Assembly (NCBI RefSeq): GCF_020042665.1
Contig: NZ_CP083376.1
Location: forward strand, 2,020,001 to 2,084,000
Reading direction: 5' to 3'
Source: Pseudoxanthomonas sp. X-1
Lineage (GTDB): Bacteria; Pseudomonadota; Gammaproteobacteria; Xanthomonadales; Xanthomonadaceae
Length of the DNA: 64,000 bases
The position numbers and the translations under genes were made by a program. Shown piece by piece: positions 1 to 64,000 of this stretch. The notes beneath the pieces are model-generated. The model was not told the origin of the DNA. It was given only the letters and a program-made list of their open reading frames with translations, and made no database searches. Numbering within the stretch: the first letter of the stretch is position 1; the number at the start of each line of letters is the position of its first letter.

Positions 1-942
1 CGCGCGGATGATGGCGTCGGTATTGCCGTGCGTGGCGATCACCCGACGCGCACCGGTCTCGCGCACGGTGCGCAGCAGATCCGGCCAATCGGCGTGGTCG
101 GAGACCACGAAGCCGCGATCGTAATTGCGCCGACGACGGTTGCCGCGCACCCGCATCCAGCCCGAGGCGAAGCCCTGCTGCGCCTTGCGGAAGCGCCGGA
201 TCCACGGGCTGCCCGCCGCCGACGGCGGCGCCAGGATCAGCTGGCCGGCGTAGTCGCTGCCCTTGGCCGTCTCCGACACCGGCAAGGTGTCGAGCATGGC
301 GATGCCCGCGCCGCGATAGACCTCCACGCCGGCCTGGATCGCGCCGTGCAACAGCGCCGGCTGATCGTCCAGGTCGCGCAGCTCGGCCAGCAGCCGCTGC
401 GCCTTGCCCAGCGCATAGCAGTACAGGATCGCCGCCTCGCCGCGCTGCGCGCAGTGTCGGCGCCAGGCGACGATCTCGCGCGCGACCTCGCGCGTGTCCG
501 GCCAGCGGTAGATGGGCAGGCCGAAGGTCGCCTCGGTGATGAAGGTGTCACACTGCACCACCTCGAACGGCGCGCAGGTCGGATCCGGCTGGCGCTTGTA
601 GTCGCCCGAAGCGACCCAGACCCGGTCGCCCATTTCCACCCGCACCTGCGCCGAGCCCAGCACATGGCCGGCCGAGTGCAGCGACAGGCGCGCATCGCCG
701 ATCCGGAAGGCCTCGCCGTAGTCGTGGATGGCGTAGTCCTGCTCGCCCAGCCGCCACTGCAGGATCGGCAGGCTTTGGCGCGTGGCCCAGTACCGGCCCA
801 TGCCGGTGCGCGCGTGGTCGCCGTGCCCGTGCGTGATCACCGCACGCGGCACCGGCCGCCAGGGATCGATATGGAAATCGCCGGCCGGGCAGTACAGCCC
901 TTCGGGACGCAGGACGATCAGGTCGTTTGAGGCTTGGGCCAT
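1..942 (-). CDS. ligase-associated DNA exonuclease, metallo-beta-lactamase fold (C-terminus cut by window edge)
   Basis: 314 codons are visible; the ATG is at 942 and the frame is still open at base 1, so the C-terminus lies outside. The protein begins MAQASNDLIVL and carries the metal-binding motif THGHGDHAR near residue 36, followed by SAGHVLGSAQV and GDYKRQPDP. This matches the COG1236 branch of metallo-beta-lactamase nucleases (relatives of the mRNA 3'-end processing factor). In many proteobacteria that branch is encoded beside an ATP-dependent DNA ligase and an Lhr-like helicase and is called ligase-associated exonuclease. The expected partners would lie upstream of base 1 and cannot be checked here. 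The last visible part, ATHGNTDAIIR, is near the usual C-terminal third, so only a short piece should be missing. The function in DNA repair is inferred from the family. Confidence 0.88.
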   Translation of the reverse strand, partial: MAQASNDLIVLRPEGLYCPAGDFHIDPWRPVPRAVITHGHGDHARTGMGRYWATRQSLPILQWRLGEQDYAIHDYGEAFRIGDARLSLHSAGHVLGSAQVRVEMGDRVWVASGDYKRQPDPTCAPFEVVQCDTFITEATFGLPIYRWPDTREVAREIVAWRRHCAQRGEAAILYCYALGKAQRLLAELRDLDDQPALLHGAIQAGVEVYRGAGIAMLDTLPVSETAKGSDYAGQLILAPPSAAGSPWIRRFRKAQQGFASGWMRVRGNRRRRNYDRGFVVSDHADWPDLLRTVRETGARRVIATHGNTDAIIRA

Positions 943-1102
943 GGTCGGGAGGGTGCGGATTGGGATGTGCACAGGCCGCCAACGTTGGGATGGGCCGTCT
1001 CAGAACCTGAGATCGAACCCGAACCGCAGCTGACGCATCGGGCTTACGCCACCACAACACCCGCACCGGCACCCTGCAGGCAAGCAGATCCCGGGAGGAC
1101 TC

Positions 1103-1660
1103 ATGAAAACAACGCTGCGACCCATGCTGCTGATTGCGCTGGCCGCCTGCGCACCCGAGGCGCCGCAGGCCGACGCACCGGCTGCCTCAGCGCCCGCGGC
1201 CTCCACGACACCACTGGCATCCGCGCCGGCCTCAGCACCGCCTGCCTCAGCGACTCCCGCCACGCAGGAAACGTCGGCCAAGGACGCCGAGGTCGATGCC
1301 CGCATCGATCGGGTGCTGGGCGACCACGCGGCCTATCGCAGCGTGCTGGAGCGGCTGCAGGCGGCGGTCAAGGCGGACGACCGGCCCGCGGTGGCGGCGC
1401 TGGTGCGCTATCCCTTCGAGGCGCGCTTGGCCGATGGCAAGCGGCGCATCGACAACGCACAGGATTTCCTCGCGCAGTACGACCAGATCCTGACGCCTGC
1501 CATTGCACAGGTGATCACTGCCCAGCGCTATGGCGAGCTCCAGGTGAACCAGAACGGCGTGATGCTGGGCAGCGGGCAGGTGTGGATCAACGGCGTATGC
1601 AACGACGGGGCCTGCAAGGACGTCGACGTCAAGGTCGTCGCACTGCAGCAGGGCGGCTGA
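1103..1660 (+). CDS. putative lipoprotein, unknown function
   Basis: 185 residues. The start has a clear ribosome-binding site (GGGAGGA, 1093-1099). The N-terminus is a short lipoprotein signal with lipobox LAAC (Cys16), followed by an Ala/Pro/Ser-rich low-complexity linker to about residue 55. A compact mixed domain follows (DARIDRVLGDHAAYRSVLER) and ends in VDVKVVALQQGG. The C-terminal half has the look of small alpha-plus-beta periplasmic domains with an NTF2-like feel, but I recognise no named family. It lies 36 bp before aidB and may share its transcript. Outer-membrane anchoring is inferred from the lipobox. Confidence 0.75.
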   Translation: MKTTLRPMLLIALAACAPEAPQADAPAASAPAASTTPLASAPASAPPASATPATQETSAKDAEVDARIDRVLGDHAAYRSVLERLQAAVKADDRPAVAALVRYPFEARLADGKRRIDNAQDFLAQYDQILTPAIAQVITAQRYGELQVNQNGVMLGSGQVWINGVCNDGACKDVDVKVVALQQGG

Positions 1661-1696
1661 CCGTCGCTGCGGCACAATCGACGCGGGAGGACACCG

Positions 1697-3340
1697 ATGA
1701 TGGAACACCGCGCCACGCCCGCCTTCGAGACCCACACGGTCGACAACCAGCCACCGGAGTTCGCACCGCGCGATCTCTGGGCCGATGACGTGGTGCTGCG
1801 CGAGGGCTGCACGCGTGAGGGCGCTGGCAGCTTCGCCGCTGCGCTGCAGGCCTACGGCGCGCAGGTGGGCGGCGACCTTTACGCCCTGGGCTTCGACGCC
1901 AACCGCGACAAGCCGCGGCTGAAGACGCACGACCGCTTTGGCCATCGCATCGATCTGGTCGAATTCCACCCCGCCTATCACCAGCTGCTGCACGCGGCCA
2001 AGGCCGGCGGCGTCGCCGGGCTGTCCTGGCACACGCCCCGGCCGGGCGCGCATGTCGCCCGGGCCGCGCTCAGCTATCTGCATCACCAGGCCGAGGCCGG
2101 TACAAGTTGCCCGCTGACCATGACCCATGCCGCGGTGCCGGTACTGCGGCGCGAGCCCGCCTTGCTCGAATGGGCCGACAAGGCGGCCGCCCCGCATTAC
2201 GACCCGCGCGATGTCCCCATCGCCGACAAGCCCGGCATCACCTTGGGGATGGGCATGACCGAGAAGCAGGGCGGCTCGGACGTGCGCAGCAATGCCACGC
2301 GCGCCACGCCGCTGGCGGGCGAGGGCGAGTACGCGCTGGTCGGCCACAAATGGTTCTTCTCCGCGCCCATGTCCGACGGCTGGCTGGTCCTGGCCCAGGC
2401 GCCGGGGGGCTTGAGCTGCTTCCTGATGCCGCGGCGCCTGCCCGATGGCGAGAAGAACGCCTTCCGGCTGATGCGGCTCAAGGACAAGCTGGGCGACTGG
2501 GCCAACGCGTCCAGCGAGGTCGAATTCACCGGCGCCTGGGCGCGGCGCATCGGCGAGGAAGGGCGCGGCGTGGCCACCATCCTGCAGATGGTCATGCTCA
2601 CCCGGCTGGACTGCATGCTCGGCGCGACCGCCGAGATGCGCATGGCCCTGGCCCACGCGGTGCACCACGCGCGCCATCGCACCAGCTTCGGCCAGCCGCT
2701 GGCCGCGCACGCGCTGATGCGCAACGTGCTGGCCGACCTGGCCCTGGAATGGGAGGCCGCCCTGGCGCTGGCCCTGCGCGTGGCTGGCGCGGTCGACCGC
2801 GCCGCGCACGACCCGCGCGAGGCCGCGCTGGCGCGCGTGACCACCGCCATCGGCAAGTATTGGGTCTGTCGCCGCGCGCCGGCCTTCGTCAACGAGGCGC
2901 AGGAGTGCCTGGGTGGGGCCGGCTATGTCGAGGAATCGATCCTGCCGCGCCTGTTCCGGCAATCGCCGCTCAACGGCATCTGGGAAGGCAGCGGCAACAT
3001 CCAGTGCCTGGACGTGCTGCGCGCCTTGGGCCGGGAGCCAGACTGCGGGCAGGCGCTGCTGGACGAGCTGAACGCCGCGCGTGGATCGAACGATGACTAC
3101 GACCGCCAGTTGGACCTCGTCGCCGCGCAGCTGGCCGGCCGCGCGCTGGTCGAATCCGGCGCGCGCCTGCTGGTCGAGCGCCTGGCGCTGCTGCTGCAGG
3201 CCGGCGTGCTGCTGCGCACGGGCAGCCCCGTGGCCGAACCGTTCTGCCGCTCGCGCCTGGGCGGCGCGCACGGACTGGCGATGGGCACGCTGCCGGCGCA
3301 AACGGACTTCGCGCTGCTGATCGCGCGTGCCTTGCCCTAG
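1697..3340 (+). CDS. aidB: AidB-type acyl-CoA dehydrogenase family flavoprotein
   Basis: 547 residues, close to the 541 of E. coli AidB. Family hallmarks include FETHTVDNQPPEF at the N-terminus, TEKQGGSDVRSN in the flavin-binding middle domain, and the C-terminal stretch with ECLGGAGYVEES and NGIWEGSGNIQCLD. AidB is an FAD protein of the Ada adaptive response that binds DNA and protects it from alkylation; its acyl-CoA dehydrogenase activity is weak. No ada, alkA or alkB lies nearby, so alkylation control cannot be read from context. A ribosome-binding site (GGGAGG) ends 6 bases before the start. A second ATG follows immediately at 1700. Confidence 0.92.
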   Translation: MMEHRATPAFETHTVDNQPPEFAPRDLWADDVVLREGCTREGAGSFAAALQAYGAQVGGDLYALGFDANRDKPRLKTHDRFGHRIDLVEFHPAYHQLLHAAKAGGVAGLSWHTPRPGAHVARAALSYLHHQAEAGTSCPLTMTHAAVPVLRREPALLEWADKAAAPHYDPRDVPIADKPGITLGMGMTEKQGGSDVRSNATRATPLAGEGEYALVGHKWFFSAPMSDGWLVLAQAPGGLSCFLMPRRLPDGEKNAFRLMRLKDKLGDWANASSEVEFTGAWARRIGEEGRGVATILQMVMLTRLDCMLGATAEMRMALAHAVHHARHRTSFGQPLAAHALMRNVLADLALEWEAALALALRVAGAVDRAAHDPREAALARVTTAIGKYWVCRRAPAFVNEAQECLGGAGYVEESILPRLFRQSPLNGIWEGSGNIQCLDVLRALGREPDCGQALLDELNAARGSNDDYDRQLDLVAAQLAGRALVESGARLLVERLALLLQAGVLLRTGSPVAEPFCRSRLGGAHGLAMGTLPAQTDFALLIARALP

Positions 3341-3347
3341 GCGCGAA

Positions 3348-3941
3348 TCAATCGTCCAGACCGAGGCCGGCCATGATCCGCGGAAGGCTTTTCTCGACCC
3401 GCGCCTGGCGGGTCTTGGACTGCTTGGCCGACGAGAAATGCAGCAGATAACCGCGCTGGCGCCCCGGCGTCAGGCCTTGGAAGGCGGCCCTTAGCGCCGC
3501 GTCTTCCTCCAGCCGTGAGCGGAACTCGTCCGCCACGGGGAAGTCGGCGGTCTTCCTGGGGGCGACCTTGAGCCCGGCCTGTTCGACCGCGATGGCCGCC
3601 TCGACATAGGCCTTCAGCGTCGCGGCCTTGCCTGTGATCTGATCGAGGGCGGTGAAGCGGATCTGCCGCGCCGATCGCACGTGCTCGGTCTGCTGGACCA
3701 GCAGGCCGTCCGGGTCCGGCATCAGGGCGCCCTTCATGAACAGCAGGGCGCAATACTCCTTGAAGCCGTGCATCAGCACGACGTTCGCCCTGCCCAGCGC
3801 ATAGCAGGGCTGGCCCCACTTCAGGTCCTCGGTCAGCGGCGTCTGGCGCAGGATCGAGCGCAGCGCCTCGAACTCGGCCCGCCAGCGCTCGGCCCGCGCC
3901 ATGAATGCGTCCACCTTGGGATTTGCCGCCGCTGCCGTCAT
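3348..3941 (-). CDS. YdeI/OmdA-like family protein (DUF1801-type N-terminal domain)
   Basis: 197 residues starting MTAAAANPKVDAFM. The start at 3941 was chosen over an upstream in-frame ATG because GGAAGGAG lies directly before it. The N-terminal part (LRQTPLTEDLKWGQPCYALG, then LLFMKGALM) is typical of DUF1801/YdhG proteins. The C-terminal part (DAALRAAFQGLTPGRQRGYL, then SKTRQARVEK) is the bacteriocin-protection OmdA-like segment. Proteins of this two-part build are annotated as YdeI or OmpD-associated. The biochemical role is not established; soluble and cytoplasmic by sequence. Convergent with aidB, 7 bp apart. Confidence 0.85.
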   Translation of the reverse strand: MTAAAANPKVDAFMARAERWRAEFEALRSILRQTPLTEDLKWGQPCYALGRANVVLMHGFKEYCALLFMKGALMPDPDGLLVQQTEHVRSARQIRFTALDQITGKAATLKAYVEAAIAVEQAGLKVAPRKTADFPVADEFRSRLEEDAALRAAFQGLTPGRQRGYLLHFSSAKQSKTRQARVEKSLPRIMAGLGLDD

Positions 3942-3986
3942 CGCGCTTCTCCTTCCGCGTTGTTGGCCGGACCCGGGGAGCAAGCG

Positions 3987-4703
3987 TCAGCGATCGACGC
4001 CCACGCCCTTGGCCATCGCGCGCGAGCCGGTCAGGATCATGCGCAGCATGGTCGAAAGCTGGCCGATCAGCTCCGGATCGCGTTCGCGCGGCAGGTCCAT
4101 GGCGCTGGCGCCGGCGGCGAACACCAGGCGGGTGATCGCCTTGGAGACCAGGGCCGGCTGGTGCAGGGTGGCGCCCTCGGACGCCGCCAGGCGCACCAGG
4201 TCCACCTGCAGTTCGTCCTCGAAATAGGTCAGCTCGCGCTCGACCGCCGCCTTGAACGCGTCCGAGCCGACCATGCCCTCGCGCAGCATCACGTGCAGCA
4301 GCTTGTCGTCGGCGCGTAACTGCTCCATGAAAGTCTCCACCGACAAGCGGATCACGCTGCGGTCGGTCGAGGCCGCGCGCTGGCGGGCCTGGCCGATGAT
4401 CTGGCGCAGCGAGCGGCCGGCCAGGTCGATCAGGGCCACGGCCAGCTCGTCCATGTCGCGGAACTGGCGGTAGAAGCTGTTCGGCGCGATCCCGGCCTCG
4501 CGGGCGACCTCGCGCAGGCTCAGCGAGGACAGGCTGCGGTGCGGGCCGACCAGGCGCAGGGCGGCCGCCAGCAGGTCCTGGCGCGAAATCGCGGCGCGGC
4601 GGCCGCTACTGGCGTCGTCGGAGCTGGGGTCGATGGCGGCGGACTCGGTAGCGGGCACTGCGGATCCTGGTCCGTGCGGGGCGCCGCCATCATAGCCCCT
4701 CAT
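3987..4703 (-). CDS. TetR-family repressor of the FabR/DesT type
   Basis: About 238 residues from the ATG at 4703; another in-frame ATG at 4727 would place the 4709-4722 palindrome inside the gene, so 4703 is preferred. A disordered Ser/Ala-rich leader precedes the helix-turn-helix segment ISRQDLLAAALRLVGP and LREVAREAGIAPNSFYRQF. The C-terminal ligand domain includes VETFMEQLRADDKLLHV. The sequence resembles E. coli FabR and Pseudomonas DesT, which sense acyl-CoA saturation and control unsaturated fatty acid synthesis. The divergent neighbours are exactly the DesC-DesB-like reductase and desaturase that DesT controls in Pseudomonas. The ligand assignment is inference. Confidence 0.88.
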   Translation of the reverse strand: MRGYDGGAPHGPGSAVPATESAAIDPSSDDASSGRRAAISRQDLLAAALRLVGPHRSLSSLSLREVAREAGIAPNSFYRQFRDMDELAVALIDLAGRSLRQIIGQARQRAASTDRSVIRLSVETFMEQLRADDKLLHVMLREGMVGSDAFKAAVERELTYFEDELQVDLVRLAASEGATLHQPALVSKAITRLVFAAGASAMDLPRERDPELIGQLSTMLRMILTGSRAMAKGVGVDR

Positions 4704-4708
4704 GTGAA

Positions 4709-4722
4709 TATACAAGTGTATA
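4709..4722. promoter_or_regulatory. putative FabR/DesT-type operator in the divergent promoter
   Basis: TATACAAGTGTATA is an inverted repeat with 5-bp arms. It lies between the TetR gene and the reductase-desaturase operon and abuts the -35 element TAGACA (4721-4726). A repressor bound here would block the plus-strand promoter and probably its own. The site was found by eye. Confidence 0.55.
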
Positions 4723-4748
4723 GACATGCGTTCTCACGCCTGTATAGT
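4721..4748 (+). promoter_or_regulatory. sigma-70 promoter of the reductase-desaturase operon, probably leaderless
   Basis: TAGACA (4721-4726) and TATAGT (4743-4748) are separated by 16 bp, close to the sigma-70 consensus. Transcription should start around 4755, so the ATG at 4757 would be the first or nearly first codon of the mRNA. No Shine-Dalgarno sequence precedes either nearby ATG. Confidence 0.5.
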
Positions 4749-4756
4749 GCATGGCC

Positions 4757-5836
4757 ATGAATGCGATCCGTCGTCCTCGTTCCAGCTCCCCGGTCCAGCG
4801 CGTCGCCCGTCGCCTGGTCGAGCCGGCGGTCTTCGACTTCTGGGCCAGCCGGGTCCACCCGCTGTGGAGCTGGGAGCGCCCGCTGGCGCGCCTGCGCGAG
4901 CGCCGCCAGGCCGCCGAAGGCGCGGTCACGCTGGTGCTGCAGACCAACCGCCATTTCGCCGGGCTGCGCGCCGGCCAGCACATCAACCTGGGCGTGGAGC
5001 TGGACGGCGCCCGGATCACCCGCAGCTACAGCCCCAGCCGGGTCGCCGGCAACCGGATCGAGGTCACCGTGCGCGAGGTCGAAGGCGGGCGGGTCAGCCA
5101 GCACCTGTGCCGACACGCGCGCATCGGCGAGGTGTTCGCGCTGGGCGCGGCCTTCGGCACCATGACCCTGCCGGCCGCGGTGCACGGCCCCTGGCTGTTC
5201 CTGGCCGCCGGCAGCGGCATCACGCCGCTGATGGCGATGCTGCGCGAGCTGGACGCGGCCGGCATGCCGGTCGAGCTGGACCTGGTCTACTGGGCGCGCA
5301 CCCGCGCCGAGGTCTGCTTCGCCGACGAGCTTGCCGCGCTGGCCGCGCGCCATCGCGGCCTGCGCGTCCACCTGCGGCTGACCCGGCAGGCCGATGGCCC
5401 CGCGCCGCGCATCGACGACACCGACCTGGCCGCGCTGGTGCCCGAGCTGGGCCATCGCCAGGTGTTCGCCTGCGGCCCGCACGGCTTCGTCCAGAGCGCG
5501 CGCGCGCGGCTGGAAGGGCGCGTGGTGCGGTTCGAGGCCGAGGCCTTCACCCCGCCGCGCGCGCTGCCGGGCGAGGGCGGCAGCGTGGCTCTCACCCTGT
5601 CACGCAGCGGGCGCACGCTGACCGTGCCGCGCGATGCGTCGCTGCTGGAGGCGCTGGAGGCGCAGGGCCTGCGCCCGGCCTCGGGCTGCCGCATGGGCAT
5701 CTGCAACACCTGCGCCTGCACCCGGCGCGAGGGCATCACCCGCGACACCCAGACCAATGCGCGTTCGGGCGAGCCCGACGCCACCGTGCGCCTGTGCATC
5801 AGCGCCGCGGCCACCGACCTGACGCTGGACCTTTGA
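4757..5836 (+). CDS. ferredoxin reductase with 2Fe-2S domain, electron donor to a desaturase (DesC-like)
   Basis: 359 residues from the ATG at 4757; an in-frame ATG at 4751 adds only Met-Ala. Three modules are visible. The FAD-binding barrel contains ITRSYSPSR. The NAD-binding domain contains AAGSGITPLMAML and ends in VFACGPHGFVQ. The C-terminal plant-type ferredoxin has its iron-sulfur cysteines in SGCRMGICNTCAC and RLCIS. This build matches Pseudomonas DesC, which passes electrons from NADPH to the acyl-CoA delta-9 desaturase DesB. The stop codon overlaps the start of the desaturase gene by one base, so the two are translationally coupled. Opposite the TetR gene, which probably represses it. 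Confidence 0.9.
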   Translation: MNAIRRPRSSSPVQRVARRLVEPAVFDFWASRVHPLWSWERPLARLRERRQAAEGAVTLVLQTNRHFAGLRAGQHINLGVELDGARITRSYSPSRVAGNRIEVTVREVEGGRVSQHLCRHARIGEVFALGAAFGTMTLPAAVHGPWLFLAAGSGITPLMAMLRELDAAGMPVELDLVYWARTRAEVCFADELAALAARHRGLRVHLRLTRQADGPAPRIDDTDLAALVPELGHRQVFACGPHGFVQSARARLEGRVVRFEAEAFTPPRALPGEGGSVALTLSRSGRTLTVPRDASLLEALEAQGLRPASGCRMGICNTCACTRREGITRDTQTNARSGEPDATVRLCISAAATDLTLDL

Positions 5837-6966
5837 TGAGCAAGCACAACCGCCCCCTGTCCCAGGACGAGCTGCAGCGCTTCGGCGCCGAGCTGGACGC
5901 CCTGCGCGCCCGCACCGTGGCCACGCTCGGCGCGCGCGATGCGCGCTACATCCGCCGCGCGGTCGCGGCGGTGCGCTGGAGCGGCGCGCTGGGCCGCATC
6001 GCGCTGTTCGCCGGCGCGGTGGGCGGGGCCTTCGCGCCGGCGCTGCTGTGGCCGCTGTGCGTGCTCGGCACCGCGCTGCTGGCGCTGTCCAAGATCCTGG
6101 AGAACATGACCGTCGGCCACAACGTGATCCACGGCCAGTACGACTGGATGGGCGATCCGCAGCTGCACAGCCGCAGCTACGAGTGGGACATCGTGGCCAC
6201 CAGCGAGAACTGGAAGAAGACCCACAACTTCCGCCACCACACCTACACCAACGTGCGCGGGCTGGACGACGACATCGGCTACGGGCTGCTGCGCATCTTC
6301 CCCGAGCAGCGCTGGAAGCCGTTCTACCTGCTGCAGCCGCCGATCGCGGTGGTGTTCTGCCTGCTGTTCGAGTGGGGCGTGGCGATCCAGGACCTGCGCC
6401 TGGGCCGCTGGCTGGCGGGCAAGATGAGCTTCAGGCAGCTGCGCGCGCAGTTCGCGCCGGTCGGCCGCAAGATGGGCCGCCAGGTGCTGAAGGACTACGT
6501 GCTGTTCCCGGCGCTGGCGGGGCCGTGGTTCCTGCCGGTGCTGCTGGGCAATCTGGCGGCGAACATGCTGCGCAGCATCTGGACCTACGTGGTGATCTTC
6601 TGCGGTCACTTCACCGCCGATGCGGAGACCTTCCCCAAGGACTGCGTGCGCAACGAGAGCCGCGGCCACTGGTACCTGCGCCAGCTGCGCGGGTCGTCCA
6701 ACATCTCCGGCGGTGCGCTGGTGGACGTGCTCACCGGCGATCTGAGCCACCAGATCGAGCATCACTTCTTCCCCGACATCCCGGCCAACCGCTACAGCGA
6801 GATGGCGGCCGAGGTGCGCGAGATCTGTGCGCGCTATGGGCAGCACTACAACACCGGCTCGCTGTTCAAACAGTTCAGCCAGGTGGCCTGGCGCATCGTG
6901 CGCCATGCGTTCCCGAGCCGGCCGCGCCGGGTGCGCGCGCTGGTCGAGGCGCCCGCGGCGGGCTGA
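5836..6966 (+). CDS. membrane fatty acid (acyl-CoA) desaturase, DesB-like
   Basis: 376 residues. The three di-iron histidine boxes are present: HNVIH (95-99), HNFRHH (130-135) and HQIEHH (305-310). Hydrophobic segments lie near residues 50-85, 175-195 and 225-255, as in integral membrane desaturases. By family it introduces a cis double bond into a fatty acyl chain using electrons from the upstream reductase. This gives an aerobic route to unsaturated fatty acids for membrane fluidity. The start ATG overlaps the reductase stop (TGATG). Substrate position (delta-9) is inferred from the DesCB resemblance. Confidence 0.92.
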   Translation: MSKHNRPLSQDELQRFGAELDALRARTVATLGARDARYIRRAVAAVRWSGALGRIALFAGAVGGAFAPALLWPLCVLGTALLALSKILENMTVGHNVIHGQYDWMGDPQLHSRSYEWDIVATSENWKKTHNFRHHTYTNVRGLDDDIGYGLLRIFPEQRWKPFYLLQPPIAVVFCLLFEWGVAIQDLRLGRWLAGKMSFRQLRAQFAPVGRKMGRQVLKDYVLFPALAGPWFLPVLLGNLAANMLRSIWTYVVIFCGHFTADAETFPKDCVRNESRGHWYLRQLRGSSNISGGALVDVLTGDLSHQIEHHFFPDIPANRYSEMAAEVREICARYGQHYNTGSLFKQFSQVAWRIVRHAFPSRPRRVRALVEAPAAG

Positions 6967-7054
6967 ACCGCGCCGCGGGCGCGGAGCGGGCTTCACCGCG
7001 CAGCCAGCGGCATCGCGCTAGCGTGGCCGGACACTCACACAAAGGAGTTCGGTC

Positions 7055-7474
7055 ATGCTCAACCGGACCGTCATCCTGTCGATCGCGGCGCTGCCGATCC
7101 TGGCCGCCGCGCCGCTGGCGCAGGCGCAGCAGCTCAACCAGCCGCAGCCGGTGCAGATTCCCAATGCGCGCGATGCCTCCGGTACGTCTCCCCAGCGCAG
7201 CACCGGGGTGCGCTCGGACGCGGGCCAGCGCGCGATCACGCCGCCGGTCAGCCCCAAGGGGCCTGCGACGGATGCGCAGCGGCCCACGCAGCCCAGCAGC
7301 GTCACGCCCACTGCGCCGGCGACGCCCACGCGCGTGATCGATGCGCAGGGCCGGCTGGTGCCGGGCGCGGTGCAGGTTGGTAACAACCAGGTGCTGGACC
7401 CGAAGACCGGGCGGATCTATCCGGTGACGCCGGCGGGTGACGGGCTGCGTATTGCGACGCCGCCCAAGCCCTGA
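7055..7474 (+). CDS. small secreted Pro/Thr-rich protein, unknown function
   Basis: 139 residues behind a good ribosome-binding site (AAAGGAG). A Sec signal peptide with cleavage after AQA (near residue 24) is followed by a Gln/Pro/Thr/Ser-rich stretch without clear secondary structure. A conserved-looking C-terminal segment (RVIDAQGRLVPGAVQVG, then DPKTGRIYPV) resembles the end of small periplasmic proteins in xanthomonads. No named domain was recognised. A strong terminator follows. Confidence 0.7.
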   Translation: MLNRTVILSIAALPILAAAPLAQAQQLNQPQPVQIPNARDASGTSPQRSTGVRSDAGQRAITPPVSPKGPATDAQRPTQPSSVTPTAPATPTRVIDAQGRLVPGAVQVGNNQVLDPKTGRIYPVTPAGDGLRIATPPKP

Positions 7475-7509
7475 GTGCTTTAGGGCTTTTAAGAGAAGCT
7501 ACGTCAGAA

Positions 7510-7537
7510 AAGCCCGGTGCAAGCCGGGCTTTTTTTG
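7510..7537 (+). terminator. rho-independent terminator
   Basis: The 8-bp stem AAGCCCGG / CCGGGCTT with a 6-base loop is followed by seven T residues. It ends the transcript of the small secreted protein gene. Confidence 0.9.
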
Positions 7538-8161
7538 CGCGTTGTGGCTCTTTGCCTGATCAGTGGCGAGAGGGGGAGGGCGCTGACTCCGGAGGGGCAG
7601 CGGTCCGGCGGGCGGCGCCCGCTTATCCCTCGATCAGGGCATCCTGCCCTGACTCGGGCGCTCGGCGTCCTGCCTCGCTAGTCGCGGACACCGCCCGCCG
7701 GCCCGCTGCCGTGCGCGTCATGGATGGGGCTTCGGTTCGAAAAAAATCCTGATCTATTCGCCACAAAGCCTCGATCCTGCCGCGCGTGGTACAGAGCGGA
7801 CAGAATGAATCGCGGCGGCGTGCTTGGTGATCGCGGAGCGCCAACCGAATCCCACCTGTAGAGCGGAGCTTGCTCCGCTGCGTTTCGTTCGGTTTGTGGG
7901 GGAAGGCCCCAGCGGAGCAAGCTCCGCTCTACAGGCAGGCCGCTGCGAGATTCGAGGGGACAGTTGCTCCCGCCCAGCCATGAGGCGCGGTCAATCTTTT
8001 CCCATTCAAGCGTCGGCCATCGAGGGGCAGCCGAGCCGAGGGCCGCGCTCGGCCTGGTCGAGGCTAGTGGGCGCAATGCGCTCACCGTCTCGCACTCATC
8101 CCGTCGACAGATTCGCGTCACCGCAATGCGGCGACGCGGCTTGCCTGCTGCTCGGAAGCCC
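7538..8161. other. gene-free spacer between convergent genes
   Basis: No reading frame here has convincing coding character, and both flanking genes end towards this region. It holds a small perfect hairpin (TCAGGGCA / TGCCCTGA, 7634-7652) and the GTAG-type REP pair at 7858-7932. The stretch 7730-7830 is visibly less GC-rich than its surroundings. A decayed gene or an unrecognised small RNA cannot be excluded. Confidence 0.5.
7858..7932. repeat. REP-type repeat pair with GTAG heads
   Basis: Two copies of a GTAG-headed palindrome (GTAGAGCGGAGCTTGCTCCG type) lie in opposite orientation at 7858-7880 and 7910-7932, joined by a 29-bp spacer. GTAG-headed REPs are widespread in Stenotrophomonas and relatives and are associated with RAYT (TnpA-REP) proteins. 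No such gene lies in this window. Confidence 0.85.
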
Positions 8162-10321
8162 TCACTCCGCCTTCGCGTCCAGTCCGCGCTTTTCGAGCAG
8201 AGGCTCGATCTGCGGCGCGTGCCCGGTGAAGTCGACGAACAGCTTCATCGCGTCCTGGCTGCCGCCCTGCGAGAGCAGCGTCTTGCGGAAGCGGTCGCCG
8301 TTGGCGCGGGTCAGGCCGCCATGCTGCTTGAACCACTGCTGGGTGTTCGCGTCCAGCACCTCGGACCAGATGTAGGCGTAGTAGCCGGCCGAGTAGCCGC
8401 CCATGATGTGGCTGAAGTAGGGCGTGCGGTAGCGCGGCGGCACCGGCGCGTAGGCGATGCCGTCGGCCGCCAGCGCCCTGGCTTCGAAGTCCACCACGCC
8501 GGACGCGGCCGGGACCTGGTCCTCGGTGATCTGGTGCCAGCGCTGGTCCAGCATCGCCGCGCCCAGGTACTCGGTGGTGGCGAACCCCTGGTTGAACTTG
8601 GCCGCGGCCACGACCTTGTCGAGCAGGGCCTGCGGCATCGGCGCGCCGGTCTGGTGGTGCTTGGCGTAGTGCCGCAGGATCGCCGGATCGTCGGCCCACA
8701 TCTCGTTGACCTGCGAGGGGAACTCGACGAAGTCGCGCGGCACGCTGGTGCCGGAGAAGTAGGGATACTTCACGTCGGAGAACATGCCATGCAGGGCATG
8801 GCCGAACTCGTGGAACGCGGTGGTGACTTCGTCCCAGGTCAGCAGCGTCGGCTGGCCCGCCGGCGGCTCGGGGATGTTGAGGTGGTTGGCCACCACCGGC
8901 TTGTCGCCGGTCAGCGCGGACTGCGACACGTAGGAATTCATCCACGCGCCGCCGCGCTTGGACGCGCGTGCGTACGGGTCGAAGATGAAGATCGCCAGCT
9001 GCGAGCCGTCGGCGTCGAACACGTCGTAGACGAAGGTGTCGGCGTGGTACTTGGGCAGGTCGTGGCGCTCCTTGAAGCTCAGGCCGAACTCCTGGTTGGC
9101 GGCGTAGAACACGCCGTTTTCCAGCACGTTGCGCATCTCCAGGTAGGGCTTGAGCTGGGACTCGTCGAACTCGTACTTGGCCTGGCGCACCTTCTCGCTG
9201 TAGAACGCCCAGTCCCAGGCTGCGAGTTCGAAGCTCGGCTTGCCGGCGGCCTTCTGCTCGGCGTCGATCATCGCCTGCAGGTCGGCCGCCTCGCGCTTGG
9301 CGTTGGCCACGGCGGCGGGAGCCAACTTGCCCAGCATCGCGTTGACGGCCTCGGGCGTCTTGGCGGTCTGGTTCTCCAGCGAATAGGCGGCGTAGTTGGG
9401 ATAGCCGAGCATCTTCGCCTTCTGCGCGCGCAGGGTCATGATCCGCGCGACGATGGCTGTGTTGTCGTAGGCGTTGCCGCGGCTGCCGCGGTTCACCGAG
9501 GCCTTGAACAGCCGCTCGCGCGTGGCGCGGTCGGTCAGATGGGTCAGCGGCGGCTGGCCGGTGGTGTTGAGCAGGGTCAGCACGTACTTGCCGGGCAGCT
9601 TGCGCGCCTTGGCTTCATCGGCCGCGGCGGCGATCTCCGCCGCGCTCAGGCCGTCGAGCTGCCTGGCATCGTCCAGCACCAGGGCCGAGTCGTTGACCTC
9701 GGCCAGCACGTTCTGGCTGAACTTGGTCGACAGGGTGGCCAGCTCGGCGTTCATCGCCTTCAGGCGCGTCTTGTCCGCGTCGGAGAGCTTGGCGCCGGCA
9801 CGCACGAAGTCGTTGTGGACCTTCTCGACCAGGCGCAGGCTCTGCGGATCCAGGCCCAGGCTGGCGCGGCGGTCGTAGACGGCCTGGATGCGCGCGAACA
9901 GCTTGCCGTCGAGGTTGATCGCATCGCGGTGGGCGGCGAACTTGCCGGCATAGTCGGCCTGCAGCTGCTTGCGCGTGTCGTTGGTGTCGGTGCCGACCAG
10001 ATTGAAGAACACCGAGGTCGCGCGATCCAGCAGCTGGCCGCTCTTCTCCAGCGCCACGAAGGTGTTGTCGAAGCTCGGCTTGGCCGGGTTGTCGGCGATC
10101 GCCGCGATCTCCTTGAGCTGCTGCGCCATGCCGGCATCGAAGGCCGGCGCGAAATCCGCGTCGGTGATCCTGTCGAACTGCGGATAGTGCAGGGGCAGCG
10201 GGCTCTGGACGAAGAACGGATTGCTGGCCTGGCTGGCGGCGGGCGTCGCGGAGGTCTGGGCGTGGGCGGGCATGGCGGTTCCAAGGGCGAGGGCGAGCGC
10301 CAGGGCGAGGCGATGGGTCAT
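8162..10321 (-). CDS. dcp: peptidyl-dipeptidase Dcp, M3 metallopeptidase, secreted form
   Basis: 719 residues. The N-terminus is a signal peptide (LALALALALG, cleavage near AHAQ). The zinc motif HEFGH is at residues 504-508, inside a typical M3 surround (TAFHEFGHALHGMF, then FVEFPSQVNEMW). By family it removes dipeptides from the C-terminus of oligopeptides, here most likely in the periplasm. The length fits Dcp rather than oligopeptidase A when the signal is counted. It is a single-gene unit. A GGAAG sequence precedes the start. Confidence 0.92.
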   Translation of the reverse strand: MTHRLALALALALGTAMPAHAQTSATPAASQASNPFFVQSPLPLHYPQFDRITDADFAPAFDAGMAQQLKEIAAIADNPAKPSFDNTFVALEKSGQLLDRATSVFFNLVGTDTNDTRKQLQADYAGKFAAHRDAINLDGKLFARIQAVYDRRASLGLDPQSLRLVEKVHNDFVRAGAKLSDADKTRLKAMNAELATLSTKFSQNVLAEVNDSALVLDDARQLDGLSAAEIAAAADEAKARKLPGKYVLTLLNTTGQPPLTHLTDRATRERLFKASVNRGSRGNAYDNTAIVARIMTLRAQKAKMLGYPNYAAYSLENQTAKTPEAVNAMLGKLAPAAVANAKREAADLQAMIDAEQKAAGKPSFELAAWDWAFYSEKVRQAKYEFDESQLKPYLEMRNVLENGVFYAANQEFGLSFKERHDLPKYHADTFVYDVFDADGSQLAIFIFDPYARASKRGGAWMNSYVSQSALTGDKPVVANHLNIPEPPAGQPTLLTWDEVTTAFHEFGHALHGMFSDVKYPYFSGTSVPRDFVEFPSQVNEMWADDPAILRHYAKHHQTGAPMPQALLDKVVAAAKFNQGFATTEYLGAAMLDQRWHQITEDQVPAASGVVDFEARALAADGIAYAPVPPRYRTPYFSHIMGGYSAGYYAYIWSEVLDANTQQWFKQHGGLTRANGDRFRKTLLSQGGSQDAMKLFVDFTGHAPQIEPLLEKRGLDAKAE

Positions 10322-10531
10322 GGGCTTCCGGATCGAGGTGGTGGAGATCGACCACCGAGGCTAACCGCGCCATCGCGCACCAGCCCATGACGGAAGGCAT
10401 GTCATGACGCAATCGTCAGCCGCAACCGGCCATCCGAGGTGCCTCAAATTTGTGACGTAACGCACATAACACTAGGTGCACATCGCCGGTGTGCCTATCA
10501 TGGCGCCGCCAGGGAGAAACGGAGGGTGGGC

Positions 10532-11014
10532 ATGCGGGGGGTTTTCGAATACACGGCGCTGGACATCAATGGCCATGCGCAGCCGCTGGCCGACTGGGCC
10601 GGCTCGGTCCTGCTGATCGTCAACGTCGCTTCCAGGTGCGGGTTCACTCCCCAGTACGGCGGGCTGGAGCTGCTGTGGCAGCAGTACCGCGATCGCGGGC
10701 TGGTGGTGTTGGGCTTCCCCTGCGACCAGTTCGGCCACCAGGAGCCGGGCGACGAGGCGCAGATCCGCGACTTCTGCAGCCTCAACTACGCGGTGACCTT
10801 CCCGATGTTCGCCAAGGTCGAGGTCAACGGCCCCAATGCGCATCCGCTGTGGCAGCGGCTCAAGCACGACCGGCCCGGTGTGCTGGGCACCGAGCGCATC
10901 AAGTGGAACTTCACCAAGTTCCTGGTCGGCCGCAATGGCCAGGTCCTGCGCCGCTACGGGTCGCGCAACACGCCTGCGTCGTTGGCGCGGGACATCGAGG
11001 ATGCGCTGGGCTGA
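10532..11014 (+). CDS. glutathione peroxidase family protein (Cys type)
   Basis: 160 residues. The start was placed at the ATG behind GGAGGGTGG. The catalytic Cys36 is in NVASRCGFTPQY, where vertebrate enzymes have selenocysteine. FPCDQFGHQEPG and IKWNFTKFLV supply the Gln, Trp and Asn of the tetrad. It reduces hydroperoxides; many bacterial members of this group prefer thioredoxin to glutathione. No signal peptide. Divergent from dcp across a 210-bp spacer that must hold both promoters. Confidence 0.93.
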   Translation: MRGVFEYTALDINGHAQPLADWAGSVLLIVNVASRCGFTPQYGGLELLWQQYRDRGLVVLGFPCDQFGHQEPGDEAQIRDFCSLNYAVTFPMFAKVEVNGPNAHPLWQRLKHDRPGVLGTERIKWNFTKFLVGRNGQVLRRYGSRNTPASLARDIEDALG

Positions 11015-11034
11015 GCGCGATCCCTGCCGGCTGT

Positions 11035-11103
11035 TGTGGGAGCCGCCATGGCGGCGATGGGCTTTACCGGTAGAGCCCCATCGCCGCCATGGCGGCTCCC
11101 ACA
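11035..11103. repeat. REP-type repeat pair, GTGGGAGCC family
   Basis: Two inverted arms of 29 bp (11035-11063 and 11075-11103) match at 27 positions. Each contains the nested palindrome GCCGCCATGGCGGC. A further half copy (AGCTCCCACA) follows directly. The same family recurs at 29486-29553, 31740-31767 and 54755-54985. Here it separates the glutathione peroxidase gene from fpr and could act as a bidirectional transcript end. Confidence 0.85.
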
Positions 11104-11145
11104 GGGGAAGCTCCCACAAGGAGGAGGTCCCACCGGGCTGGCCGG

Positions 11146-11925
11146 CTACTTCTCGACGAAGGCGCGTTCGAACACGTAGTGCCCGGCGCTGCCGATGCGC
11201 GGCGAGGCCTCGAAGCCGCGGCTGTCCAGCAGCGCGCGCAGGTCGGCCAGCATCTGCGGGCTGCCGCAGATCATGAAGCGATCGCGCGCCGGATCGATCG
11301 GCGGCAGGCCCAGCGTCTCGGCCATGCGGCCGCTGCCCAGCAGCTCGGTCAGCCGGCCCTGGTTGCGGAACGGCTCGCGCGTCACCGCCGGGTAGTACAG
11401 CAGCCGCTCGCGCAGCAGCTCGCCCAGGAGCTCGTGCTGCGGCAGCTCGCGCTCGAAGTAGTCGCGGTAGGCCAGGTCCTGCTCGTAGCGCACGCCGTGG
11501 GTGAGGATCACCTTGTCGAAGCGCTCGTAGGTCTCCGGGTCCTTGACGATGCTCAGCCACGGCGCCATGCCGGTGCCGGTGCCCAGCAGGTACAGGTGGC
11601 GGCCGGGATGCAGGTCGGAGATCAGCAGGGTGCCGGTGGGCTTGCGCCCGACCAGCACGCTGTCGCCCGGCCGGATGTGCTGCAGGCGCGAGGTCAGCGG
11701 GCCATTGGGGACCTTGATGCTGAAGAACTCCAGCTGTTCCTCCCAGTTGGCGCTGGCGATGGAGTAGGCGCGCAGCAGCGGGCGGGTCTCGCCCTCCAGG
11801 CCGATCATCACGAACTGGCCGTTCTCGAAGCGGAAGGCCTCGCTGCGGGTGGTGGTGAAGCTGAAGTAGTCGTCGGTCCAGTGACGGACCTCAAGCACCG
11901 TTTCGGCGCCGTAAGCGGAAGACAT
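11146..11925 (-). CDS. fpr: ferredoxin--NADP+ reductase
   Basis: 259 residues, the usual length of the bacterial subclass. FAD-binding motif RAYSIAS, NADP-binding GTGTGMAPWLS, FMICGSPQML near the C-terminus, and the family ending VFERAFVEK. It moves electrons between NADPH and ferredoxin or flavodoxin and in many bacteria supports iron-sulfur repair, haem breakdown and oxidative-stress defence. A probable Fur box upstream (11979-11995) suggests iron control. Monocistronic by layout. Confidence 0.93.
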   Translation of the reverse strand: MSSAYGAETVLEVRHWTDDYFSFTTTRSEAFRFENGQFVMIGLEGETRPLLRAYSIASANWEEQLEFFSIKVPNGPLTSRLQHIRPGDSVLVGRKPTGTLLISDLHPGRHLYLLGTGTGMAPWLSIVKDPETYERFDKVILTHGVRYEQDLAYRDYFERELPQHELLGELLRERLLYYPAVTREPFRNQGRLTELLGSGRMAETLGLPPIDPARDRFMICGSPQMLADLRALLDSRGFEASPRIGSAGHYVFERAFVEK

Positions 11926-11963
11926 GGGCGGATCGTGTTGGGCAGGGGGGAGGAGCGCGTTCC

Positions 11964-11995
11964 AGTATAGCCGCGAAGATGAGATTGGTTCTCAT
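11964..11995 (-). promoter_or_regulatory. fpr promoter with probable Fur box
   Basis: ATGAGATTGGTTCTCAT (11979-11995) is a palindrome with perfect 6-bp arms. It agrees with the 7-1-7 Fur consensus TGANAATNATTNTCA at 10 of 12 fixed positions. On the minus strand the -10 hexamer TATACT (11969-11964) follows 9 bases later, so the box covers the -35 region of fpr. Confidence 0.6.
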
Positions 11996-12062
11996 ATCGC
12001 GGCCATGTGGGCCGAGGGGCTCGACCCGCGAAACGCGCCGGATCGCGCGTTCGCGGGCTGGC

Positions 12063-13622
12063 TCAGCCCTGGCCGCCGCCGCGCGGGCCACGGCCCCGCG
12101 GCGCGCCGCCGGGCCGGCCGCCCGGGCCGCGGTTGCCGCCCGGACGCGGACCATTGCCGCCCGGGCGGTTGCCGCCGCCGGGGCGACCGCCCGGACGGGC
12201 CTGGCGCTGGCCATAGGGATGATGGCTGCCGGGCGTGGCGTGATCGGAGGGGAAGCTGGGCGCGTTGCCCGGATGCCCGTACGGCTTGGCCTTGCGCTGC
12301 TGGCCCTGGCCGGCGCCCTGGCCGCGCGGACCGCGCTCGTCGCCGAAGCCGCCGCCATAGGGGCTGTTGCCGCCGCCACCGCCCGGACCGCGGCGCTGGC
12401 CGCCGGCCGGCTTGCCGCCGAAGGGCTTCTTCGGGCCGGCGTTGCGGTGACCGCTGGGACCGGTGTCCACGCCGTCGGGCACGTACCAGCTGCGGAACGC
12501 GGCCGGGTTGCCTTCCGGCAGCGGCTTGGGGCCCTTCTCCTTGCGCTGCTTGAACGGCTTCTGCGACTGCTTGGCCGCCGCTTCGCCGCTGACGGTCAGC
12601 CCGCCCTTGAAGCCGCCGCCCTTGCCGCGGCCACGGCCGCGGTCCTCGCGCACGTGGTCGAAGCGGCGCAGCTCGCGGCCCTCGTCGGCGGTGCTGTGGC
12701 CGTTGACGTAGGCATTGCCGGCGCCGCGGGCATTGATCTGCAGCGTGGCCTTGGCCGCCTTGCGCTGGCCGATCACCGGCTGCAGGGTCAGCGCGGCCGG
12801 GGCGCCGTCCTCCAGGCCCAGCTGCTTGCGCAGCGCCTGGACCTGGGCGTCGGGCAGCTCCTGCGACTGGCCGCGCAGCAGCGGCTGCGGCAGTTCGATG
12901 GCGCCGTAGCGGATGCGCTTGAGGCGGCTGACCTGGCAACCCTGCGATTCCCACAGGCGGCGCACCTCGCGGTTGCGGCCCTCGCTCAGGGTCACGCGGT
13001 ACCAGTCGTGCGAGTCGGTGCCGCCGATGCGCTCGATCTCGTCGAACTTGGCCGGGCCGTCCTCCAGCGCCACGCCGCGGCGCAGGCGATCGACCAGGTT
13101 GTCCGGCACGGTGTCCTGGCCTTCCGGGGCGCGCACGCGCACCACGTACTCGCGGCTGACCTCGAAGGAGGGGTGCATCATCGCGTTGGCCAGCTCGCCG
13201 TCGGTGGTCAGCAGCAGCAGGCCGGTGGTGTTGATGTCCAGGCGGCCGATGGCGATCCAGCGCGCGCCCTTGAGCGCGGGCAGGGACTCGAACACGGTCG
13301 GGCGGCCCTCGGGATCCTCGCGCGTGGTCACCTCGCCCTCGGGCTTGTTGTAGATCAGCACGCGGGTCGGCTCGGTCAGCGCGCTGGCCACGAAGCTGCG
13401 GCCGTCCAGCTCGACGCGGTCGCCGCTGCCGATGGACATGCCGATCTGCGCGGTCTGGCCGTTGACCTTGACCAGGCCATCGGCGATGCGCTGCTCCAGC
13501 GCGCGGCGCGAGCCCAGGCCGGCCTGGGCCAGCACCTTGTGCAGGCGCTCCTCCAGGCGGACCTCGGGGGCTGCGGCGGCGTCGCGCTTCAGCGAGAGCT
13601 TGCTGCGGGGGGTGTCACTCAT
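12063..13622 (-). CDS. rluB: 23S rRNA pseudouridine(2605) synthase RluB with long disordered tail
   Basis: 519 residues from the ATG at 13622. The start overlaps the scpB stop by 8 bases and avoids a long artificial extension. An S4 RNA-binding domain (about 24-75) precedes the catalytic domain with GRLDINTTG, where Asp129 is the nucleophile. E. coli RluB has about 290 residues. Here roughly the last 250 residues are a Gly/Arg/Pro/Gln-rich tail with RGRGKGGG and GGGGG runs and RG repeats, probably an RNA-binding disordered region. Third gene of scpA-scpB-rluB, a common order. The tail DNA is among the most GC-rich in the window. Confidence 0.93.
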   Translation of the reverse strand: MSDTPRSKLSLKRDAAAAPEVRLEERLHKVLAQAGLGSRRALEQRIADGLVKVNGQTAQIGMSIGSGDRVELDGRSFVASALTEPTRVLIYNKPEGEVTTREDPEGRPTVFESLPALKGARWIAIGRLDINTTGLLLLTTDGELANAMMHPSFEVSREYVVRVRAPEGQDTVPDNLVDRLRRGVALEDGPAKFDEIERIGGTDSHDWYRVTLSEGRNREVRRLWESQGCQVSRLKRIRYGAIELPQPLLRGQSQELPDAQVQALRKQLGLEDGAPAALTLQPVIGQRKAAKATLQINARGAGNAYVNGHSTADEGRELRRFDHVREDRGRGRGKGGGFKGGLTVSGEAAAKQSQKPFKQRKEKGPKPLPEGNPAAFRSWYVPDGVDTGPSGHRNAGPKKPFGGKPAGGQRRGPGGGGGNSPYGGGFGDERGPRGQGAGQGQQRKAKPYGHPGNAPSFPSDHATPGSHHPYGQRQARPGGRPGGGNRPGGNGPRPGGNRGPGGRPGGAPRGRGPRGGGQG

Positions 13623-14544
13623 GTTTGTGCTCCGACGAGACCGCATCGGCGTCGTCTTCTTGGTGGGTGGTGGAAGCCGACGCGTCCGTCTGCGGTGCGT
13701 CGGTGGGGTCGGCCGCGTCCACGGGGGGCGCGTCGAGGTCGGGGGCGTCCTGCGTGGCCGGCGGCGAAGTGCCGTCGTCGGTCTCCGGCGCGTCCTGCGC
13801 AGGCGTGGAATCGTGGGAGGCCGGCTGTTCGCCGTCGTCGTCGCCGGTGGCGGCGTCATCGGCCGGCGCGGCCTCCGCATCCGCATCCGCGTCGGGCTGG
13901 CCCTCGGCGGCGGCGCGCGCCGGCAGCGGGGCGCCGGGCAGCGGCAGCTGCGGGTCGAGCTCGGCGATGTCCTTCAGCTCGGACAGCGGCGGCAGTTCGT
14001 CCAGGCGCTTGAGCCCGAAGTAGTCCAGGAACGCGCGGGTGGTGCCGAACAGCGCCGGCCTGCCCGGCACGTCGCGGTGGCCGACCACGCGGATCCACTC
14101 GCGCTCCTCGAGCGCCTGGATGATGTTGCTGCTGACCGCCACACCGCGCACCTGCTCGATCTCGCCGCGGGTGATGGGCTGGCGGTAGGCGATCAGCGCC
14201 AGGGTCTCCAGGGTGGCGCGGGTGTAGCGGGTCTTGCGCTCGGTCCACATGCGGCTGACCCAGGCATGCACGTCCTGCTTGACCTGGTAGCGCCAGCCGC
14301 TGGCGACCTCGACCAGCTCCACGCCGCGCTCGGCGCAGGCCCGCGCGAGCTGTTCCAGCGCCAGGTCCAGGCTGCCTTCCGGCGCCGGGCGGTCCTCCGG
14401 GAACAGCTCGGCCAGCTGCGCCAGGCTCATCGGCTGGGCCGAGGCCAGCAGCGCGGCCTCGACGATGCGGTTGATCAGGCCCTGGTCCGCCTGGGCGACC
14501 GGTGCGGCCGCGGTCTCGGTATCGAAAGCGTCGTCTTCGTGCAT
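13615..14544 (-). CDS. scpB: segregation and condensation protein ScpB
   Basis: 309 residues. The two winged-helix domains cover about residues 20-195: LINRIVEAALLASAQPMSLA, then LETLALIAYRQPITRGEIEQ and GRPALFGTTRAFLDYFGL. A C-terminal acidic Asp/Ala/Pro-rich tail of over 100 residues is unusual compared with ordinary ScpB of about 190 residues. ScpB dimers bind ScpA, which closes the SMC ring; smc itself is about 25 kb away in this window. The gene lies 53 bp after scpA and overlaps rluB. Confidence 0.95.
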   Translation of the reverse strand: MHEDDAFDTETAAAPVAQADQGLINRIVEAALLASAQPMSLAQLAELFPEDRPAPEGSLDLALEQLARACAERGVELVEVASGWRYQVKQDVHAWVSRMWTERKTRYTRATLETLALIAYRQPITRGEIEQVRGVAVSSNIIQALEEREWIRVVGHRDVPGRPALFGTTRAFLDYFGLKRLDELPPLSELKDIAELDPQLPLPGAPLPARAAAEGQPDADADAEAAPADDAATGDDDGEQPASHDSTPAQDAPETDDGTSPPATQDAPDLDAPPVDAADPTDAPQTDASASTTHQEDDADAVSSEHKHE

Positions 14545-14597
14545 GCGAGGGTCTTGGCCGCGCCGTCAGCGCGTGCGGGGGGTGGTGGCCGGCGCGC

Positions 14598-15503
14598 TCA
14601 TGCGTCGTTGGCCGCGTCGGTGTCGTCGAACTCGCTGGAGAACTGCAGCGGCTCGTTGGTGTTGTTCAGCGCCAGGGACTTGATGTAGATCGGCGCCAGC
14701 GGCGCCTCCTGGACGATGTCCAGCAGCTGCTCCTTGGCCAGTTCCAGCATCGCCAGGAAGGTCACCAGCACGCCGAGCCGGCCCTCGGCCACGGTGAACA
14801 TGGCCTCGAAGCGGTGGAACTTGCCGTCCTCCAGCCGCGAGAGCACCTCGCCCATGCGCTGGCGCACGCTCAGCGCCTCGCGCTTGATCGCGTGGCCGGA
14901 GAACAGCTCGGCGCGCTTGAGCACATCGTGCAGCGCCAGCAGCATCTCCTTCAGGTCCACTTCCGGCGGCACCTTGATGGCGGTGCGGTCCGGGACATGG
15001 GCGTGGGCCACGGCGGTGTCGCGGTCCTGGCGGGGCAGGGCGTCGATGTCCTCGGCGGCCTGCTTGAAGCGCTCGTACTCCTGCAGGCGGCGCACCAGGT
15101 CGGCGCGCGGGTCGCCTTCCTCGCCGTCCTCGGCCTGCGGCCGCGGCAGCAGCATGCGCGACTTGATCTCGGCCAGGATCGCGGCCATCACCAGGTACTC
15201 GGCCGCCAGTTCGAACCGCAGCTCCTGCATGACGTTGATGTAATCCACGTACTGGCGGGTGATCTCCAGCACCGGGATGTCCAGGATGTCCAGGTTCTGC
15301 CGGCGGATCAGGTACAGCAGCAGGTCCAGCGGGCCTTCGAACGCATCGAGGATCACCTCCAGCGCGTCCGGCGGGATGTACAGGTCCTGCGGGATCTGCA
15401 GCACCGGCTGGCCATGCACCATCGCCAGCGGCATCTCGTGCTGCTGCGGGTTGTGCGGCTTGTCGGTGGAAGCGGTCGCGTCGGGCGCGGATTGCGATGT
15501 CAT
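14598..15503 (-). CDS. scpA: segregation and condensation protein ScpA (kleisin)
   Basis: 301 residues. The kleisin N-terminal motif [19 protein letters not shown] is present, followed by [19 protein letters not shown] and a C-terminal winged helix ([17 protein letters not shown]). It bridges the two SMC heads and recruits ScpB, serving chromosome condensation and partition. First gene of the minus-strand operon scpA-scpB-rluB. Confidence 0.95.
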
Positions 15504-15912
15504 CGAAGGTCGAAAGCGGGTCGCGTCAACACTGCGGTCCGGACCGGATGGCGTGGGGGAACGCCACGGCCGGCCCTGCGATTGCCAGGGGGCACGCGCT
15601 TCCCGCGAGGGGACGCGCCGGGGTACTGCAGGTGGTCAAGCCTTGCGTGGGCCATCACGGCGCGCACGTAAGCCAATGCGGCACGCGCCTGTGGGGAGGG
15701 CGGCGGGCAACGGGAGACAAGGTGGTCTGGCTTTCAGGACGCGCTTGGCAGCGGTGTGGGTCGCGGACAGGTCCAAGGGAGCCTGGGCGATGGCCGCTGC
15801 GGGTCGTGCCGTGCCAATCGGGTTCAAAGAGTACGGTCTGGCCGCGCGCCTGTCCAGCGCGGCAATCATCCGTACAATCGGGCGCCCTCCCAAGCCCAGC
15901 GGTTCTCACGCC
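15504..15912. other. intergenic region with divergent promoters
   Basis: About 410 bp between scpA (leftward) and yciI (rightward). A TACAAT hexamer at 15873-15878 could be the -10 of yciI; no good -35 accompanies it. No convincing coding frame and no known RNA gene was seen. Confidence 0.5.
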
Positions 15913-16212
15913 ATGTGGTACGCCATCGAAGGTCACGACGTCCCCGATTCCCTGCCGCTGCGCCAGCCGGCGCGCCCGGCGCATCTGGCGCGTCTGCAGG
16001 CCCTGCTCGATGCCGGCCGGCTGCTGGTCTGTGGCCCGTGCCCGGCGATCGATTCGCCCGACCCGGGCCCGGCCGGCTTCAGCGGCAGCATCGTGATCGC
16101 GCAGTTCGACTCGCTGGAGGACGCACGCGCCTGGGCCGTCGCCGATCCGTACGCGCTCGCCGGCGTCTATGCGCGGGTGGACGTGCGACCGTTCCTGAAG
16201 GCGTTGCCATGA
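15913..16212 (+). CDS. YciI-family protein
   Basis: 99 residues beginning [13 protein letters not shown]. The segment [22 protein letters not shown], in two parts, and [20 protein letters not shown] are standard for the YCII ferredoxin-like fold. These small proteins form dimers with a putative active site; their reaction is generally unknown. The stop overlaps the bolA start (ATGA), so the two are co-translated. The yciI-bolA pair beside scpA is a common xanthomonad arrangement. Confidence 0.9.
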
Positions 16213-16496
16213 GTGGAGCGACGACCCGGATCGAGCGCATCCGCCAGGCGCTGGACGCCGGCCTGGCGCCGACGCTGCTGGAGCTGGAGGACGAGAGTCA
16301 CCGTCATGCGGGTCACGCCGGCGCGCGCGACGGGCGCGGGCACTACAGGGTGCGCGTCGTCAGCGAGGCCTTCGCCGGCAAGCTGCCGCTGGCGCGGCAC
16401 CGGCTGGTGTATGCCGCACTGGGCCCGATGATGCAGACCGACATCCACGCCATGAGCATCATCGCCCAGACCCCGGGCGAGGCGGCCCGCGCCTGA
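16209..16496 (+). CDS. BolA family protein
   Basis: 95 residues. BolA features are [17 protein letters not shown] and [23 protein letters not shown], then [12 protein letters not shown] at the C-terminus. The His-rich turn is the region that binds a 2Fe-2S cluster with a monothiol glutaredoxin. The family works in iron-sulfur trafficking and stress-related shape control. Start ATG overlaps the yciI stop by four bases. Confidence 0.92.
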
Positions 16497-16615
16497 GCCG
16501 GCCGGATGCACCGGCCTGGCGGGGCGCCGCGCGGAGTCCGCAGGGGCGGGGTTTCGCGGGCTTTTGATGCGTCATCGCCCTAGCATCGGCCGAACGTCGC
16601 ATTTACCACGCGGCT

Positions 16616-16629
16616 TGGAACCGATTACA
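16616..16629. promoter_or_regulatory. putative LacI-family operator before lacI (autoregulation)
   Basis: TGGAACCGATTACA matches the perfect palindrome TGTAAACGTTTACA found at 20889 in 11 of 14 positions, including the central CG and the TTACA half. It lies 39 bp before the repressor start codon. Confidence 0.5.
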
Positions 16630-16668
16630 GTCCGGGCTCGAACACGTCAGGCAGATCGCGGAGGGCGG

Positions 16669-17691
16669 ATGTCGCGAAGCGGAACCATCACCATCCGGGA
16701 TGTGGCGCGCGAGGCGCAGGTCTCGGTGGCGACCGTCTCGCGGGCCCTCAATGGCCACGCCAACGTCGCCGCGGAGGTGCGCAAGCTGGTCCTGGAGACC
16801 GCCCGGCGCCTGCGCTACCAGCCGCACGCGGCCGCGCGCAGCCTGAGCAGCCGCAGCACCCAGACCATCGGCGTGGTCCTGCCGGACCTGTACGGCGACT
16901 TCTTCTCCGAACTGATCCGCGGCATCGATGGCGTGGCGCGCGAGCATCGCCGCCATCTGCTGGTGTCCAGCTACCACGGCGCGCAGGAGGCCCAGGGTGC
17001 GGCGTTGCGCGCGATGCGCGGGCGCGTGGATGGACTGCTGGTGCTCTCGCCTTATGCCGACCAGCCGGGCTTCCTCACCGACAACCTGCCCGACGGCCTG
17101 CCGGTGGTGCTGATCAACACCCAGCTGCCCGAAGGCGACTATCCGGTCCTGAACATCGACAACCACGGCGGCGCGGTGACGATGATGCGCCACCTGGTGG
17201 CCAGCGGTCGCCGGCGCATCGCCTTCATTGCCGGGCCCGAAGGCAACTTCGACGCGGCCCAGCGCCTGCGCGGCTATCGCGACGCGCTGGCCGAACTGCT
17301 GCCCGGCGTGCCCGAACAGGTGCTGCCGGGGCGTTTCGACGAGGCCTCGGGAATGGAAGCCGGCACCGCGCTGCTGGCCGCCGAGCACAGGCCCGATGCG
17401 GTCTTCGCCGCCAACGACACGATGGCGCTGGGCTGTCTGTTCGCCTTCAACCAGGCCGGCCTGCGGGTGCCGCGGGACATCGCCCTGGCCGGCTTCGACG
17501 ACGTGCCGGTGGCGCGCTTCGTCCATCCCCCTCTGACCACCATGCGCATCAGCATCGCCGAACTGGGCGCCAACGCCCTGCGGCGGCTGCTCCAGGACAT
17601 CCAGGCAAAGGCGCCGCTGGCGCTGCCCGATCCACCACCCCTGATCCCCGAACTGGTCGTGCGCGCATCCGCACCGGCCGGACAGGGGTAA
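16669..17691 (+). CDS. LacI-family transcriptional regulator
   Basis: 340 residues. The ATG at 16669 follows GGAGGGCGG; an upstream in-frame ATG at 16564 lacks such a site. The helix-turn-helix and hinge (ITIRDVAREAQVSVATVSRA, then YQPHAAARSLSSRSTQTIGV) are classic for LacI/GalR. The ligand domain is of the ribose-binding type (FAANDTMALGCLFAFNQAG, then DIALAGFDDVPVARFVHPPL). It stands directly before a TonB receptor and a glucanase-ABC operon, so a sugar or oligosaccharide is the likely inducer. Matching palindromes at 16616, 20889 and 37906 define a putative local regulon. The actual ligand is unknown. Confidence 0.92.
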   Translation: MSRSGTITIRDVAREAQVSVATVSRALNGHANVAAEVRKLVLETARRLRYQPHAAARSLSSRSTQTIGVVLPDLYGDFFSELIRGIDGVAREHRRHLLVSSYHGAQEAQGAALRAMRGRVDGLLVLSPYADQPGFLTDNLPDGLPVVLINTQLPEGDYPVLNIDNHGGAVTMMRHLVASGRRRIAFIAGPEGNFDAAQRLRGYRDALAELLPGVPEQVLPGRFDEASGMEAGTALLAAEHRPDAVFAANDTMALGCLFAFNQAGLRVPRDIALAGFDDVPVARFVHPPLTTMRISIAELGANALRRLLQDIQAKAPLALPDPPPLIPELVVRASAPAGQG

Positions 17692-17693
17692 TT

Positions 17694-17722
17694 CCGCCGC
17701 GCCCCTTGCGCGGCGGCTTTCC
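17694..17722 (+). terminator. terminator after the LacI gene
   Basis: Perfect 9-bp stem CCGCCGCGC / GCGCGGCGG with loop CCCTT, followed by CTTT. The T run is short, so termination may be incomplete. Confidence 0.65.
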
Positions 17723-17752
17723 TCCGTCGCAGCACCTGCGTCGTTCTTGACC

Positions 17753-17771
17753 ACCCAAGCAGCGTTTGGGT
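17753..17771. promoter_or_regulatory. inverted repeat before the receptor gene
   Basis: ACCCAA and TTGGGT form 6-bp arms around GCAGCGT, 20 bp before the receptor ATG. It does not match the TGTAAACGTTTACA motif well. It could be an operator for another protein or an mRNA 5' hairpin. Confidence 0.3.
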
Positions 17772-17790
17772 ATGCCCCGGGAGGGCCAAC

Positions 17791-20700
17791 ATGAAGCACG
17801 TCCAAGCAAACCGATCCCACCGTTTCCGTCCCACGCGCCGGCTGCTCAGCTGCGCGCTCACCGGCTGCCTGGCGCTCGGCGCCGTGCCGCTGGCGTCGGC
17901 CCAGTCCACCTCGGCGACCCTGCGCGGCCAGGTCAGCGGTGCGGGCGAGGGCGCCACGGTGACCGTCACCAACACCAGCACGGGCCTGAGCCGTGCGGCG
18001 CGCGTGGGCGCCGATGGCAGCTACATCGTCGGCGGCCTGCCGCCTGGTCCGTACAAGGTCGACGTGGTCGCCGATGGCGCGGCCACCAGCAAGGAACTCA
18101 CCCTGCAGGTCGGGCAGACCGCCACGCTGAACCTGGAAGGCGCCGCCAGCGCGGCGGTCACGCCGGGCGGCCAGGCCAAGGACCTGGACGCGGTCAAGGT
18201 CACCGCGCCGCCGGTGATCGCCGAGACCAAGACCTCCGAGGTCGCCACCTACGTCAGCCAGGCACAGATCCAGGCCTTGCCGCAGGCGTCGCGCAACTTC
18301 CTGGCCTTCGCCGACACGGTGCCGGGCATGATCTTCGAGCAGTCCTCGGACGGCTCGGCCAGGCTACGCAGCGGCGCGCAGAGCAGCACCGGCACCAACG
18401 TGTTCATCGATGGCGTGGGGCAGAAGAACTACGTGCTGCCCGGCGGGGTCAGCGGCCAGGACTCCTCCAGCGGCAACCCGTTCCCGCAGCTGGCCATCGG
18501 CGAGTACAAGGTCATCACCTCGAACTACAAGGCCGAGTACGACCAGGTCTCCAGCGCGGCGGTGACCGCGTTGACCAAGTCGGGCACGAACGCATTCGAA
18601 GGGCACTTCTTCCGAGACTACACCACCGGCGACTGGCGCGCGCCGACCTACGCCGAGTCGCAGCCGGGCCAGGAGAAGGTCGATTCGAGCGAGGAGCAGT
18701 ACGGTGCGTCCTTCGGCGGCCCGATCGTGCGCGACAAGCTGTTCTTCTTCGCCACCTACGAGGCCAAGCGCATCGATCGCCCGCGCACTGTGCGGGTCGG
18801 CGACAGCGCCTTCGACCCGGCCGATCTCACGCCGGAACTGGCCGACTACCTGGGCCCGGCGACCGTGCCGTTCAAGCAGGACAACTACTTCGGCAAGCTG
18901 ACCTGGCAGGCCAACGAGAACAACCTGGTCGAGCTGTCGGCCAAGATCCGCGACGAATCCGAGCTGACCAACGTCGGCGACGGCCCGAACGTCTACAGCT
19001 ACGGCAGCGACAAGACCAACGATTCCAAGCGCTTCGACCTGCGCTGGCAGTTCAGCAACGAGAACTGGCTCAACGACCTGCACCTGACGCGCGAGGACGA
19101 TGCCTGGAGCCCGCGTCCGATCGGCGCCGGGCCCGGGTACGAGATCCGCAACAACCGCGTCAACAACACCGACGGCGAAGCCATCCTCAACCTCGGTGGC
19201 GGCCCGGACTACCAGGACAAGCGCCAGAAGGGCAACGGCCTGCAGAACGATCTGACCTTCTTCGGCTGGGAGGGCCATACCCTCAAGGGCGGGGTGAAGT
19301 ACAAGGACGTGGAAGTCGGCTCGCTGCAGCGCAATCCGGCCAACCCGCAGTACCGCGTGGATTACTACGAGAACCTGGCCGAAGGCCGCACGACGCTGGC
19401 GGATTTCGTCCCTTACCGGGTGAGCTTCCAGTCCTCGCTGCCGGGGCGCAGCGACGAGGCGGTGACGTCGAAGAACAAGCAGTTCGGCATCTATCTGCAG
19501 GACGACTGGCAGGTCACCGACAAGCTCGAACTGAACCTCGGCGTGCGCTACGACTACGAGAAGACGCCGGCCTACCAGGACTTCGTCACTCCGGCCGGCC
19601 TGGTCACCGCGCTGCGAGGGTGGAGCAACATCGCCAACACCGACTACGACATCAACGACTACATTTCCACCGGCTCCAACCGCAAGGCCGACAAGAACAA
19701 CTGGGCGCCGCGCTTCGGGTTCTCCTATGACCTGGCGGGGGACCAGCGGCACGTGATCTTCGGTGGCGCCGGGCGTTCGTTCGACCGCAACCTGTTCGAC
19801 TACCTGGCGCTGGAACAGCTGTCGACCTCCTTCGCGCCCTACACCTACAACTTCGACACCGCCGCGCATCCGTGCACGGTCGGGCAGGACACCTGCCTGG
19901 CCTGGGACCCGAGCTATTTCGATCCGGCCCGGCTCGACGCGCTGGCCGCGGCCAATCCGAACCTGGGCTCGGAGGTGACGCTGCTCAACAACCACCTCAA
20001 GACGCCGTATTCGGACCAGTTCAGCATCGGCATGCGCAACATCGTCGACCTGGGCGGCGTGGCGTGGAACACCTCGGTGGCCATCGCCCACGTGCGCAGC
20101 TACGACGGGCTGCTGTTCACCGGCGGCAACCGCTATCCGGACGGCTCCTTCCATGGCGATGGCGCGCAGTGGGCCAACTACGCCGGCAACGAGCCCATTC
20201 CCGGCTACGGCAACCTGATCCTGGTGGACAACGGCATCGACACCAAGCTCAACCAGCTGCTGCTGTCGGCCGACAAGCCGTACAGCGAGGAATCGCCCTG
20301 GGGCGTGACCATCGCCTACACCTTCAGCGATGCCAAGGAGAACCGGCTGAGCTCGGCCGATACCGGCGAGCATTACCTGTTCGACCTGCCCAACCTGGAC
20401 GGCCAGCCGTTCCTGCGTTCGGCCGGCGTGCCGCGCCAGCGCCTGGTGGTGACCGGGATGACCGGCTTCTGGGGCATCAACCTGTCCAGCAAGCTGACCC
20501 TGGCCACCCCCGAGCCCCTGGCCGCGGTGGACTGCCGGGCCGGGACGGGCGACTGCCGGTTCGCCTCCTACACGCCGGACCACACGCTGGGCTTCAAGCA
20601 GCTCGATCTGGCGCTGGAGAAGGTGTTCGATACGGGGACCGACATCAAGATGCGCATCCGTGGCGATGTGTTCAACGTGTTCAACTGGAAGAACTTCACC

Positions 20701-20805
20701 CAGTACAACACCGACTACACCAGCGCCCTGCTGGGCACGCGCAACGGCACCGAGACGCAGTGGCCGCCGCGCATGTTCAAGCTCTCCTTCGGCCTGGACT
20801 GGTAA
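17791..20805 (+). CDS. Oar-like TonB-dependent outer-membrane receptor
   Basis: 1004 residues. The signal peptide ends near ASAQ (about 38). A carboxypeptidase-regulatory-like domain follows (TATLRGQ type, here ATLRGQVSGAGEGATVTVTN, to about 115). A TonB-box-like DLDAVKVTA precedes the plug and a long beta-barrel ending in the aromatic FKLSFGLDW. Oar-like receptors are abundant in Xanthomonas and Caulobacter and import oligosaccharides or peptides by proton-motive-force energy through TonB-ExbBD. Position after the LacI gene and before the glucanase and ABC importer points to a glucan oligomer as substrate (inference). The start has a GGGAGGG site. Confidence 0.92.
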   Translation: MKHVQANRSHRFRPTRRLLSCALTGCLALGAVPLASAQSTSATLRGQVSGAGEGATVTVTNTSTGLSRAARVGADGSYIVGGLPPGPYKVDVVADGAATSKELTLQVGQTATLNLEGAASAAVTPGGQAKDLDAVKVTAPPVIAETKTSEVATYVSQAQIQALPQASRNFLAFADTVPGMIFEQSSDGSARLRSGAQSSTGTNVFIDGVGQKNYVLPGGVSGQDSSSGNPFPQLAIGEYKVITSNYKAEYDQVSSAAVTALTKSGTNAFEGHFFRDYTTGDWRAPTYAESQPGQEKVDSSEEQYGASFGGPIVRDKLFFFATYEAKRIDRPRTVRVGDSAFDPADLTPELADYLGPATVPFKQDNYFGKLTWQANENNLVELSAKIRDESELTNVGDGPNVYSYGSDKTNDSKRFDLRWQFSNENWLNDLHLTREDDAWSPRPIGAGPGYEIRNNRVNNTDGEAILNLGGGPDYQDKRQKGNGLQNDLTFFGWEGHTLKGGVKYKDVEVGSLQRNPANPQYRVDYYENLAEGRTTLADFVPYRVSFQSSLPGRSDEAVTSKNKQFGIYLQDDWQVTDKLELNLGVRYDYEKTPAYQDFVTPAGLVTALRGWSNIANTDYDINDYISTGSNRKADKNNWAPRFGFSYDLAGDQRHVIFGGAGRSFDRNLFDYLALEQLSTSFAPYTYNFDTAAHPCTVGQDTCLAWDPSYFDPARLDALAAANPNLGSEVTLLNNHLKTPYSDQFSIGMRNIVDLGGVAWNTSVAIAHVRSYDGLLFTGGNRYPDGSFHGDGAQWANYAGNEPIPGYGNLILVDNGIDTKLNQLLLSADKPYSEESPWGVTIAYTFSDAKENRLSSADTGEHYLFDLPNLDGQPFLRSAGVPRQRLVVTGMTGFWGINLSSKLTLATPEPLAAVDCRAGTGDCRFASYTPDHTLGFKQLDLALEKVFDTGTDIKMRIRGDVFNVFNWKNFTQYNTDYTSALLGTRNGTETQWPPRMFKLSFGLDW

Positions 20806-20815
20806 CCTTGCGCCA

Positions 20816-20843
20816 CCCCGGCCGGTTCGCCGACCGGCCGGGG
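20816..20843. other. strong GC hairpin between receptor and glucanase genes
   Basis: Perfect 11-bp stem CCCCGGCCGGT / ACCGGCCGGGG with loop TCGCCG, 10 bp after the receptor stop. No T tract follows, so it may stabilise the receptor mRNA end or weaken read-through instead of acting as a classic terminator. Confidence 0.6.
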
Positions 20844-20888
20844 GACTCCCCGCACCGCTTTCGTTTTGCGCCGGACTTTGTTTGCAGG

Positions 20889-20902
20889 TGTAAACGTTTA
20901 CA
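20889..20902. promoter_or_regulatory. perfect LacI-family operator before the glucanase-ABC operon
   Basis: TGTAAACGTTTACA is a perfect 14-bp palindrome with the central CG typical of LacI/GalR operators. It ends at the A of an ATG (20902) and lies 13 bp before the TTG start of the glucanase gene. It stands out sharply from the GC-rich surroundings. Confidence 0.8.
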
Positions 20903-20915
20903 TGGATTCTGAGCC

Positions 20916-22577
20916 TTGAAGACGCGCCGACGCCTCACCTCGCTGCTGCCGATGACCGCATCGGCCCTGGCCGTGCTGCTGGCGGCATGCCAGCAGCAGC
21001 CCGAACCCACGCCCGTCAAGCCGGTCAAGGTGACCGGGCGTCCGCCCGTCGAGCTTCCCGTGGAAGACAAGAAACCCGAGCTGTCCCCGCTGTTCCGCGA
21101 CATCGAGCGCCGGACCTTCCAGTTCTTCTGGGACACCACCAACGAAAGCAACGGCATGACGCCGGACCGCTATCCTTCGCGGCCGTTCGCCTCGGTGGCC
21201 TCGGTGGGCTTTGCCCTGACCGCCTATCCGATCGGCATCGAGAACGGCTGGGTCAGCCGCAGCCAGGCGGTGGACCGCACGCTGACCACGCTGAAGTTCC
21301 TCTACGAGCTCAAGCAGGGCAAGCAGCCCACCGGCACGGCCGGGTACAAGGGCTTCTACTACCACTTCCTGGACATGCAGACCGGGCAGCGCTTCTCCAG
21401 CTGGGTGGAGCTGTCCACGGTGGACACCTCGCTGCTGCTGATGGGCGTGCTGTTCGCCCAGTCCTATTACGACGGCGACGACCCGCGCGAGAAGCAGATC
21501 CGCGACCTGGCCGAACAGATCTACCGGCGCGTGGACTGGACCTGGATCCAGCCGCGCTCGCCGCTGATCTCCATGGGCTGGTTCCCCGAGAGCGGCTTCA
21601 TCAACCACGACTGGACCGGCTACAGCGAAGGCATGATGGTCTACATCCTGGCGCTGGGTTCGCCCACCCATGCGGTGGAGCCCGACGCCTGGCAGGTGTG
21701 GACGCGGAGCTACAACGAGATCTGGGGCGTCTACCAGGGCCAGGAGTACCTGTCCTACGGCCCGCTGTTCACCCACCAGTACACGCACGTGTGGGTGGAC
21801 TTCCGCGGCATCCAGGACGACTACATGCGCGAGCACGGCATGGACTACTTCGAGAACAGCCGTCGCGCCGCCTACGCCCATCGCCAGTACGCCATCTCCA
21901 ACCCGATGAAGTGGAAGGACTACGGCGAGAACGTGTGGGGCCTGACCGCCTCGGACGGTCCGCAGCAGACCCTGCAGGAGTACCGCGGCGAGCAGCGCGA
22001 GTTCCGCCACTACTCGGCGCGCGGCGCCGGCCTGCGCGACAACTTCGACGATGGCACCATCGCCCCGACCGCGGCCATCGCCTCGCTGCCGTTCGCGCCG
22101 GAGATCGTGATCCCGGCCACCGAGGAGATGCACAAGCGCTTCGGCGACTACATCTATTCCAGCTATGGCTTCCTGGACGCGTTCAACCGCAGCTTCACCT
22201 ACGACATTCCGATCAAGACCGGCCGCGTGGTCCCGGACAACGGCTGGGTGGGCAGCGACTACATCGGCATCGACCAGGGCCCGATCCTGACGATGATCGC
22301 CAACTACCGCGACGATTTCGTCTGGAACGTGATGAAGAAGAACCCGCACATCCGCAAGGGTCTGGAGCGGGCGGGCTTCACCGGCGGCTGGCTGGCCGGC
22401 GATGAGAAGGACAAGGACGACAAGGACAAGAACGCGCAGGCCGAGGCCGCCAAGCCGGCCCAGGCGCCGGGCCAGATGGACGCGGCCACCGCACGCGCGC
22501 TGGGCACGGCCGAATCGCGCGTCCCCAATTCGCAGTCCGAGCCGCCGCAGCAGCAGCGCCCGCAGCAGCCCAAGTAG
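20916..22577 (+). CDS. glucoamylase-like (PF10091; GH144-type) glycoside hydrolase lipoprotein
   Basis: 553 residues, TTG start: the codon before it is a stop, and the next ATG (20952) would remove the positive signal region. The signal has lipobox LAAC (Cys25). The catalytic (alpha/alpha)6 domain shows FRDIERRTFQFFWDTTN, SSVGFALTAYP-type text (here ASVGFALTAYPIGI), YYHFLDM, SGFINHDWTGYSEGMMVYIL and GIDQGPILTMIANYR. Family members include endo-beta-1,2-glucanases (GH144), so a beta-glucan is the best guess; alpha-glucan cannot be ruled out. A Lys/Asp/Gln/Pro-rich tail covers about the last 60 residues. First gene of a four-gene operon with the ABC importer, directly behind a LacI operator. 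Confidence 0.85.
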   Translation: MKTRRRLTSLLPMTASALAVLLAACQQQPEPTPVKPVKVTGRPPVELPVEDKKPELSPLFRDIERRTFQFFWDTTNESNGMTPDRYPSRPFASVASVGFALTAYPIGIENGWVSRSQAVDRTLTTLKFLYELKQGKQPTGTAGYKGFYYHFLDMQTGQRFSSWVELSTVDTSLLLMGVLFAQSYYDGDDPREKQIRDLAEQIYRRVDWTWIQPRSPLISMGWFPESGFINHDWTGYSEGMMVYILALGSPTHAVEPDAWQVWTRSYNEIWGVYQGQEYLSYGPLFTHQYTHVWVDFRGIQDDYMREHGMDYFENSRRAAYAHRQYAISNPMKWKDYGENVWGLTASDGPQQTLQEYRGEQREFRHYSARGAGLRDNFDDGTIAPTAAIASLPFAPEIVIPATEEMHKRFGDYIYSSYGFLDAFNRSFTYDIPIKTGRVVPDNGWVGSDYIGIDQGPILTMIANYRDDFVWNVMKKNPHIRKGLERAGFTGGWLAGDEKDKDDKDKNAQAEAAKPAQAPGQMDAATARALGTAESRVPNSQSEPPQQQRPQQPK

Positions 22578-22582
22578 GCGAC

Positions 22583-23938
22583 ATGAGCGAGCCACGCCGT
22601 TTTCCCGCGCCCGCCGCACGCGCCCGCCGCCTGCGCGGTGCGCTGGCGCTGTTGCTGCTGGCGGGCATCGCCGCGCTGGCGGCCTGCGCGCCGCGCGATG
22701 CCCAGCGCACCACCGTGCGCTTCTGGGCGATCGGCCGCGAGGGCGAGGTGCTCGGCACGCTGCTGCCCGAGTTCGAGGCCGCCCATCCCGACATCCGCGT
22801 GGACCTGCAGCAGATCCCCAGCACCGCCGCGCACGAGAAGCTGCTGACCGCCTTCGCCGCCGACACGCTGCCGGACGTGTGCCAGCTGGGCAACACCTGG
22901 ATCGCCGAGTTCGCCACGCTCAAGGCGCTGACGCCGCTGGAGCCCTACGTGCAGCGCTCGGCGGTGGTCAAGCAGGACGATTACTTCCCCGGGATCTGGC
23001 AGACCAACATGATCGACGGGCAGCTGGTGGGCATCCCGTGGTATGTGGACACGCGCCTGCTGTTCTATCGCAAGGACATCCTGCGCGAGGCGGGCGTGGC
23101 GCTGCCGATCACCACCTGGGACCAGTGGAACGCGGCGATGGCGCGGATCAAGGCGCACGTCGGGCCGGACCGCTACGCCATCCTGATGCCGCTCAATGAG
23201 TTCGAGCAGCAGCTCTCGCTGGCCCTGCAGCAGGACGATCCGCTGCTGCGCGACCACGACAACCGCGGCAACTTCGAGAGCCCCGGCTTCCGCGCGGCGC
23301 TGGCGTTCTACGCCAACACCTTCGAGCAGGGCTGGGCGCCGAAGATGTCCGAGACCCAGGTCTCCAACGTCTGGGACGAGTTCTTCCGCGGCACCTATTC
23401 GTTCTACCTGTCCGGCCCCTGGAACATCCGCGAGTTCCGCATCCGCGCGCCCGAGGCGCTGAAGGATCAGTGGGGCACGATGGCGCTGCCGGGGCCGCAC
23501 GGACTGGGCGCGGGCATCGCCGGCGGCTCGAGCCTGGTGATCTTCCAGCGCTCGCGCAACAAGGACGCGGCATGGCAGCTGATCGAGTTCCTTTCGCGTC
23601 CCGACATCCAGCAGCGCTTCCACGCGCTGATCGGCGACCTGCCGCCGCGCCGCTCCACCTGGCATACGCCGCAGCTGGAAGGCGATCCGCTGGCGCGCGC
23701 CTTCGCCGACCAGCTCGAGCGGGTCAAGCCCACGCCCAAGGTGCTGGAATGGGAGCGCATCGTGCAGGAAATGCGGCTGGTGACCGAGCGTGTGGTGCGC
23801 GGTGGCGAACGCCAGGACGCGGCGGTGGCCGACCTGGACCAGCGCGTGGACAAGATCCTGGCCAAGCGCCGCTGGATCTATGAGCGCGACGACCATCCCG
23901 GCGCCGCCACCGCTGCCGAGACGGAGACCGCCCGATGA
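22583..23938 (+). CDS. sugar ABC transporter substrate-binding lipoprotein
   Basis: 451 residues. Lipobox LAAC (Cys35) follows a hydrophobic signal. The MalE/UgpB-type fold shows TTVRFWAIGREGEV, LPEFEAAHPDIRVDLQQIPS, PDVCQLGNTWIAEF and WNAAMARIKAH. It captures an oligosaccharide in the periplasm and delivers it to the two permeases encoded next. The gene starts 5 bp after the glucanase stop and overlaps the next gene by ATGA. The preceding glucanase suggests a short glucan as ligand (inference). Confidence 0.92.
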   Translation: MSEPRRFPAPAARARRLRGALALLLLAGIAALAACAPRDAQRTTVRFWAIGREGEVLGTLLPEFEAAHPDIRVDLQQIPSTAAHEKLLTAFAADTLPDVCQLGNTWIAEFATLKALTPLEPYVQRSAVVKQDDYFPGIWQTNMIDGQLVGIPWYVDTRLLFYRKDILREAGVALPITTWDQWNAAMARIKAHVGPDRYAILMPLNEFEQQLSLALQQDDPLLRDHDNRGNFESPGFRAALAFYANTFEQGWAPKMSETQVSNVWDEFFRGTYSFYLSGPWNIREFRIRAPEALKDQWGTMALPGPHGLGAGIAGGSSLVIFQRSRNKDAAWQLIEFLSRPDIQQRFHALIGDLPPRRSTWHTPQLEGDPLARAFADQLERVKPTPKVLEWERIVQEMRLVTERVVRGGERQDAAVADLDQRVDKILAKRRWIYERDDHPGAATAAETETAR

Positions 23939-24813
23939 ACCGTTCGCTCGCCGGATGGGTGTTTACCGCGCCGGCGCTGATCGTGCTGGGCGTGTTCTTC
24001 GGCCTGCCGGTGCTGGCCGCGCTGGCGCTGAGCGTCACCGACTTCGATCTCTACGCGCTGGCCGACCCGCACAACCTGCGCTTCATCGGGCTGGACAACT
24101 ACCTCGACCTGCTGCGCACGCCGATGTTCTGGAAGGCGCTGTGGAACACGACCTACTTCGTGCTGGTGGGCGTGCCGCTGTCCATCGCCGCCTCGCTGGG
24201 CGCCGCGCTGCTGCTCAACGCGCCGGCCGCGCGCTTCAAGGCCGTGTTCCGCACCGCGCTGTTCGCCCCGGTGGTGACCACGCTGGTGGCGGTGGCGGTG
24301 ATCTGGCGCTATCTGTTCAACACCCAGTACGGGCTGGTCAATTACGTGCTGGTGCACCTGGGGCTGCCGGCGCCGGACTGGCTGGGCGACCCGCACTGGG
24401 CCATGCCGATGATCATGCTGTTCGCGGTGTGGAAGAACTTCGGCTACAACATGGTGATCTTCCTGGCCGGCCTGCAGGCGATCCCGCAGGACCTCTACGA
24501 GGCCGCGCGCATCGACGGCGCCAACCGCTGGAAGCAGTTCTGGCACATCACCCTGCCGATGCTGGGCCCGGTGCTGCTGGTGGTGGGCGTGATCACCATC
24601 TCCGGCTATTTCCAGCTGTTCGCCGAGCCCTATGTGATGACCCGCGGCGATCCGCTGCAGAGCACGGTGAGCGTGCTGTATTTCATGTTCGAGGAAGGCT
24701 TCAAGTGGTGGAACCTGGGCCGCGCCTCGGCGGTGGCGTTCCTGCTGTTCCTGATCATCCTGGCGGTGACCACCGTGATGCTGCGCCTGGGCCGCAGGAA
24801 GGGGTTGGTATGA
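23935..24813 (+). CDS. sugar ABC transporter permease, MalF/LacF type
   Basis: 292 residues with six hydrophobic segments. The EAA loop that docks the ATPase is EAARIDGANRWKQFWHITLP. The N-terminus LAGWVFTAPALIVLGVFFG is typical of MalF-like CUT1 permeases. It overlaps the binding-protein gene by four bases. No ATPase gene is in this operon; the candidate is at 38034. Confidence 0.93.
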   Translation: MNRSLAGWVFTAPALIVLGVFFGLPVLAALALSVTDFDLYALADPHNLRFIGLDNYLDLLRTPMFWKALWNTTYFVLVGVPLSIAASLGAALLLNAPAARFKAVFRTALFAPVVTTLVAVAVIWRYLFNTQYGLVNYVLVHLGLPAPDWLGDPHWAMPMIMLFAVWKNFGYNMVIFLAGLQAIPQDLYEAARIDGANRWKQFWHITLPMLGPVLLVVGVITISGYFQLFAEPYVMTRGDPLQSTVSVLYFMFEEGFKWWNLGRASAVAFLLFLIILAVTTVMLRLGRRKGLV

Positions 24814-24853
24814 GGAGCTTGCGCACGTGCGCCCGGTGCGCGGGAGGCCTGGC

Positions 24854-25690
24854 ATGAGCCGCGAAGTCGGAGGCTCGCGCTGGAACGCGGTCCTGGTCAA
24901 CGGCGGCCTGCTGGCGCTGGCGATCGTCAGCCTGGCGCCGCTGGCATGGATGGTGTCGGTGTCGTTCATGCCGGCCGGCGAGGCCAGCCGGTTCCCGCCG
25001 CCGATGCTGCCCAGCGCCTCGACGCTGGCCAACTACCATCAGCTGTTCGAACGCACCGGCATGGCCGCCAACTTCGTCAACAGCCTGATCGTGTCGCTGG
25101 CCATCACCCTGGGCTCGCTACTGTTCAACACCCTGGCCGGCTACGCCTTCGCCAAGCTGCGCTTCACCGGGCGCGAGCGGGTGTTCCAGGTGCTGCTGGC
25201 CGCGCTGGTGATCCCGGCGCAGGTGGCGATGCTGCCGCTGTTCCTGCTGATGAAGCAGCTGCACCTGGTCAACAGCTTCGGCGGGGTGATCGTGCCGGCG
25301 CTGGCCACGGTGTTCGGCATCTTCCTGGTGCGACAGTACGCGCGCAGCATTCCCGATGAGCTGCTGGAGGCCGCGCGCATCGACGGCGCCGGCGAGCTGC
25401 GGATCTTCTTCCAGATCGTGCTGCCGATGCTCAAGCCGGTGCTGGTGACGCTGTCGATCTTCACCTTCATGGCGGCCTGGAACGACTTCATGTGGCCGCT
25501 GATCGTGCTGACCGACCAGGACCACTACACGCTGCCGGTGGCGCTGGCCTCGCTCTCGCGCGAGCACGTGATGGACGTGGAACTGATGATGGCCGGCGCG
25601 GTGGTGACGGTGGTGCCGGTGCTGCTGCTGTTCCTGCTGTTGCAGCGGTACTACATCCAGGGGCTGCTGCTGGGGAGTGTTAAGGGGTGA
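24854..25690 (+). CDS. sugar ABC transporter permease, MalG type
   Basis: 278 residues from the ATG at 24854, which follows CGGGAGG; an in-frame GTG at 24827 is less likely. Six membrane segments and the EAA loop EAARIDGAGELRIFFQIVLP are visible. It pairs with the preceding permease to form the CUT1 channel. Last gene of the operon; two strong hairpins follow at 25691-25753. Confidence 0.92.
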   Translation: MSREVGGSRWNAVLVNGGLLALAIVSLAPLAWMVSVSFMPAGEASRFPPPMLPSASTLANYHQLFERTGMAANFVNSLIVSLAITLGSLLFNTLAGYAFAKLRFTGRERVFQVLLAALVIPAQVAMLPLFLLMKQLHLVNSFGGVIVPALATVFGIFLVRQYARSIPDELLEAARIDGAGELRIFFQIVLPMLKPVLVTLSIFTFMAAWNDFMWPLIVLTDQDHYTLPVALASLSREHVMDVELMMAGAVVTVVPVLLLFLLLQRYYIQGLLLGSVKG

Positions 25691-25753
25691 GGCGCCACGC
25701 TTGCGCGCCACTGGCGCGCGTGGCGCCGAACGCCCGGCCAGGGATGGCCGGGC
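25691..25753. other. two hairpins closing the ABC operon
   Basis: The first is GGCGCCACGC / GCGTGGCGCC (25691-25727) with a nested GCGCGCC / GGCGCGC stem. The second is GCCCGGCCA / TGGCCGGGC with loop GGGA (25732-25753). Neither has a T run. They probably stabilise the 3' end or assist factor-dependent termination. Confidence 0.6.
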
Positions 25754-25880
25754 CGGACGTTCCGAAGTCGGATCGTCTCGCCATGGAGGGCCGAGCAACG
25801 TTTCCTGTTCGGCGGGCACGGGGATTGCGCAGCGGCTTGCCTACACAAGCAAAGGCTTTCGTGCGGCTTCGCCGCCCGAC

Positions 25881-26060
25881 CTACTTTTCTTTGCTCGTGC
25901 AAAGAAAAGTAGGCAAAAGAAGCGCTCCTCCACAGACGAATGTCTGGTCAAACACGCCCCGGGCGGCGCGCCTGCGCTGCGCGCAGGTCCGCTGCGGGCC
26001 GAGGGATTTTCCGAAGGGACATCCTGTCCACTCGGAAAACGTCGCACATCCATGTGCGAC
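25881..26060. repeat. composite palindromic element (dispersed-repeat type)
   Basis: Three near-perfect palindromes lie in sequence. CTACTTTTCTTTGC / GCAAAGAAAAGTAG has 14-bp arms around TCGT (25881-25912). TTTTCCGA / TCGGAAAA with inner GGACA / TGTCC spans 26007-26039. GTCGCACAT / ATGTGCGAC spans 26041-26060. Similar CTTTTCTTTGC elements recur in many Xanthomonas and Pseudomonas genomes between genes. Translations across it look like repeat artefacts, so no gene is called. Confidence 0.65.
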
Positions 26061-26117
26061 GCCCTTACGGGTCTTGTCCTCGGCCCTCCGCCGCGCCTTA
26101 AGGGGTAAGTTGCAAGC

Positions 26118-26237
26118 CAGAGCAACAGCCAGAGCAACAGCCAGAGCAACAGCCAGAGCAACAGCTAGAGCAACAGCTAGAGCAACAGCTAGAGCAACAG
26201 CTAGAGCAACAGCTAGAGCAACAGCTAGAGCAACAGC
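26118..26237. repeat. 12-bp tandem repeat, ten copies
   Basis: Four units of CAGAGCAACAGC are followed by six of TAGAGCAACAGC without interruption. The array ends 29 bp before the first possible ATG of the glycosidase gene. In the gene's frame it would read (PEQQ)4(LEQQ)6, but no usable ATG, GTG or TTG precedes it after the stop at 26099. In another frame the TAG units contain stops. It is probably a variable-number repeat in the 5' untranslated region or promoter. Confidence 0.92.
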
Positions 26238-26290
26238 CCAGGCCGCTGGTTCTCTGGCAACCTTCTATGAACTTCTCGATGGCTACTGAC

Positions 26291-29200
26291 ATGTCCCGTT
26301 GCCGCCCGCTTGTCGCTTTCTTGATCGCGCTTGGCCTGCCTGCGTCTGCGCAAGCGCAGACGCGCGTACTCGATGCGTTCGACGATCCTTCCACCTGGAA
26401 GGTGGTGACCTCCAACCAGGTCACCGCGAACCTGCGCACGATGACCGGGGCCGACGGCGGAAAGGCGCTGTGCCTGGACTACGACTACCACGGGGTGTCG
26501 GGTTACGCGGGCCTGCAGCGCCAGGTGGCGCTGGACTATCCGGACAACTACCGCTTCGACTTCCAGCTGCGCGGGGCCTCGCCGGCCAACGATCTGCAGT
26601 TCAAGCTCACCGATGCCTCGGGCGACAACGTGTGGTGGGTCAATCGGCCGGCCTACGACTTCCCCGGCGAGTGGACCCCGGTGACCTATCGCAAGCGCCA
26701 GATCGACAAGGCCTGGGGGCCGGACCCGGACAAGACGCTGCGCCACAGCGCCAAGCTGGAGTACACGATCTACAACAACGCCGGCGGCAAGGGCTCGGTG
26801 TGCTTCGACGCGCTCACCTTCACCCCGCTGCCGCCGGAGGACACCAGCCCGCTGCGCGGCGCGGTCAGCGCCTCGACCGCCAACGGCGGCAGCAGCGCTG
26901 CGCTGGCGGTGGACGGCAATCCGGACACGGCCTGGTATGCGGACTTCGATGCGGCGACGCCGCCGCAGCTGACCCTGGACCTGCGCAGCGTGCGTGAGTT
27001 CGGCGGCCTCAAGCTGGTGTGGAAGCCGGGCGAGGAGGCCAGTGATTACCTGGTGCAGCTGTCCGACGACGGTGTGCAGTGGCGCGATGCGCGCGCGGTG
27101 GTCGATGGCGACGGCGGTACCGACTGGATCGCGCTGCCGGAAACCCAGGCGCGTTACGTACGCGTGCTGCCGTCGGAAGGGCCGCACAATTCCTTCGGCC
27201 TGGCCGAGCTTCAGGTCCTGCCGCTGGCTTTCTCGGCCACGCCCAACGAGGTGGTCAAGGCGATCGCGGCCGCCTCGCCCAAGGGCTGGTATCCGCGCGG
27301 CTTCAGCGGCCAGCAGCCCTACTGGACCATCCTCGGCCTGGATGGCGGCACCGAACAGGGGCTGATCGGCGAGGACGGCGCGGTCGAGGTCGCGCGCGGG
27401 GGCTTCAGCGTGGAGCCGTTCGTGGTGACCGACGGGCGGCTGCTGAGCTGGGCCGACGTCAAGGCGCAGCAGCGCCTGCAGGACGGCTATCTGCCCATTC
27501 CCAGCGTGGAATGGAGCCACCCGTCGCTGACGCTGACCACCACGGCCTTCGCCGACGGCACGCCGGCCGACGCGCAGCTGGTGGTGCGCTACACGCTGCG
27601 CAATCCCGACAGTCGCGCGCATGCCTATCGCCTGGCATTGGCGCTGCGGCCGTTCCAGGTCAACCCGCCGACGCAGTTCCTGAGCGTGCAGGGCGGCGTG
27701 AGCCGGATCGAATCGCTGGCCTTCGACGGGCGCACCGCGCGCGTCAACGGCGCGCCGCGGGTGTTCGCCTCACAGGCGCCCGATGCGACCTTCGCCACCA
27801 GCTTCGATGGCGGTATGGCGGTCTCGCATCTGCTGGATGCCACGCTCCCGCAGCGCGCCGGGGTCGACGACGACACCGGCCTGGCCTCGGGGGCCTACGT
27901 CTACGAGGTGGAACTGGAACCGGGCCAGTCGCGCCAGTTCGACCTGCGCATTCCGATGACCGGCAAACCGCGCTGTTCGAGCAGCGTCGCCGCCGCCGAC
28001 TGCGGCGCGCAGGCGCGCCAGGACGCGGTGGCGGCGATGTGGCGCGACAAGCTGGACCGCGTGCGCTTCACCGTGCCGGCCGCCGGCCAGCCGCTGGTCG
28101 ATACGCTGCGCACCGCCACCGCGCACATGCTGATCTCGCGCGTGGGGCCGCGCCTGCAGCCGGGCACGCGCTCGTACAACCGCAGCTGGATCCGCGACGG
28201 CGCCATGATCTCCGAAGGCCTGCTGCGCATGGGCCGCCCGCAGGTGGTGCGCGATTACATCGCCTGGTATGCGCCGTTCCAGTTCAAGGACGGCATGGTG
28301 CCGTGCTGCGTGGACCGCCGCGGCAGCGACCCGGTGCCGGAGAACGACAGCCATGGCGAGCTGATCTTCGCCATCGCCGACTACTGGCGCTACACCGGCG
28401 ACACCGCCTTCGTGCAGCGCATGTGGCCGCACGTGGAGGGCGCCTACCGCTACATGGAACAGCTGCGCCTGTCCGAGCGCACCGAGCAGAACCGCGCCGT
28501 GGACCCGGCGTTCTACGGGATGATGCCGGTGTCGATCAGCCACGAGGGCTATTCGGCCAAGCCGGTGCATTCGTACTGGGACAACTTCTGGGCACTGCGC
28601 GGCTACAAGGACGCGGTCGAACTGGCCCAGGTCCTGGGCAGGACCGAGGATGCCAAGCGCATGGCCGCCTCGCGCGATCAGTTCCGCGCCGACCTGATGG
28701 CGTCGCTGCAGGCGGCGGCCCGCGGACACGGCATCGATTTCCTGCCGGGCTCGGCCGAACTGGGCGACTTCGATTCCACCTCGACCACCATCGCCCTGGC
28801 GCCGGGCGGCGAGCAGGGCCAGCTGCCGCAGCCGCTGCTGGACAACACCTTCCAGCGCTACTGGACCGAATTCGAGCGCCGCGCCGACGGCCAGCGCGCG
28901 TGGAAGGACTACACGCCCTACGAGTGGCGCAACGTGGCCGCGTTCGTGCGGCTGGGCTGGCGCACGCGCGCCAACCGCGCGGTGGACTTCTTCTTCGCCC
29001 ATCGCACCCCCCAGCCGTGGAACCAGTGGGCCGAGGTGGTCTCGCACACGCCGCGGGTGCCGTTCTTCCTGGGCGATCTGCCGCATGCCTGGGTCGGGTC
29101 GGACTTCGTGCGTACCGCGCTGGACATGTTCGCCTACACGCGCGAGCTGGACGACAGCCTGGTGCTGGCCGCGGGCATCCCGCCGGCGTGGCTGGACGGG

Positions 29201-29449
29201 CAGGGCATCGCCATCGCCGGCCTGCGCACGCCCGACGGCCCGCTGAGCTACACGCTCAGGCGCGCCGATGGCCAGCTGCAGCTCGACGTGCCCGCCGGCC
29301 TCAAGCTGCCCAAGGGCGGCCTGGTCCTGCCCTGGCCGTACGCGGGCACGCCGGGCCAGGCGACCATCGACGGCAAGGCGGCGCAGTGGCAGGACGGCGC
29401 ACTGCGCATCACCCGGCTGCCGGCGACGGTGCGGATCGCCGCGCCGTGA
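26291..29449 (+). CDS. secreted multidomain glycosidase with discoidin (F5/8 type C) domain
   Basis: 1052 residues from the ATG at 26291; in-frame ATGs at 26267 and 26279 are alternatives and none has a clear ribosome-binding site. The signal MSRCRPLVAFLIALGLPASA is good. A jelly-roll carbohydrate-binding-like domain (about 25-180) precedes a discoidin domain (about 190-310, ending RYVRVLPSEGPHNSFGLAEL). A beta-sandwich and an (alpha/alpha)6 catalytic domain follow (SYNRSWIRDGAMISEGLLRM, DNFWALRGYKDAVELAQ, YEWRNVAAFVRLGW). This six-hairpin glycosidase fold suits removal of glucosyl units from oligosaccharides delivered by the neighbouring glucanase. The substrate is unknown. It ends 36 bp before a REP hairpin. 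Confidence 0.82.
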   Translation: MSRCRPLVAFLIALGLPASAQAQTRVLDAFDDPSTWKVVTSNQVTANLRTMTGADGGKALCLDYDYHGVSGYAGLQRQVALDYPDNYRFDFQLRGASPANDLQFKLTDASGDNVWWVNRPAYDFPGEWTPVTYRKRQIDKAWGPDPDKTLRHSAKLEYTIYNNAGGKGSVCFDALTFTPLPPEDTSPLRGAVSASTANGGSSAALAVDGNPDTAWYADFDAATPPQLTLDLRSVREFGGLKLVWKPGEEASDYLVQLSDDGVQWRDARAVVDGDGGTDWIALPETQARYVRVLPSEGPHNSFGLAELQVLPLAFSATPNEVVKAIAAASPKGWYPRGFSGQQPYWTILGLDGGTEQGLIGEDGAVEVARGGFSVEPFVVTDGRLLSWADVKAQQRLQDGYLPIPSVEWSHPSLTLTTTAFADGTPADAQLVVRYTLRNPDSRAHAYRLALALRPFQVNPPTQFLSVQGGVSRIESLAFDGRTARVNGAPRVFASQAPDATFATSFDGGMAVSHLLDATLPQRAGVDDDTGLASGAYVYEVELEPGQSRQFDLRIPMTGKPRCSSSVAAADCGAQARQDAVAAMWRDKLDRVRFTVPAAGQPLVDTLRTATAHMLISRVGPRLQPGTRSYNRSWIRDGAMISEGLLRMGRPQVVRDYIAWYAPFQFKDGMVPCCVDRRGSDPVPENDSHGELIFAIADYWRYTGDTAFVQRMWPHVEGAYRYMEQLRLSERTEQNRAVDPAFYGMMPVSISHEGYSAKPVHSYWDNFWALRGYKDAVELAQVLGRTEDAKRMAASRDQFRADLMASLQAAARGHGIDFLPGSAELGDFDSTSTTIALAPGGEQGQLPQPLLDNTFQRYWTEFERRADGQRAWKDYTPYEWRNVAAFVRLGWRTRANRAVDFFFAHRTPQPWNQWAEVVSHTPRVPFFLGDLPHAWVGSDFVRTALDMFAYTRELDDSLVLAAGIPPAWLDGQGIAIAGLRTPDGPLSYTLRRADGQLQLDVPAGLKLPKGGLVLPWPYAGTPGQATIDGKAAQWQDGALRITRLPATVRIAAP

Positions 29450-29485
29450 GGGCGCGGTTGACGACCAGACCCCGCTGAGACCCGG

Positions 29486-29553
29486 TGTGGGAGCCGCCAT
29501 GGCGGCGATGAGGCTCTCCCGGGAAAGCCCATCGTCGCCATGGCGGCTCCCAC
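29486..29553. repeat. REP-type pair, GTGGGAGCC family, with T run
   Basis: Inverted arms around GCCGCCATGGCGGC and its partner ending GGCGGCTCCCAC form a long hairpin followed by TTTT. It probably also works as terminator for the glycosidase gene. Confidence 0.8.
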
Positions 29554-29645
29554 TTTTCAGAACCAAGGCGACCACCACATTCACAGGCAGGGATGCCGGG
29601 ATGCGGGACCATGCGGCGCTTCGATGGACCAGTGGAGGTGGTGCC

Positions 29646-30713
29646 GTGCGCGCGTTCGGATTCCTGAGCTTCGGCCATTACGGGCACAGCCCGGGCTCGA
29701 TGGCGCGCACCTCGGCCGAGATGATCCGCCAGGCGGTGGAGATCGGCGTCGGCGCCGATGCCCTGGGCGTCAACGGCGCCTATTTCCGCGTGCATCACTT
29801 CGCGCGCCAGCAGGCCGCGCCGATGCCGCTGCTGGCGGCCATCGCCGCCCGCACCCAGCGCATCGAGGTGGGTACCGGCGTGATCGACATGCGCTACGAG
29901 AACCCGCTGTACCTGGCCGAGGAAGCCGCGGCGCTGGATGCCATCGCCCAGGGTCGCATCGCGCTGGGCATCAGCCGCGGCTCGCCCGAGCCGGCGCTGC
30001 GCGGCTACGAGGCCTTCGGCTACACCGGCGCCGCGGATCCGCGCGGCGGCGATCTGGCGCGCGAGAAGTTCGCGCTGTTCCTGCGCGCGATCAGGGGCGA
30101 ACCGATCGCGCCCGGCGATCCGCAGATGGTCGGCGCCGGGCAGCGTCTGGCCATCGAGCCGCGCGCGCCCGAGCTGGTCAAGCGCATCTGGTGGGGCTCG
30201 GGCACGCGCGAGACCGCCGAGTGGGTAGGGCGCCAGGGCCTGAACCTGATGTCCTCCACGCTGCTCACCGAGGATGGCGGCAAGCCCTTCCACGCCCTGC
30301 AGGCCGAGCAGATCGCGCGCTTCCGCCAGGCCTACCGCGAGGCAGGGCACAGCGGCACCCCGCGCGTGTCGGTCAGCCGCAGCGTGTTCCCCATCGTCAA
30401 CGCACTGGACGCGCGCTACTTCGGCCAGCGCGGCGAAGGGTCGAGCGACACGGTGGGCATCATCGACGGCTTCCGCTCGACCTTCGGCAAGACCTATGCC
30501 GATACGCCGGACAGGCTGATCGACCAGCTCAAGGCCGACAGCGCGGTGATGGCTGCCGACACGCTGATGCTGACCATTCCCAGCCAGCTGGGGCCGGACT
30601 ACAACCTGCACGTGCTGGAGTCCTTCGCCCGACACGTCGCGCCGGCGCTTGGCTGGAAGCCGAACAGCGAAGGGCCGGTGGTCGGCGATCCGGTCGGGCC
30701 GGCCGAGGCATAG
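29646..30713 (+). CDS. LLM-class flavin-dependent oxidoreductase (luciferase-like)
   Basis: 355 residues from a GTG start with an excellent ribosome-binding site (GGAGGTG, 29634-29640). The barrel protein begins MRAFGFLSFGHYG. It contains FRVHHFARQQAAPMPLLAAI, the family motif RIEVGTGVIDMRYENPLYLA and GRIALGISRGSPEPALRGYE. These enzymes use reduced FMN and oxygen to oxidise small organic substrates. A flavin reductase gene lies immediately downstream on the other strand, a likely partner. Substrate unknown. Confidence 0.9.
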   Translation: MRAFGFLSFGHYGHSPGSMARTSAEMIRQAVEIGVGADALGVNGAYFRVHHFARQQAAPMPLLAAIAARTQRIEVGTGVIDMRYENPLYLAEEAAALDAIAQGRIALGISRGSPEPALRGYEAFGYTGAADPRGGDLAREKFALFLRAIRGEPIAPGDPQMVGAGQRLAIEPRAPELVKRIWWGSGTRETAEWVGRQGLNLMSSTLLTEDGGKPFHALQAEQIARFRQAYREAGHSGTPRVSVSRSVFPIVNALDARYFGQRGEGSSDTVGIIDGFRSTFGKTYADTPDRLIDQLKADSAVMAADTLMLTIPSQLGPDYNLHVLESFARHVAPALGWKPNSEGPVVGDPVGPAEA

Positions 30714-30747
30714 GGCGCGCGGCTCGCGCGACGCCGCAGGGCAGGGG

Positions 30748-31635
30748 TTACTCGAGCTGGCGCGTGGGCAGCTGCGGCAGCAGCGCGCTTTCGCTGACGT
30801 ACTGCGCCAGGATGCCGCGCAGTTCCTCATCGCCGACGCGTTCCAGCGCGATCGCCTCGGGCGGCAGGAACACGCCGTGCGCGCAGGTACCGCGGCCCAG
30901 TTCGCAGCGGTAGACGATGCGGCGGGTGTGGCCGTGGCCGCACACCGCATAGACGAAACCGACCACCACCGGCAGGCCGGTCGCCTCGCGCAGGCGGCTG
31001 GCCAGCGTCGCGTCCTCGCCCTGCGGGATGTCGAACGCGGGCAGGCGCAGCTGGCCGTCGGCGTCCTCGAACAGCAGCACCTGGTCATCGCGCGTGGCGA
31101 TCGCCACCGCGCGTGCCTGCGGTTCGGCGCTGGCGGTGCGGGTGGCCTCCTCGGCCAGGCGCGGGGTGAAGTAGCTGCCGCGCACATAGCCCAGCCCGTT
31201 GGCGGCACCGTGGTCGAAGGCCTGCACGCGCCCCAGCAGGATCGCGTGGTCGCCGGCATCGATCACCCGCTCCAGCGTGCAGTCGAACCAGGCCGCCACC
31301 GCCTCGATCACCGGCGCGCCGTGCGGACCGGCCCGCCAGGCGACGCCGGCGAAGCGGTCCTGCGTGTGCGTGGCGAAGCGGTTGGAGAGCTCCTTCTGGT
31401 CTTCGGCCAGCACGTTGACCGCGAAGCCGTGGCCGCCGGTGAAGGCCGCGAAGTTGCGCGAACGGCGCGCCAGACAGACCAGCAGCAGCGGCGGTTCGAG
31501 CGAGACGCTGGTGAAGGAGTTGGCGGTGAAGCCGATCGGCCGCCCCTGCGCGTCCAGCGCCGTCACCACCGTCACACCGGTCATGAAGGCGCCGAAGGCA
31601 TCGCGCAGCGCGCGGGGATCGTGGGTGGCGGACAT
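30748..31635 (-). CDS. flavin reductase domain fused to a Nudix-like C-terminal domain
   Basis: 295 residues. The first 165 are a flavin reductase-like split barrel (FGAFMTGVTVVTALDAQGRP, FTANSFTSVSLEPPLLLVC, FAVNVLAEDQKELSNRFA, GDHAILLGRVQAF). The remainder (AVAIATRDDQVLLFEDADGQ, then IPQGEDATLASRLREATGL) looks like a Nudix fold. However, its box lacks the normal REUXEEXGU glutamates, so hydrolase activity is doubtful. By family the first part reduces FMN with NAD(P)H for a two-component monooxygenase; the convergent LLM gene is the natural partner. The fusion is unusual. Confidence 0.85.
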   Translation of the reverse strand: MSATHDPRALRDAFGAFMTGVTVVTALDAQGRPIGFTANSFTSVSLEPPLLLVCLARRSRNFAAFTGGHGFAVNVLAEDQKELSNRFATHTQDRFAGVAWRAGPHGAPVIEAVAAWFDCTLERVIDAGDHAILLGRVQAFDHGAANGLGYVRGSYFTPRLAEEATRTASAEPQARAVAIATRDDQVLLFEDADGQLRLPAFDIPQGEDATLASRLREATGLPVVVGFVYAVCGHGHTRRIVYRCELGRGTCAHGVFLPPEAIALERVGDEELRGILAQYVSESALLPQLPTRQLE

Positions 31636-31739
31636 TTTGCGGAACTTGCGGCGACGGCGGGGGAGCGCAGCCTACCAACTCGCGTGGCGAGACGGGTCCG
31701 GTCGCATCGCACACCGCGTTGCGGCGTTGCCGTTCGCAC

Positions 31740-31767
31740 GGTGGGAGCCGCCACGGTGGCTCCCACC
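31740..31767. repeat. short REP-like hairpin, GTGGGAGCC family
   Basis: GGTGGGAGCC / GGCTCCCACC with 10-bp arms, 20 bp beyond the stop of the leftward sugar dehydrogenase gene. A reduced copy of the REP family seen at 11035 and 29486. Confidence 0.7.
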
Positions 31768-31787
31768 AGAAGCGCTTTCACGCATCG

Positions 31788-33095
31788 TCAGCGCGAACTC
31801 ACCCGCCACACCGTATCGCCCACGTCGTCGGCGATCAGCAACGCGCCGCTGGCGTCCTGCGCCAGACCCACCGGCGCGCCGAACAGCTGCTTCTCATCCT
31901 CGGAGTGGAAGCCGCTGACCACCGTCTGCGGCGGCCCCGCCGGCATGCCCTGCCGGAACGGCACATACACCACCGCGTAGCCGCTCAGCGGCGAGCGGTC
32001 CCAGCTGCCATGCTCGGCCACGAAGGCGCCGCCGTGGTACTTCGCCGGCAGCGCGTTGTCCTGCGAGAACCACAGGCCCAGCGCGGCCACGTGCGAGCCC
32101 AGCGCGTAATCGGGCTTGATCGCCTTGGCCACCAGGTCCTCCCGCTGCTGCTTGACGCGCGTGTCCACGTGCTGGCCGTAGTAGCTGTAGGGCCAGCCAT
32201 AGAAGCCGCCTTCCTGCACCGAGGTCAGGTAGTCAGGGACCAGGTCGGCGCCGATCTCGTCGCGCTCGTTGGCGATGGCCCAGAGCTTGCCGGTAGTCGG
32301 CTCCCACTGCAGCCCGGTGGGGTTGCGGATGCCCGAGGCGTAGATGCGGCTGCCGGCCGAGGCCACGTCCACTTCCAGCACCACCGCGCGGCGGTACTCC
32401 TGCTCCAGCCCGTTCTCGCCGATGTTGCTGTTGGAGCCCACGCCGACGTACAGCTTGCGGCCGTCCGGGCTGGCCAGCAGCGCCTTGGTCCAGTGATGGT
32501 TGATGGTGCCCGGCAGGTCGGTGAACTCCACGCCCGGCGCCTCGATGCGGGTCTGGCCGGCGACATAGGGGAACTTCATGATCGCATCGGCATTGGCCAC
32601 GTAGAGATCGTTGCCGATCAGCTGCACGCCGAAGGGCGAATGCAGGTGTTCCAGGAACACGTGCTTCTCCCAGCGGCCATCGGCGCCGGCGCGCAGCAGG
32701 GTGATGCGGTTGCCGCCCTTGCCACTCTTGCCCGACTGGCCCTTGATCTTGTTGGCGATCAGCTGCTTGGGCGTGGTCACCGGTTCGGCGCCGGGGCCGT
32801 TGGCCTCGACCACCAGCACGTCGTGATTGGGCAGCACGTAGAGCTGGCGGGGATGCATCAGGCCGTCGGCGATCTTCTCGATCTTCAGGCCGTCGGCGAC
32901 CTTGGGCGTCTGGCCGTCCTTCCAGCCCACGCCGTCGGGCACCTGCATCGGCGGCACCAGGAAATTGCGCGCGGCCGGCAGCGGCGGCGCGTGGCCGGAC
33001 TGCTGGGCCGGTTGCAGCTCGGCCTTGCCACCGCAGGCGGCCAGCAGGAGCGCGCAGGCCAGGCCCAGGGTGGTGCGGGCGATGGAATCAGTCAT
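31788..33095 (-). CDS. PQQ-dependent sugar dehydrogenase-like lipoprotein (sorbosone dehydrogenase family)
   Basis: 435 residues from the ATG at 33095, which has GGAGGC upstream and overlaps the preceding gene's stop by 8 bases. Lipobox LAAC (Cys21). The six-bladed propeller is recognisable from IADGLMHPRQLYVLPNHDVL, GIRNPTGLQWEPTTGKLWAI, QEGGFYGWPYSYYG, VAEHGSWDRSPLSGYAVVYV and DVGDTVWRV. By family it oxidises sugars in the periplasm with pyrroloquinoline quinone and passes electrons to the respiratory chain. No pqq synthesis genes are in the window, so activity depends on genes elsewhere or on environmental cofactor. Confidence 0.88.
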   Translation of the reverse strand: MTDSIARTTLGLACALLLAACGGKAELQPAQQSGHAPPLPAARNFLVPPMQVPDGVGWKDGQTPKVADGLKIEKIADGLMHPRQLYVLPNHDVLVVEANGPGAEPVTTPKQLIANKIKGQSGKSGKGGNRITLLRAGADGRWEKHVFLEHLHSPFGVQLIGNDLYVANADAIMKFPYVAGQTRIEAPGVEFTDLPGTINHHWTKALLASPDGRKLYVGVGSNSNIGENGLEQEYRRAVVLEVDVASAGSRIYASGIRNPTGLQWEPTTGKLWAIANERDEIGADLVPDYLTSVQEGGFYGWPYSYYGQHVDTRVKQQREDLVAKAIKPDYALGSHVAALGLWFSQDNALPAKYHGGAFVAEHGSWDRSPLSGYAVVYVPFRQGMPAGPPQTVVSGFHSEDEKQLFGAPVGLAQDASGALLIADDVGDTVWRVSSR

Positions 33096-33531
33096 GGACG
33101 TAGCCTCCGATGCGGGCATCGCGCACGGCGATCAGCACATTGCCGATGGCCAGCAGCAGCACGGTCAGCGCCGACAGCCACACGCCGGCGGGGATCACGG
33201 CATAGGCGTCGCGGCTGTGCACGAAGGCATTGAAGATCGCCGCGACGATGGCCAGCAGGTTGAGCCAGAAGGCCAGCCGGTCCGCGCCGAGCGCGCTGCG
33301 GCGCCCCGTGATCCACACCTGGGCCAGGTTGACCAGGCGCGGGATGATGGCCGCGACCAGGCCCAGCACGATCAGCCACGCGGCGCTCTTCATCCACAGG
33401 ATCACGCCGGTGTTGGCGTAGGTGATGTCGAAGATCAGCGCGGCGACGAAGCAGCCGAACGGGATCGGATTGAGCAGCCCGTAGAGCGCGGCGGCGACGG
33501 CCGAGCGTCGCGGTGCGGTGAGCGATGTCAT
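33088..33531 (-). CDS. DUF2231-type small membrane protein
   Basis: 147 residues with four hydrophobic segments (near 12-32, 42-66, 85-103, 113-135). The N-terminal ALYGLLNPIPFGCFVAALIF fits DUF2231, where such proteins often accompany periplasmic oxidoreductases. Here it is co-transcribed with and overlaps the sugar dehydrogenase gene, so a role in its electron transfer is a reasonable inference. Confidence 0.85.
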   Translation of the reverse strand: MTSLTAPRRSAVAAALYGLLNPIPFGCFVAALIFDITYANTGVILWMKSAAWLIVLGLVAAIIPRLVNLAQVWITGRRSALGADRLAFWLNLLAIVAAIFNAFVHSRDAYAVIPAGVWLSALTVLLLAIGNVLIAVRDARIGGYVHD

Positions 33532-33918
33532 GACGAGGTCTCGAAGCGGGGACAGGCGTCCCGCGCGGCGATCGACGCAGGACGCCGGTCACTGTCCTCG
33601 CCCGGATGTGGAAGTGGCGTGGTGGCCGCTACCGCGCGACGGTGCGTCCAGTCGCGCGTGGGCGCTGCCACCGCTGGCGCTGCCTTGTCACTCCCGCGAA
33701 TGCGGAAATCCAGTGGCTTTCATGCGCAAGCTCCAAAGGCCCTGGATTCCCGCTTTCGCGGGGATGACGATGGGATGCGTTGTTGCCACCTCAGGGAGGC
33801 GTGCTCCTAGCCCCAAGGCGGCGCGGAGCGCTTCCTGCGCAACCAGGTCGGTGAATTCAGATGCAGGTGCGGCAGGTGCAGGACACGCAGGTGCTCGCAG
33901 CGCCTGCACGGGCGACAC
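33532..33918. other. intergenic region with CCCGCG-type repeat pair
   Basis: Lies between the end of eda and the start of the DUF2231 gene, both leftward. It holds the repeat pair at 33688-33770. No convincing gene was seen; the promoter of the DUF2231-dehydrogenase pair should lie near 33540-33600. Confidence 0.5.
33688..33770. repeat. dispersed inverted repeat, CCCGCGAAAGCGGG family
   Basis: Two copies face each other: GTCACTCCCGCGAATGCGGA... at 33688-33714 and its partner CTGGATTCCCGCTTTCGCGG... at 33742-33768. Each has its own small hairpin. This family is found in many proteobacterial genomes between genes. Confidence 0.8.
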
Positions 33919-34578
33919 TCAGCCGCCACGCGCCTGCCTGACGATCTGTGCGGCGCGCGCGGCGGTCTCGCGGACCGAGGTCCAGTCGCCCGCGGCGATC
34001 CACTGCTTGGGCACCATCCACGAACCGCCGATGCACACCACGTTGGGCTGGGCCAGGTATTCGGCGGCGGTGGCCTCGGTGATGCCGCCGGTGGGGCACA
34101 GCTTGAGCTGCGGGACCGGCCCGTGCAGGCCCTTGATCATCGCCAGCCCGCCCACCGCGTTGGCGGGGAACAGCTTGCACACGTGGAAGCCCAGTTGCAG
34201 CAGGGTCAGCAGTTCGGTCGGCGTGGCCGCGCCGGGAATGACCGGGATGGGCGCGGCAGCCAGGGCTTCGGCCATGTGCGCCGGCGTGCCGGGGGTGACG
34301 ATGAAGTCCGCGCCGGCGCCCACGCACTGGCCGATCTGGTCGATGGTCAGCACCGTGCCCGCGCCGATGGCGAACTGCGGCAGCTCGCGCTTGAGCGTGG
34401 CCAGCGCGTCCATCGCCACCGGCGTGCGCAGGGTCAGCTCGATCACGGGCAGGCCGCCTTCCAGCAGCGCATGGGCCACGCCGCGGGCCTGGTCCAGCGT
34501 GTCCACCGCGACCACCGGCAGGATGCCGGCGCGGCGGAGCAGGTCTTCGGTCTGTTGCTGGCGCTTGGAGATGATCAT
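33919..34578 (-). CDS. eda: 2-dehydro-3-deoxy-6-phosphogluconate aldolase (KDPG aldolase)
   Basis: 219 residues. The catalytic Glu is in VIELTLRTP and the Schiff-base Lys in [30 protein letters not shown] binds phosphate. It cleaves KDPG to pyruvate and glyceraldehyde 3-phosphate, the last Entner-Doudoroff step. It lies 44 bp after edd in the same direction. The start at 34578 matches the usual length; the longer open frame runs into edd. Confidence 0.96.
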
Positions 34579-34622
34579 GGTCGTGCCTTGCGTGCGTGGA
34601 AGGGGATGGGGCAGGGCGCCGC

Positions 34623-36533
34623 TCAGGCGTCCTTGGCCTCGTGCGGGGCCGCGGCGGCCTGTTCGGTCTCGCCCAGCTCGTATTCGGCATCGACTTCCCA
34701 GCCGTGCTCGGGCGTGGGCGGGCCGCAGGAAATGGACACCGCGCCCTGGTCGGCCGGCGAGACCTGCGCGCGATTGAGCGCGAACAGGTTGCGGCCCAGG
34801 TCGTGCGACGGCCGCGCGGTGTCGGGCGCCAGCGTGCGCAGCTTCCATTCCTCGGCATCGACCTGCGCCTCGAGCACGCCGGCCTCGGCGTCGAGCAGGA
34901 TCATGTCGCCCTCGCGCAGGCGCGCCAGCGGGCCGCCGGCGGCGGCCTCGGGCGTGATGTGGATCGCGGCCGGGATCTTGCCCGAGGCGCCGGACAGGCG
35001 GCCGTCGGTGACCAGCGCCACGCGCCGGCCCTGGTTCTGCAGCAGGCCCAGCAGCGGCGCCAGCGAATGCAGCTCGGGCATGCCGTTGGCGCGCGGGCCC
35101 TGGTAGCGCACCACCGCGACGAAGTCCTGCGGCAGGGCGCCGGCCGCGTGCAGCTTGTTGAGGCTGCGCGGGTCGTCCACCACCACCGCCGGCGCGTGGA
35201 TGCGGCGGTACTCGGGCTTGACCGCCGAGGTCTTGATCAGCGAGCGCCCCAGGTTGCCGCGCAGCAGGCGCAGGCCGCCCTGGGCCTCGAACGGCGCCGA
35301 CACCGGCCGCACCACCTTCTCGTCGGCGCTGGTGGCGATGCCGGGGCTGTAGGCCAGCTGGCCCTCGACCAGGCGTGGCTCGTCACAGTAGGCGCGCATG
35401 CCGCCGGCGACGATGGTCGGGATGTCGTGCATCAGCCCGGCATCGAGCAGCTCGCGGAACACGAACTGGGTGCCGCCGGCGGCGGCGAAGCGGTTCACGT
35501 CGGCCTCGCCGTTGGGATACACGTGGGCCAGCAGCGGCACCACCTGCGAGATCTCGTCGATGTCGTCCCAGGTCAGCACGATGCCGGCCGCGCGCGCCAC
35601 CGCCACCCAGTGGATGGTGTGGTTGGTCGAGCCGCCGGTGGCCATCAGCGCGGCGATCGCGTTGACGATCGCGCGCTCGTCCACCAGCTGGCCGATCGGG
35701 CGATAGTCCTCGCCCAGCGCGGTGATCCGCAGCGCGCGCTCGGCGGCCGCGCGGGTCAGCACGTCGCGCAGCGGCAGGTCCGGGTTGACGAAGCTGGTGC
35801 CCGGCAGTTGCAGGCCCATGGCCTCGAGCAGGGTCTGGTTGGAGTTGGCGGTGCCGTAGAAGGTGCAGGTGCCGGCGCCGTGGTAGCTGGCCGATTCGGC
35901 CTCCAGCAGCTCTTCGCGCGTGGCCTCGCCGGCGGCGTAGCGCTCGCGCACGGCGGCCTTTTCCTTGTTGGGGATGCCCGGGGTCATCGGCCCGGCCGGC
36001 ACGAACACCGCGGGCAGATGGCCGAAGGCCAGCGCCCCCATCAGCAGGCCCGGCACGATCTTGTCGCACACGCCCAGGTAGAGCGCCGCGTCGAACATGT
36101 CGTGACTCAGCGAGATCGCCGTGGCCTGGGCGATGACATCGCGCGAGAACAGCGACAGCTCCATGCCCGGCCGGCCCTGGGTCACGCCGTCGCACATCGC
36201 CGGCACGCCGCCGGCCACCTGCGCGGTGGCGCCCAGCTCGCGCGCCAGCTGGCGGATCATCTCGGGGTAGTGCTCGAAGGGCTGATGCGCCGAGAGCATG
36301 TCGTTGTAGGCGGTGACGATGCCCAGGTTGGGCGTCACGTCCGCGCGCAGCCGGCCCTTGTCGGTCGGCCCGCATGCGGCGAAGGCGTGGGCCAGGTTGC
36401 CGCAGCTCAGGCGGGTGCGCTGCGGGCCCTCGCGGAGCACCGCGTCGATGCCTTCCAGGTAGGCCTGGCGCGGCTGCGCGCTGCGGCGGCGGATGCGGTC
36501 GGTAACGGCTTCGATGCGCGGGTGCAGGGTCAT
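34623..36533 (-). CDS. edd: 6-phosphogluconate dehydratase
   Basis: 636 residues, compared with 603 in E. coli. IlvD/Edd signatures are present: [20 protein letters not shown], the [14 protein letters not shown] segment and [15 protein letters not shown]. Conserved cysteines in [15 protein letters not shown] support a 4Fe-4S cluster. It converts 6-phosphogluconate to KDPG for Eda. Own palindromic site upstream at 36591. The position next to glk fits glucose catabolism by the Entner-Doudoroff route. Confidence 0.96.
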
Positions 36534-36590
36534 GGCAGGCGGCTGTGACAGGCGGGAAGGAGGACGCGTCGCACACCGGGCTGAACAAGA

Positions 36591-36609
36591 CCACTGGCAA
36601 TACCAGTGG
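36591..36609. promoter_or_regulatory. putative operator before edd
   Basis: CCACTGGCAATACCAGTGG has perfect 7-bp arms. It lies 58-76 bp before the edd start. It does not match the LacI palindrome at 20889, so a different regulator of the Entner-Doudoroff genes is implied. Read on the edd strand, ACTGGTATTGCCAGT has some likeness to GntR/HutC-type sites. Confidence 0.5.
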
Positions 36610-36703
36610 CGTCCTGTATTCCGCTGCGGTGGTCAGCAGGCCCTAAGTCTAGCGCGATCGCACGACACCTGGGCACGCAGCGGAGATACCAATGTAATTC
36701 CAG

Positions 36704-37732
36704 TCAGGCGACAGGAGGGGCGGGCGCGTGCTTGTTGGGCGGCCCGAATACCTCCACCGCCATGGCGGCGGCGCCCAGCAGGCCCGGCTGCTTGTGCAGG
36801 TTGGCCAGCACCGGGATCTTGCCCATCGCCGGCGAGAAGCGGCCCTTGTGCTCGAAGCGCTGGCGAAAACCCGAGCGCTGCAGCTGCGGCAGCAGGCGCG
36901 GGACCAGGCCGCCGCACAGGAACACGCCGTCCCAGGCGCCCAGGGTCAGCACCAGGTCGCCGGCGATCGCGCCGAACACGGCGAAGAACACGTCCAGCGC
37001 ATGCAGGCAGCGGGCATCGCCCTCGGCCGCGCGCGCGGTCACGTCCGAGGGCTGCATCGGGCCCGGATCCTCGCCGGCCATCTCGCTCAGCGCGCGATGG
37101 ATGTTGACCAGGCCCGGCCCGCAGATCAGCCGCTCGTTGGACACCCGGCCGAACTGGCGCGAGAGCCGCTCCAGGATCTCGATCTCCTCCGGATTGCCCG
37201 GCGGGAAGCTGACATGGCCACCCTCGGTCTCCAGCGCATAGCGCTTGCCGTCGCGCACCAGCAGGCCGCCGGCGCCCAGGCCGGTGCCCGGGCCGATCAC
37301 CGCGTAGGTCAGGTTGCGCGTCAGCGGCACCGGCTTCCACGGCGCCGGGCCGACCTGGGCCACATCGTCCGGGCCCAGCAGGGAGGCGGCCATGGCCTGG
37401 GCGGCGAAGTCGTTCATCAGCTTCACGCCTTCGAAGCCGAGCATCTTCTTCAGCCGCGGCACCCGGATCACCCAGGGGTGGTTGGTGACGCGGACCTCGT
37501 CGCCATCGACCCGGCCGGCGGCGGCGAACACGCCGTTGCGCGCGGTGGTCCCGGTCTGGTCCATGTAGTGCTTGGCCGCATCGGCCAGCGAGGGGAAGTC
37601 GGCCACGACGTATTCGCGCGTGCTGTCCAGCAGCAGCGGGTTGTCGGCGGCGGTGTCGGCCAGCGCGAAGCGCACGTTGGTGCCGCCGATATCGGCCAGC
37701 AGGACGCACTGCGCGGGGTCGGGAGAGCTCAT
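36704..37732 (-). CDS. glk: glucokinase
   Basis: 342 residues from the ATG at 37732. Phosphate-binding LLADIGGTNVRFAL, substrate-site NDFAAQAMA, GPGTGLGAGGLL, ETEGGHVSFPP and the C-terminal VFLCGGLVPRLL match the ROK-unrelated proteobacterial Glk family. It phosphorylates free glucose, the product expected from complete glucan breakdown by the neighbouring glycosidases. It is 170 bp upstream of edd, same strand. Confidence 0.95.
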   Translation of the reverse strand: MSSPDPAQCVLLADIGGTNVRFALADTAADNPLLLDSTREYVVADFPSLADAAKHYMDQTGTTARNGVFAAAGRVDGDEVRVTNHPWVIRVPRLKKMLGFEGVKLMNDFAAQAMAASLLGPDDVAQVGPAPWKPVPLTRNLTYAVIGPGTGLGAGGLLVRDGKRYALETEGGHVSFPPGNPEEIEILERLSRQFGRVSNERLICGPGLVNIHRALSEMAGEDPGPMQPSDVTARAAEGDARCLHALDVFFAVFGAIAGDLVLTLGAWDGVFLCGGLVPRLLPQLQRSGFRQRFEHKGRFSPAMGKIPVLANLHKQPGLLGAAAMAVEVFGPPNKHAPAPPVA

Positions 37733-38033
37733 GCGGGATTCCTGGAACGAGGAAGAAGGATTGGGCGCCGGCCGCGTCGACGGGCCGGGGCGCGAGGCGC
37801 GACGGATGGTAGCGCGGGGCCTGACCAGGCCATACGGCGCATACGAATGCGGGGGAGCTCGCGACATCGCCCCCTCCGGCAAGTCGACTGATGGGATCGG
37901 CGTGGTGAAAACGCTTACATGGCAGAATACCGCGTCGCGCCTGCGCTCGTCACCGGGTCGGGCGTAGCCTTCGCCGCAGCGCGCGCCCAGCGCGATGCCG
38001 TGTGCGGTGCAGCAACGAAACTAGGGAGACACG
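37733..38033. other. divergent promoter region of glk and the ABC ATPase gene
   Basis: About 300 bp without a gene. It contains the LacI-type operator at 37906-37919. glk is read leftward and the ATPase gene rightward, so one site could influence both. Confidence 0.6.
37906..37919. promoter_or_regulatory. putative LacI-family operator before the ABC ATPase gene
   Basis: TGAAAACGCTTACA agrees with the perfect palindrome at 20889 in 12 of 14 positions, with the central CG and the TTACA half kept. It is 114 bp before the ATPase start codon. Confidence 0.6.
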
Positions 38034-39112
<1,079 letters not shown>

Positions 39113-39113
<1 letters not shown>

Positions 39114-39378
39114 GGCCTGTCATCAGCGCCTGGGTGGGTCGCGTTGGCGCTGCAGGGCCGTCAGGTTTGCGTCGCGTGGCGCAGGCTTGACTGGCCGCCA
39201 GGCCAAGCCGCGCGGCGCGAAGATGGTGGCCTTGCAGCGCCGACCCGAAGGGCCGCCCTTGCGCGCACCCGGGACAGCGTCATTGCTCGGTCGTGGACGG
39301 ACGTCCACTCCCTCCCGCTTCCTTGCCCCGGGCACGCGCAAGGGCGGCGCGACCCACCCAGGAACTGATGACAGGCCC
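39113..39378. mobile_element. MITE-like element with 31-bp terminal inverted repeats
   Basis: The ends (39113-39143 and 39348-39378) are inverted copies agreeing at 29 of 31 positions; the left end begins GGGCCTGTCATCAG at the last base of the ATPase stop codon. The interior contains a second pair, GCCGCCCTTGCGCG (39252-39265) and its perfect complement (39335-39348). At the core is GTGGAC / GTCCAC (39293-39308). No transposase is encoded. Target-site duplication is not obvious. I do not recognise the family. Confidence 0.55.
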
Positions 39379-39547
39379 TGGGGCCGGACCGGGCCGGCGG
39401 GGCGCCGGTATACTCCGGTGTCCGCCGACGGCCCTGCCGCGCCGGGCCCCGCAGGCCCGCGCGAAGCGCCGCCGGACTCCATCACCCCGGCCGCGCGGCT
39501 TTCTACCCCCTTGAGAGGGTCCGCGCGCCGCCAACGCGACGCGACGC
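39379..39547 (+). promoter_or_regulatory. upstream region of smc
   Basis: TATACT at 39409-39414 is a plausible -10 for smc with a weak -35. Otherwise no gene or known element was seen between the MITE-like element and smc. Confidence 0.4.
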
Positions 39548-42500
39548 ATGCGCCTGTCCACGATCAAGCTGTCCGGCTTCAAATCCTTCGTCGATCCCAC
39601 CACGCTGCACCTGCCGACCAACATGACCGGCGTGGTCGGGCCGAACGGCTGTGGCAAGTCCAACATCATCGACGCGGTGCGCTGGGTGATGGGCGAGAGC
39701 TCGGCCAGCCGCCTGCGTGGCGATTCGCTGACCGACGTGATCTTCTCCGGCTCGGCGGCGCGCAAGCCGGTGGCGCAGGCCACGGTCGAGCTGATCTTCG
39801 ACAATTCGGACCACACGATCTCCGGCGAATTCGCCGCGTTCAACGAGATCTCGGTCAAGCGCACCGTCAGCCGCGACGGGCAGAGCAACTACTACCTCAA
39901 CGGCACCAAGTGCCGCCGGCGCGACATCACCGACCTGTTCCTGGGCACCGGCCTGGGGCCGCGCAGCTACTCGATCATCGAGCAGGGCATGATCAGCCAG
40001 ATCATCGAGGCCCGCCCCGAGGACCTGCGCGTCTACCTGGAGGAGGCCGCCGGCATCTCCAAGTACAAGGAGCGCCGCAAGGAGACCGAGACCCGCATCC
40101 GCCACACCCGCGAGAACCTGGAGCGCCTGTCCGACCTGCGTGAGGAAGTGGACAAGCAGCTTGAGCACCTCAAGCGCCAGGCGCGCCAGGCCGAGCAGTA
40201 CCAGGCCTACCAGGAAGAGCGCCGGGTCAAGGACGCGCAGTGGAAGGCGCTGGAATACCGCGGCCTGGACGGCCAGCTGCGCAGCCTGCGCGAGGGCCTC
40301 TCGGTCGAGGAGACCCGCCTGCAGCAGCTGATCGCCGAGCAGCGCGAGGCCGAGGCCCAGATCGAGGGCGACCGCGTGCGCCGCGACGAGGCGGTCGAGG
40401 CGCTGGGCCGCGTCCAGGCCGACGTCTACCAGGTCGGCAGCACGCTGGCCCGCATCGAACAGCAGATCCAGCATCAGCGCGACCTGTCCACGCGCCTGGT
40501 CAAGGCCCAGGCCGAGGCCCAGGCGCAGCTGGCCGAGCTGGGCACGCACATCGAGAGCGACAGCGCGCGCCTGGACGTGCTGCGCGAGGCAGTGGAAGAG
40601 GCCGAGCCGCAGCTGGAGCAGCTGCGCGAGGACGACGTCATGCGCCAGGACGCCCTGCGCGAGGCCGAGGCAAAGCTGGCCGACTGGCAGCAGCGCTGGG
40701 AGGCCCACAACCGCGCCACCGCCGAGTCCTCGCGGGCCGGCGAGGTCGAGCGCACCCGCGTGGACTACCTGGACCGACAGTCGCTGGAGTCCGAGCGCCG
40801 GCGCGAGGCGCTCACCGCCGAGCGCGCCGGGCTGGACCTGGAGGCGCTGTCGGCCGCCTACGAGGCCCTGTTCGAACAGTACGAGGTCAAGAAGGCCTCG
40901 CTGGACGAGCTCAACGAGACCGTCGAGCAGCACAAGCAGGCCGTCTCCGGCGTGGCCGAGCGCCAGCAGGCGCTGCAGGCGCAGCTGGCGCAGGTGCGCA
41001 AGGACGCCCAGGCCGCGCGCGGCCGCCTGTCCTCGCTGGAGACCCTGCAGCAGGCGGCGCTGGGCCAGGAGCAGGGCGCCGCGCTGGCCTGGCTGCGGGC
41101 GCGCGGCCTGGATTCGGCCACCCGCGTGGGCGAATCGCTGACCGTCGAGGCCGGCTGGGAAAACGCCGTGGAAGGCGCGCTGGGGCGGCTGATCGAAGGC
41201 GTGCTGGTGCAGTCGCCCGAGTCGCTGGTCGAGGCGCTGGCCGACCTGGACGAAGGCCGCATCGCGCTGGTCTCGCCGCAGGAGGGCGATGAGACCTTCG
41301 CGCCCACCTCGCTCGCGGCCAAGGTGCGCGGCCCGCTGGCCGTGCGCCGCCTGCTGGCCCGCCTGCACGCCGCCGAGGACCTGGCCGCGGCGCGCGCGCT
41401 GCTGCCGACCCTGCCGGCCGGCGATGCCATCGTCACCCGCGGCGGCGAGCGCCTGGGCCAGGGCTGGGTGCACGTGCAGCGCTCCAGCGCGTCCAGGCAG
41501 GGCGCCCTACTGCGCGAGCGCGAGATCCAGACCCTGCGCGAGCAGATCGATCAGCTGCAGGCGCAGGAGGCGCAGGCCGAGCAGGACCTGGCCGAGCTGC
41601 GCGAGGTCGCCCTGGCCGGCGAACAGGCCCGCGAAGAGGCCCAGCGCAGCCTCTACCAGGCCCACCGCGCCGTGTCCGAACTGGCCGGCCAGCTGCAGGG
41701 CCAGCAGGGCCGGCTGGACGCCGCGCGCACCCGCATCGAGCGCATCGATGGCGAACTGGCGCAGCTGGCCGATGCACTGGAGCAGGCCCGCGACCAGGCC
41801 GCCGAGGCCCGCGCCCGCCTGGAGGACGCGGTCACCCGCATGGCCGACCAGGAGGACGCGCGCCAGCAGCTGGACGCCGAGCGCCGCGCGCTGACCGCCG
41901 CGCGCGATGCCGCCCGCGAAGCGGCCCGCACCACCCGCGAGGCGACACACGCGCTGGCCCTGACCCTGGAATCCCAGCGCACCCAGATCGCCTCGCTGAC
42001 CCAGGCGCTGGAGCGCATGGGCGGCCAGCGCGGCCAGCTCGATTCGCGCCTGGGCGAGATCACCGCCCAGCTCAACGGCGGCGAGGACCCGGTGTCCGAG
42101 CTGGAGGCCCAGCGCGAGAACGCCCTGCACGAGCGCGTGCGCGTCGAGCGCGTGCTGGCCGAGGCGCGCACCGCGCTGGACGGCATCGACAACGGCCTGC
42201 GCCAGTACGAGCAGACCCGGCAGAAGCGCGACGAACAGGCCCTGGCCCAGCGCGAGGCCATCGCCCAGCGCCGCCTGGACCAGCAGGCGCTGGTGCTCAA
42301 GGCCGAACAGCTGTCCACCGCGGTGGAGCAGGCCGGCTTCGTGCTGCAGGCGGTGATCGAGACGCTGCCCGAGATCGCCGACCCGGCCGAGTGGGAAGCG
42401 GCCGTGCAGCAGCTGGACTACAAGATGCGCCGCCTGGAGCCGGTCAACCTGGCCGCCATCCACGAGTACGGCGAGGCCAGCACCCGCAGCGAGTATCTCG

Positions 42501-43051
42501 AATCGCAGAACGCCGACCTCACCGCCGCGCTGGAGACGCTGGAGGAGGCCATCCGCAAGATCGACCGCGAGACCCGCGGCCGCTTCAAGGAGACCTTCGA
42601 CCGCGTCAACTCGGGCGTGCAGGCGCTGTATCCGCGCCTGTTCGGCGGCGGCCACGCCTATCTGGAGCTGACCGGCGACGATCTGCTCGACACCGGCGTG
42701 TCGATCATGGCGCGCCCGCCGGGCAAGCGCGTGTCCAGCATCTCGCTGCTGTCCGGCGGTGAGAAGGCGATGACCGCCGTGGCGCTGGTGTTCGCCATCT
42801 TCCAGCTCAATCCCGCGCCGTTCTGCCTGCTCGACGAGGTCGACGCGCCGCTGGACGAGGCCAACGTCGGCCGCCTGGCCAACATGGTCAAGGAGATGAG
42901 CGAGAAGGTGCAGTTCCTGTTCGTCAGCCACAACAAGGCGACGATGGAAGCGGCCAACCAGCTCTCCGGCGTCACCATGCGCGAGCCGGGCGTCTCGCGC
43001 CTGGTGTCGGTCGATCTGGCCGAAGCGTCGCGTCTGGCGGGCGCGGCCTGA
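39548..43051 (+). CDS. smc: chromosome segregation protein SMC
   Basis: 1167 residues. Walker A GPNGCGKSN lies near residue 32. Two long coiled coils (about 170-500 and 680-1010) flank a hinge (about 520-670). The C-terminal head has SLLSGGEKAMTAVAL and Walker B FCLLDEVDAPLDEAN. The dimer forms the condensin ring closed by ScpA and ScpB, whose genes are at 13.6-15.5 kb. First gene of the common smc-zipA-ligA cluster. Gln/Glu/Arg/Ala-rich coils make the opposite strand look open, which yields false frames. Confidence 0.97.
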   Translation: MRLSTIKLSGFKSFVDPTTLHLPTNMTGVVGPNGCGKSNIIDAVRWVMGESSASRLRGDSLTDVIFSGSAARKPVAQATVELIFDNSDHTISGEFAAFNEISVKRTVSRDGQSNYYLNGTKCRRRDITDLFLGTGLGPRSYSIIEQGMISQIIEARPEDLRVYLEEAAGISKYKERRKETETRIRHTRENLERLSDLREEVDKQLEHLKRQARQAEQYQAYQEERRVKDAQWKALEYRGLDGQLRSLREGLSVEETRLQQLIAEQREAEAQIEGDRVRRDEAVEALGRVQADVYQVGSTLARIEQQIQHQRDLSTRLVKAQAEAQAQLAELGTHIESDSARLDVLREAVEEAEPQLEQLREDDVMRQDALREAEAKLADWQQRWEAHNRATAESSRAGEVERTRVDYLDRQSLESERRREALTAERAGLDLEALSAAYEALFEQYEVKKASLDELNETVEQHKQAVSGVAERQQALQAQLAQVRKDAQAARGRLSSLETLQQAALGQEQGAALAWLRARGLDSATRVGESLTVEAGWENAVEGALGRLIEGVLVQSPESLVEALADLDEGRIALVSPQEGDETFAPTSLAAKVRGPLAVRRLLARLHAAEDLAAARALLPTLPAGDAIVTRGGERLGQGWVHVQRSSASRQGALLREREIQTLREQIDQLQAQEAQAEQDLAELREVALAGEQAREEAQRSLYQAHRAVSELAGQLQGQQGRLDAARTRIERIDGELAQLADALEQARDQAAEARARLEDAVTRMADQEDARQQLDAERRALTAARDAAREAARTTREATHALALTLESQRTQIASLTQALERMGGQRGQLDSRLGEITAQLNGGEDPVSELEAQRENALHERVRVERVLAEARTALDGIDNGLRQYEQTRQKRDEQALAQREAIAQRRLDQQALVLKAEQLSTAVEQAGFVLQAVIETLPEIADPAEWEAAVQQLDYKMRRLEPVNLAAIHEYGEASTRSEYLESQNADLTAALETLEEAIRKIDRETRGRFKETFDRVNSGVQALYPRLFGGGHAYLELTGDDLLDTGVSIMARPPGKRVSSISLLSGGEKAMTAVALVFAIFQLNPAPFCLLDEVDAPLDEANVGRLANMVKEMSEKVQFLFVSHNKATMEAANQLSGVTMREPGVSRLVSVDLAEASRLAGAA

Positions 43052-43209
43052 AGGCCGAAGCGGGAGATGACGAACGAGAAACGCGTGAGGTCAGGCACCG
43101 CGTGCCGTGGCGCTGACGCGTTCCTCGTTGCTCTCCACGCGTTCCTCGCTGGATGCCGCGTCCCAAGCGTGGCACCATCCGGCCAGTTTTTCAGAAGGAG
43201 CCCCAGCCC

Positions 43210-43929
43210 ATGTCGGACGTGATGATGCTGCGGATCGGCATTGCCGTGGTGGGCGTGATCCTCATCATCGCGATGGTGATCTTCGGCCGACCCAAGAAGG
43301 CGCCGCAGGGCCGTCGTGTGGAATCCGGCGAGCGTGGCGAGGCGGCGCGGGTCGAGCCGAGCCTGGGCGGCGATCCGGCCGATCCGGACTACAGCGGCGA
43401 GGGCGTCAGCCAGCCCGACCTGGGCCTGGCCGATCCCGGCGCCGGCGACAGCGATCTGGGCAAGCGTCCGGGTTCGGACTTCGACAAGATCATCTCGCTG
43501 TACGTGGCGGCCAGATCGGGCCAGATGCTGCGCGGCGAGGACATCGTGGTGGCCGCGGAGAAGACCGGCCTGACCTTCGGCCACATGAACGTGTTCCACC
43601 GCCTGATCGAGCATCACCCCGAGCGCGGCCCGGTGTTCAGCATGGCCAACATCATGCAGCCCGGCAGCTTCGACATGGCCGCCATCCGCGAGCTGGAGAC
43701 GCCGGCCATCGCCTTCTTCCTGACCCTGCCGGCGCCGATGACCGCGCTGGATGCCTGGGAGATGATGCTGCCCAACGTGCAGCGCATGGCCGAACTGCTC
43801 GACGGCGTGGTCCTGGACGACAGCCGCAACGCGCTGGGCCGCCAGCGCATCCAGCACATCCGGGAGGAGCTGCGCGGCTACGACCGCCAGCACGAGGCCC
43901 CGCCGCTGAGCAAGGCGCCGCGCTGGTAG
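43210..43929 (+). CDS. zipA: cell division protein ZipA
   Basis: 239 residues from the ATG at 43210, which follows AAGGAG. An N-terminal membrane anchor (LRIGIAVVGVILIIAMVIFG) is followed by basic residues and a short acidic Gly/Asp/Pro linker to about residue 95. The FtsZ-binding domain shows FDKIISLYVAARSGQMLRGE and MNVFHRLIEHHPERGPVFSM. It tethers FtsZ to the inner membrane. Between smc and the start lie direct and inverted copies of an ACGCGTTCCTCG-type sequence (43078-43152). Confidence 0.95.
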   Translation: MSDVMMLRIGIAVVGVILIIAMVIFGRPKKAPQGRRVESGERGEAARVEPSLGGDPADPDYSGEGVSQPDLGLADPGAGDSDLGKRPGSDFDKIISLYVAARSGQMLRGEDIVVAAEKTGLTFGHMNVFHRLIEHHPERGPVFSMANIMQPGSFDMAAIRELETPAIAFFLTLPAPMTALDAWEMMLPNVQRMAELLDGVVLDDSRNALGRQRIQHIREELRGYDRQHEAPPLSKAPRW

Positions 43930-43968
43930 GTGTTCGGCCTTCGCGAAAGGGGCGAGTCGGCGGCCGTG

Positions 43969-44553
43969 TCAGGCGGCGTGTGCCGACGCCATCGAAATGC
44001 CTTCGCCAGCGCTCATGCCCGCAAGCAGCGCCCGGCACGCGCTCTGCAAGCCGCTGGCCAGCCGGTCGGCCGGACACCAGGCCTCGCCGCGGATCCAGGC
44101 CAGCACCGGTGACAACACCGCATCGGCCAGCGCGCAGGCCGCCAGGGGCTGCGGCAGATGCAGCGGCGTTCCCGCGAGCGCGATCCGCGCCGCCATGCGC
44201 AGGATCAGCGCGCGCCTGAACCTGCGCAGCGCGACGCCCTGGAACAGCGCGCCCGCCCGGCCACGCATCGCCCACAGATGTTCCAGCCACAGCGTGGCCC
44301 CGGGCAGGCCGTCCGCATCGAACGGGAGGGCGGACAGGCAGGCGAGCGCGGGTTCCATGCAGCTGATCAGCAGAGCGTCCTTGTCCCTGAAATGCTCGTA
44401 GAACGTGGACCGGCCGATGCCGGCGACGCGCAGGACATCGTCCAGCCGGATCTCGGCATAGCGTCGTTCCATGGTCAGCGCGATCAGGGCGCCGCGCAGC
44501 GCGTCGCGGGTTCGTTCCGGGCGCGGGTCCGCGCGGTCGCTGGCCGGATGCAT
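43969..44553 (-). CDS. TetR-family transcriptional regulator
   Basis: 194 residues from the ATG at 44553, preceded by GGAGGG. The helix-turn-helix (EIRLDDVLRVAGIGRSTFYE, HFRDKDALL) is typical TetR/AcrR. The ligand domain is Leu/Ala-rich and not assignable. Divergent from a VOC-domain gene; the palindrome at 44578-44603 is the likely operator. One of three genes that interrupt the zipA-ligA neighbourhood. Confidence 0.88.
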   Translation of the reverse strand: MHPASDRADPRPERTRDALRGALIALTMERRYAEIRLDDVLRVAGIGRSTFYEHFRDKDALLISCMEPALACLSALPFDADGLPGATLWLEHLWAMRGRAGALFQGVALRRFRRALILRMAARIALAGTPLHLPQPLAACALADAVLSPVLAWIRGEAWCPADRLASGLQSACRALLAGMSAGEGISMASAHAA

Positions 44554-44577
44554 GCGATGTCCCTCCAAGGGTCTGTG

Positions 44578-44603
44578 CCGGACATCTGCGGCGAACTGTC
44601 CGG
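44578..44603. promoter_or_regulatory. putative TetR operator
   Basis: CCGGACA (44578-44584) and TGTCCGG (44597-44603) are perfect 7-bp arms with a 12-bp spacer in the divergent region of the TetR and VOC genes, 25 bp from the TetR start. Confidence 0.5.
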
Positions 44604-44677
44604 AAAGGCGAGCGTGGGCGTTGTGAGCAAGCGTGTCCAGCCGCATGCTCCGTGCCCCGTCCACGCTGGAACCGCCC

Positions 44678-45046
44678 ATGCCGCCCAAGGCCACCGATCT
44701 GCGCCCCTTCGTGCCCTGCATCGATTTCGCACTGTGCAAGGACTTCTATGCGAGCCTGGGGTGGGAAACGCATGAGGTGTCCAACGGGCTGGCGCTGGTG
44801 CGCCTGGGCGACGCCCAGCATTTCTACCTGCAGGATTACTATCTGCGGGAGGTCGCGGAGAACTGCATGCTCCACGTCACCGTCGAGGATGCGATGGGCT
44901 GGTACCGGCACGCCGCGACCGTCGTGCGCGAGCGTCGGTTCCAGGCCGCACGGGTCCAGCCGCCGCAGCACCAGCCCTATGGCGCCCTGGTCACGTTCCT
45001 GCACGATCCCAGTGGCGTGCTGCTGCACCTGTGCCAGTGGGCCTAG
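44678..45046 (+). CDS. VOC-superfamily (glyoxalase/bleomycin-resistance-like) protein
   Basis: 122 residues from the ATG at 44678; in-frame ATG 44645 and GTG 44633 are alternatives. The half-barrel pattern is clear: RPFVPCIDFALCKDFYASLG, ALVRLGDAQHFYLQDYY, then VTFLHDPSGVLLHLCQW. Such proteins bind metals or small toxic compounds; examples are resistance proteins and dioxygenases. Function not assignable. Divergent from TetR and probably its target. Confidence 0.85.
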   Translation: MPPKATDLRPFVPCIDFALCKDFYASLGWETHEVSNGLALVRLGDAQHFYLQDYYLREVAENCMLHVTVEDAMGWYRHAATVVRERRFQAARVQPPQHQPYGALVTFLHDPSGVLLHLCQWA

Positions 45047-45082
45047 CGACCCTTCCCGATCCCGAGCGATCGCGTGGACGCC

Positions 45083-46219
45083 TCACCGCGCCGGCGCGGG
45101 CTGGGTGGTGCGCGGGCGCGACACGCGCCGGCGCCAGGCCAGGTAGCGGGAGAAGCCCCACAGCACCGCGGCCAGGCAGGCCAGGGTGAGGAAGTAGCCG
45201 GCGGTGCCCAGGTCCAGCCTGCCCACCAGCAGCGCCGCGGCGTAGGTGAGCAGGATGCCGGCGGTGAAGACCTCCAGCGAATGGCGTCCCATCGAGGCGA
45301 ACACCTCGTGCAGCGCCTGCGCCGGGCGCGGCATCCGCCGATCGCGCAGCGCGGCGGACAGCCAGAAGTACGCGGCCAGCACCAGCGCCGCATGCGGCAG
45401 GCGCAGCAGGCCCAGCTGATGCTTGTCCCACCACCAGGCATCGCTCAGGCCGAGCTTGCGGTCGGCGACGAAGACCACCGTCGCCAGCGCCAGCGCGCCG
45501 AGCACCGCGACGGCGGCCGCGGGATGCTGCATCCAGCGCTCGAGCCGGTCCAGGACGCCCAGCCGCCCACACAGCAGGCCGCCCATGAAGCACAGCTGCC
45601 AGGCGAAGGGATTGAGCCCGTAGCCCTCGCCGTGCAGGCCCAGCGCCGCGCGCGCGGCCGGCAGCTGGCACAGCAGGTACAGGCCCAGGGTCACGGCGAA
45701 GGCCAGCGGCGCGGCGCGCTGGGCCAGCGGCACGAACAGGATCGCCACCAGCAGGTAGGCCACGTACAGCGACAGGATGTCCAGCAGCGGCGGGCTGTTG
45801 GCCAGCAGCAGGAAGGACAGGGCCGAGTCGTCCGGGCGCTGCACATGGTTGCTCAGGCCGAGGGCCTCCAGGCTGGAGGGCAGCATGATCGAGCAGATCG
45901 CCAGCAGCGCGACGAAGGCCAGCGCGTTGTACAGGTACAGGTGCCCGGCCCGGTGCGAGAGGCGCACGAAGCGCTGGGCGAAGGTCACGCCCGGGCGCGT
46001 ATGCAGGATCCCGATCAGCGCGCCGGAGACGAACAGGAACAGCTCGGCTGCCGAGGAATACCCCAGCATCGTCGGCGTGAACCATTCGCGCCCGGCATAG
46101 CCCAGCTTGCGCGCGAAGCTGGAGGTGTGGTCGAAGGCGATCACCAGCAGGCAGATGCCGCGGACGAAATCCAGTGCCTCGATCCGGCTGCCCGTGCGCG
46201 GGGCGACCGGCGCGCTCAA
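45083..46219 (-). CDS. OpgC-like membrane acyltransferase
   Basis: 378 residues with about ten hydrophobic segments. The N-terminus RIEALDFVRGICLLVIAFDH and EWFTPTMLGYSSAAELFLFV with SGALIG fit the OpgC domain (PF10129). OpgC proteins add succinyl groups to periplasmic beta-glucans in the inner membrane; many homologues are uncharacterised and may modify other polysaccharides. It is convergent with the VOC gene. Because the window also encodes a GH144-type glucanase, a link to beta-1,2-glucan is possible but not shown. Confidence 0.82.
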   Translation of the reverse strand: MSAPVAPRTGSRIEALDFVRGICLLVIAFDHTSSFARKLGYAGREWFTPTMLGYSSAAELFLFVSGALIGILHTRPGVTFAQRFVRLSHRAGHLYLYNALAFVALLAICSIMLPSSLEALGLSNHVQRPDDSALSFLLLANSPPLLDILSLYVAYLLVAILFVPLAQRAAPLAFAVTLGLYLLCQLPAARAALGLHGEGYGLNPFAWQLCFMGGLLCGRLGVLDRLERWMQHPAAAVAVLGALALATVVFVADRKLGLSDAWWWDKHQLGLLRLPHAALVLAAYFWLSAALRDRRMPRPAQALHEVFASMGRHSLEVFTAGILLTYAAALLVGRLDLGTAGYFLTLACLAAVLWGFSRYLAWRRRVSRPRTTQPAPAR

Positions 46220-46471
46220 ACCCGAGGCTCCGATGCGTCGGGCCAGACGCGCGGGCAGCCGTCATGGCGCCTGGGGCTGAACGGCTGGCAGCAAGGCAGG
46301 AGGGAACTCAACAGAAGCGAGGCCGACGGACGGCCGTGTGCGGACGTGGGGGTTCGCATGGGCAGGGGCAGCGGCGGGGGAGATCCGACCCTAACGCCTG
46401 TCATGTTCAGCATTCGTAAGTCGCCACACTTCGCCTGGGTGGACATCGCAGGCTGTGACACGCCGCTCGCG

Positions 46472-50001
<3,530 letters not shown>

Positions 50002-50096
50002 CACACCAAAGGCATACACGGATCGTAAACAGGTCACTATGCTGGCATGCAGTGCTCGCAGGGAGTCGAAGCTTGCGTATCGCTCAGGGGAATGTC

Positions 50097-50624
50097 GTGT
50101 CCATCCGTCGTGTGCTGCAGGCCGGGCTTCCGGGAACCGCCGCGTTGATGCTGTCCGCCTGCGGCAGCGTGGGCTGGCTGTTCGGCGGCCATGACACCCC
50201 GCCGGGCGAGGTCCCGGTGGAGCACTTCAGCTGCGAGTCCAAGGATCAGAGCCTGAAGTACTGCGACGTGGACACCTCCGCCGGCGTGCGCCTGACCCGG
50301 CAGGTGTCCAACATGCCTTGCATCAAGGGGCGTACCTGGGATTACGGCCGCTTCGGCGTGTGGGTCGACCACGGCTGCCGCGGCGAATTCATCAGCGGCA
50401 CCGGCGATGACGACGGCGGCGCCTTCGACCTCAAGCACAAGGTCCTGCGCTGCGAATCGCAGGACCAGCAGCGCCGCCGCTGCGACGGCCGGGTCACCAG
50501 CCCGCCGGCCACGTTGCTGCGCCAGCTCTCCGACACCCAGTGCGTGGAAGGCAGCACCTGGGGCTGGGACGAGCAGGGCGTGTGGGTCGACGGCGGCTGC
50601 CGCGGGCTGTTCCGCATCCGTTGA
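50097..50624 (+). CDS. DUF3011-like lipoprotein with two internal repeats
   Basis: 175 residues from a GTG start with AGGGGAA upstream; an earlier in-frame GTG (50052) is less likely. Lipobox LSAC (Cys22). Two copies of a roughly 65-residue unit each hold a Cys-x7-Cys pair and a WVDHGCRGEF / WVDGGCRGLF ending (about 42-102 and 118-175). The four Cys per repeat suggest disulfides in the periplasm. Function unknown; such domains are seen in Xanthomonadaceae surface proteins. Confidence 0.8.
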   Translation: MSIRRVLQAGLPGTAALMLSACGSVGWLFGGHDTPPGEVPVEHFSCESKDQSLKYCDVDTSAGVRLTRQVSNMPCIKGRTWDYGRFGVWVDHGCRGEFISGTGDDDGGAFDLKHKVLRCESQDQQRRRCDGRVTSPPATLLRQLSDTQCVEGSTWGWDEQGVWVDGGCRGLFRIR

Positions 50625-50656
50625 ACGCGCGCGGCGGGCTGCCACATCGGCGCGGG

Positions 50657-50662
50657 TAAAAT
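50657..50662 (+). promoter_or_regulatory. -10 element of mtnA, probably leaderless transcript
   Basis: TAAAAT lies six bases before the mtnA ATG (50669). There is no ribosome-binding site between them, so the mRNA probably begins at the start codon. Confidence 0.45.
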
Positions 50663-50668
50663 GCGCCG

Positions 50669-51724
50669 ATGAACGAGACCTTCGATTACGCCCGCTACGA
50701 CCGCATCCGTCCGCTGCTGTGGACCGGCGATGCCCTGCAACTGCTCGACCAGCGCAAGCTGCCCTTCGTGGTCGAACACCTGACCTGCGCCACCAGCGAC
50801 GAGGTCGCCGCCGCGATCCACGCCCTGGCCGTGCGCGGCGCGCCGGCGATCGGCATCGCCGCGGCCTGGGGCACGGTGCTGGCCGGGCGCGCCATCGAGG
50901 CCGCCGACGGCGCCGAGGCCGCGCTGAAGCTCGAACCGGCCCTGCAGCGCCTCAACGCCGCCCGCCCCACCGCGGTCAACCTGGCTTGGGCGCTGGCGCG
51001 CATGCGCCGCGCGCTGCAGCCGGCCGGCGCCGACTGGCGCGACGTGCTGGAGCGCGAGGCGCAGGCCATCGCCAGCGAGGACCTGGCCGCCAACCGCCAC
51101 ATGGGCGAGCTGGGCGCGGCGCTGATCGGCGAGGGCAGCGGCGTGCTGACCCACTGCAACACCGGCTCGCTGGCCACCGCCGGCTTCGGCACCGCGCTGG
51201 GCGTGATCCGCGCAGGCGTGGCGCAGGGCCGCATCGGCAAGGTCTTCGCCGACGAGACCCGGCCCTGGCAGCAGGGCGCGCGCCTGACGGTGTGGGAGCT
51301 GCAGCAGGACGGCATCGACGCCACGCTGATCGCCGACTCGGCCGCCTCGCACCTGATGAAGACCGGCGCGGTGCAATGGGTGGTGGTCGGCGCCGACCGC
51401 ATCTGCGCCAACGGCGATACCGCCAACAAGATCGGCACCTACCAGCTGGCCATCGCCGCGCGCCACCATGGCCTGAAGTTCATGGTGGTCGCGCCGTCCT
51501 CGACGGTCGACATGGACACGGCCAGCGGCGAGTTGATCGAGATCGAGGAACGCGATCCGGGCGAGCTGCACGGCATCGGCGGCGTGCGCACCGTGGCCGA
51601 GGGCATCAAGGCCTGGAACCCCGTGTTCGACGTCACCCCGGGCAGCCTGATCGATGCCATCGTCACCGAGAAGGGCGTGGTCGAGCAGCCCACCCCCGAG
51701 AAGATGCGCGCGGCCTTCGGCTGA
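50669..51724 (+). CDS. mtnA: S-methyl-5-thioribose-1-phosphate isomerase
   Basis: 351 residues. The catalytic Cys is in [15 protein letters not shown] and the Asp in [26 protein letters not shown] is the N-terminal signature. It converts methylthioribose 1-phosphate to methylthioribulose 1-phosphate in the methionine salvage pathway. No other mtn genes are adjacent. mtnA just before gyrA is a conserved arrangement in Xanthomonas relatives. Confidence 0.95.
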
Positions 51725-51964
51725 AGGCCCGGGGCAGGCGCGCCGCGCCCTGCTGTGCATCGTTTGCGGCCACGCCGCCGCAGGCCTTGCGCGGGGCCTT
51801 GTTCCACGCGCAAGTGATTGATTCTTGGCGCTTCCCGGCGCCCATCGCGGGCCGGGTGCGTGGTACAATTTCGCGGTTGAAAACCCCTCCGAAACCCGCT
51901 TGCCGCGCTCCTGGCGGCCAGGCCCGTTTCGGCCCGATGTAGCGAACACAAGCACGGACCTCGA

Positions 51965-54658
<2,694 letters not shown>

Positions 54659-54718
54659 GCGGGCGGAGCCGGTGACCAGGTCGCCGGCTCGCTGGTCCGC
54701 CAGCATGGACATCGCGAG

Positions 54719-54749
54719 CGGCCGCGCCCTGCACGGGCGTGGCCGTTTT
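54719..54749 (+). terminator. gyrA terminator
   Basis: CGGCCGCGCCC / GGGCGTGGCCG, an 11-bp stem with one G-T pair and a five-base loop, followed by TTTTC. Confidence 0.75.
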
Positions 54750-54754
54750 CGTTC

Positions 54755-54985
54755 TGTGGGAGCTGGCTTCCATGGCGTCCCGGGGGCAATGACGATGTGC
54801 GGTGTCGGTAGAGCTCCATCGCCGCCATGGCGGCTCCCAGCTGCATCTTTGCCACCGGCATGTGTCCTCGGGCGGCGCGATGGGCATCCTGCAGCGCGAT
54901 GGCCCTGTGCGCGCAGGATGCACCGCACAAGCACCGCCGCCCTCGCTCCTGGCCTGGTGGGAGCCGCCATGGCGGCGATGAGGCT
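54755..54985. repeat. cluster of REP copies, GTGGGAGCC family
   Basis: A degenerate copy begins at 54755 (TGTGGGAGCTGGC), an inverted copy ends at 54840 (CCATGGCGGCTCCCAG), and a forward copy starts at 54956 (GGTGGGAGCCGCCATGG). The spacing suggests decayed pairs. Confidence 0.75.
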
Positions 54986-55095
54986 TTCCCCGTAGCCCTT
55001 CCTCCCCATTGCCCGGAAAGCCCGCAGCGGCCCTCCAGCCTCCATCCGCGCCCTCTATACTCCCGCGCAAAACCGGTTGAGGAGAGTGGCGTTTC

Positions 55096-58000
55096 ATGGA
55101 GAGCATCCAGGATCAGGGCGCGCTGTCGCCACACCGCGCCACCGCGCAGGACGCGCCTTCCTCGACCCGCACGCGGCCCGCGCGCCCCGCCTGGCGCGCG
55201 GCCCTGCTGGCCGGTGCGCTGGCGCTGCTGGCCCTGACCGGCTGCGATCGCAACAAGACCGGCGACCTGCCGGCCGTCTCCGGCGAAGCGGTGCAGGCGC
55301 AGAAGGCCAAGTCCGTCGCCGGCTTCGGCCTGGTCAACGCCTATCCCGACCAGCACGAGGGCCAGGTCGCCATCGCCCTGGAATTCAGCCAGCCGCTGGT
55401 CGAGTCGCAGGACTTCGACCGGCTCCTCCACGTCAGCGACGACAAGGGCGCCGTGGTCAGCGGCAGCTGGGTGCTGGACAAGGAGGCCAGCATCCTGCGC
55501 TTCCCCTCGGTGGAAGCCGCGCGCGACTACACGGTCAAGGTCGATGCGGGCCTGCTGGCCGCGGCCGGCGGCCGCCTGGGCAAGGCGGTCGAGCAGGTCG
55601 TGCACACCGGCCAGATCGAACCGGCCGTGGCCTTCGCCTCGCAGGGCAGCGTGCTGCCGGCCAAGGACACCCGCGGCCTGCCGGTGGTGTCGATCAACGT
55701 GCCGGAAGTGGACGTGGAGTTCCTGCGCGTGCGCGAGTCCGAGCTGCCGCGCTTCTTCGCCCAGTACCAGCGCGGCGGCAGCCGCGGCGCCTGGGCGCTG
55801 GACGAGGACTACAGCGAGAACAAGCCGCTGGGCGAACTGGCCGACTCGGTCTACCTCAACCGCTTCGTGCTGGGCGGCAAGCCCAACGAGCGCATGGTCA
55901 GCTACCTGCCGGTCCAGGACATCAAGCAGCTGCAGGAGCCGGGCCTCTATTTCGCCGTGATGAAGCGCGTCGGGCGCTATTCGGACCAGCTGCAGACCGC
56001 GTTCTTCAGCGTCAGCGACCTGGGGCTGCACGCGCGCGCCTACAAGGACACGCTGTTCGTCCATACCGCCTCGCTGGCCGACGGCGGCGCCGTCGGTGGC
56101 GCCCAGCTGCGGGTGCTCAACGCCAAGGGCGAGACCGTGCTCAAGGGCGAGACCGACGGCAACGGCAACGCGCTGCTCAAGTACACCCTCGACGCCGGCC
56201 AGGTGCTGGTGGCCAGCCGCGGCAAGGACGTCACTCTGCTGCCGTTCAACCAGCCGGCACTGGACCTGTCCGAGTTCGCGGTGGCCGGGCGCGAGCAGGC
56301 CTGGTTCGACGTGTTCGCCTGGTCCGGCCGCGACCTCTATCGCCCCGGCGAGATGGTGCGCGTGTCGGCGCTGCTGCGCGACTTCGACGGCAAGCCGGTC
56401 AAGGCCGGGCAGCCGCTGTACCTGCGTCTGAAGCAGCCCGACGGCAAGATCTTCCGCGAGACCCGGCTGACGCCGGGCGAGCAGGGCTATTTCGCCTTCG
56501 AGCAGGCCATCCCGGTGGAGGCGCCGACCGGGCGCTGGCAGGTGGAGTTCCGTACCGATCCGGCCAGCCAGCAGGCGGTGCAGGGCATGACCCTGCGCAT
56601 CGAGGAGTTCCTGCCCGAGCGCATGAAGCTGGACCTGTCCGCGCCGGAGATCCTCAAGCCCGGCCAGGGCCTGGACCTGAAGGCCGACGCCGCCTACCTG
56701 TACGGCGCACCGGCCGACGGCAACCGCTTCACCGCCAAGCTGGCCGTGGCGGTGGAGCAGCATCCGCTGGAGAAGCTGCCGGGGTGGTTCTTCGGTGACG
56801 CCACGGTGCAGCTGCCCAAGGAGGCCAAGGATGTGGTCGATGCCACGTTCGACGCCAAGGGCCATTACGAGGAGACGCTGTCGTTGCCCGATGAGGTCAA
56901 GCCGGTCACGCCGGTGGCGGCCATCGTCACCGGCAGCGTGTACGAAACCGGCGGGCGCACGGTCAACCGCTCGCTCAAGCGCGTGCTGTGGCCGGCCGAG
57001 GTGCTGGTCGGCGTGCGGCCGCTGTTCGACGACAAGGAGGGCTCGGCCGCCAACGGCACGGCGGGCTTCGAGATCGCCCGCTTCAACGCCGCCGGCGCGC
57101 GCCAGCCCGGCAAGGGCCTGAAGGTCACCCTGGTGCGCGAGCGCCGCGACTACCACTGGACCCACAACGAGGACACCGGCTGGTCGTTCGACTACACCCA
57201 GCGCTTCGAGAATGTCGACACCAAGACCGTCGATGCCGGCGGCGACGCCGTGCGCGTGGATTTCCCGGTGGAGTGGGGTGGCTACCGGCTGGAGGTGTTC
57301 GACCCGGCCACCGGGCTGACTGCGCGCTATCCGTTCACCGCCGGCTGGAGCTGGAGCGACGACAACCGCGGCCTGGACGCGCGCCCGGACAAGGTCAAGC
57401 TGTCGCTGGACAAGACCGGCTACCGCGCCGGCGACACGCTGAAGGTCACCGTGACCCCGCCGCACGCCGGCAAGGGCGTGCTGATGGTCGAGTCCGACCA
57501 CATGCTCTACGTCAAGGACATCGAGGTGAAGGCCGGCAGCGTGTTCGAGATCCCGGTCACCCAGGACTGGGAGCGGCACGACGTCTACGTCACCGCGCTG
57601 GTGTTCCGCGGCGGCAGCGCGCCGTCCAAGATCACGCCCGCGCGTGCGGTGGGTGTGGCGCACGTGCCGATGGATCGCGGCGCAAGGCGCGTGGCCGTGG
57701 GCCTGAAGGCGCCCGAGCAGATGAAGCCCGGCCAGGACCTGGCGGTGACCGTCAGCGTGCCGCAGCTGGCCGGCAAGGACGCGCACGTCACGGTCTCGGC
57801 GGTGGACGTGGGCATCCTCAACATCACCCGCTACCCGGTGCCCGACGCCACCACGCACTTCTTCGCCCAGCGCCGCCTGGGCGTGGACAGCTACGACGTC
57901 TACGGCCGCGTGATCGAGAGCTACGAGGGCGACACGGCCAAGCTGCGCTTCGGTGGCGACATGGCCCTGGGCGCCTTGCCGCAGGCGCGGCGTCCGACCG

Positions 58001-60090
58001 CCAAGGTACAGACCGTGGACCTGTTCGCCGGCCCGGTGAAGCTGGACGCCAAGGGCAACGCGCGCGTGCTGCTGAAGGTGCCGGACTTCAACGGCACCCT
58101 GCGCGTGTCGGCGCTGGTGTATTCGGACAGCCAGTACGGCAGCCGCGACACCCAGACCCTGGTGCGCGCGCCGGTGGTGGCCGAGGCCAGCATGCCGCGC
58201 GTGCTGGCGCCGGGTGACCGCAGCATGGTCACCCTGGACGTGCAGAACTTCACCGGCAGGCCGGGCACGTTCAAGGTGCAGGTGGACGGCAACGGGCCGC
58301 TGGCCATCGGCGAGGGCAGCCGCAGCGTGTCGCTGGCCGATGGCGCCAAGACCACGCTGAGCTTCCCGCTGCAGGCGCGCGAGGGCTATACGACCGCGCA
58401 GGTGCGCGTGCGCGTGGACGGCGCGGCCGACGGCTTCAAGGTCGACCGCAGCTTCGACCTGCCGGTGCGCGCAGGCTGGCCCGGCGTGACCCGCACCGAG
58501 AGCCGGGTGATCGATCCGCTGGCGCCGGTGACGATGGGCGCGGGCTTCGCCGATGGGCTGATGCCCGATTCGGTGCGCGCGCGCATGGTGGTCAGCGCGC
58601 TGCCGCCGATTCCCTTCGCCGCCGCGCTGGAGGACCTGCTCAAGTATCCCTACGGCTGCATCGAGCAGACCACCAGCAAGGGCTACGCCGCCCTGGTGAT
58701 GGACCAGGCCACGGCCGACCTGCTGGGCACCAAGGGGCTGGACCCGGTCAAGCGCCGTGAGCGCATGGAGGGCGCCTTCGCCCGCATCGCCTCGATGCAG
58801 GTGGCCAACGGCAACTTCTCGATGTGGGGCGACGACGGCGACGTGGTGCCGTATATCACGCCCTACGTGGCCGACTTCCTGCTCGACGCGCGCGAGGGCG
58901 GCTTCGCCGTGCCCGACACGGTGCTGCAGAAGGCGTTGAACCGCCTCAGCGAGGACCTGCTGTCCGGCGGCAACCAGTTCTATGGCTCCAACTTCCGCGA
59001 CCACCTGCGCTTCGCCAACCAGGCCTATGCCGGCTACGTGCTGGCGCGCGTGGGCCGCGCGCCGCTGGGCACGCTGCGGGCGCTGTACGACAACGACCGG
59101 GGCAAGTCGATGACCGGCCTGCCGCTGGTCCAGCTGGGGCTGGCGCTGTCGCTGCAGGGCGACACCAAGCGCGGCGCGCGCGCCATCGCGCTGGGCTTCG
59201 ACAAGACCGGCGATCGGCCGGAGTGGCTGGGCGACTACGGCACCCGGCTGCGCGACGACGCCCTGATGCTGGCGCTGGTGCGCGAGCGCAAGCTGTCCAG
59301 ACCCGAGTACGACGCGCGCGTGATCTCGCTGGGCCGCGAGCTGGACGAGCGTCGCAAGGCGCGCTGGTTCTACCTGAGCACGCAGGAACAGGTCGCCATC
59401 GCGCGGCTGGGCAAGTCGCTGCTGGGCGATGCCCAGGCCAAGACGCTCGGCGGCACCTGGTCGGCCGATGGCGCCAGCGAGACGGTGCAGGACCTGCGCC
59501 TGTTCGCGCGCACGTTCGACATGGCCACCCTGGCCAAGGGCGTGAGCTTCGCCCCGCAGGGCCAGCCGCCGCTGTACGCCAGCCTGGAGATCGCCGGCGT
59601 ACCGCGCACCGCGCCGGCCGAGGACAAGTCGAAGATCGGCGTCACCCGGCGCTACTACGCCACCGATGGCAGCGAGTGGAAGGGCGGCACGCTGAAGGAG
59701 GGCGAGGCGCTGATCGTGGGCCTGCGCATCACCGCCGACACCGAAGTGCCCGACGCGCTGCTCACCGACCTGCTGCCGGCGGGGCTGGAGATCGAGAACT
59801 TCAACCTGTCCGACGCCAAGCAGTGGGCCGACGTGGTGGTCGATGGCATCACCCTCACCGAGCGCGGCGATGCGGCCGAGGTCAAGCACGAGGAGTTCCG
59901 CGACGACCGCTACGTGGCCGCCTTGCGCCTGGGGCGCGGCGGCAGCGGCGCCAAGGTGTTCTACCTGGTCCGCGCCGTCACGCCCGGCACCTACACCGTG
60001 CCGCCGCCGCTGGTGGAGGACATGTACCGCCCCGACATCCGCGGCGTCGGCACCTCCACTCCGACCACGATCACGGTGGTGCAGCCGTGA
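55096..60090 (+). CDS. bacterial alpha-2-macroglobulin lipoprotein (YfhM-like)
   Basis: 1664 residues, close to E. coli YfhM (1653). Lipobox LTGC (Cys50) follows an unusually long 33-residue N-terminal region before the hydrophobic signal. MG domains fill the first two-thirds (ending near VTVSAVDVGILNITRYPVPD). The thioester motif is CIEQ at 1188-1191 within YPYGCIEQTTSKGYAAL. After thioester cleavage by an attacking protease the protein traps it, protecting the cell envelope. The common partner PBP1C (pbpC) follows after one small gene. Confidence 0.94.
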   Translation: MESIQDQGALSPHRATAQDAPSSTRTRPARPAWRAALLAGALALLALTGCDRNKTGDLPAVSGEAVQAQKAKSVAGFGLVNAYPDQHEGQVAIALEFSQPLVESQDFDRLLHVSDDKGAVVSGSWVLDKEASILRFPSVEAARDYTVKVDAGLLAAAGGRLGKAVEQVVHTGQIEPAVAFASQGSVLPAKDTRGLPVVSINVPEVDVEFLRVRESELPRFFAQYQRGGSRGAWALDEDYSENKPLGELADSVYLNRFVLGGKPNERMVSYLPVQDIKQLQEPGLYFAVMKRVGRYSDQLQTAFFSVSDLGLHARAYKDTLFVHTASLADGGAVGGAQLRVLNAKGETVLKGETDGNGNALLKYTLDAGQVLVASRGKDVTLLPFNQPALDLSEFAVAGREQAWFDVFAWSGRDLYRPGEMVRVSALLRDFDGKPVKAGQPLYLRLKQPDGKIFRETRLTPGEQGYFAFEQAIPVEAPTGRWQVEFRTDPASQQAVQGMTLRIEEFLPERMKLDLSAPEILKPGQGLDLKADAAYLYGAPADGNRFTAKLAVAVEQHPLEKLPGWFFGDATVQLPKEAKDVVDATFDAKGHYEETLSLPDEVKPVTPVAAIVTGSVYETGGRTVNRSLKRVLWPAEVLVGVRPLFDDKEGSAANGTAGFEIARFNAAGARQPGKGLKVTLVRERRDYHWTHNEDTGWSFDYTQRFENVDTKTVDAGGDAVRVDFPVEWGGYRLEVFDPATGLTARYPFTAGWSWSDDNRGLDARPDKVKLSLDKTGYRAGDTLKVTVTPPHAGKGVLMVESDHMLYVKDIEVKAGSVFEIPVTQDWERHDVYVTALVFRGGSAPSKITPARAVGVAHVPMDRGARRVAVGLKAPEQMKPGQDLAVTVSVPQLAGKDAHVTVSAVDVGILNITRYPVPDATTHFFAQRRLGVDSYDVYGRVIESYEGDTAKLRFGGDMALGALPQARRPTAKVQTVDLFAGPVKLDAKGNARVLLKVPDFNGTLRVSALVYSDSQYGSRDTQTLVRAPVVAEASMPRVLAPGDRSMVTLDVQNFTGRPGTFKVQVDGNGPLAIGEGSRSVSLADGAKTTLSFPLQAREGYTTAQVRVRVDGAADGFKVDRSFDLPVRAGWPGVTRTESRVIDPLAPVTMGAGFADGLMPDSVRARMVVSALPPIPFAAALEDLLKYPYGCIEQTTSKGYAALVMDQATADLLGTKGLDPVKRRERMEGAFARIASMQVANGNFSMWGDDGDVVPYITPYVADFLLDAREGGFAVPDTVLQKALNRLSEDLLSGGNQFYGSNFRDHLRFANQAYAGYVLARVGRAPLGTLRALYDNDRGKSMTGLPLVQLGLALSLQGDTKRGARAIALGFDKTGDRPEWLGDYGTRLRDDALMLALVRERKLSRPEYDARVISLGRELDERRKARWFYLSTQEQVAIARLGKSLLGDAQAKTLGGTWSADGASETVQDLRLFARTFDMATLAKGVSFAPQGQPPLYASLEIAGVPRTAPAEDKSKIGVTRRYYATDGSEWKGGTLKEGEALIVGLRITADTEVPDALLTDLLPAGLEIENFNLSDAKQWADVVVDGITLTERGDAAEVKHEEFRDDRYVAALRLGRGGSGAKVFYLVRAVTPGTYTVPPPLVEDMYRPDIRGVGTSTPTTITVVQP

Positions 60091-60113
60091 CCGCCGTCGG
60101 CTAGGAAAAAAAT

Positions 60114-60491
60114 ATGCCGGGTGTCCGGAGATGCACTGTGAGATGGCGTGGCCGAGTCCTTTGGGTGGGCGTGGCGATTACTGCGCTTGCGAGTGCCATT
60201 TCCGTTGCCACAGCGACGGTCGGTGTTGGAACTGTCGTTGCCACTGCTTCGGAGTCCGAACTTAGCGAGATGCAGTGCCTTGAAGTCGCGCGTCAGTACG
60301 CGGTACGAGAAATGGGCTATGAAATAGGGGCCTTCGAACTCGACTACATGGGCATAAGTGCTGGTCGTGCAGTGATCTGGATATGGAAGCCGAGCAAGAA
60401 GGCTCCGCCGTTTGTCGATGGTGACGGTAGCCGCCAAGTGCAGATCAATTTGAAAACCGGGGTCATCGAACGCGTCCTGTATGGCCAGTAG
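60114..60491 (+). CDS. small exported protein of lower GC, unknown; possibly NTF2-fold immunity-like
   Basis: 125 residues from ATG 60114; a GTG at 60138 with GGAG upstream is an equal alternative. An N-terminal membrane or signal segment (RVLWVGVAITALASAISVAT) precedes a small domain: ECLEVARQYAVREMGYEIGA-like text, then AVIWIWKPSKK and SRQVQINLKTGVIERVLYGQ. The pattern 'VQINLKTGVIERVLYG' recalls NTF2-fold immunity proteins, but this is a weak likeness. Base composition is clearly lower in GC (about half in places) than the neighbours. It sits between two genes that usually adjoin, pointing to insertion. Confidence 0.65.
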   Translation: MPGVRRCTVRWRGRVLWVGVAITALASAISVATATVGVGTVVATASESELSEMQCLEVARQYAVREMGYEIGAFELDYMGISAGRAVIWIWKPSKKAPPFVDGDGSRQVQINLKTGVIERVLYGQ

Positions 60492-60548
60492 ATGGGACGC
60501 GCAATGTCGTTGTGTCCCTGCGCTCCATAAGCCCTATTGTTGTTTTCG

Positions 60549-62915
60549 ATGAAGCGCTTAAAGAGCGGGTCCCTTTCGTTGCAACGCTTTGCAGTCCTGT
60601 TGCGCTGGGGTCTGGTGCTACTGCTCGTGGCGCTGCTGGTCCTGGACTTCGCCTTCCCGCCGCCGCTGCCGAAGGCGCGCGAGACCAGCACGCTGGTGGT
60701 GGCCCGCGACGGCACCCCGCTGCGGGCCTTCGCCGATCGCGACGGGGTATGGCGCTACCCGGCCTCGCCCGAAGGGGTCTCGCCGCTGTACCTGCAGGCG
60801 CTGCTGACCTACGAGGACCGCTGGTTCTGGCGGCATCCGGGCGTCAATCCGTGGGCGCTGCTGCGTGCGGGCGGGCAGATGTTGCGGCGCGGGCGGATCG
60901 TCTCGGGCGGCTCGACGCTGACCATGCAGGTCGCGCGCATCCTCGACCCGCACACGCGCACGCCCTGGGGCAAGGCCAAGCAGCTGCTGCGCGCCCTGCA
61001 GCTGGAGGCGCACCTGAGCAAGCGGCAGATCCTGGACCTGTACCTGGAGCGCGCGCCGTTCGGCGGCACCATCGAGGGCGTGGAGGCCGCCAGCTGGGCC
61101 TACCTGGGCAAGCCGGCCGCGCGGCTGTCGCATGCCGAGGCCGCGCTGCTGGCGGTGCTGCCGCAGTCGCCCAGCCGGCTGCGACCGGACCGCAATCCGC
61201 AGGCGGCGCGGGTGGCGCGCGACAAGGTGCTGGCACGCATGGTCGCCCTCGGCGTGTGGACCCAGGCGCAGGTGGACGATGCGCGTATCGAACCGGTGGT
61301 CGCACGCGCGCTGCAGCCGCCGCTGAGCGCCGCGTTGCTGGCCGAACGGCTGCACCAGCAGCAGCCGCGCGCCGCGCGCATCGTCTCCACCCTGGACGCC
61401 GACCTGCAGCGCACGCTGGAACAGCGCGTCACCGCCTATTTCTCCAACCTGCCCGAACGCACCTCGGCGGCGCTGCTGGTGGTGGACAACACGACGATGG
61501 AGGCACGCGCCTACGTCGGCTCGGTGCAGTTCGGCGATGCCAGGCGTCTGGGCCATGTGGACATGGTGCAGGCCTGGCGCTCGCCGGGCTCGACGCTCAA
61601 GCCCTTCCTGTACGGATTGGCGCTGGACGACGGGCTGATCCATTCGGAGACCCTACTGATCGATGCGCCGCAGGGCTTCGGCGGCTACCGGCCGGGGAAC
61701 TTCGATGCCGCCTTCAACGGGCCGGTCGGGGCCGCAGAGGCGCTGCGCCTGTCGCTCAACGTGCCGGCGGTGGACGTGCTGGACCACGTCGGCCCGGCAC
61801 GCTTCGCCGCGCGGCTGGCCAACGGCGGCATCGCGCTGCGCTTTCCGCGCGGCACCGCCCCCAACCTGGCGATGATCCTGGGCGGCACCGGCGCACGGCT
61901 GGAGGATCTGGTCGGCGCCTTCGCCGCGTTCAACCGCGACGGGCTGGCAGGACGCGTGCGCTACCGGCCGGAGGACCCGGTCTCCGATCGCCGGCTGCTC
62001 TCGCCCGGCGCGGCCTGGATCATCCGCCAGGTGCTGCAGGACAACCCGCGGCCCGGCGAGAGCGTGGGCACCTTCGACACCGGCGGCCGCCCGCGGGTGG
62101 CCTGGAAGACCGGCACCAGCTACGGCTACCGCGACGCCTGGGCGATCGGCGGCACGCGCCGCTACACCGTCGGCGTGTGGGTCGGCCGGCCGGACGGCAC
62201 GCCGCTGCCCGGCCAGTACGGAGCGGTGACCGCGCTGCCGCTGATGTTCGAGGTGATCGACAGCCTGCCCCGCGCGCGCGGCGAGGCGATGGCGATCCCG
62301 CCCCCGGCCAGCGTGGCCCAGGCCGAGGTGTGCTGGCCGCTGGGCCTGCCGCCCGACCCGCAGGCGCCGCAGCTGTGCCAGCGCCGGATGCAGGCCTGGA
62401 CGCTGGACGGCAACGTGCCGCCGACCTTCGCCGAACGCGATGCGCGGCTGTGGCGCGCGGGGCGGGAGACCTTCCAGCGCGATGCCGGCAGCGGCCAGCG
62501 GCTGTCGGCCGACTGCACGCGGCCGCACCTCGCGCAGGACGCGAGCCTGGCGCGCTGGCCCGCGCTGGCCTCGCCCTGGCTGAGCGTGGCCGAGCGCCGC
62601 GCCGCGCAGCTGCCGCCGCTGGCGCCGGACTGCGCGCCGGATGGGCGCGAGGCCAGCGCCGCGCTGCGCATCGAGGGCCTCAACGACGGCGCCACCCTGG
62701 CGCGGGCGCCTGGCAGCGACAAGCCGGCCAGCGTGCACCTGCGCGCCCTGGGCACCGAGACCGAGGTGCAATGGCTGCTGGACGGCCGCTGGATCGGCCT
62801 GACCCGCGGCACGCGCGGTTTCGAGCACGGCTTCGAGCAGCCGGGCGAGCACACGCTGACCGCGCTGGCCGACAGCGGCGCGTGGAGCACGCTGCGGTTC
62901 CGTGTGCTGCGGTAG
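60549..62915 (+). CDS. pbpC: penicillin-binding protein 1C
   Basis: 788 residues. A membrane anchor (LLRWGLVLLLVALLVLDFAF) precedes the glycosyltransferase domain (YEDRWFWRHPGVNPWALLRA, then GGSTLTMQVAR). The transpeptidase motifs follow: SPGSTLKP (SxxK), SLN and KTGTSYG. The C-terminal BiPBP_C-type domain ends LRFRVL. It polymerises peptidoglycan; in E. coli PBP1C partners with the alpha-2-macroglobulin, which matches the gene order here. A TTG at 60537 in frame is less likely than the ATG at 60549. Weak ribosome-binding site. Confidence 0.95.
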   Translation: MKRLKSGSLSLQRFAVLLRWGLVLLLVALLVLDFAFPPPLPKARETSTLVVARDGTPLRAFADRDGVWRYPASPEGVSPLYLQALLTYEDRWFWRHPGVNPWALLRAGGQMLRRGRIVSGGSTLTMQVARILDPHTRTPWGKAKQLLRALQLEAHLSKRQILDLYLERAPFGGTIEGVEAASWAYLGKPAARLSHAEAALLAVLPQSPSRLRPDRNPQAARVARDKVLARMVALGVWTQAQVDDARIEPVVARALQPPLSAALLAERLHQQQPRAARIVSTLDADLQRTLEQRVTAYFSNLPERTSAALLVVDNTTMEARAYVGSVQFGDARRLGHVDMVQAWRSPGSTLKPFLYGLALDDGLIHSETLLIDAPQGFGGYRPGNFDAAFNGPVGAAEALRLSLNVPAVDVLDHVGPARFAARLANGGIALRFPRGTAPNLAMILGGTGARLEDLVGAFAAFNRDGLAGRVRYRPEDPVSDRRLLSPGAAWIIRQVLQDNPRPGESVGTFDTGGRPRVAWKTGTSYGYRDAWAIGGTRRYTVGVWVGRPDGTPLPGQYGAVTALPLMFEVIDSLPRARGEAMAIPPPASVAQAEVCWPLGLPPDPQAPQLCQRRMQAWTLDGNVPPTFAERDARLWRAGRETFQRDAGSGQRLSADCTRPHLAQDASLARWPALASPWLSVAERRAAQLPPLAPDCAPDGREASAALRIEGLNDGATLARAPGSDKPASVHLRALGTETEVQWLLDGRWIGLTRGTRGFEHGFEQPGEHTLTALADSGAWSTLRFRVLR

Positions 62916-62985
62916 GGAAGCAGGGGCAGGGGTCAGGGCCGGCGCTGGTCGACCGGGCGCGCATACCGGGATTGAGGCATGTCCT

Positions 62986-63013
62986 AAAGAAAACGCCGGG
63001 CGATGCCCGGCGT
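62986..63013 (-). terminator. terminator of the ferritin-like gene
   Basis: Perfect 9-bp stem ACGCCGGGC / GCCCGGCGT with loop ATC; on the minus strand it is followed by TTTCTTT. It lies 74 bp beyond the ferritin-like stop codon. Confidence 0.85.
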
Positions 63014-63086
63014 CTGTGTGCGAAATCGATTGCCTTGCAGGAGCTGCTTATTGAAACAAGCGTCGGCGATACCCCTGGCCCCGGCC

Positions 63087-63659
63087 TTACTTCCCGATCC
63101 ACCCTTCCAGCATGTCGGCGAATTCGTCGGCGTGCTCCTCTTCCTGCTCCAGGATGCGCTCGAGGATGCGCTTGGTGGTGGTGTCCTTGTCGCCGATGTA
63201 GTTGATCATCTGGCGGTAGCTGTCGATGGCGATGCGCTCGGCGATCAGGTTCTCCTTGACCATATCGCGCAGGTCGCTGCCTTCCTTGTACTCGGCATGC
63301 GAACGCGCGGTCAGGGTGTCCGGGTTGAGGTCCGGTTCGCCGCCGAGCTGGACGATGCGCTCGGCCAGCATGCCGGCGTGGTCCTGCTCCTGCTTGGCGT
63401 GCTCCAGGAACTCGGCCTTGACCGAGTCGGCCAGCATGCCCTTGGCCATGAAGTAGTGGCGGTAGTAGCGCAGCACGCACACGTACTCGGTCGCCAGCGC
63501 CTCGTTGAGCAGCTTGATCACTTCCTTGCGGTCGGCGGTGTAGGAGTCGGTGACCGCGCCGTCCTCGATCTTCTGGCGCGCGTTGGCGCGCAGGGTCTCG
63601 CGGTCGGCCAGGTCGGCGGCCGAGGTGTGGTTGAACTTGGTGGCTGATGTCTTGGACAT
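63087..63659 (-). CDS. ferritin-like (bacterioferritin/DPS-related) protein
   Basis: 190 residues from the ATG at 63659. Four-helix-bundle features: LNEALATEYVCVLRYYRHYF, EFLEHAKQEQDHAGMLAERI with an ExxH pair, and ILEQEEEHADEFADML with the second ExxH. These carboxylates and His form a di-iron site. A start further upstream would run through the next gene in the wrong frame. Family roles are iron storage and detoxification of peroxide-driven iron chemistry. It follows the peroxiredoxin gene by 37 bp on the same strand, so both probably form one operon. Confidence 0.88.
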   Translation of the reverse strand: MSKTSATKFNHTSAADLADRETLRANARQKIEDGAVTDSYTADRKEVIKLLNEALATEYVCVLRYYRHYFMAKGMLADSVKAEFLEHAKQEQDHAGMLAERIVQLGGEPDLNPDTLTARSHAEYKEGSDLRDMVKENLIAERIAIDSYRQMINYIGDKDTTTKRILERILEQEEEHADEFADMLEGWIGK

Positions 63660-63696
63660 TGGCTTGCCTCGCTTGATGGATGTGCGGTGGGAGGGA

Positions 63697-64000
63697 TCAG
63701 TCGGGAAGGTGCTGCAGCACGTAGTCGGCGGAGGAGACCTCGAACTCGCCCGGGTTCTCCACCCAGAGCTGCCTGACCACGCCGTCCTCGGCATAGAGCG
63801 CGTAGCGCTTGGAGCGCAGGCCCATGCCCTGCGCGGCCAGGTCCAGTTCCAGGCCCAGCGCGCGGGCGAAATCGCCGCTGCCATCGGCCAGCAGCTGCAG
63901 TCCTTCGGGCACGTGCTGCGACTCGCCCCAGGCCTTCATCACGAAGGCATCGTTGACCGACACGCAGTACACCTCGATCCCGCGCTTGCGGAACTCTTCG
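63697..64000 (-). CDS. peroxiredoxin, Prx5 type (N-terminus outside window)
   Basis: The last 100 codons are visible. Text such as GIEVYCVSVNDAFVMKAWGE, then MGLRSKRYALYAEDGVVRQL, and a C-terminal LQHLPD identify the Prx5/redoxin family, which reduces peroxides with glutathione or thioredoxin. The peroxidatic Cys should lie outside the window. The pairing with a ferritin-like gene joins peroxide removal with iron binding. Confidence 0.9.
   Translation of the reverse strand, partial: EEFRKRGIEVYCVSVNDAFVMKAWGESQHVPEGLQLLADGSGDFARALGLELDLAAQGMGLRSKRYALYAEDGVVRQLWVENPGEFEVSSADYVLQHLPD

Follow-up and report, generated by a model that had tools for sequence, protein, structure and literature searches.

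A probable LacI-family regulon for beta-1,2-glucan use that includes a detached MalK-type ATPase gene

In a 64,000-nucleotide stretch of the chromosome of Pseudoxanthomonas sp. X-1 (the window; genome of 4,517,037 bases in a single contig, labeled G000), genes for the use of beta-1,2-glucan very likely belong to a regulon of one local LacI-family repressor, which also takes in a detached malK gene and a GH3 gene. This assigns a testable function to vaguely or doubtfully named genes, such as those for a MalE-like binding protein and a "discoidin domain" hydrolase, in Xanthomonas, Stenotrophomonas, Lysobacter, and Pseudoxanthomonas. It also illustrates how one regulator can preserve the unity of a transporter whose ATPase gene has relocated.

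Searches against Pfam and NCBIfam confirmed the gene layout of a preliminary description, which had recognized an importer operon with two permeases and a binding protein but no ATPase, and a glycosidase, glk, edd, and eda between this operon and a malK gene. On the forward strand, a LacI-family regulator (16669..17691; PF00356 and PF13377, over cut-off) is followed by a TonB-dependent receptor (17791..20805; PF25183 and PF00593) and a predicted GH144 beta-1,2-glucanase with a lipoprotein-like signal by eye (20916..22577; PF10091). Next come the sugar-binding protein of the importer (22583..23938; PF01547), its two permeases (23935..24813 and 24827..25690; each PF00528), and a CBM-bearing six-hairpin glycoside hydrolase of an uncharacterized family (26267..29449; PF00754, with weak PF17389 and PF06202). 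The genes eda, edd, and glk, named by family assignment, occupy the reverse strand (33919..37732), and the MalK-type ATPase returns to the forward strand (38034..39113; PF00005 with PF17912 and PF08402, OB and TOBE domains). The stretch between the importer operon and malK also contains genes for an LLM monooxygenase and a flavin reductase, as well as a GSDH-like gene.

The palindrome TGTAAACGTTTACA occurs at three or fewer mismatches in three places in the window, all on the forward strand and all at the positions first described. These are TGGAACCGATTACA before lacI (16616..16629; three mismatches, matrix score 23.1), TGTAAACGTTTACA itself, the perfect operator, upstream of the GH144 operon (20889..20902; no mismatches, score 26.7), and TGAAAACGCTTACA before malK (37906..37919; two mismatches, score 23.5). 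The scoring matrix was built from orthologous sites of other species near GH144 and lacI having at most three mismatches to the preliminary consensus, taken from 61 (GH144) and 64 (lacI) of 80 named loci, with malK and GH3 sites left out. Under this matrix from other species the three operators were the top three positions of the window; the next best scored 1.3, and the best in 10 Markov-simulated windows reached 8.5. None of 100 dinucleotide shuffles of the window contained three TGTAAACGTTTACA-like places (mean 0.07). No scoring site was found directly before the TonB receptor in the window, and two promoter scans of the sequence returned 0 promoters each.

At the scale of the whole genome, three or fewer mismatches says little, because 12 places were found against 10 for a reversed-pattern control. 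The pattern TGNAANCGNTTNCA gave 11 places against 2, and the stricter TGWAANCGNTTWCA gave 5 against 0. Random occurrence of the motif throughout the genome had been named beforehand as an argument against a regulon; this holds for the loose class, which is close to its control, and fails for the strict sites, which exceed theirs. Across the family, 281 strict sites were counted in the 61 genomes with both the LacI and the binding protein (mean 4.61; three have none), compared with 10 in the 50 genomes with neither (mean 0.20). The reversed-pattern control yielded 6 and 1, respectively. Chance occurrence of the sites was rejected on the basis of the shuffles, the matrix scores, the strict-site counts, and these per-genome counts.

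The site at 37906 lies 128 bp before the malK ATG (38034), and its conservation bears out, at the level of sequence, the proposal that a single LacI regulon includes the detached malK. A site scoring at least 16 within 250 bp upstream of malK was present in 36 of 40 and 20 of 22 relatives (56 of 62), a score attained by 0 of 2000 simulated upstream stretches. The site persists even where 71-510 kb separate malK from the binding protein gene. Nine relatives (L248, L249, and L252-L258) have malK 1.5-2.1 kb beyond the CBM-hydrolase, there too with a site of its own. We surveyed 44 fetched clusters of relatives, counting only readable cases for each gene. Sites preceded lacI in 38 of 38 clusters, malK in 11 of 11, the GH144 gene in 20 of 42, and the TonB receptor gene in 13 of 39, and were absent before the inner genes for permease 1 (0 of 44) and the CBM-hydrolase (0 of 41). 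In 12 of 42 clusters neither the TonB receptor nor the GH144 gene had a site, and 10 of these had one before lacI only; transcription of the operon there may start at the lacI promoter, or the operon may have dropped out of the regulon.

Six of the 62 relatives lack a scoring malK site (G009, G025, G079, G103, G043, and G053), four of them (G009, G079, G103, and G053) from one genus, g10. The presence of LacI in G009, G025, G079, and G103 counts against the regulon reading. Three of the g10 genomes (G009, G079, and G103) keep LacI and the lacI site and have none before GH144 or malK, as if their LacI now controls itself alone.

Relatives of the window LacI (E <= 1e-60) were found in 67 of 119 family genomes, made up of 61 among the 63 that have the binding protein, plus six that lack it. 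In two of these six (G002 and G029), strict sites adjoin lacI. The protein combines an HTH with a periplasmic-binding-protein-like sensor domain, and a CG-centered palindrome is conserved before its proposed targets. G043 and G053, which have the importer and malK and no LacI match, serve as a natural control: neither has a scoring site before malK or GH144, and G043 shows a weak site (score 13) behind the CBM-hydrolase. A paralog at G000:1125021 (62% identity) might instead bind some or all of the sites, as its recognition helix, VSVATVSRALNG, is identical to that of the window LacI and a related site, TGTAAGCGCTTGCA, precedes its gene. We regard this as distinctly unlikely, given that the malK site was kept in 46 of 50 relatives with one LacI match, 10 of 10 with two, and 0 of 2 with none (E <= 1e-60, matched by hand). 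The paralog belongs to a second lacI-TonB pair (G000:C1:1125021-1126010 and the next TonB gene; L033) whose receptor is 43% identical to that of the window, and the pair appears to be a duplicated module devoted to a different sugar.

The proposal that the malK gene 17 kb away supplies the missing ATPase was likewise upheld. For eleven of the 13 permease matches in the genome, a MalK-related ATPase match lies no more than about 1.3 kb away, and the only permease pair without a nearby ATPase, genome-wide, is that of the window. Among the three ATPases most like the window MalK, itself included, the other two adjoin permeases, which leaves the window MalK as the one that has none beside it. With the MalK-type ATPase and its OB/TOBE domains added to the binding protein and the two permeases, the parts of a CUT1-type importer are all present. 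Because the two orphans pair, share the same presence and absence, and are accompanied by a conserved site, the window MalK is probably the missing ATPase and would assemble with the importer permeases. A multitask ATPase of the MsmX type was also considered and rejected, since the genome has a single ATPase-less permease pair.

Joint presence was assessed among 119 family genomes with cut-offs of E <= 1e-60 for the binding protein and E <= 1e-70 for malK; each was found in 63 genomes, and the two sets of 63 coincide. The malK gene had first been searched at E <= 1e-150 (31 of 119), and 1e-70 was picked afterwards. Genera g5, g13, g40, and g44 each contain members with both genes and others with neither. 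Among 62 relatives, the distance between malK and the binding protein gene was below 9 kb in 13, 9-20 kb in 35, and above 20 kb in four (71, 83, 86, and 510 kb), with the genes on different contigs in the other 10. As malK lies within 20 kb in 48 of the 62, joint presence may partly reflect inheritance as a block, an explanation that applies less where malK is far from the binding protein.

Judged by its sites, the regulon is wider than the window and includes the gene for a cytoplasmic GH3 beta-glucosidase at another chromosomal location. This GH3 gene, with no signal peptide by eye, begins just behind TGAAAACGTTTTCA at G000:4359682. Its site (score at least 15, within 400 bp) was found at 23 of 29 relatives' loci, with five lacking it and one cut by a contig edge. 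Two of the 23 site-bearing genes are only 57% and 47% identical to that of the window genome (L285 and L286), and the last base of the site deviates in 14 of the 23, which counts against membership. The five relatives without it (G025, G043, G053, G079, and G103) all lack the malK site as well. Altogether, the GH3 and malK sites were either both present or both absent in all 28 relatives that allowed the comparison (Fisher P 1e-5; the genomes are treated as unrelated, so P values overstate independence). In the window genome, the GH3 site follows TTGGCA-16-TAGAAT by 3 bases (by eye). This is a plausible promoter, and a site directly behind it suits repression.

Further members are less certain. 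A GH3 gene with a Tat-like signal has a high-scoring site (G000:2910863; score 27.2) that is poorly conserved, being retained at four or fewer mismatches in 2 of the 7 closest relatives (L190-L196), namely L190 with three mismatches and L196 with one. A second CBM-hydrolase, 33% identical to that of the window (3944599; L031:5389-8760), is preceded by TGAGAACGTTTACA, which ends 12 bp before its ATG and scores 17.2. Another candidate site, at 1310030, falls in the gap that separates a TonB receptor gene from a pyruvate-oxidase-like gene. Separately, TGGAATCGATTCCA lies 109 bp before a gene resembling glyceraldehyde-3-phosphate dehydrogenase (name by eye; L186:1501, G000:C1:3090970), and is possibly the site of another LacI.

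Beta-1,2-glucan is the most likely substrate of the regulon. With a match of 892 bits to XCC2207 (PDB 8xul), the PF10091 enzyme is homologous to this characterized member over the catalytic domain; it is 97% identical to the GH144 protein of a Pseudoxanthomonas winnipegensis strain. XCC2207 is XcSGL of X. campestris, reported as a GH144 protein that hydrolyzes beta-1,2-glucan (PMC12102758), and the orthology of the window enzyme to XcSGL points to the same substrate. The glucan pathway of the preliminary description is thereby narrowed to beta-1,2-glucan, and its Entner-Doudoroff part is not supported (see below). The same regulon could serve another sugar, such as maltose, trehalose, or general beta-glucosides, with GH144 in a minor role. 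The best solved match of the binding protein is 3uor (665 bits), X. citri Xac-MalE, which PMC7676653 calls a putative maltose/trehalose-binding protein while giving the specificity as unknown. The second-best, Lin1841 (5ysb; 197 bits), is encoded in a Listeria cluster whose proposed substrate is beta-1,2-glucan (PMC3960220). The GH144 ortholog cuts beta-1,2-glucan, and the linked GH3 enzyme belongs to a beta-glucosidase family; because of these enzymes we consider a maltose or trehalose regulon unlikely and retain beta-1,2-glucan.

The most novel part of the operon is the uncharacterized CBM-bearing hydrolase. By sequence it has solved relatives for the CBM part only, and no characterized relative was found in the libraries searched. 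In fold comparisons of its structural model (m0f99643a31c4; pLDDT 83.5), GH94 phosphorylases and dextran dextrinase came closest, with identities of 10-14%. The protein probably carries a secretion signal (by eye), an argument against a phosphorylase role.

Coregulation of an Entner-Doudoroff route through glk-edd-eda had also been put forward, and this part found no support. The site at 37906 does sit in the divergent gap between glk and malK, 174 bp before the glk ATG (37732), and G106 (L134) is arranged alike. In addition, the Caulobacter LacI-family regulator GluR is reported to control zwf-pgl-edd-glk (PMC4052901). However, 24 of the 27 fetched loci that have no glk in the 1.5 kb before malK keep the malK site, and in L251 glk is 3.2 kb from the site, which precedes malK by 80 bp. 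Where glk (3 of 3) and edd (3 of 3) stand away from malK, no site precedes them in the readable clusters. Only 2 of 29 loci have glk in the 1.5 kb before malK, L134 with the site and L140 without it. On these grounds control of glk-edd-eda was rejected as the main role of the site, and regulation of these genes from 37906 at all appears very improbable. An effect on glk is possible in G106, where glk and malK share a gap containing the site.

From these data we infer the following model of repression by the window LacI. Without inducer, the repressor would sit on CG-centered palindromes (about TGWAAACGNTTWCA) before its own gene, the operon of GH144, binding protein, permeases, and hydrolase, the detached malK, and the cytoplasmic GH3 gene. 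A breakdown product, which may be sophorose, a longer oligosaccharide, or glucose, would release it. Glucan would cross the outer membrane by way of the TonB receptor and be cut by the GH144 enzyme, and the binding protein, two permeases, and MalK would import the pieces, from which the cytoplasmic GH3 enzyme would free glucose for glucokinase. More tentatively, and with somewhat less than even confidence, we suggest a family-wide beta-1,2-glucan regulon in which the ATPase serves one importer alone, became separated from it in several lineages, and stays tied to it through the shared operator. In this extended form, the CBM-bearing six-hairpin hydrolase would found a new glycosidase family acting on beta-1,2-glucan, perhaps cyclic or substituted.

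The style of control is known, and we found no earlier description of this conserved beta-1,2-glucan set in the literature searched; a prior prediction in RegPrecise or in the supplement of PMC4052901 is possible. Local LacI-family sugar regulons (PMC4052901) share the CG-centered palindrome, a regulator beside its targets, and sugar genes; the main text of that paper has no mention of xanthomonad, glucan, or malK. The Listeria innocua cluster lin1838-lin1843 likewise combines LacI, GH3, and ABC importer genes, and lin1841-lin1843 are proposed to take in beta-1,2-glucooligosaccharides (PMC3960220). It uses a GH94 phosphorylase, and neither a TonB receptor nor GH144 is named in its description there. 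The orphan multitask ATPases MsmX and MsmK are also encoded apart from permeases, but they serve several importers (PMC7658222), whereas the window malK has a single orphan permease pair and the regulon's own operator. The X. campestris sux locus and other carbohydrate loci with TonB receptors likewise combine the receptor with sugar genes and a repressor of LacI type; the transporter of sux is of the MFS type, unlike the ABC importer of the window (PMC1790865). The same paper names XCC2208 as a receptor without a canonical plug, and XCC2207/2208 are not described as a regulon in its account of these loci.

Three further records are of note. Another LacI gene of the window genome (L007; G000:C1:2254511) is preceded, at a distance of about 130 bp, by a perfect 18-bp palindrome, ATTGGGAACGTTCCCAAT. 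The cluster also appears amid Stenotrophomonas-like content in a record titled Bacillus subtilis (L052; JAHREJ010000018.1), probably a mislabeled or contaminated assembly. Finally, the lacI-TonB-GH144-importer cluster occurs at NZ_CP010410.1:12006-20949, a 508-kb Xanthomonas sacchari record from a plasmid collection and a putative plasmid.
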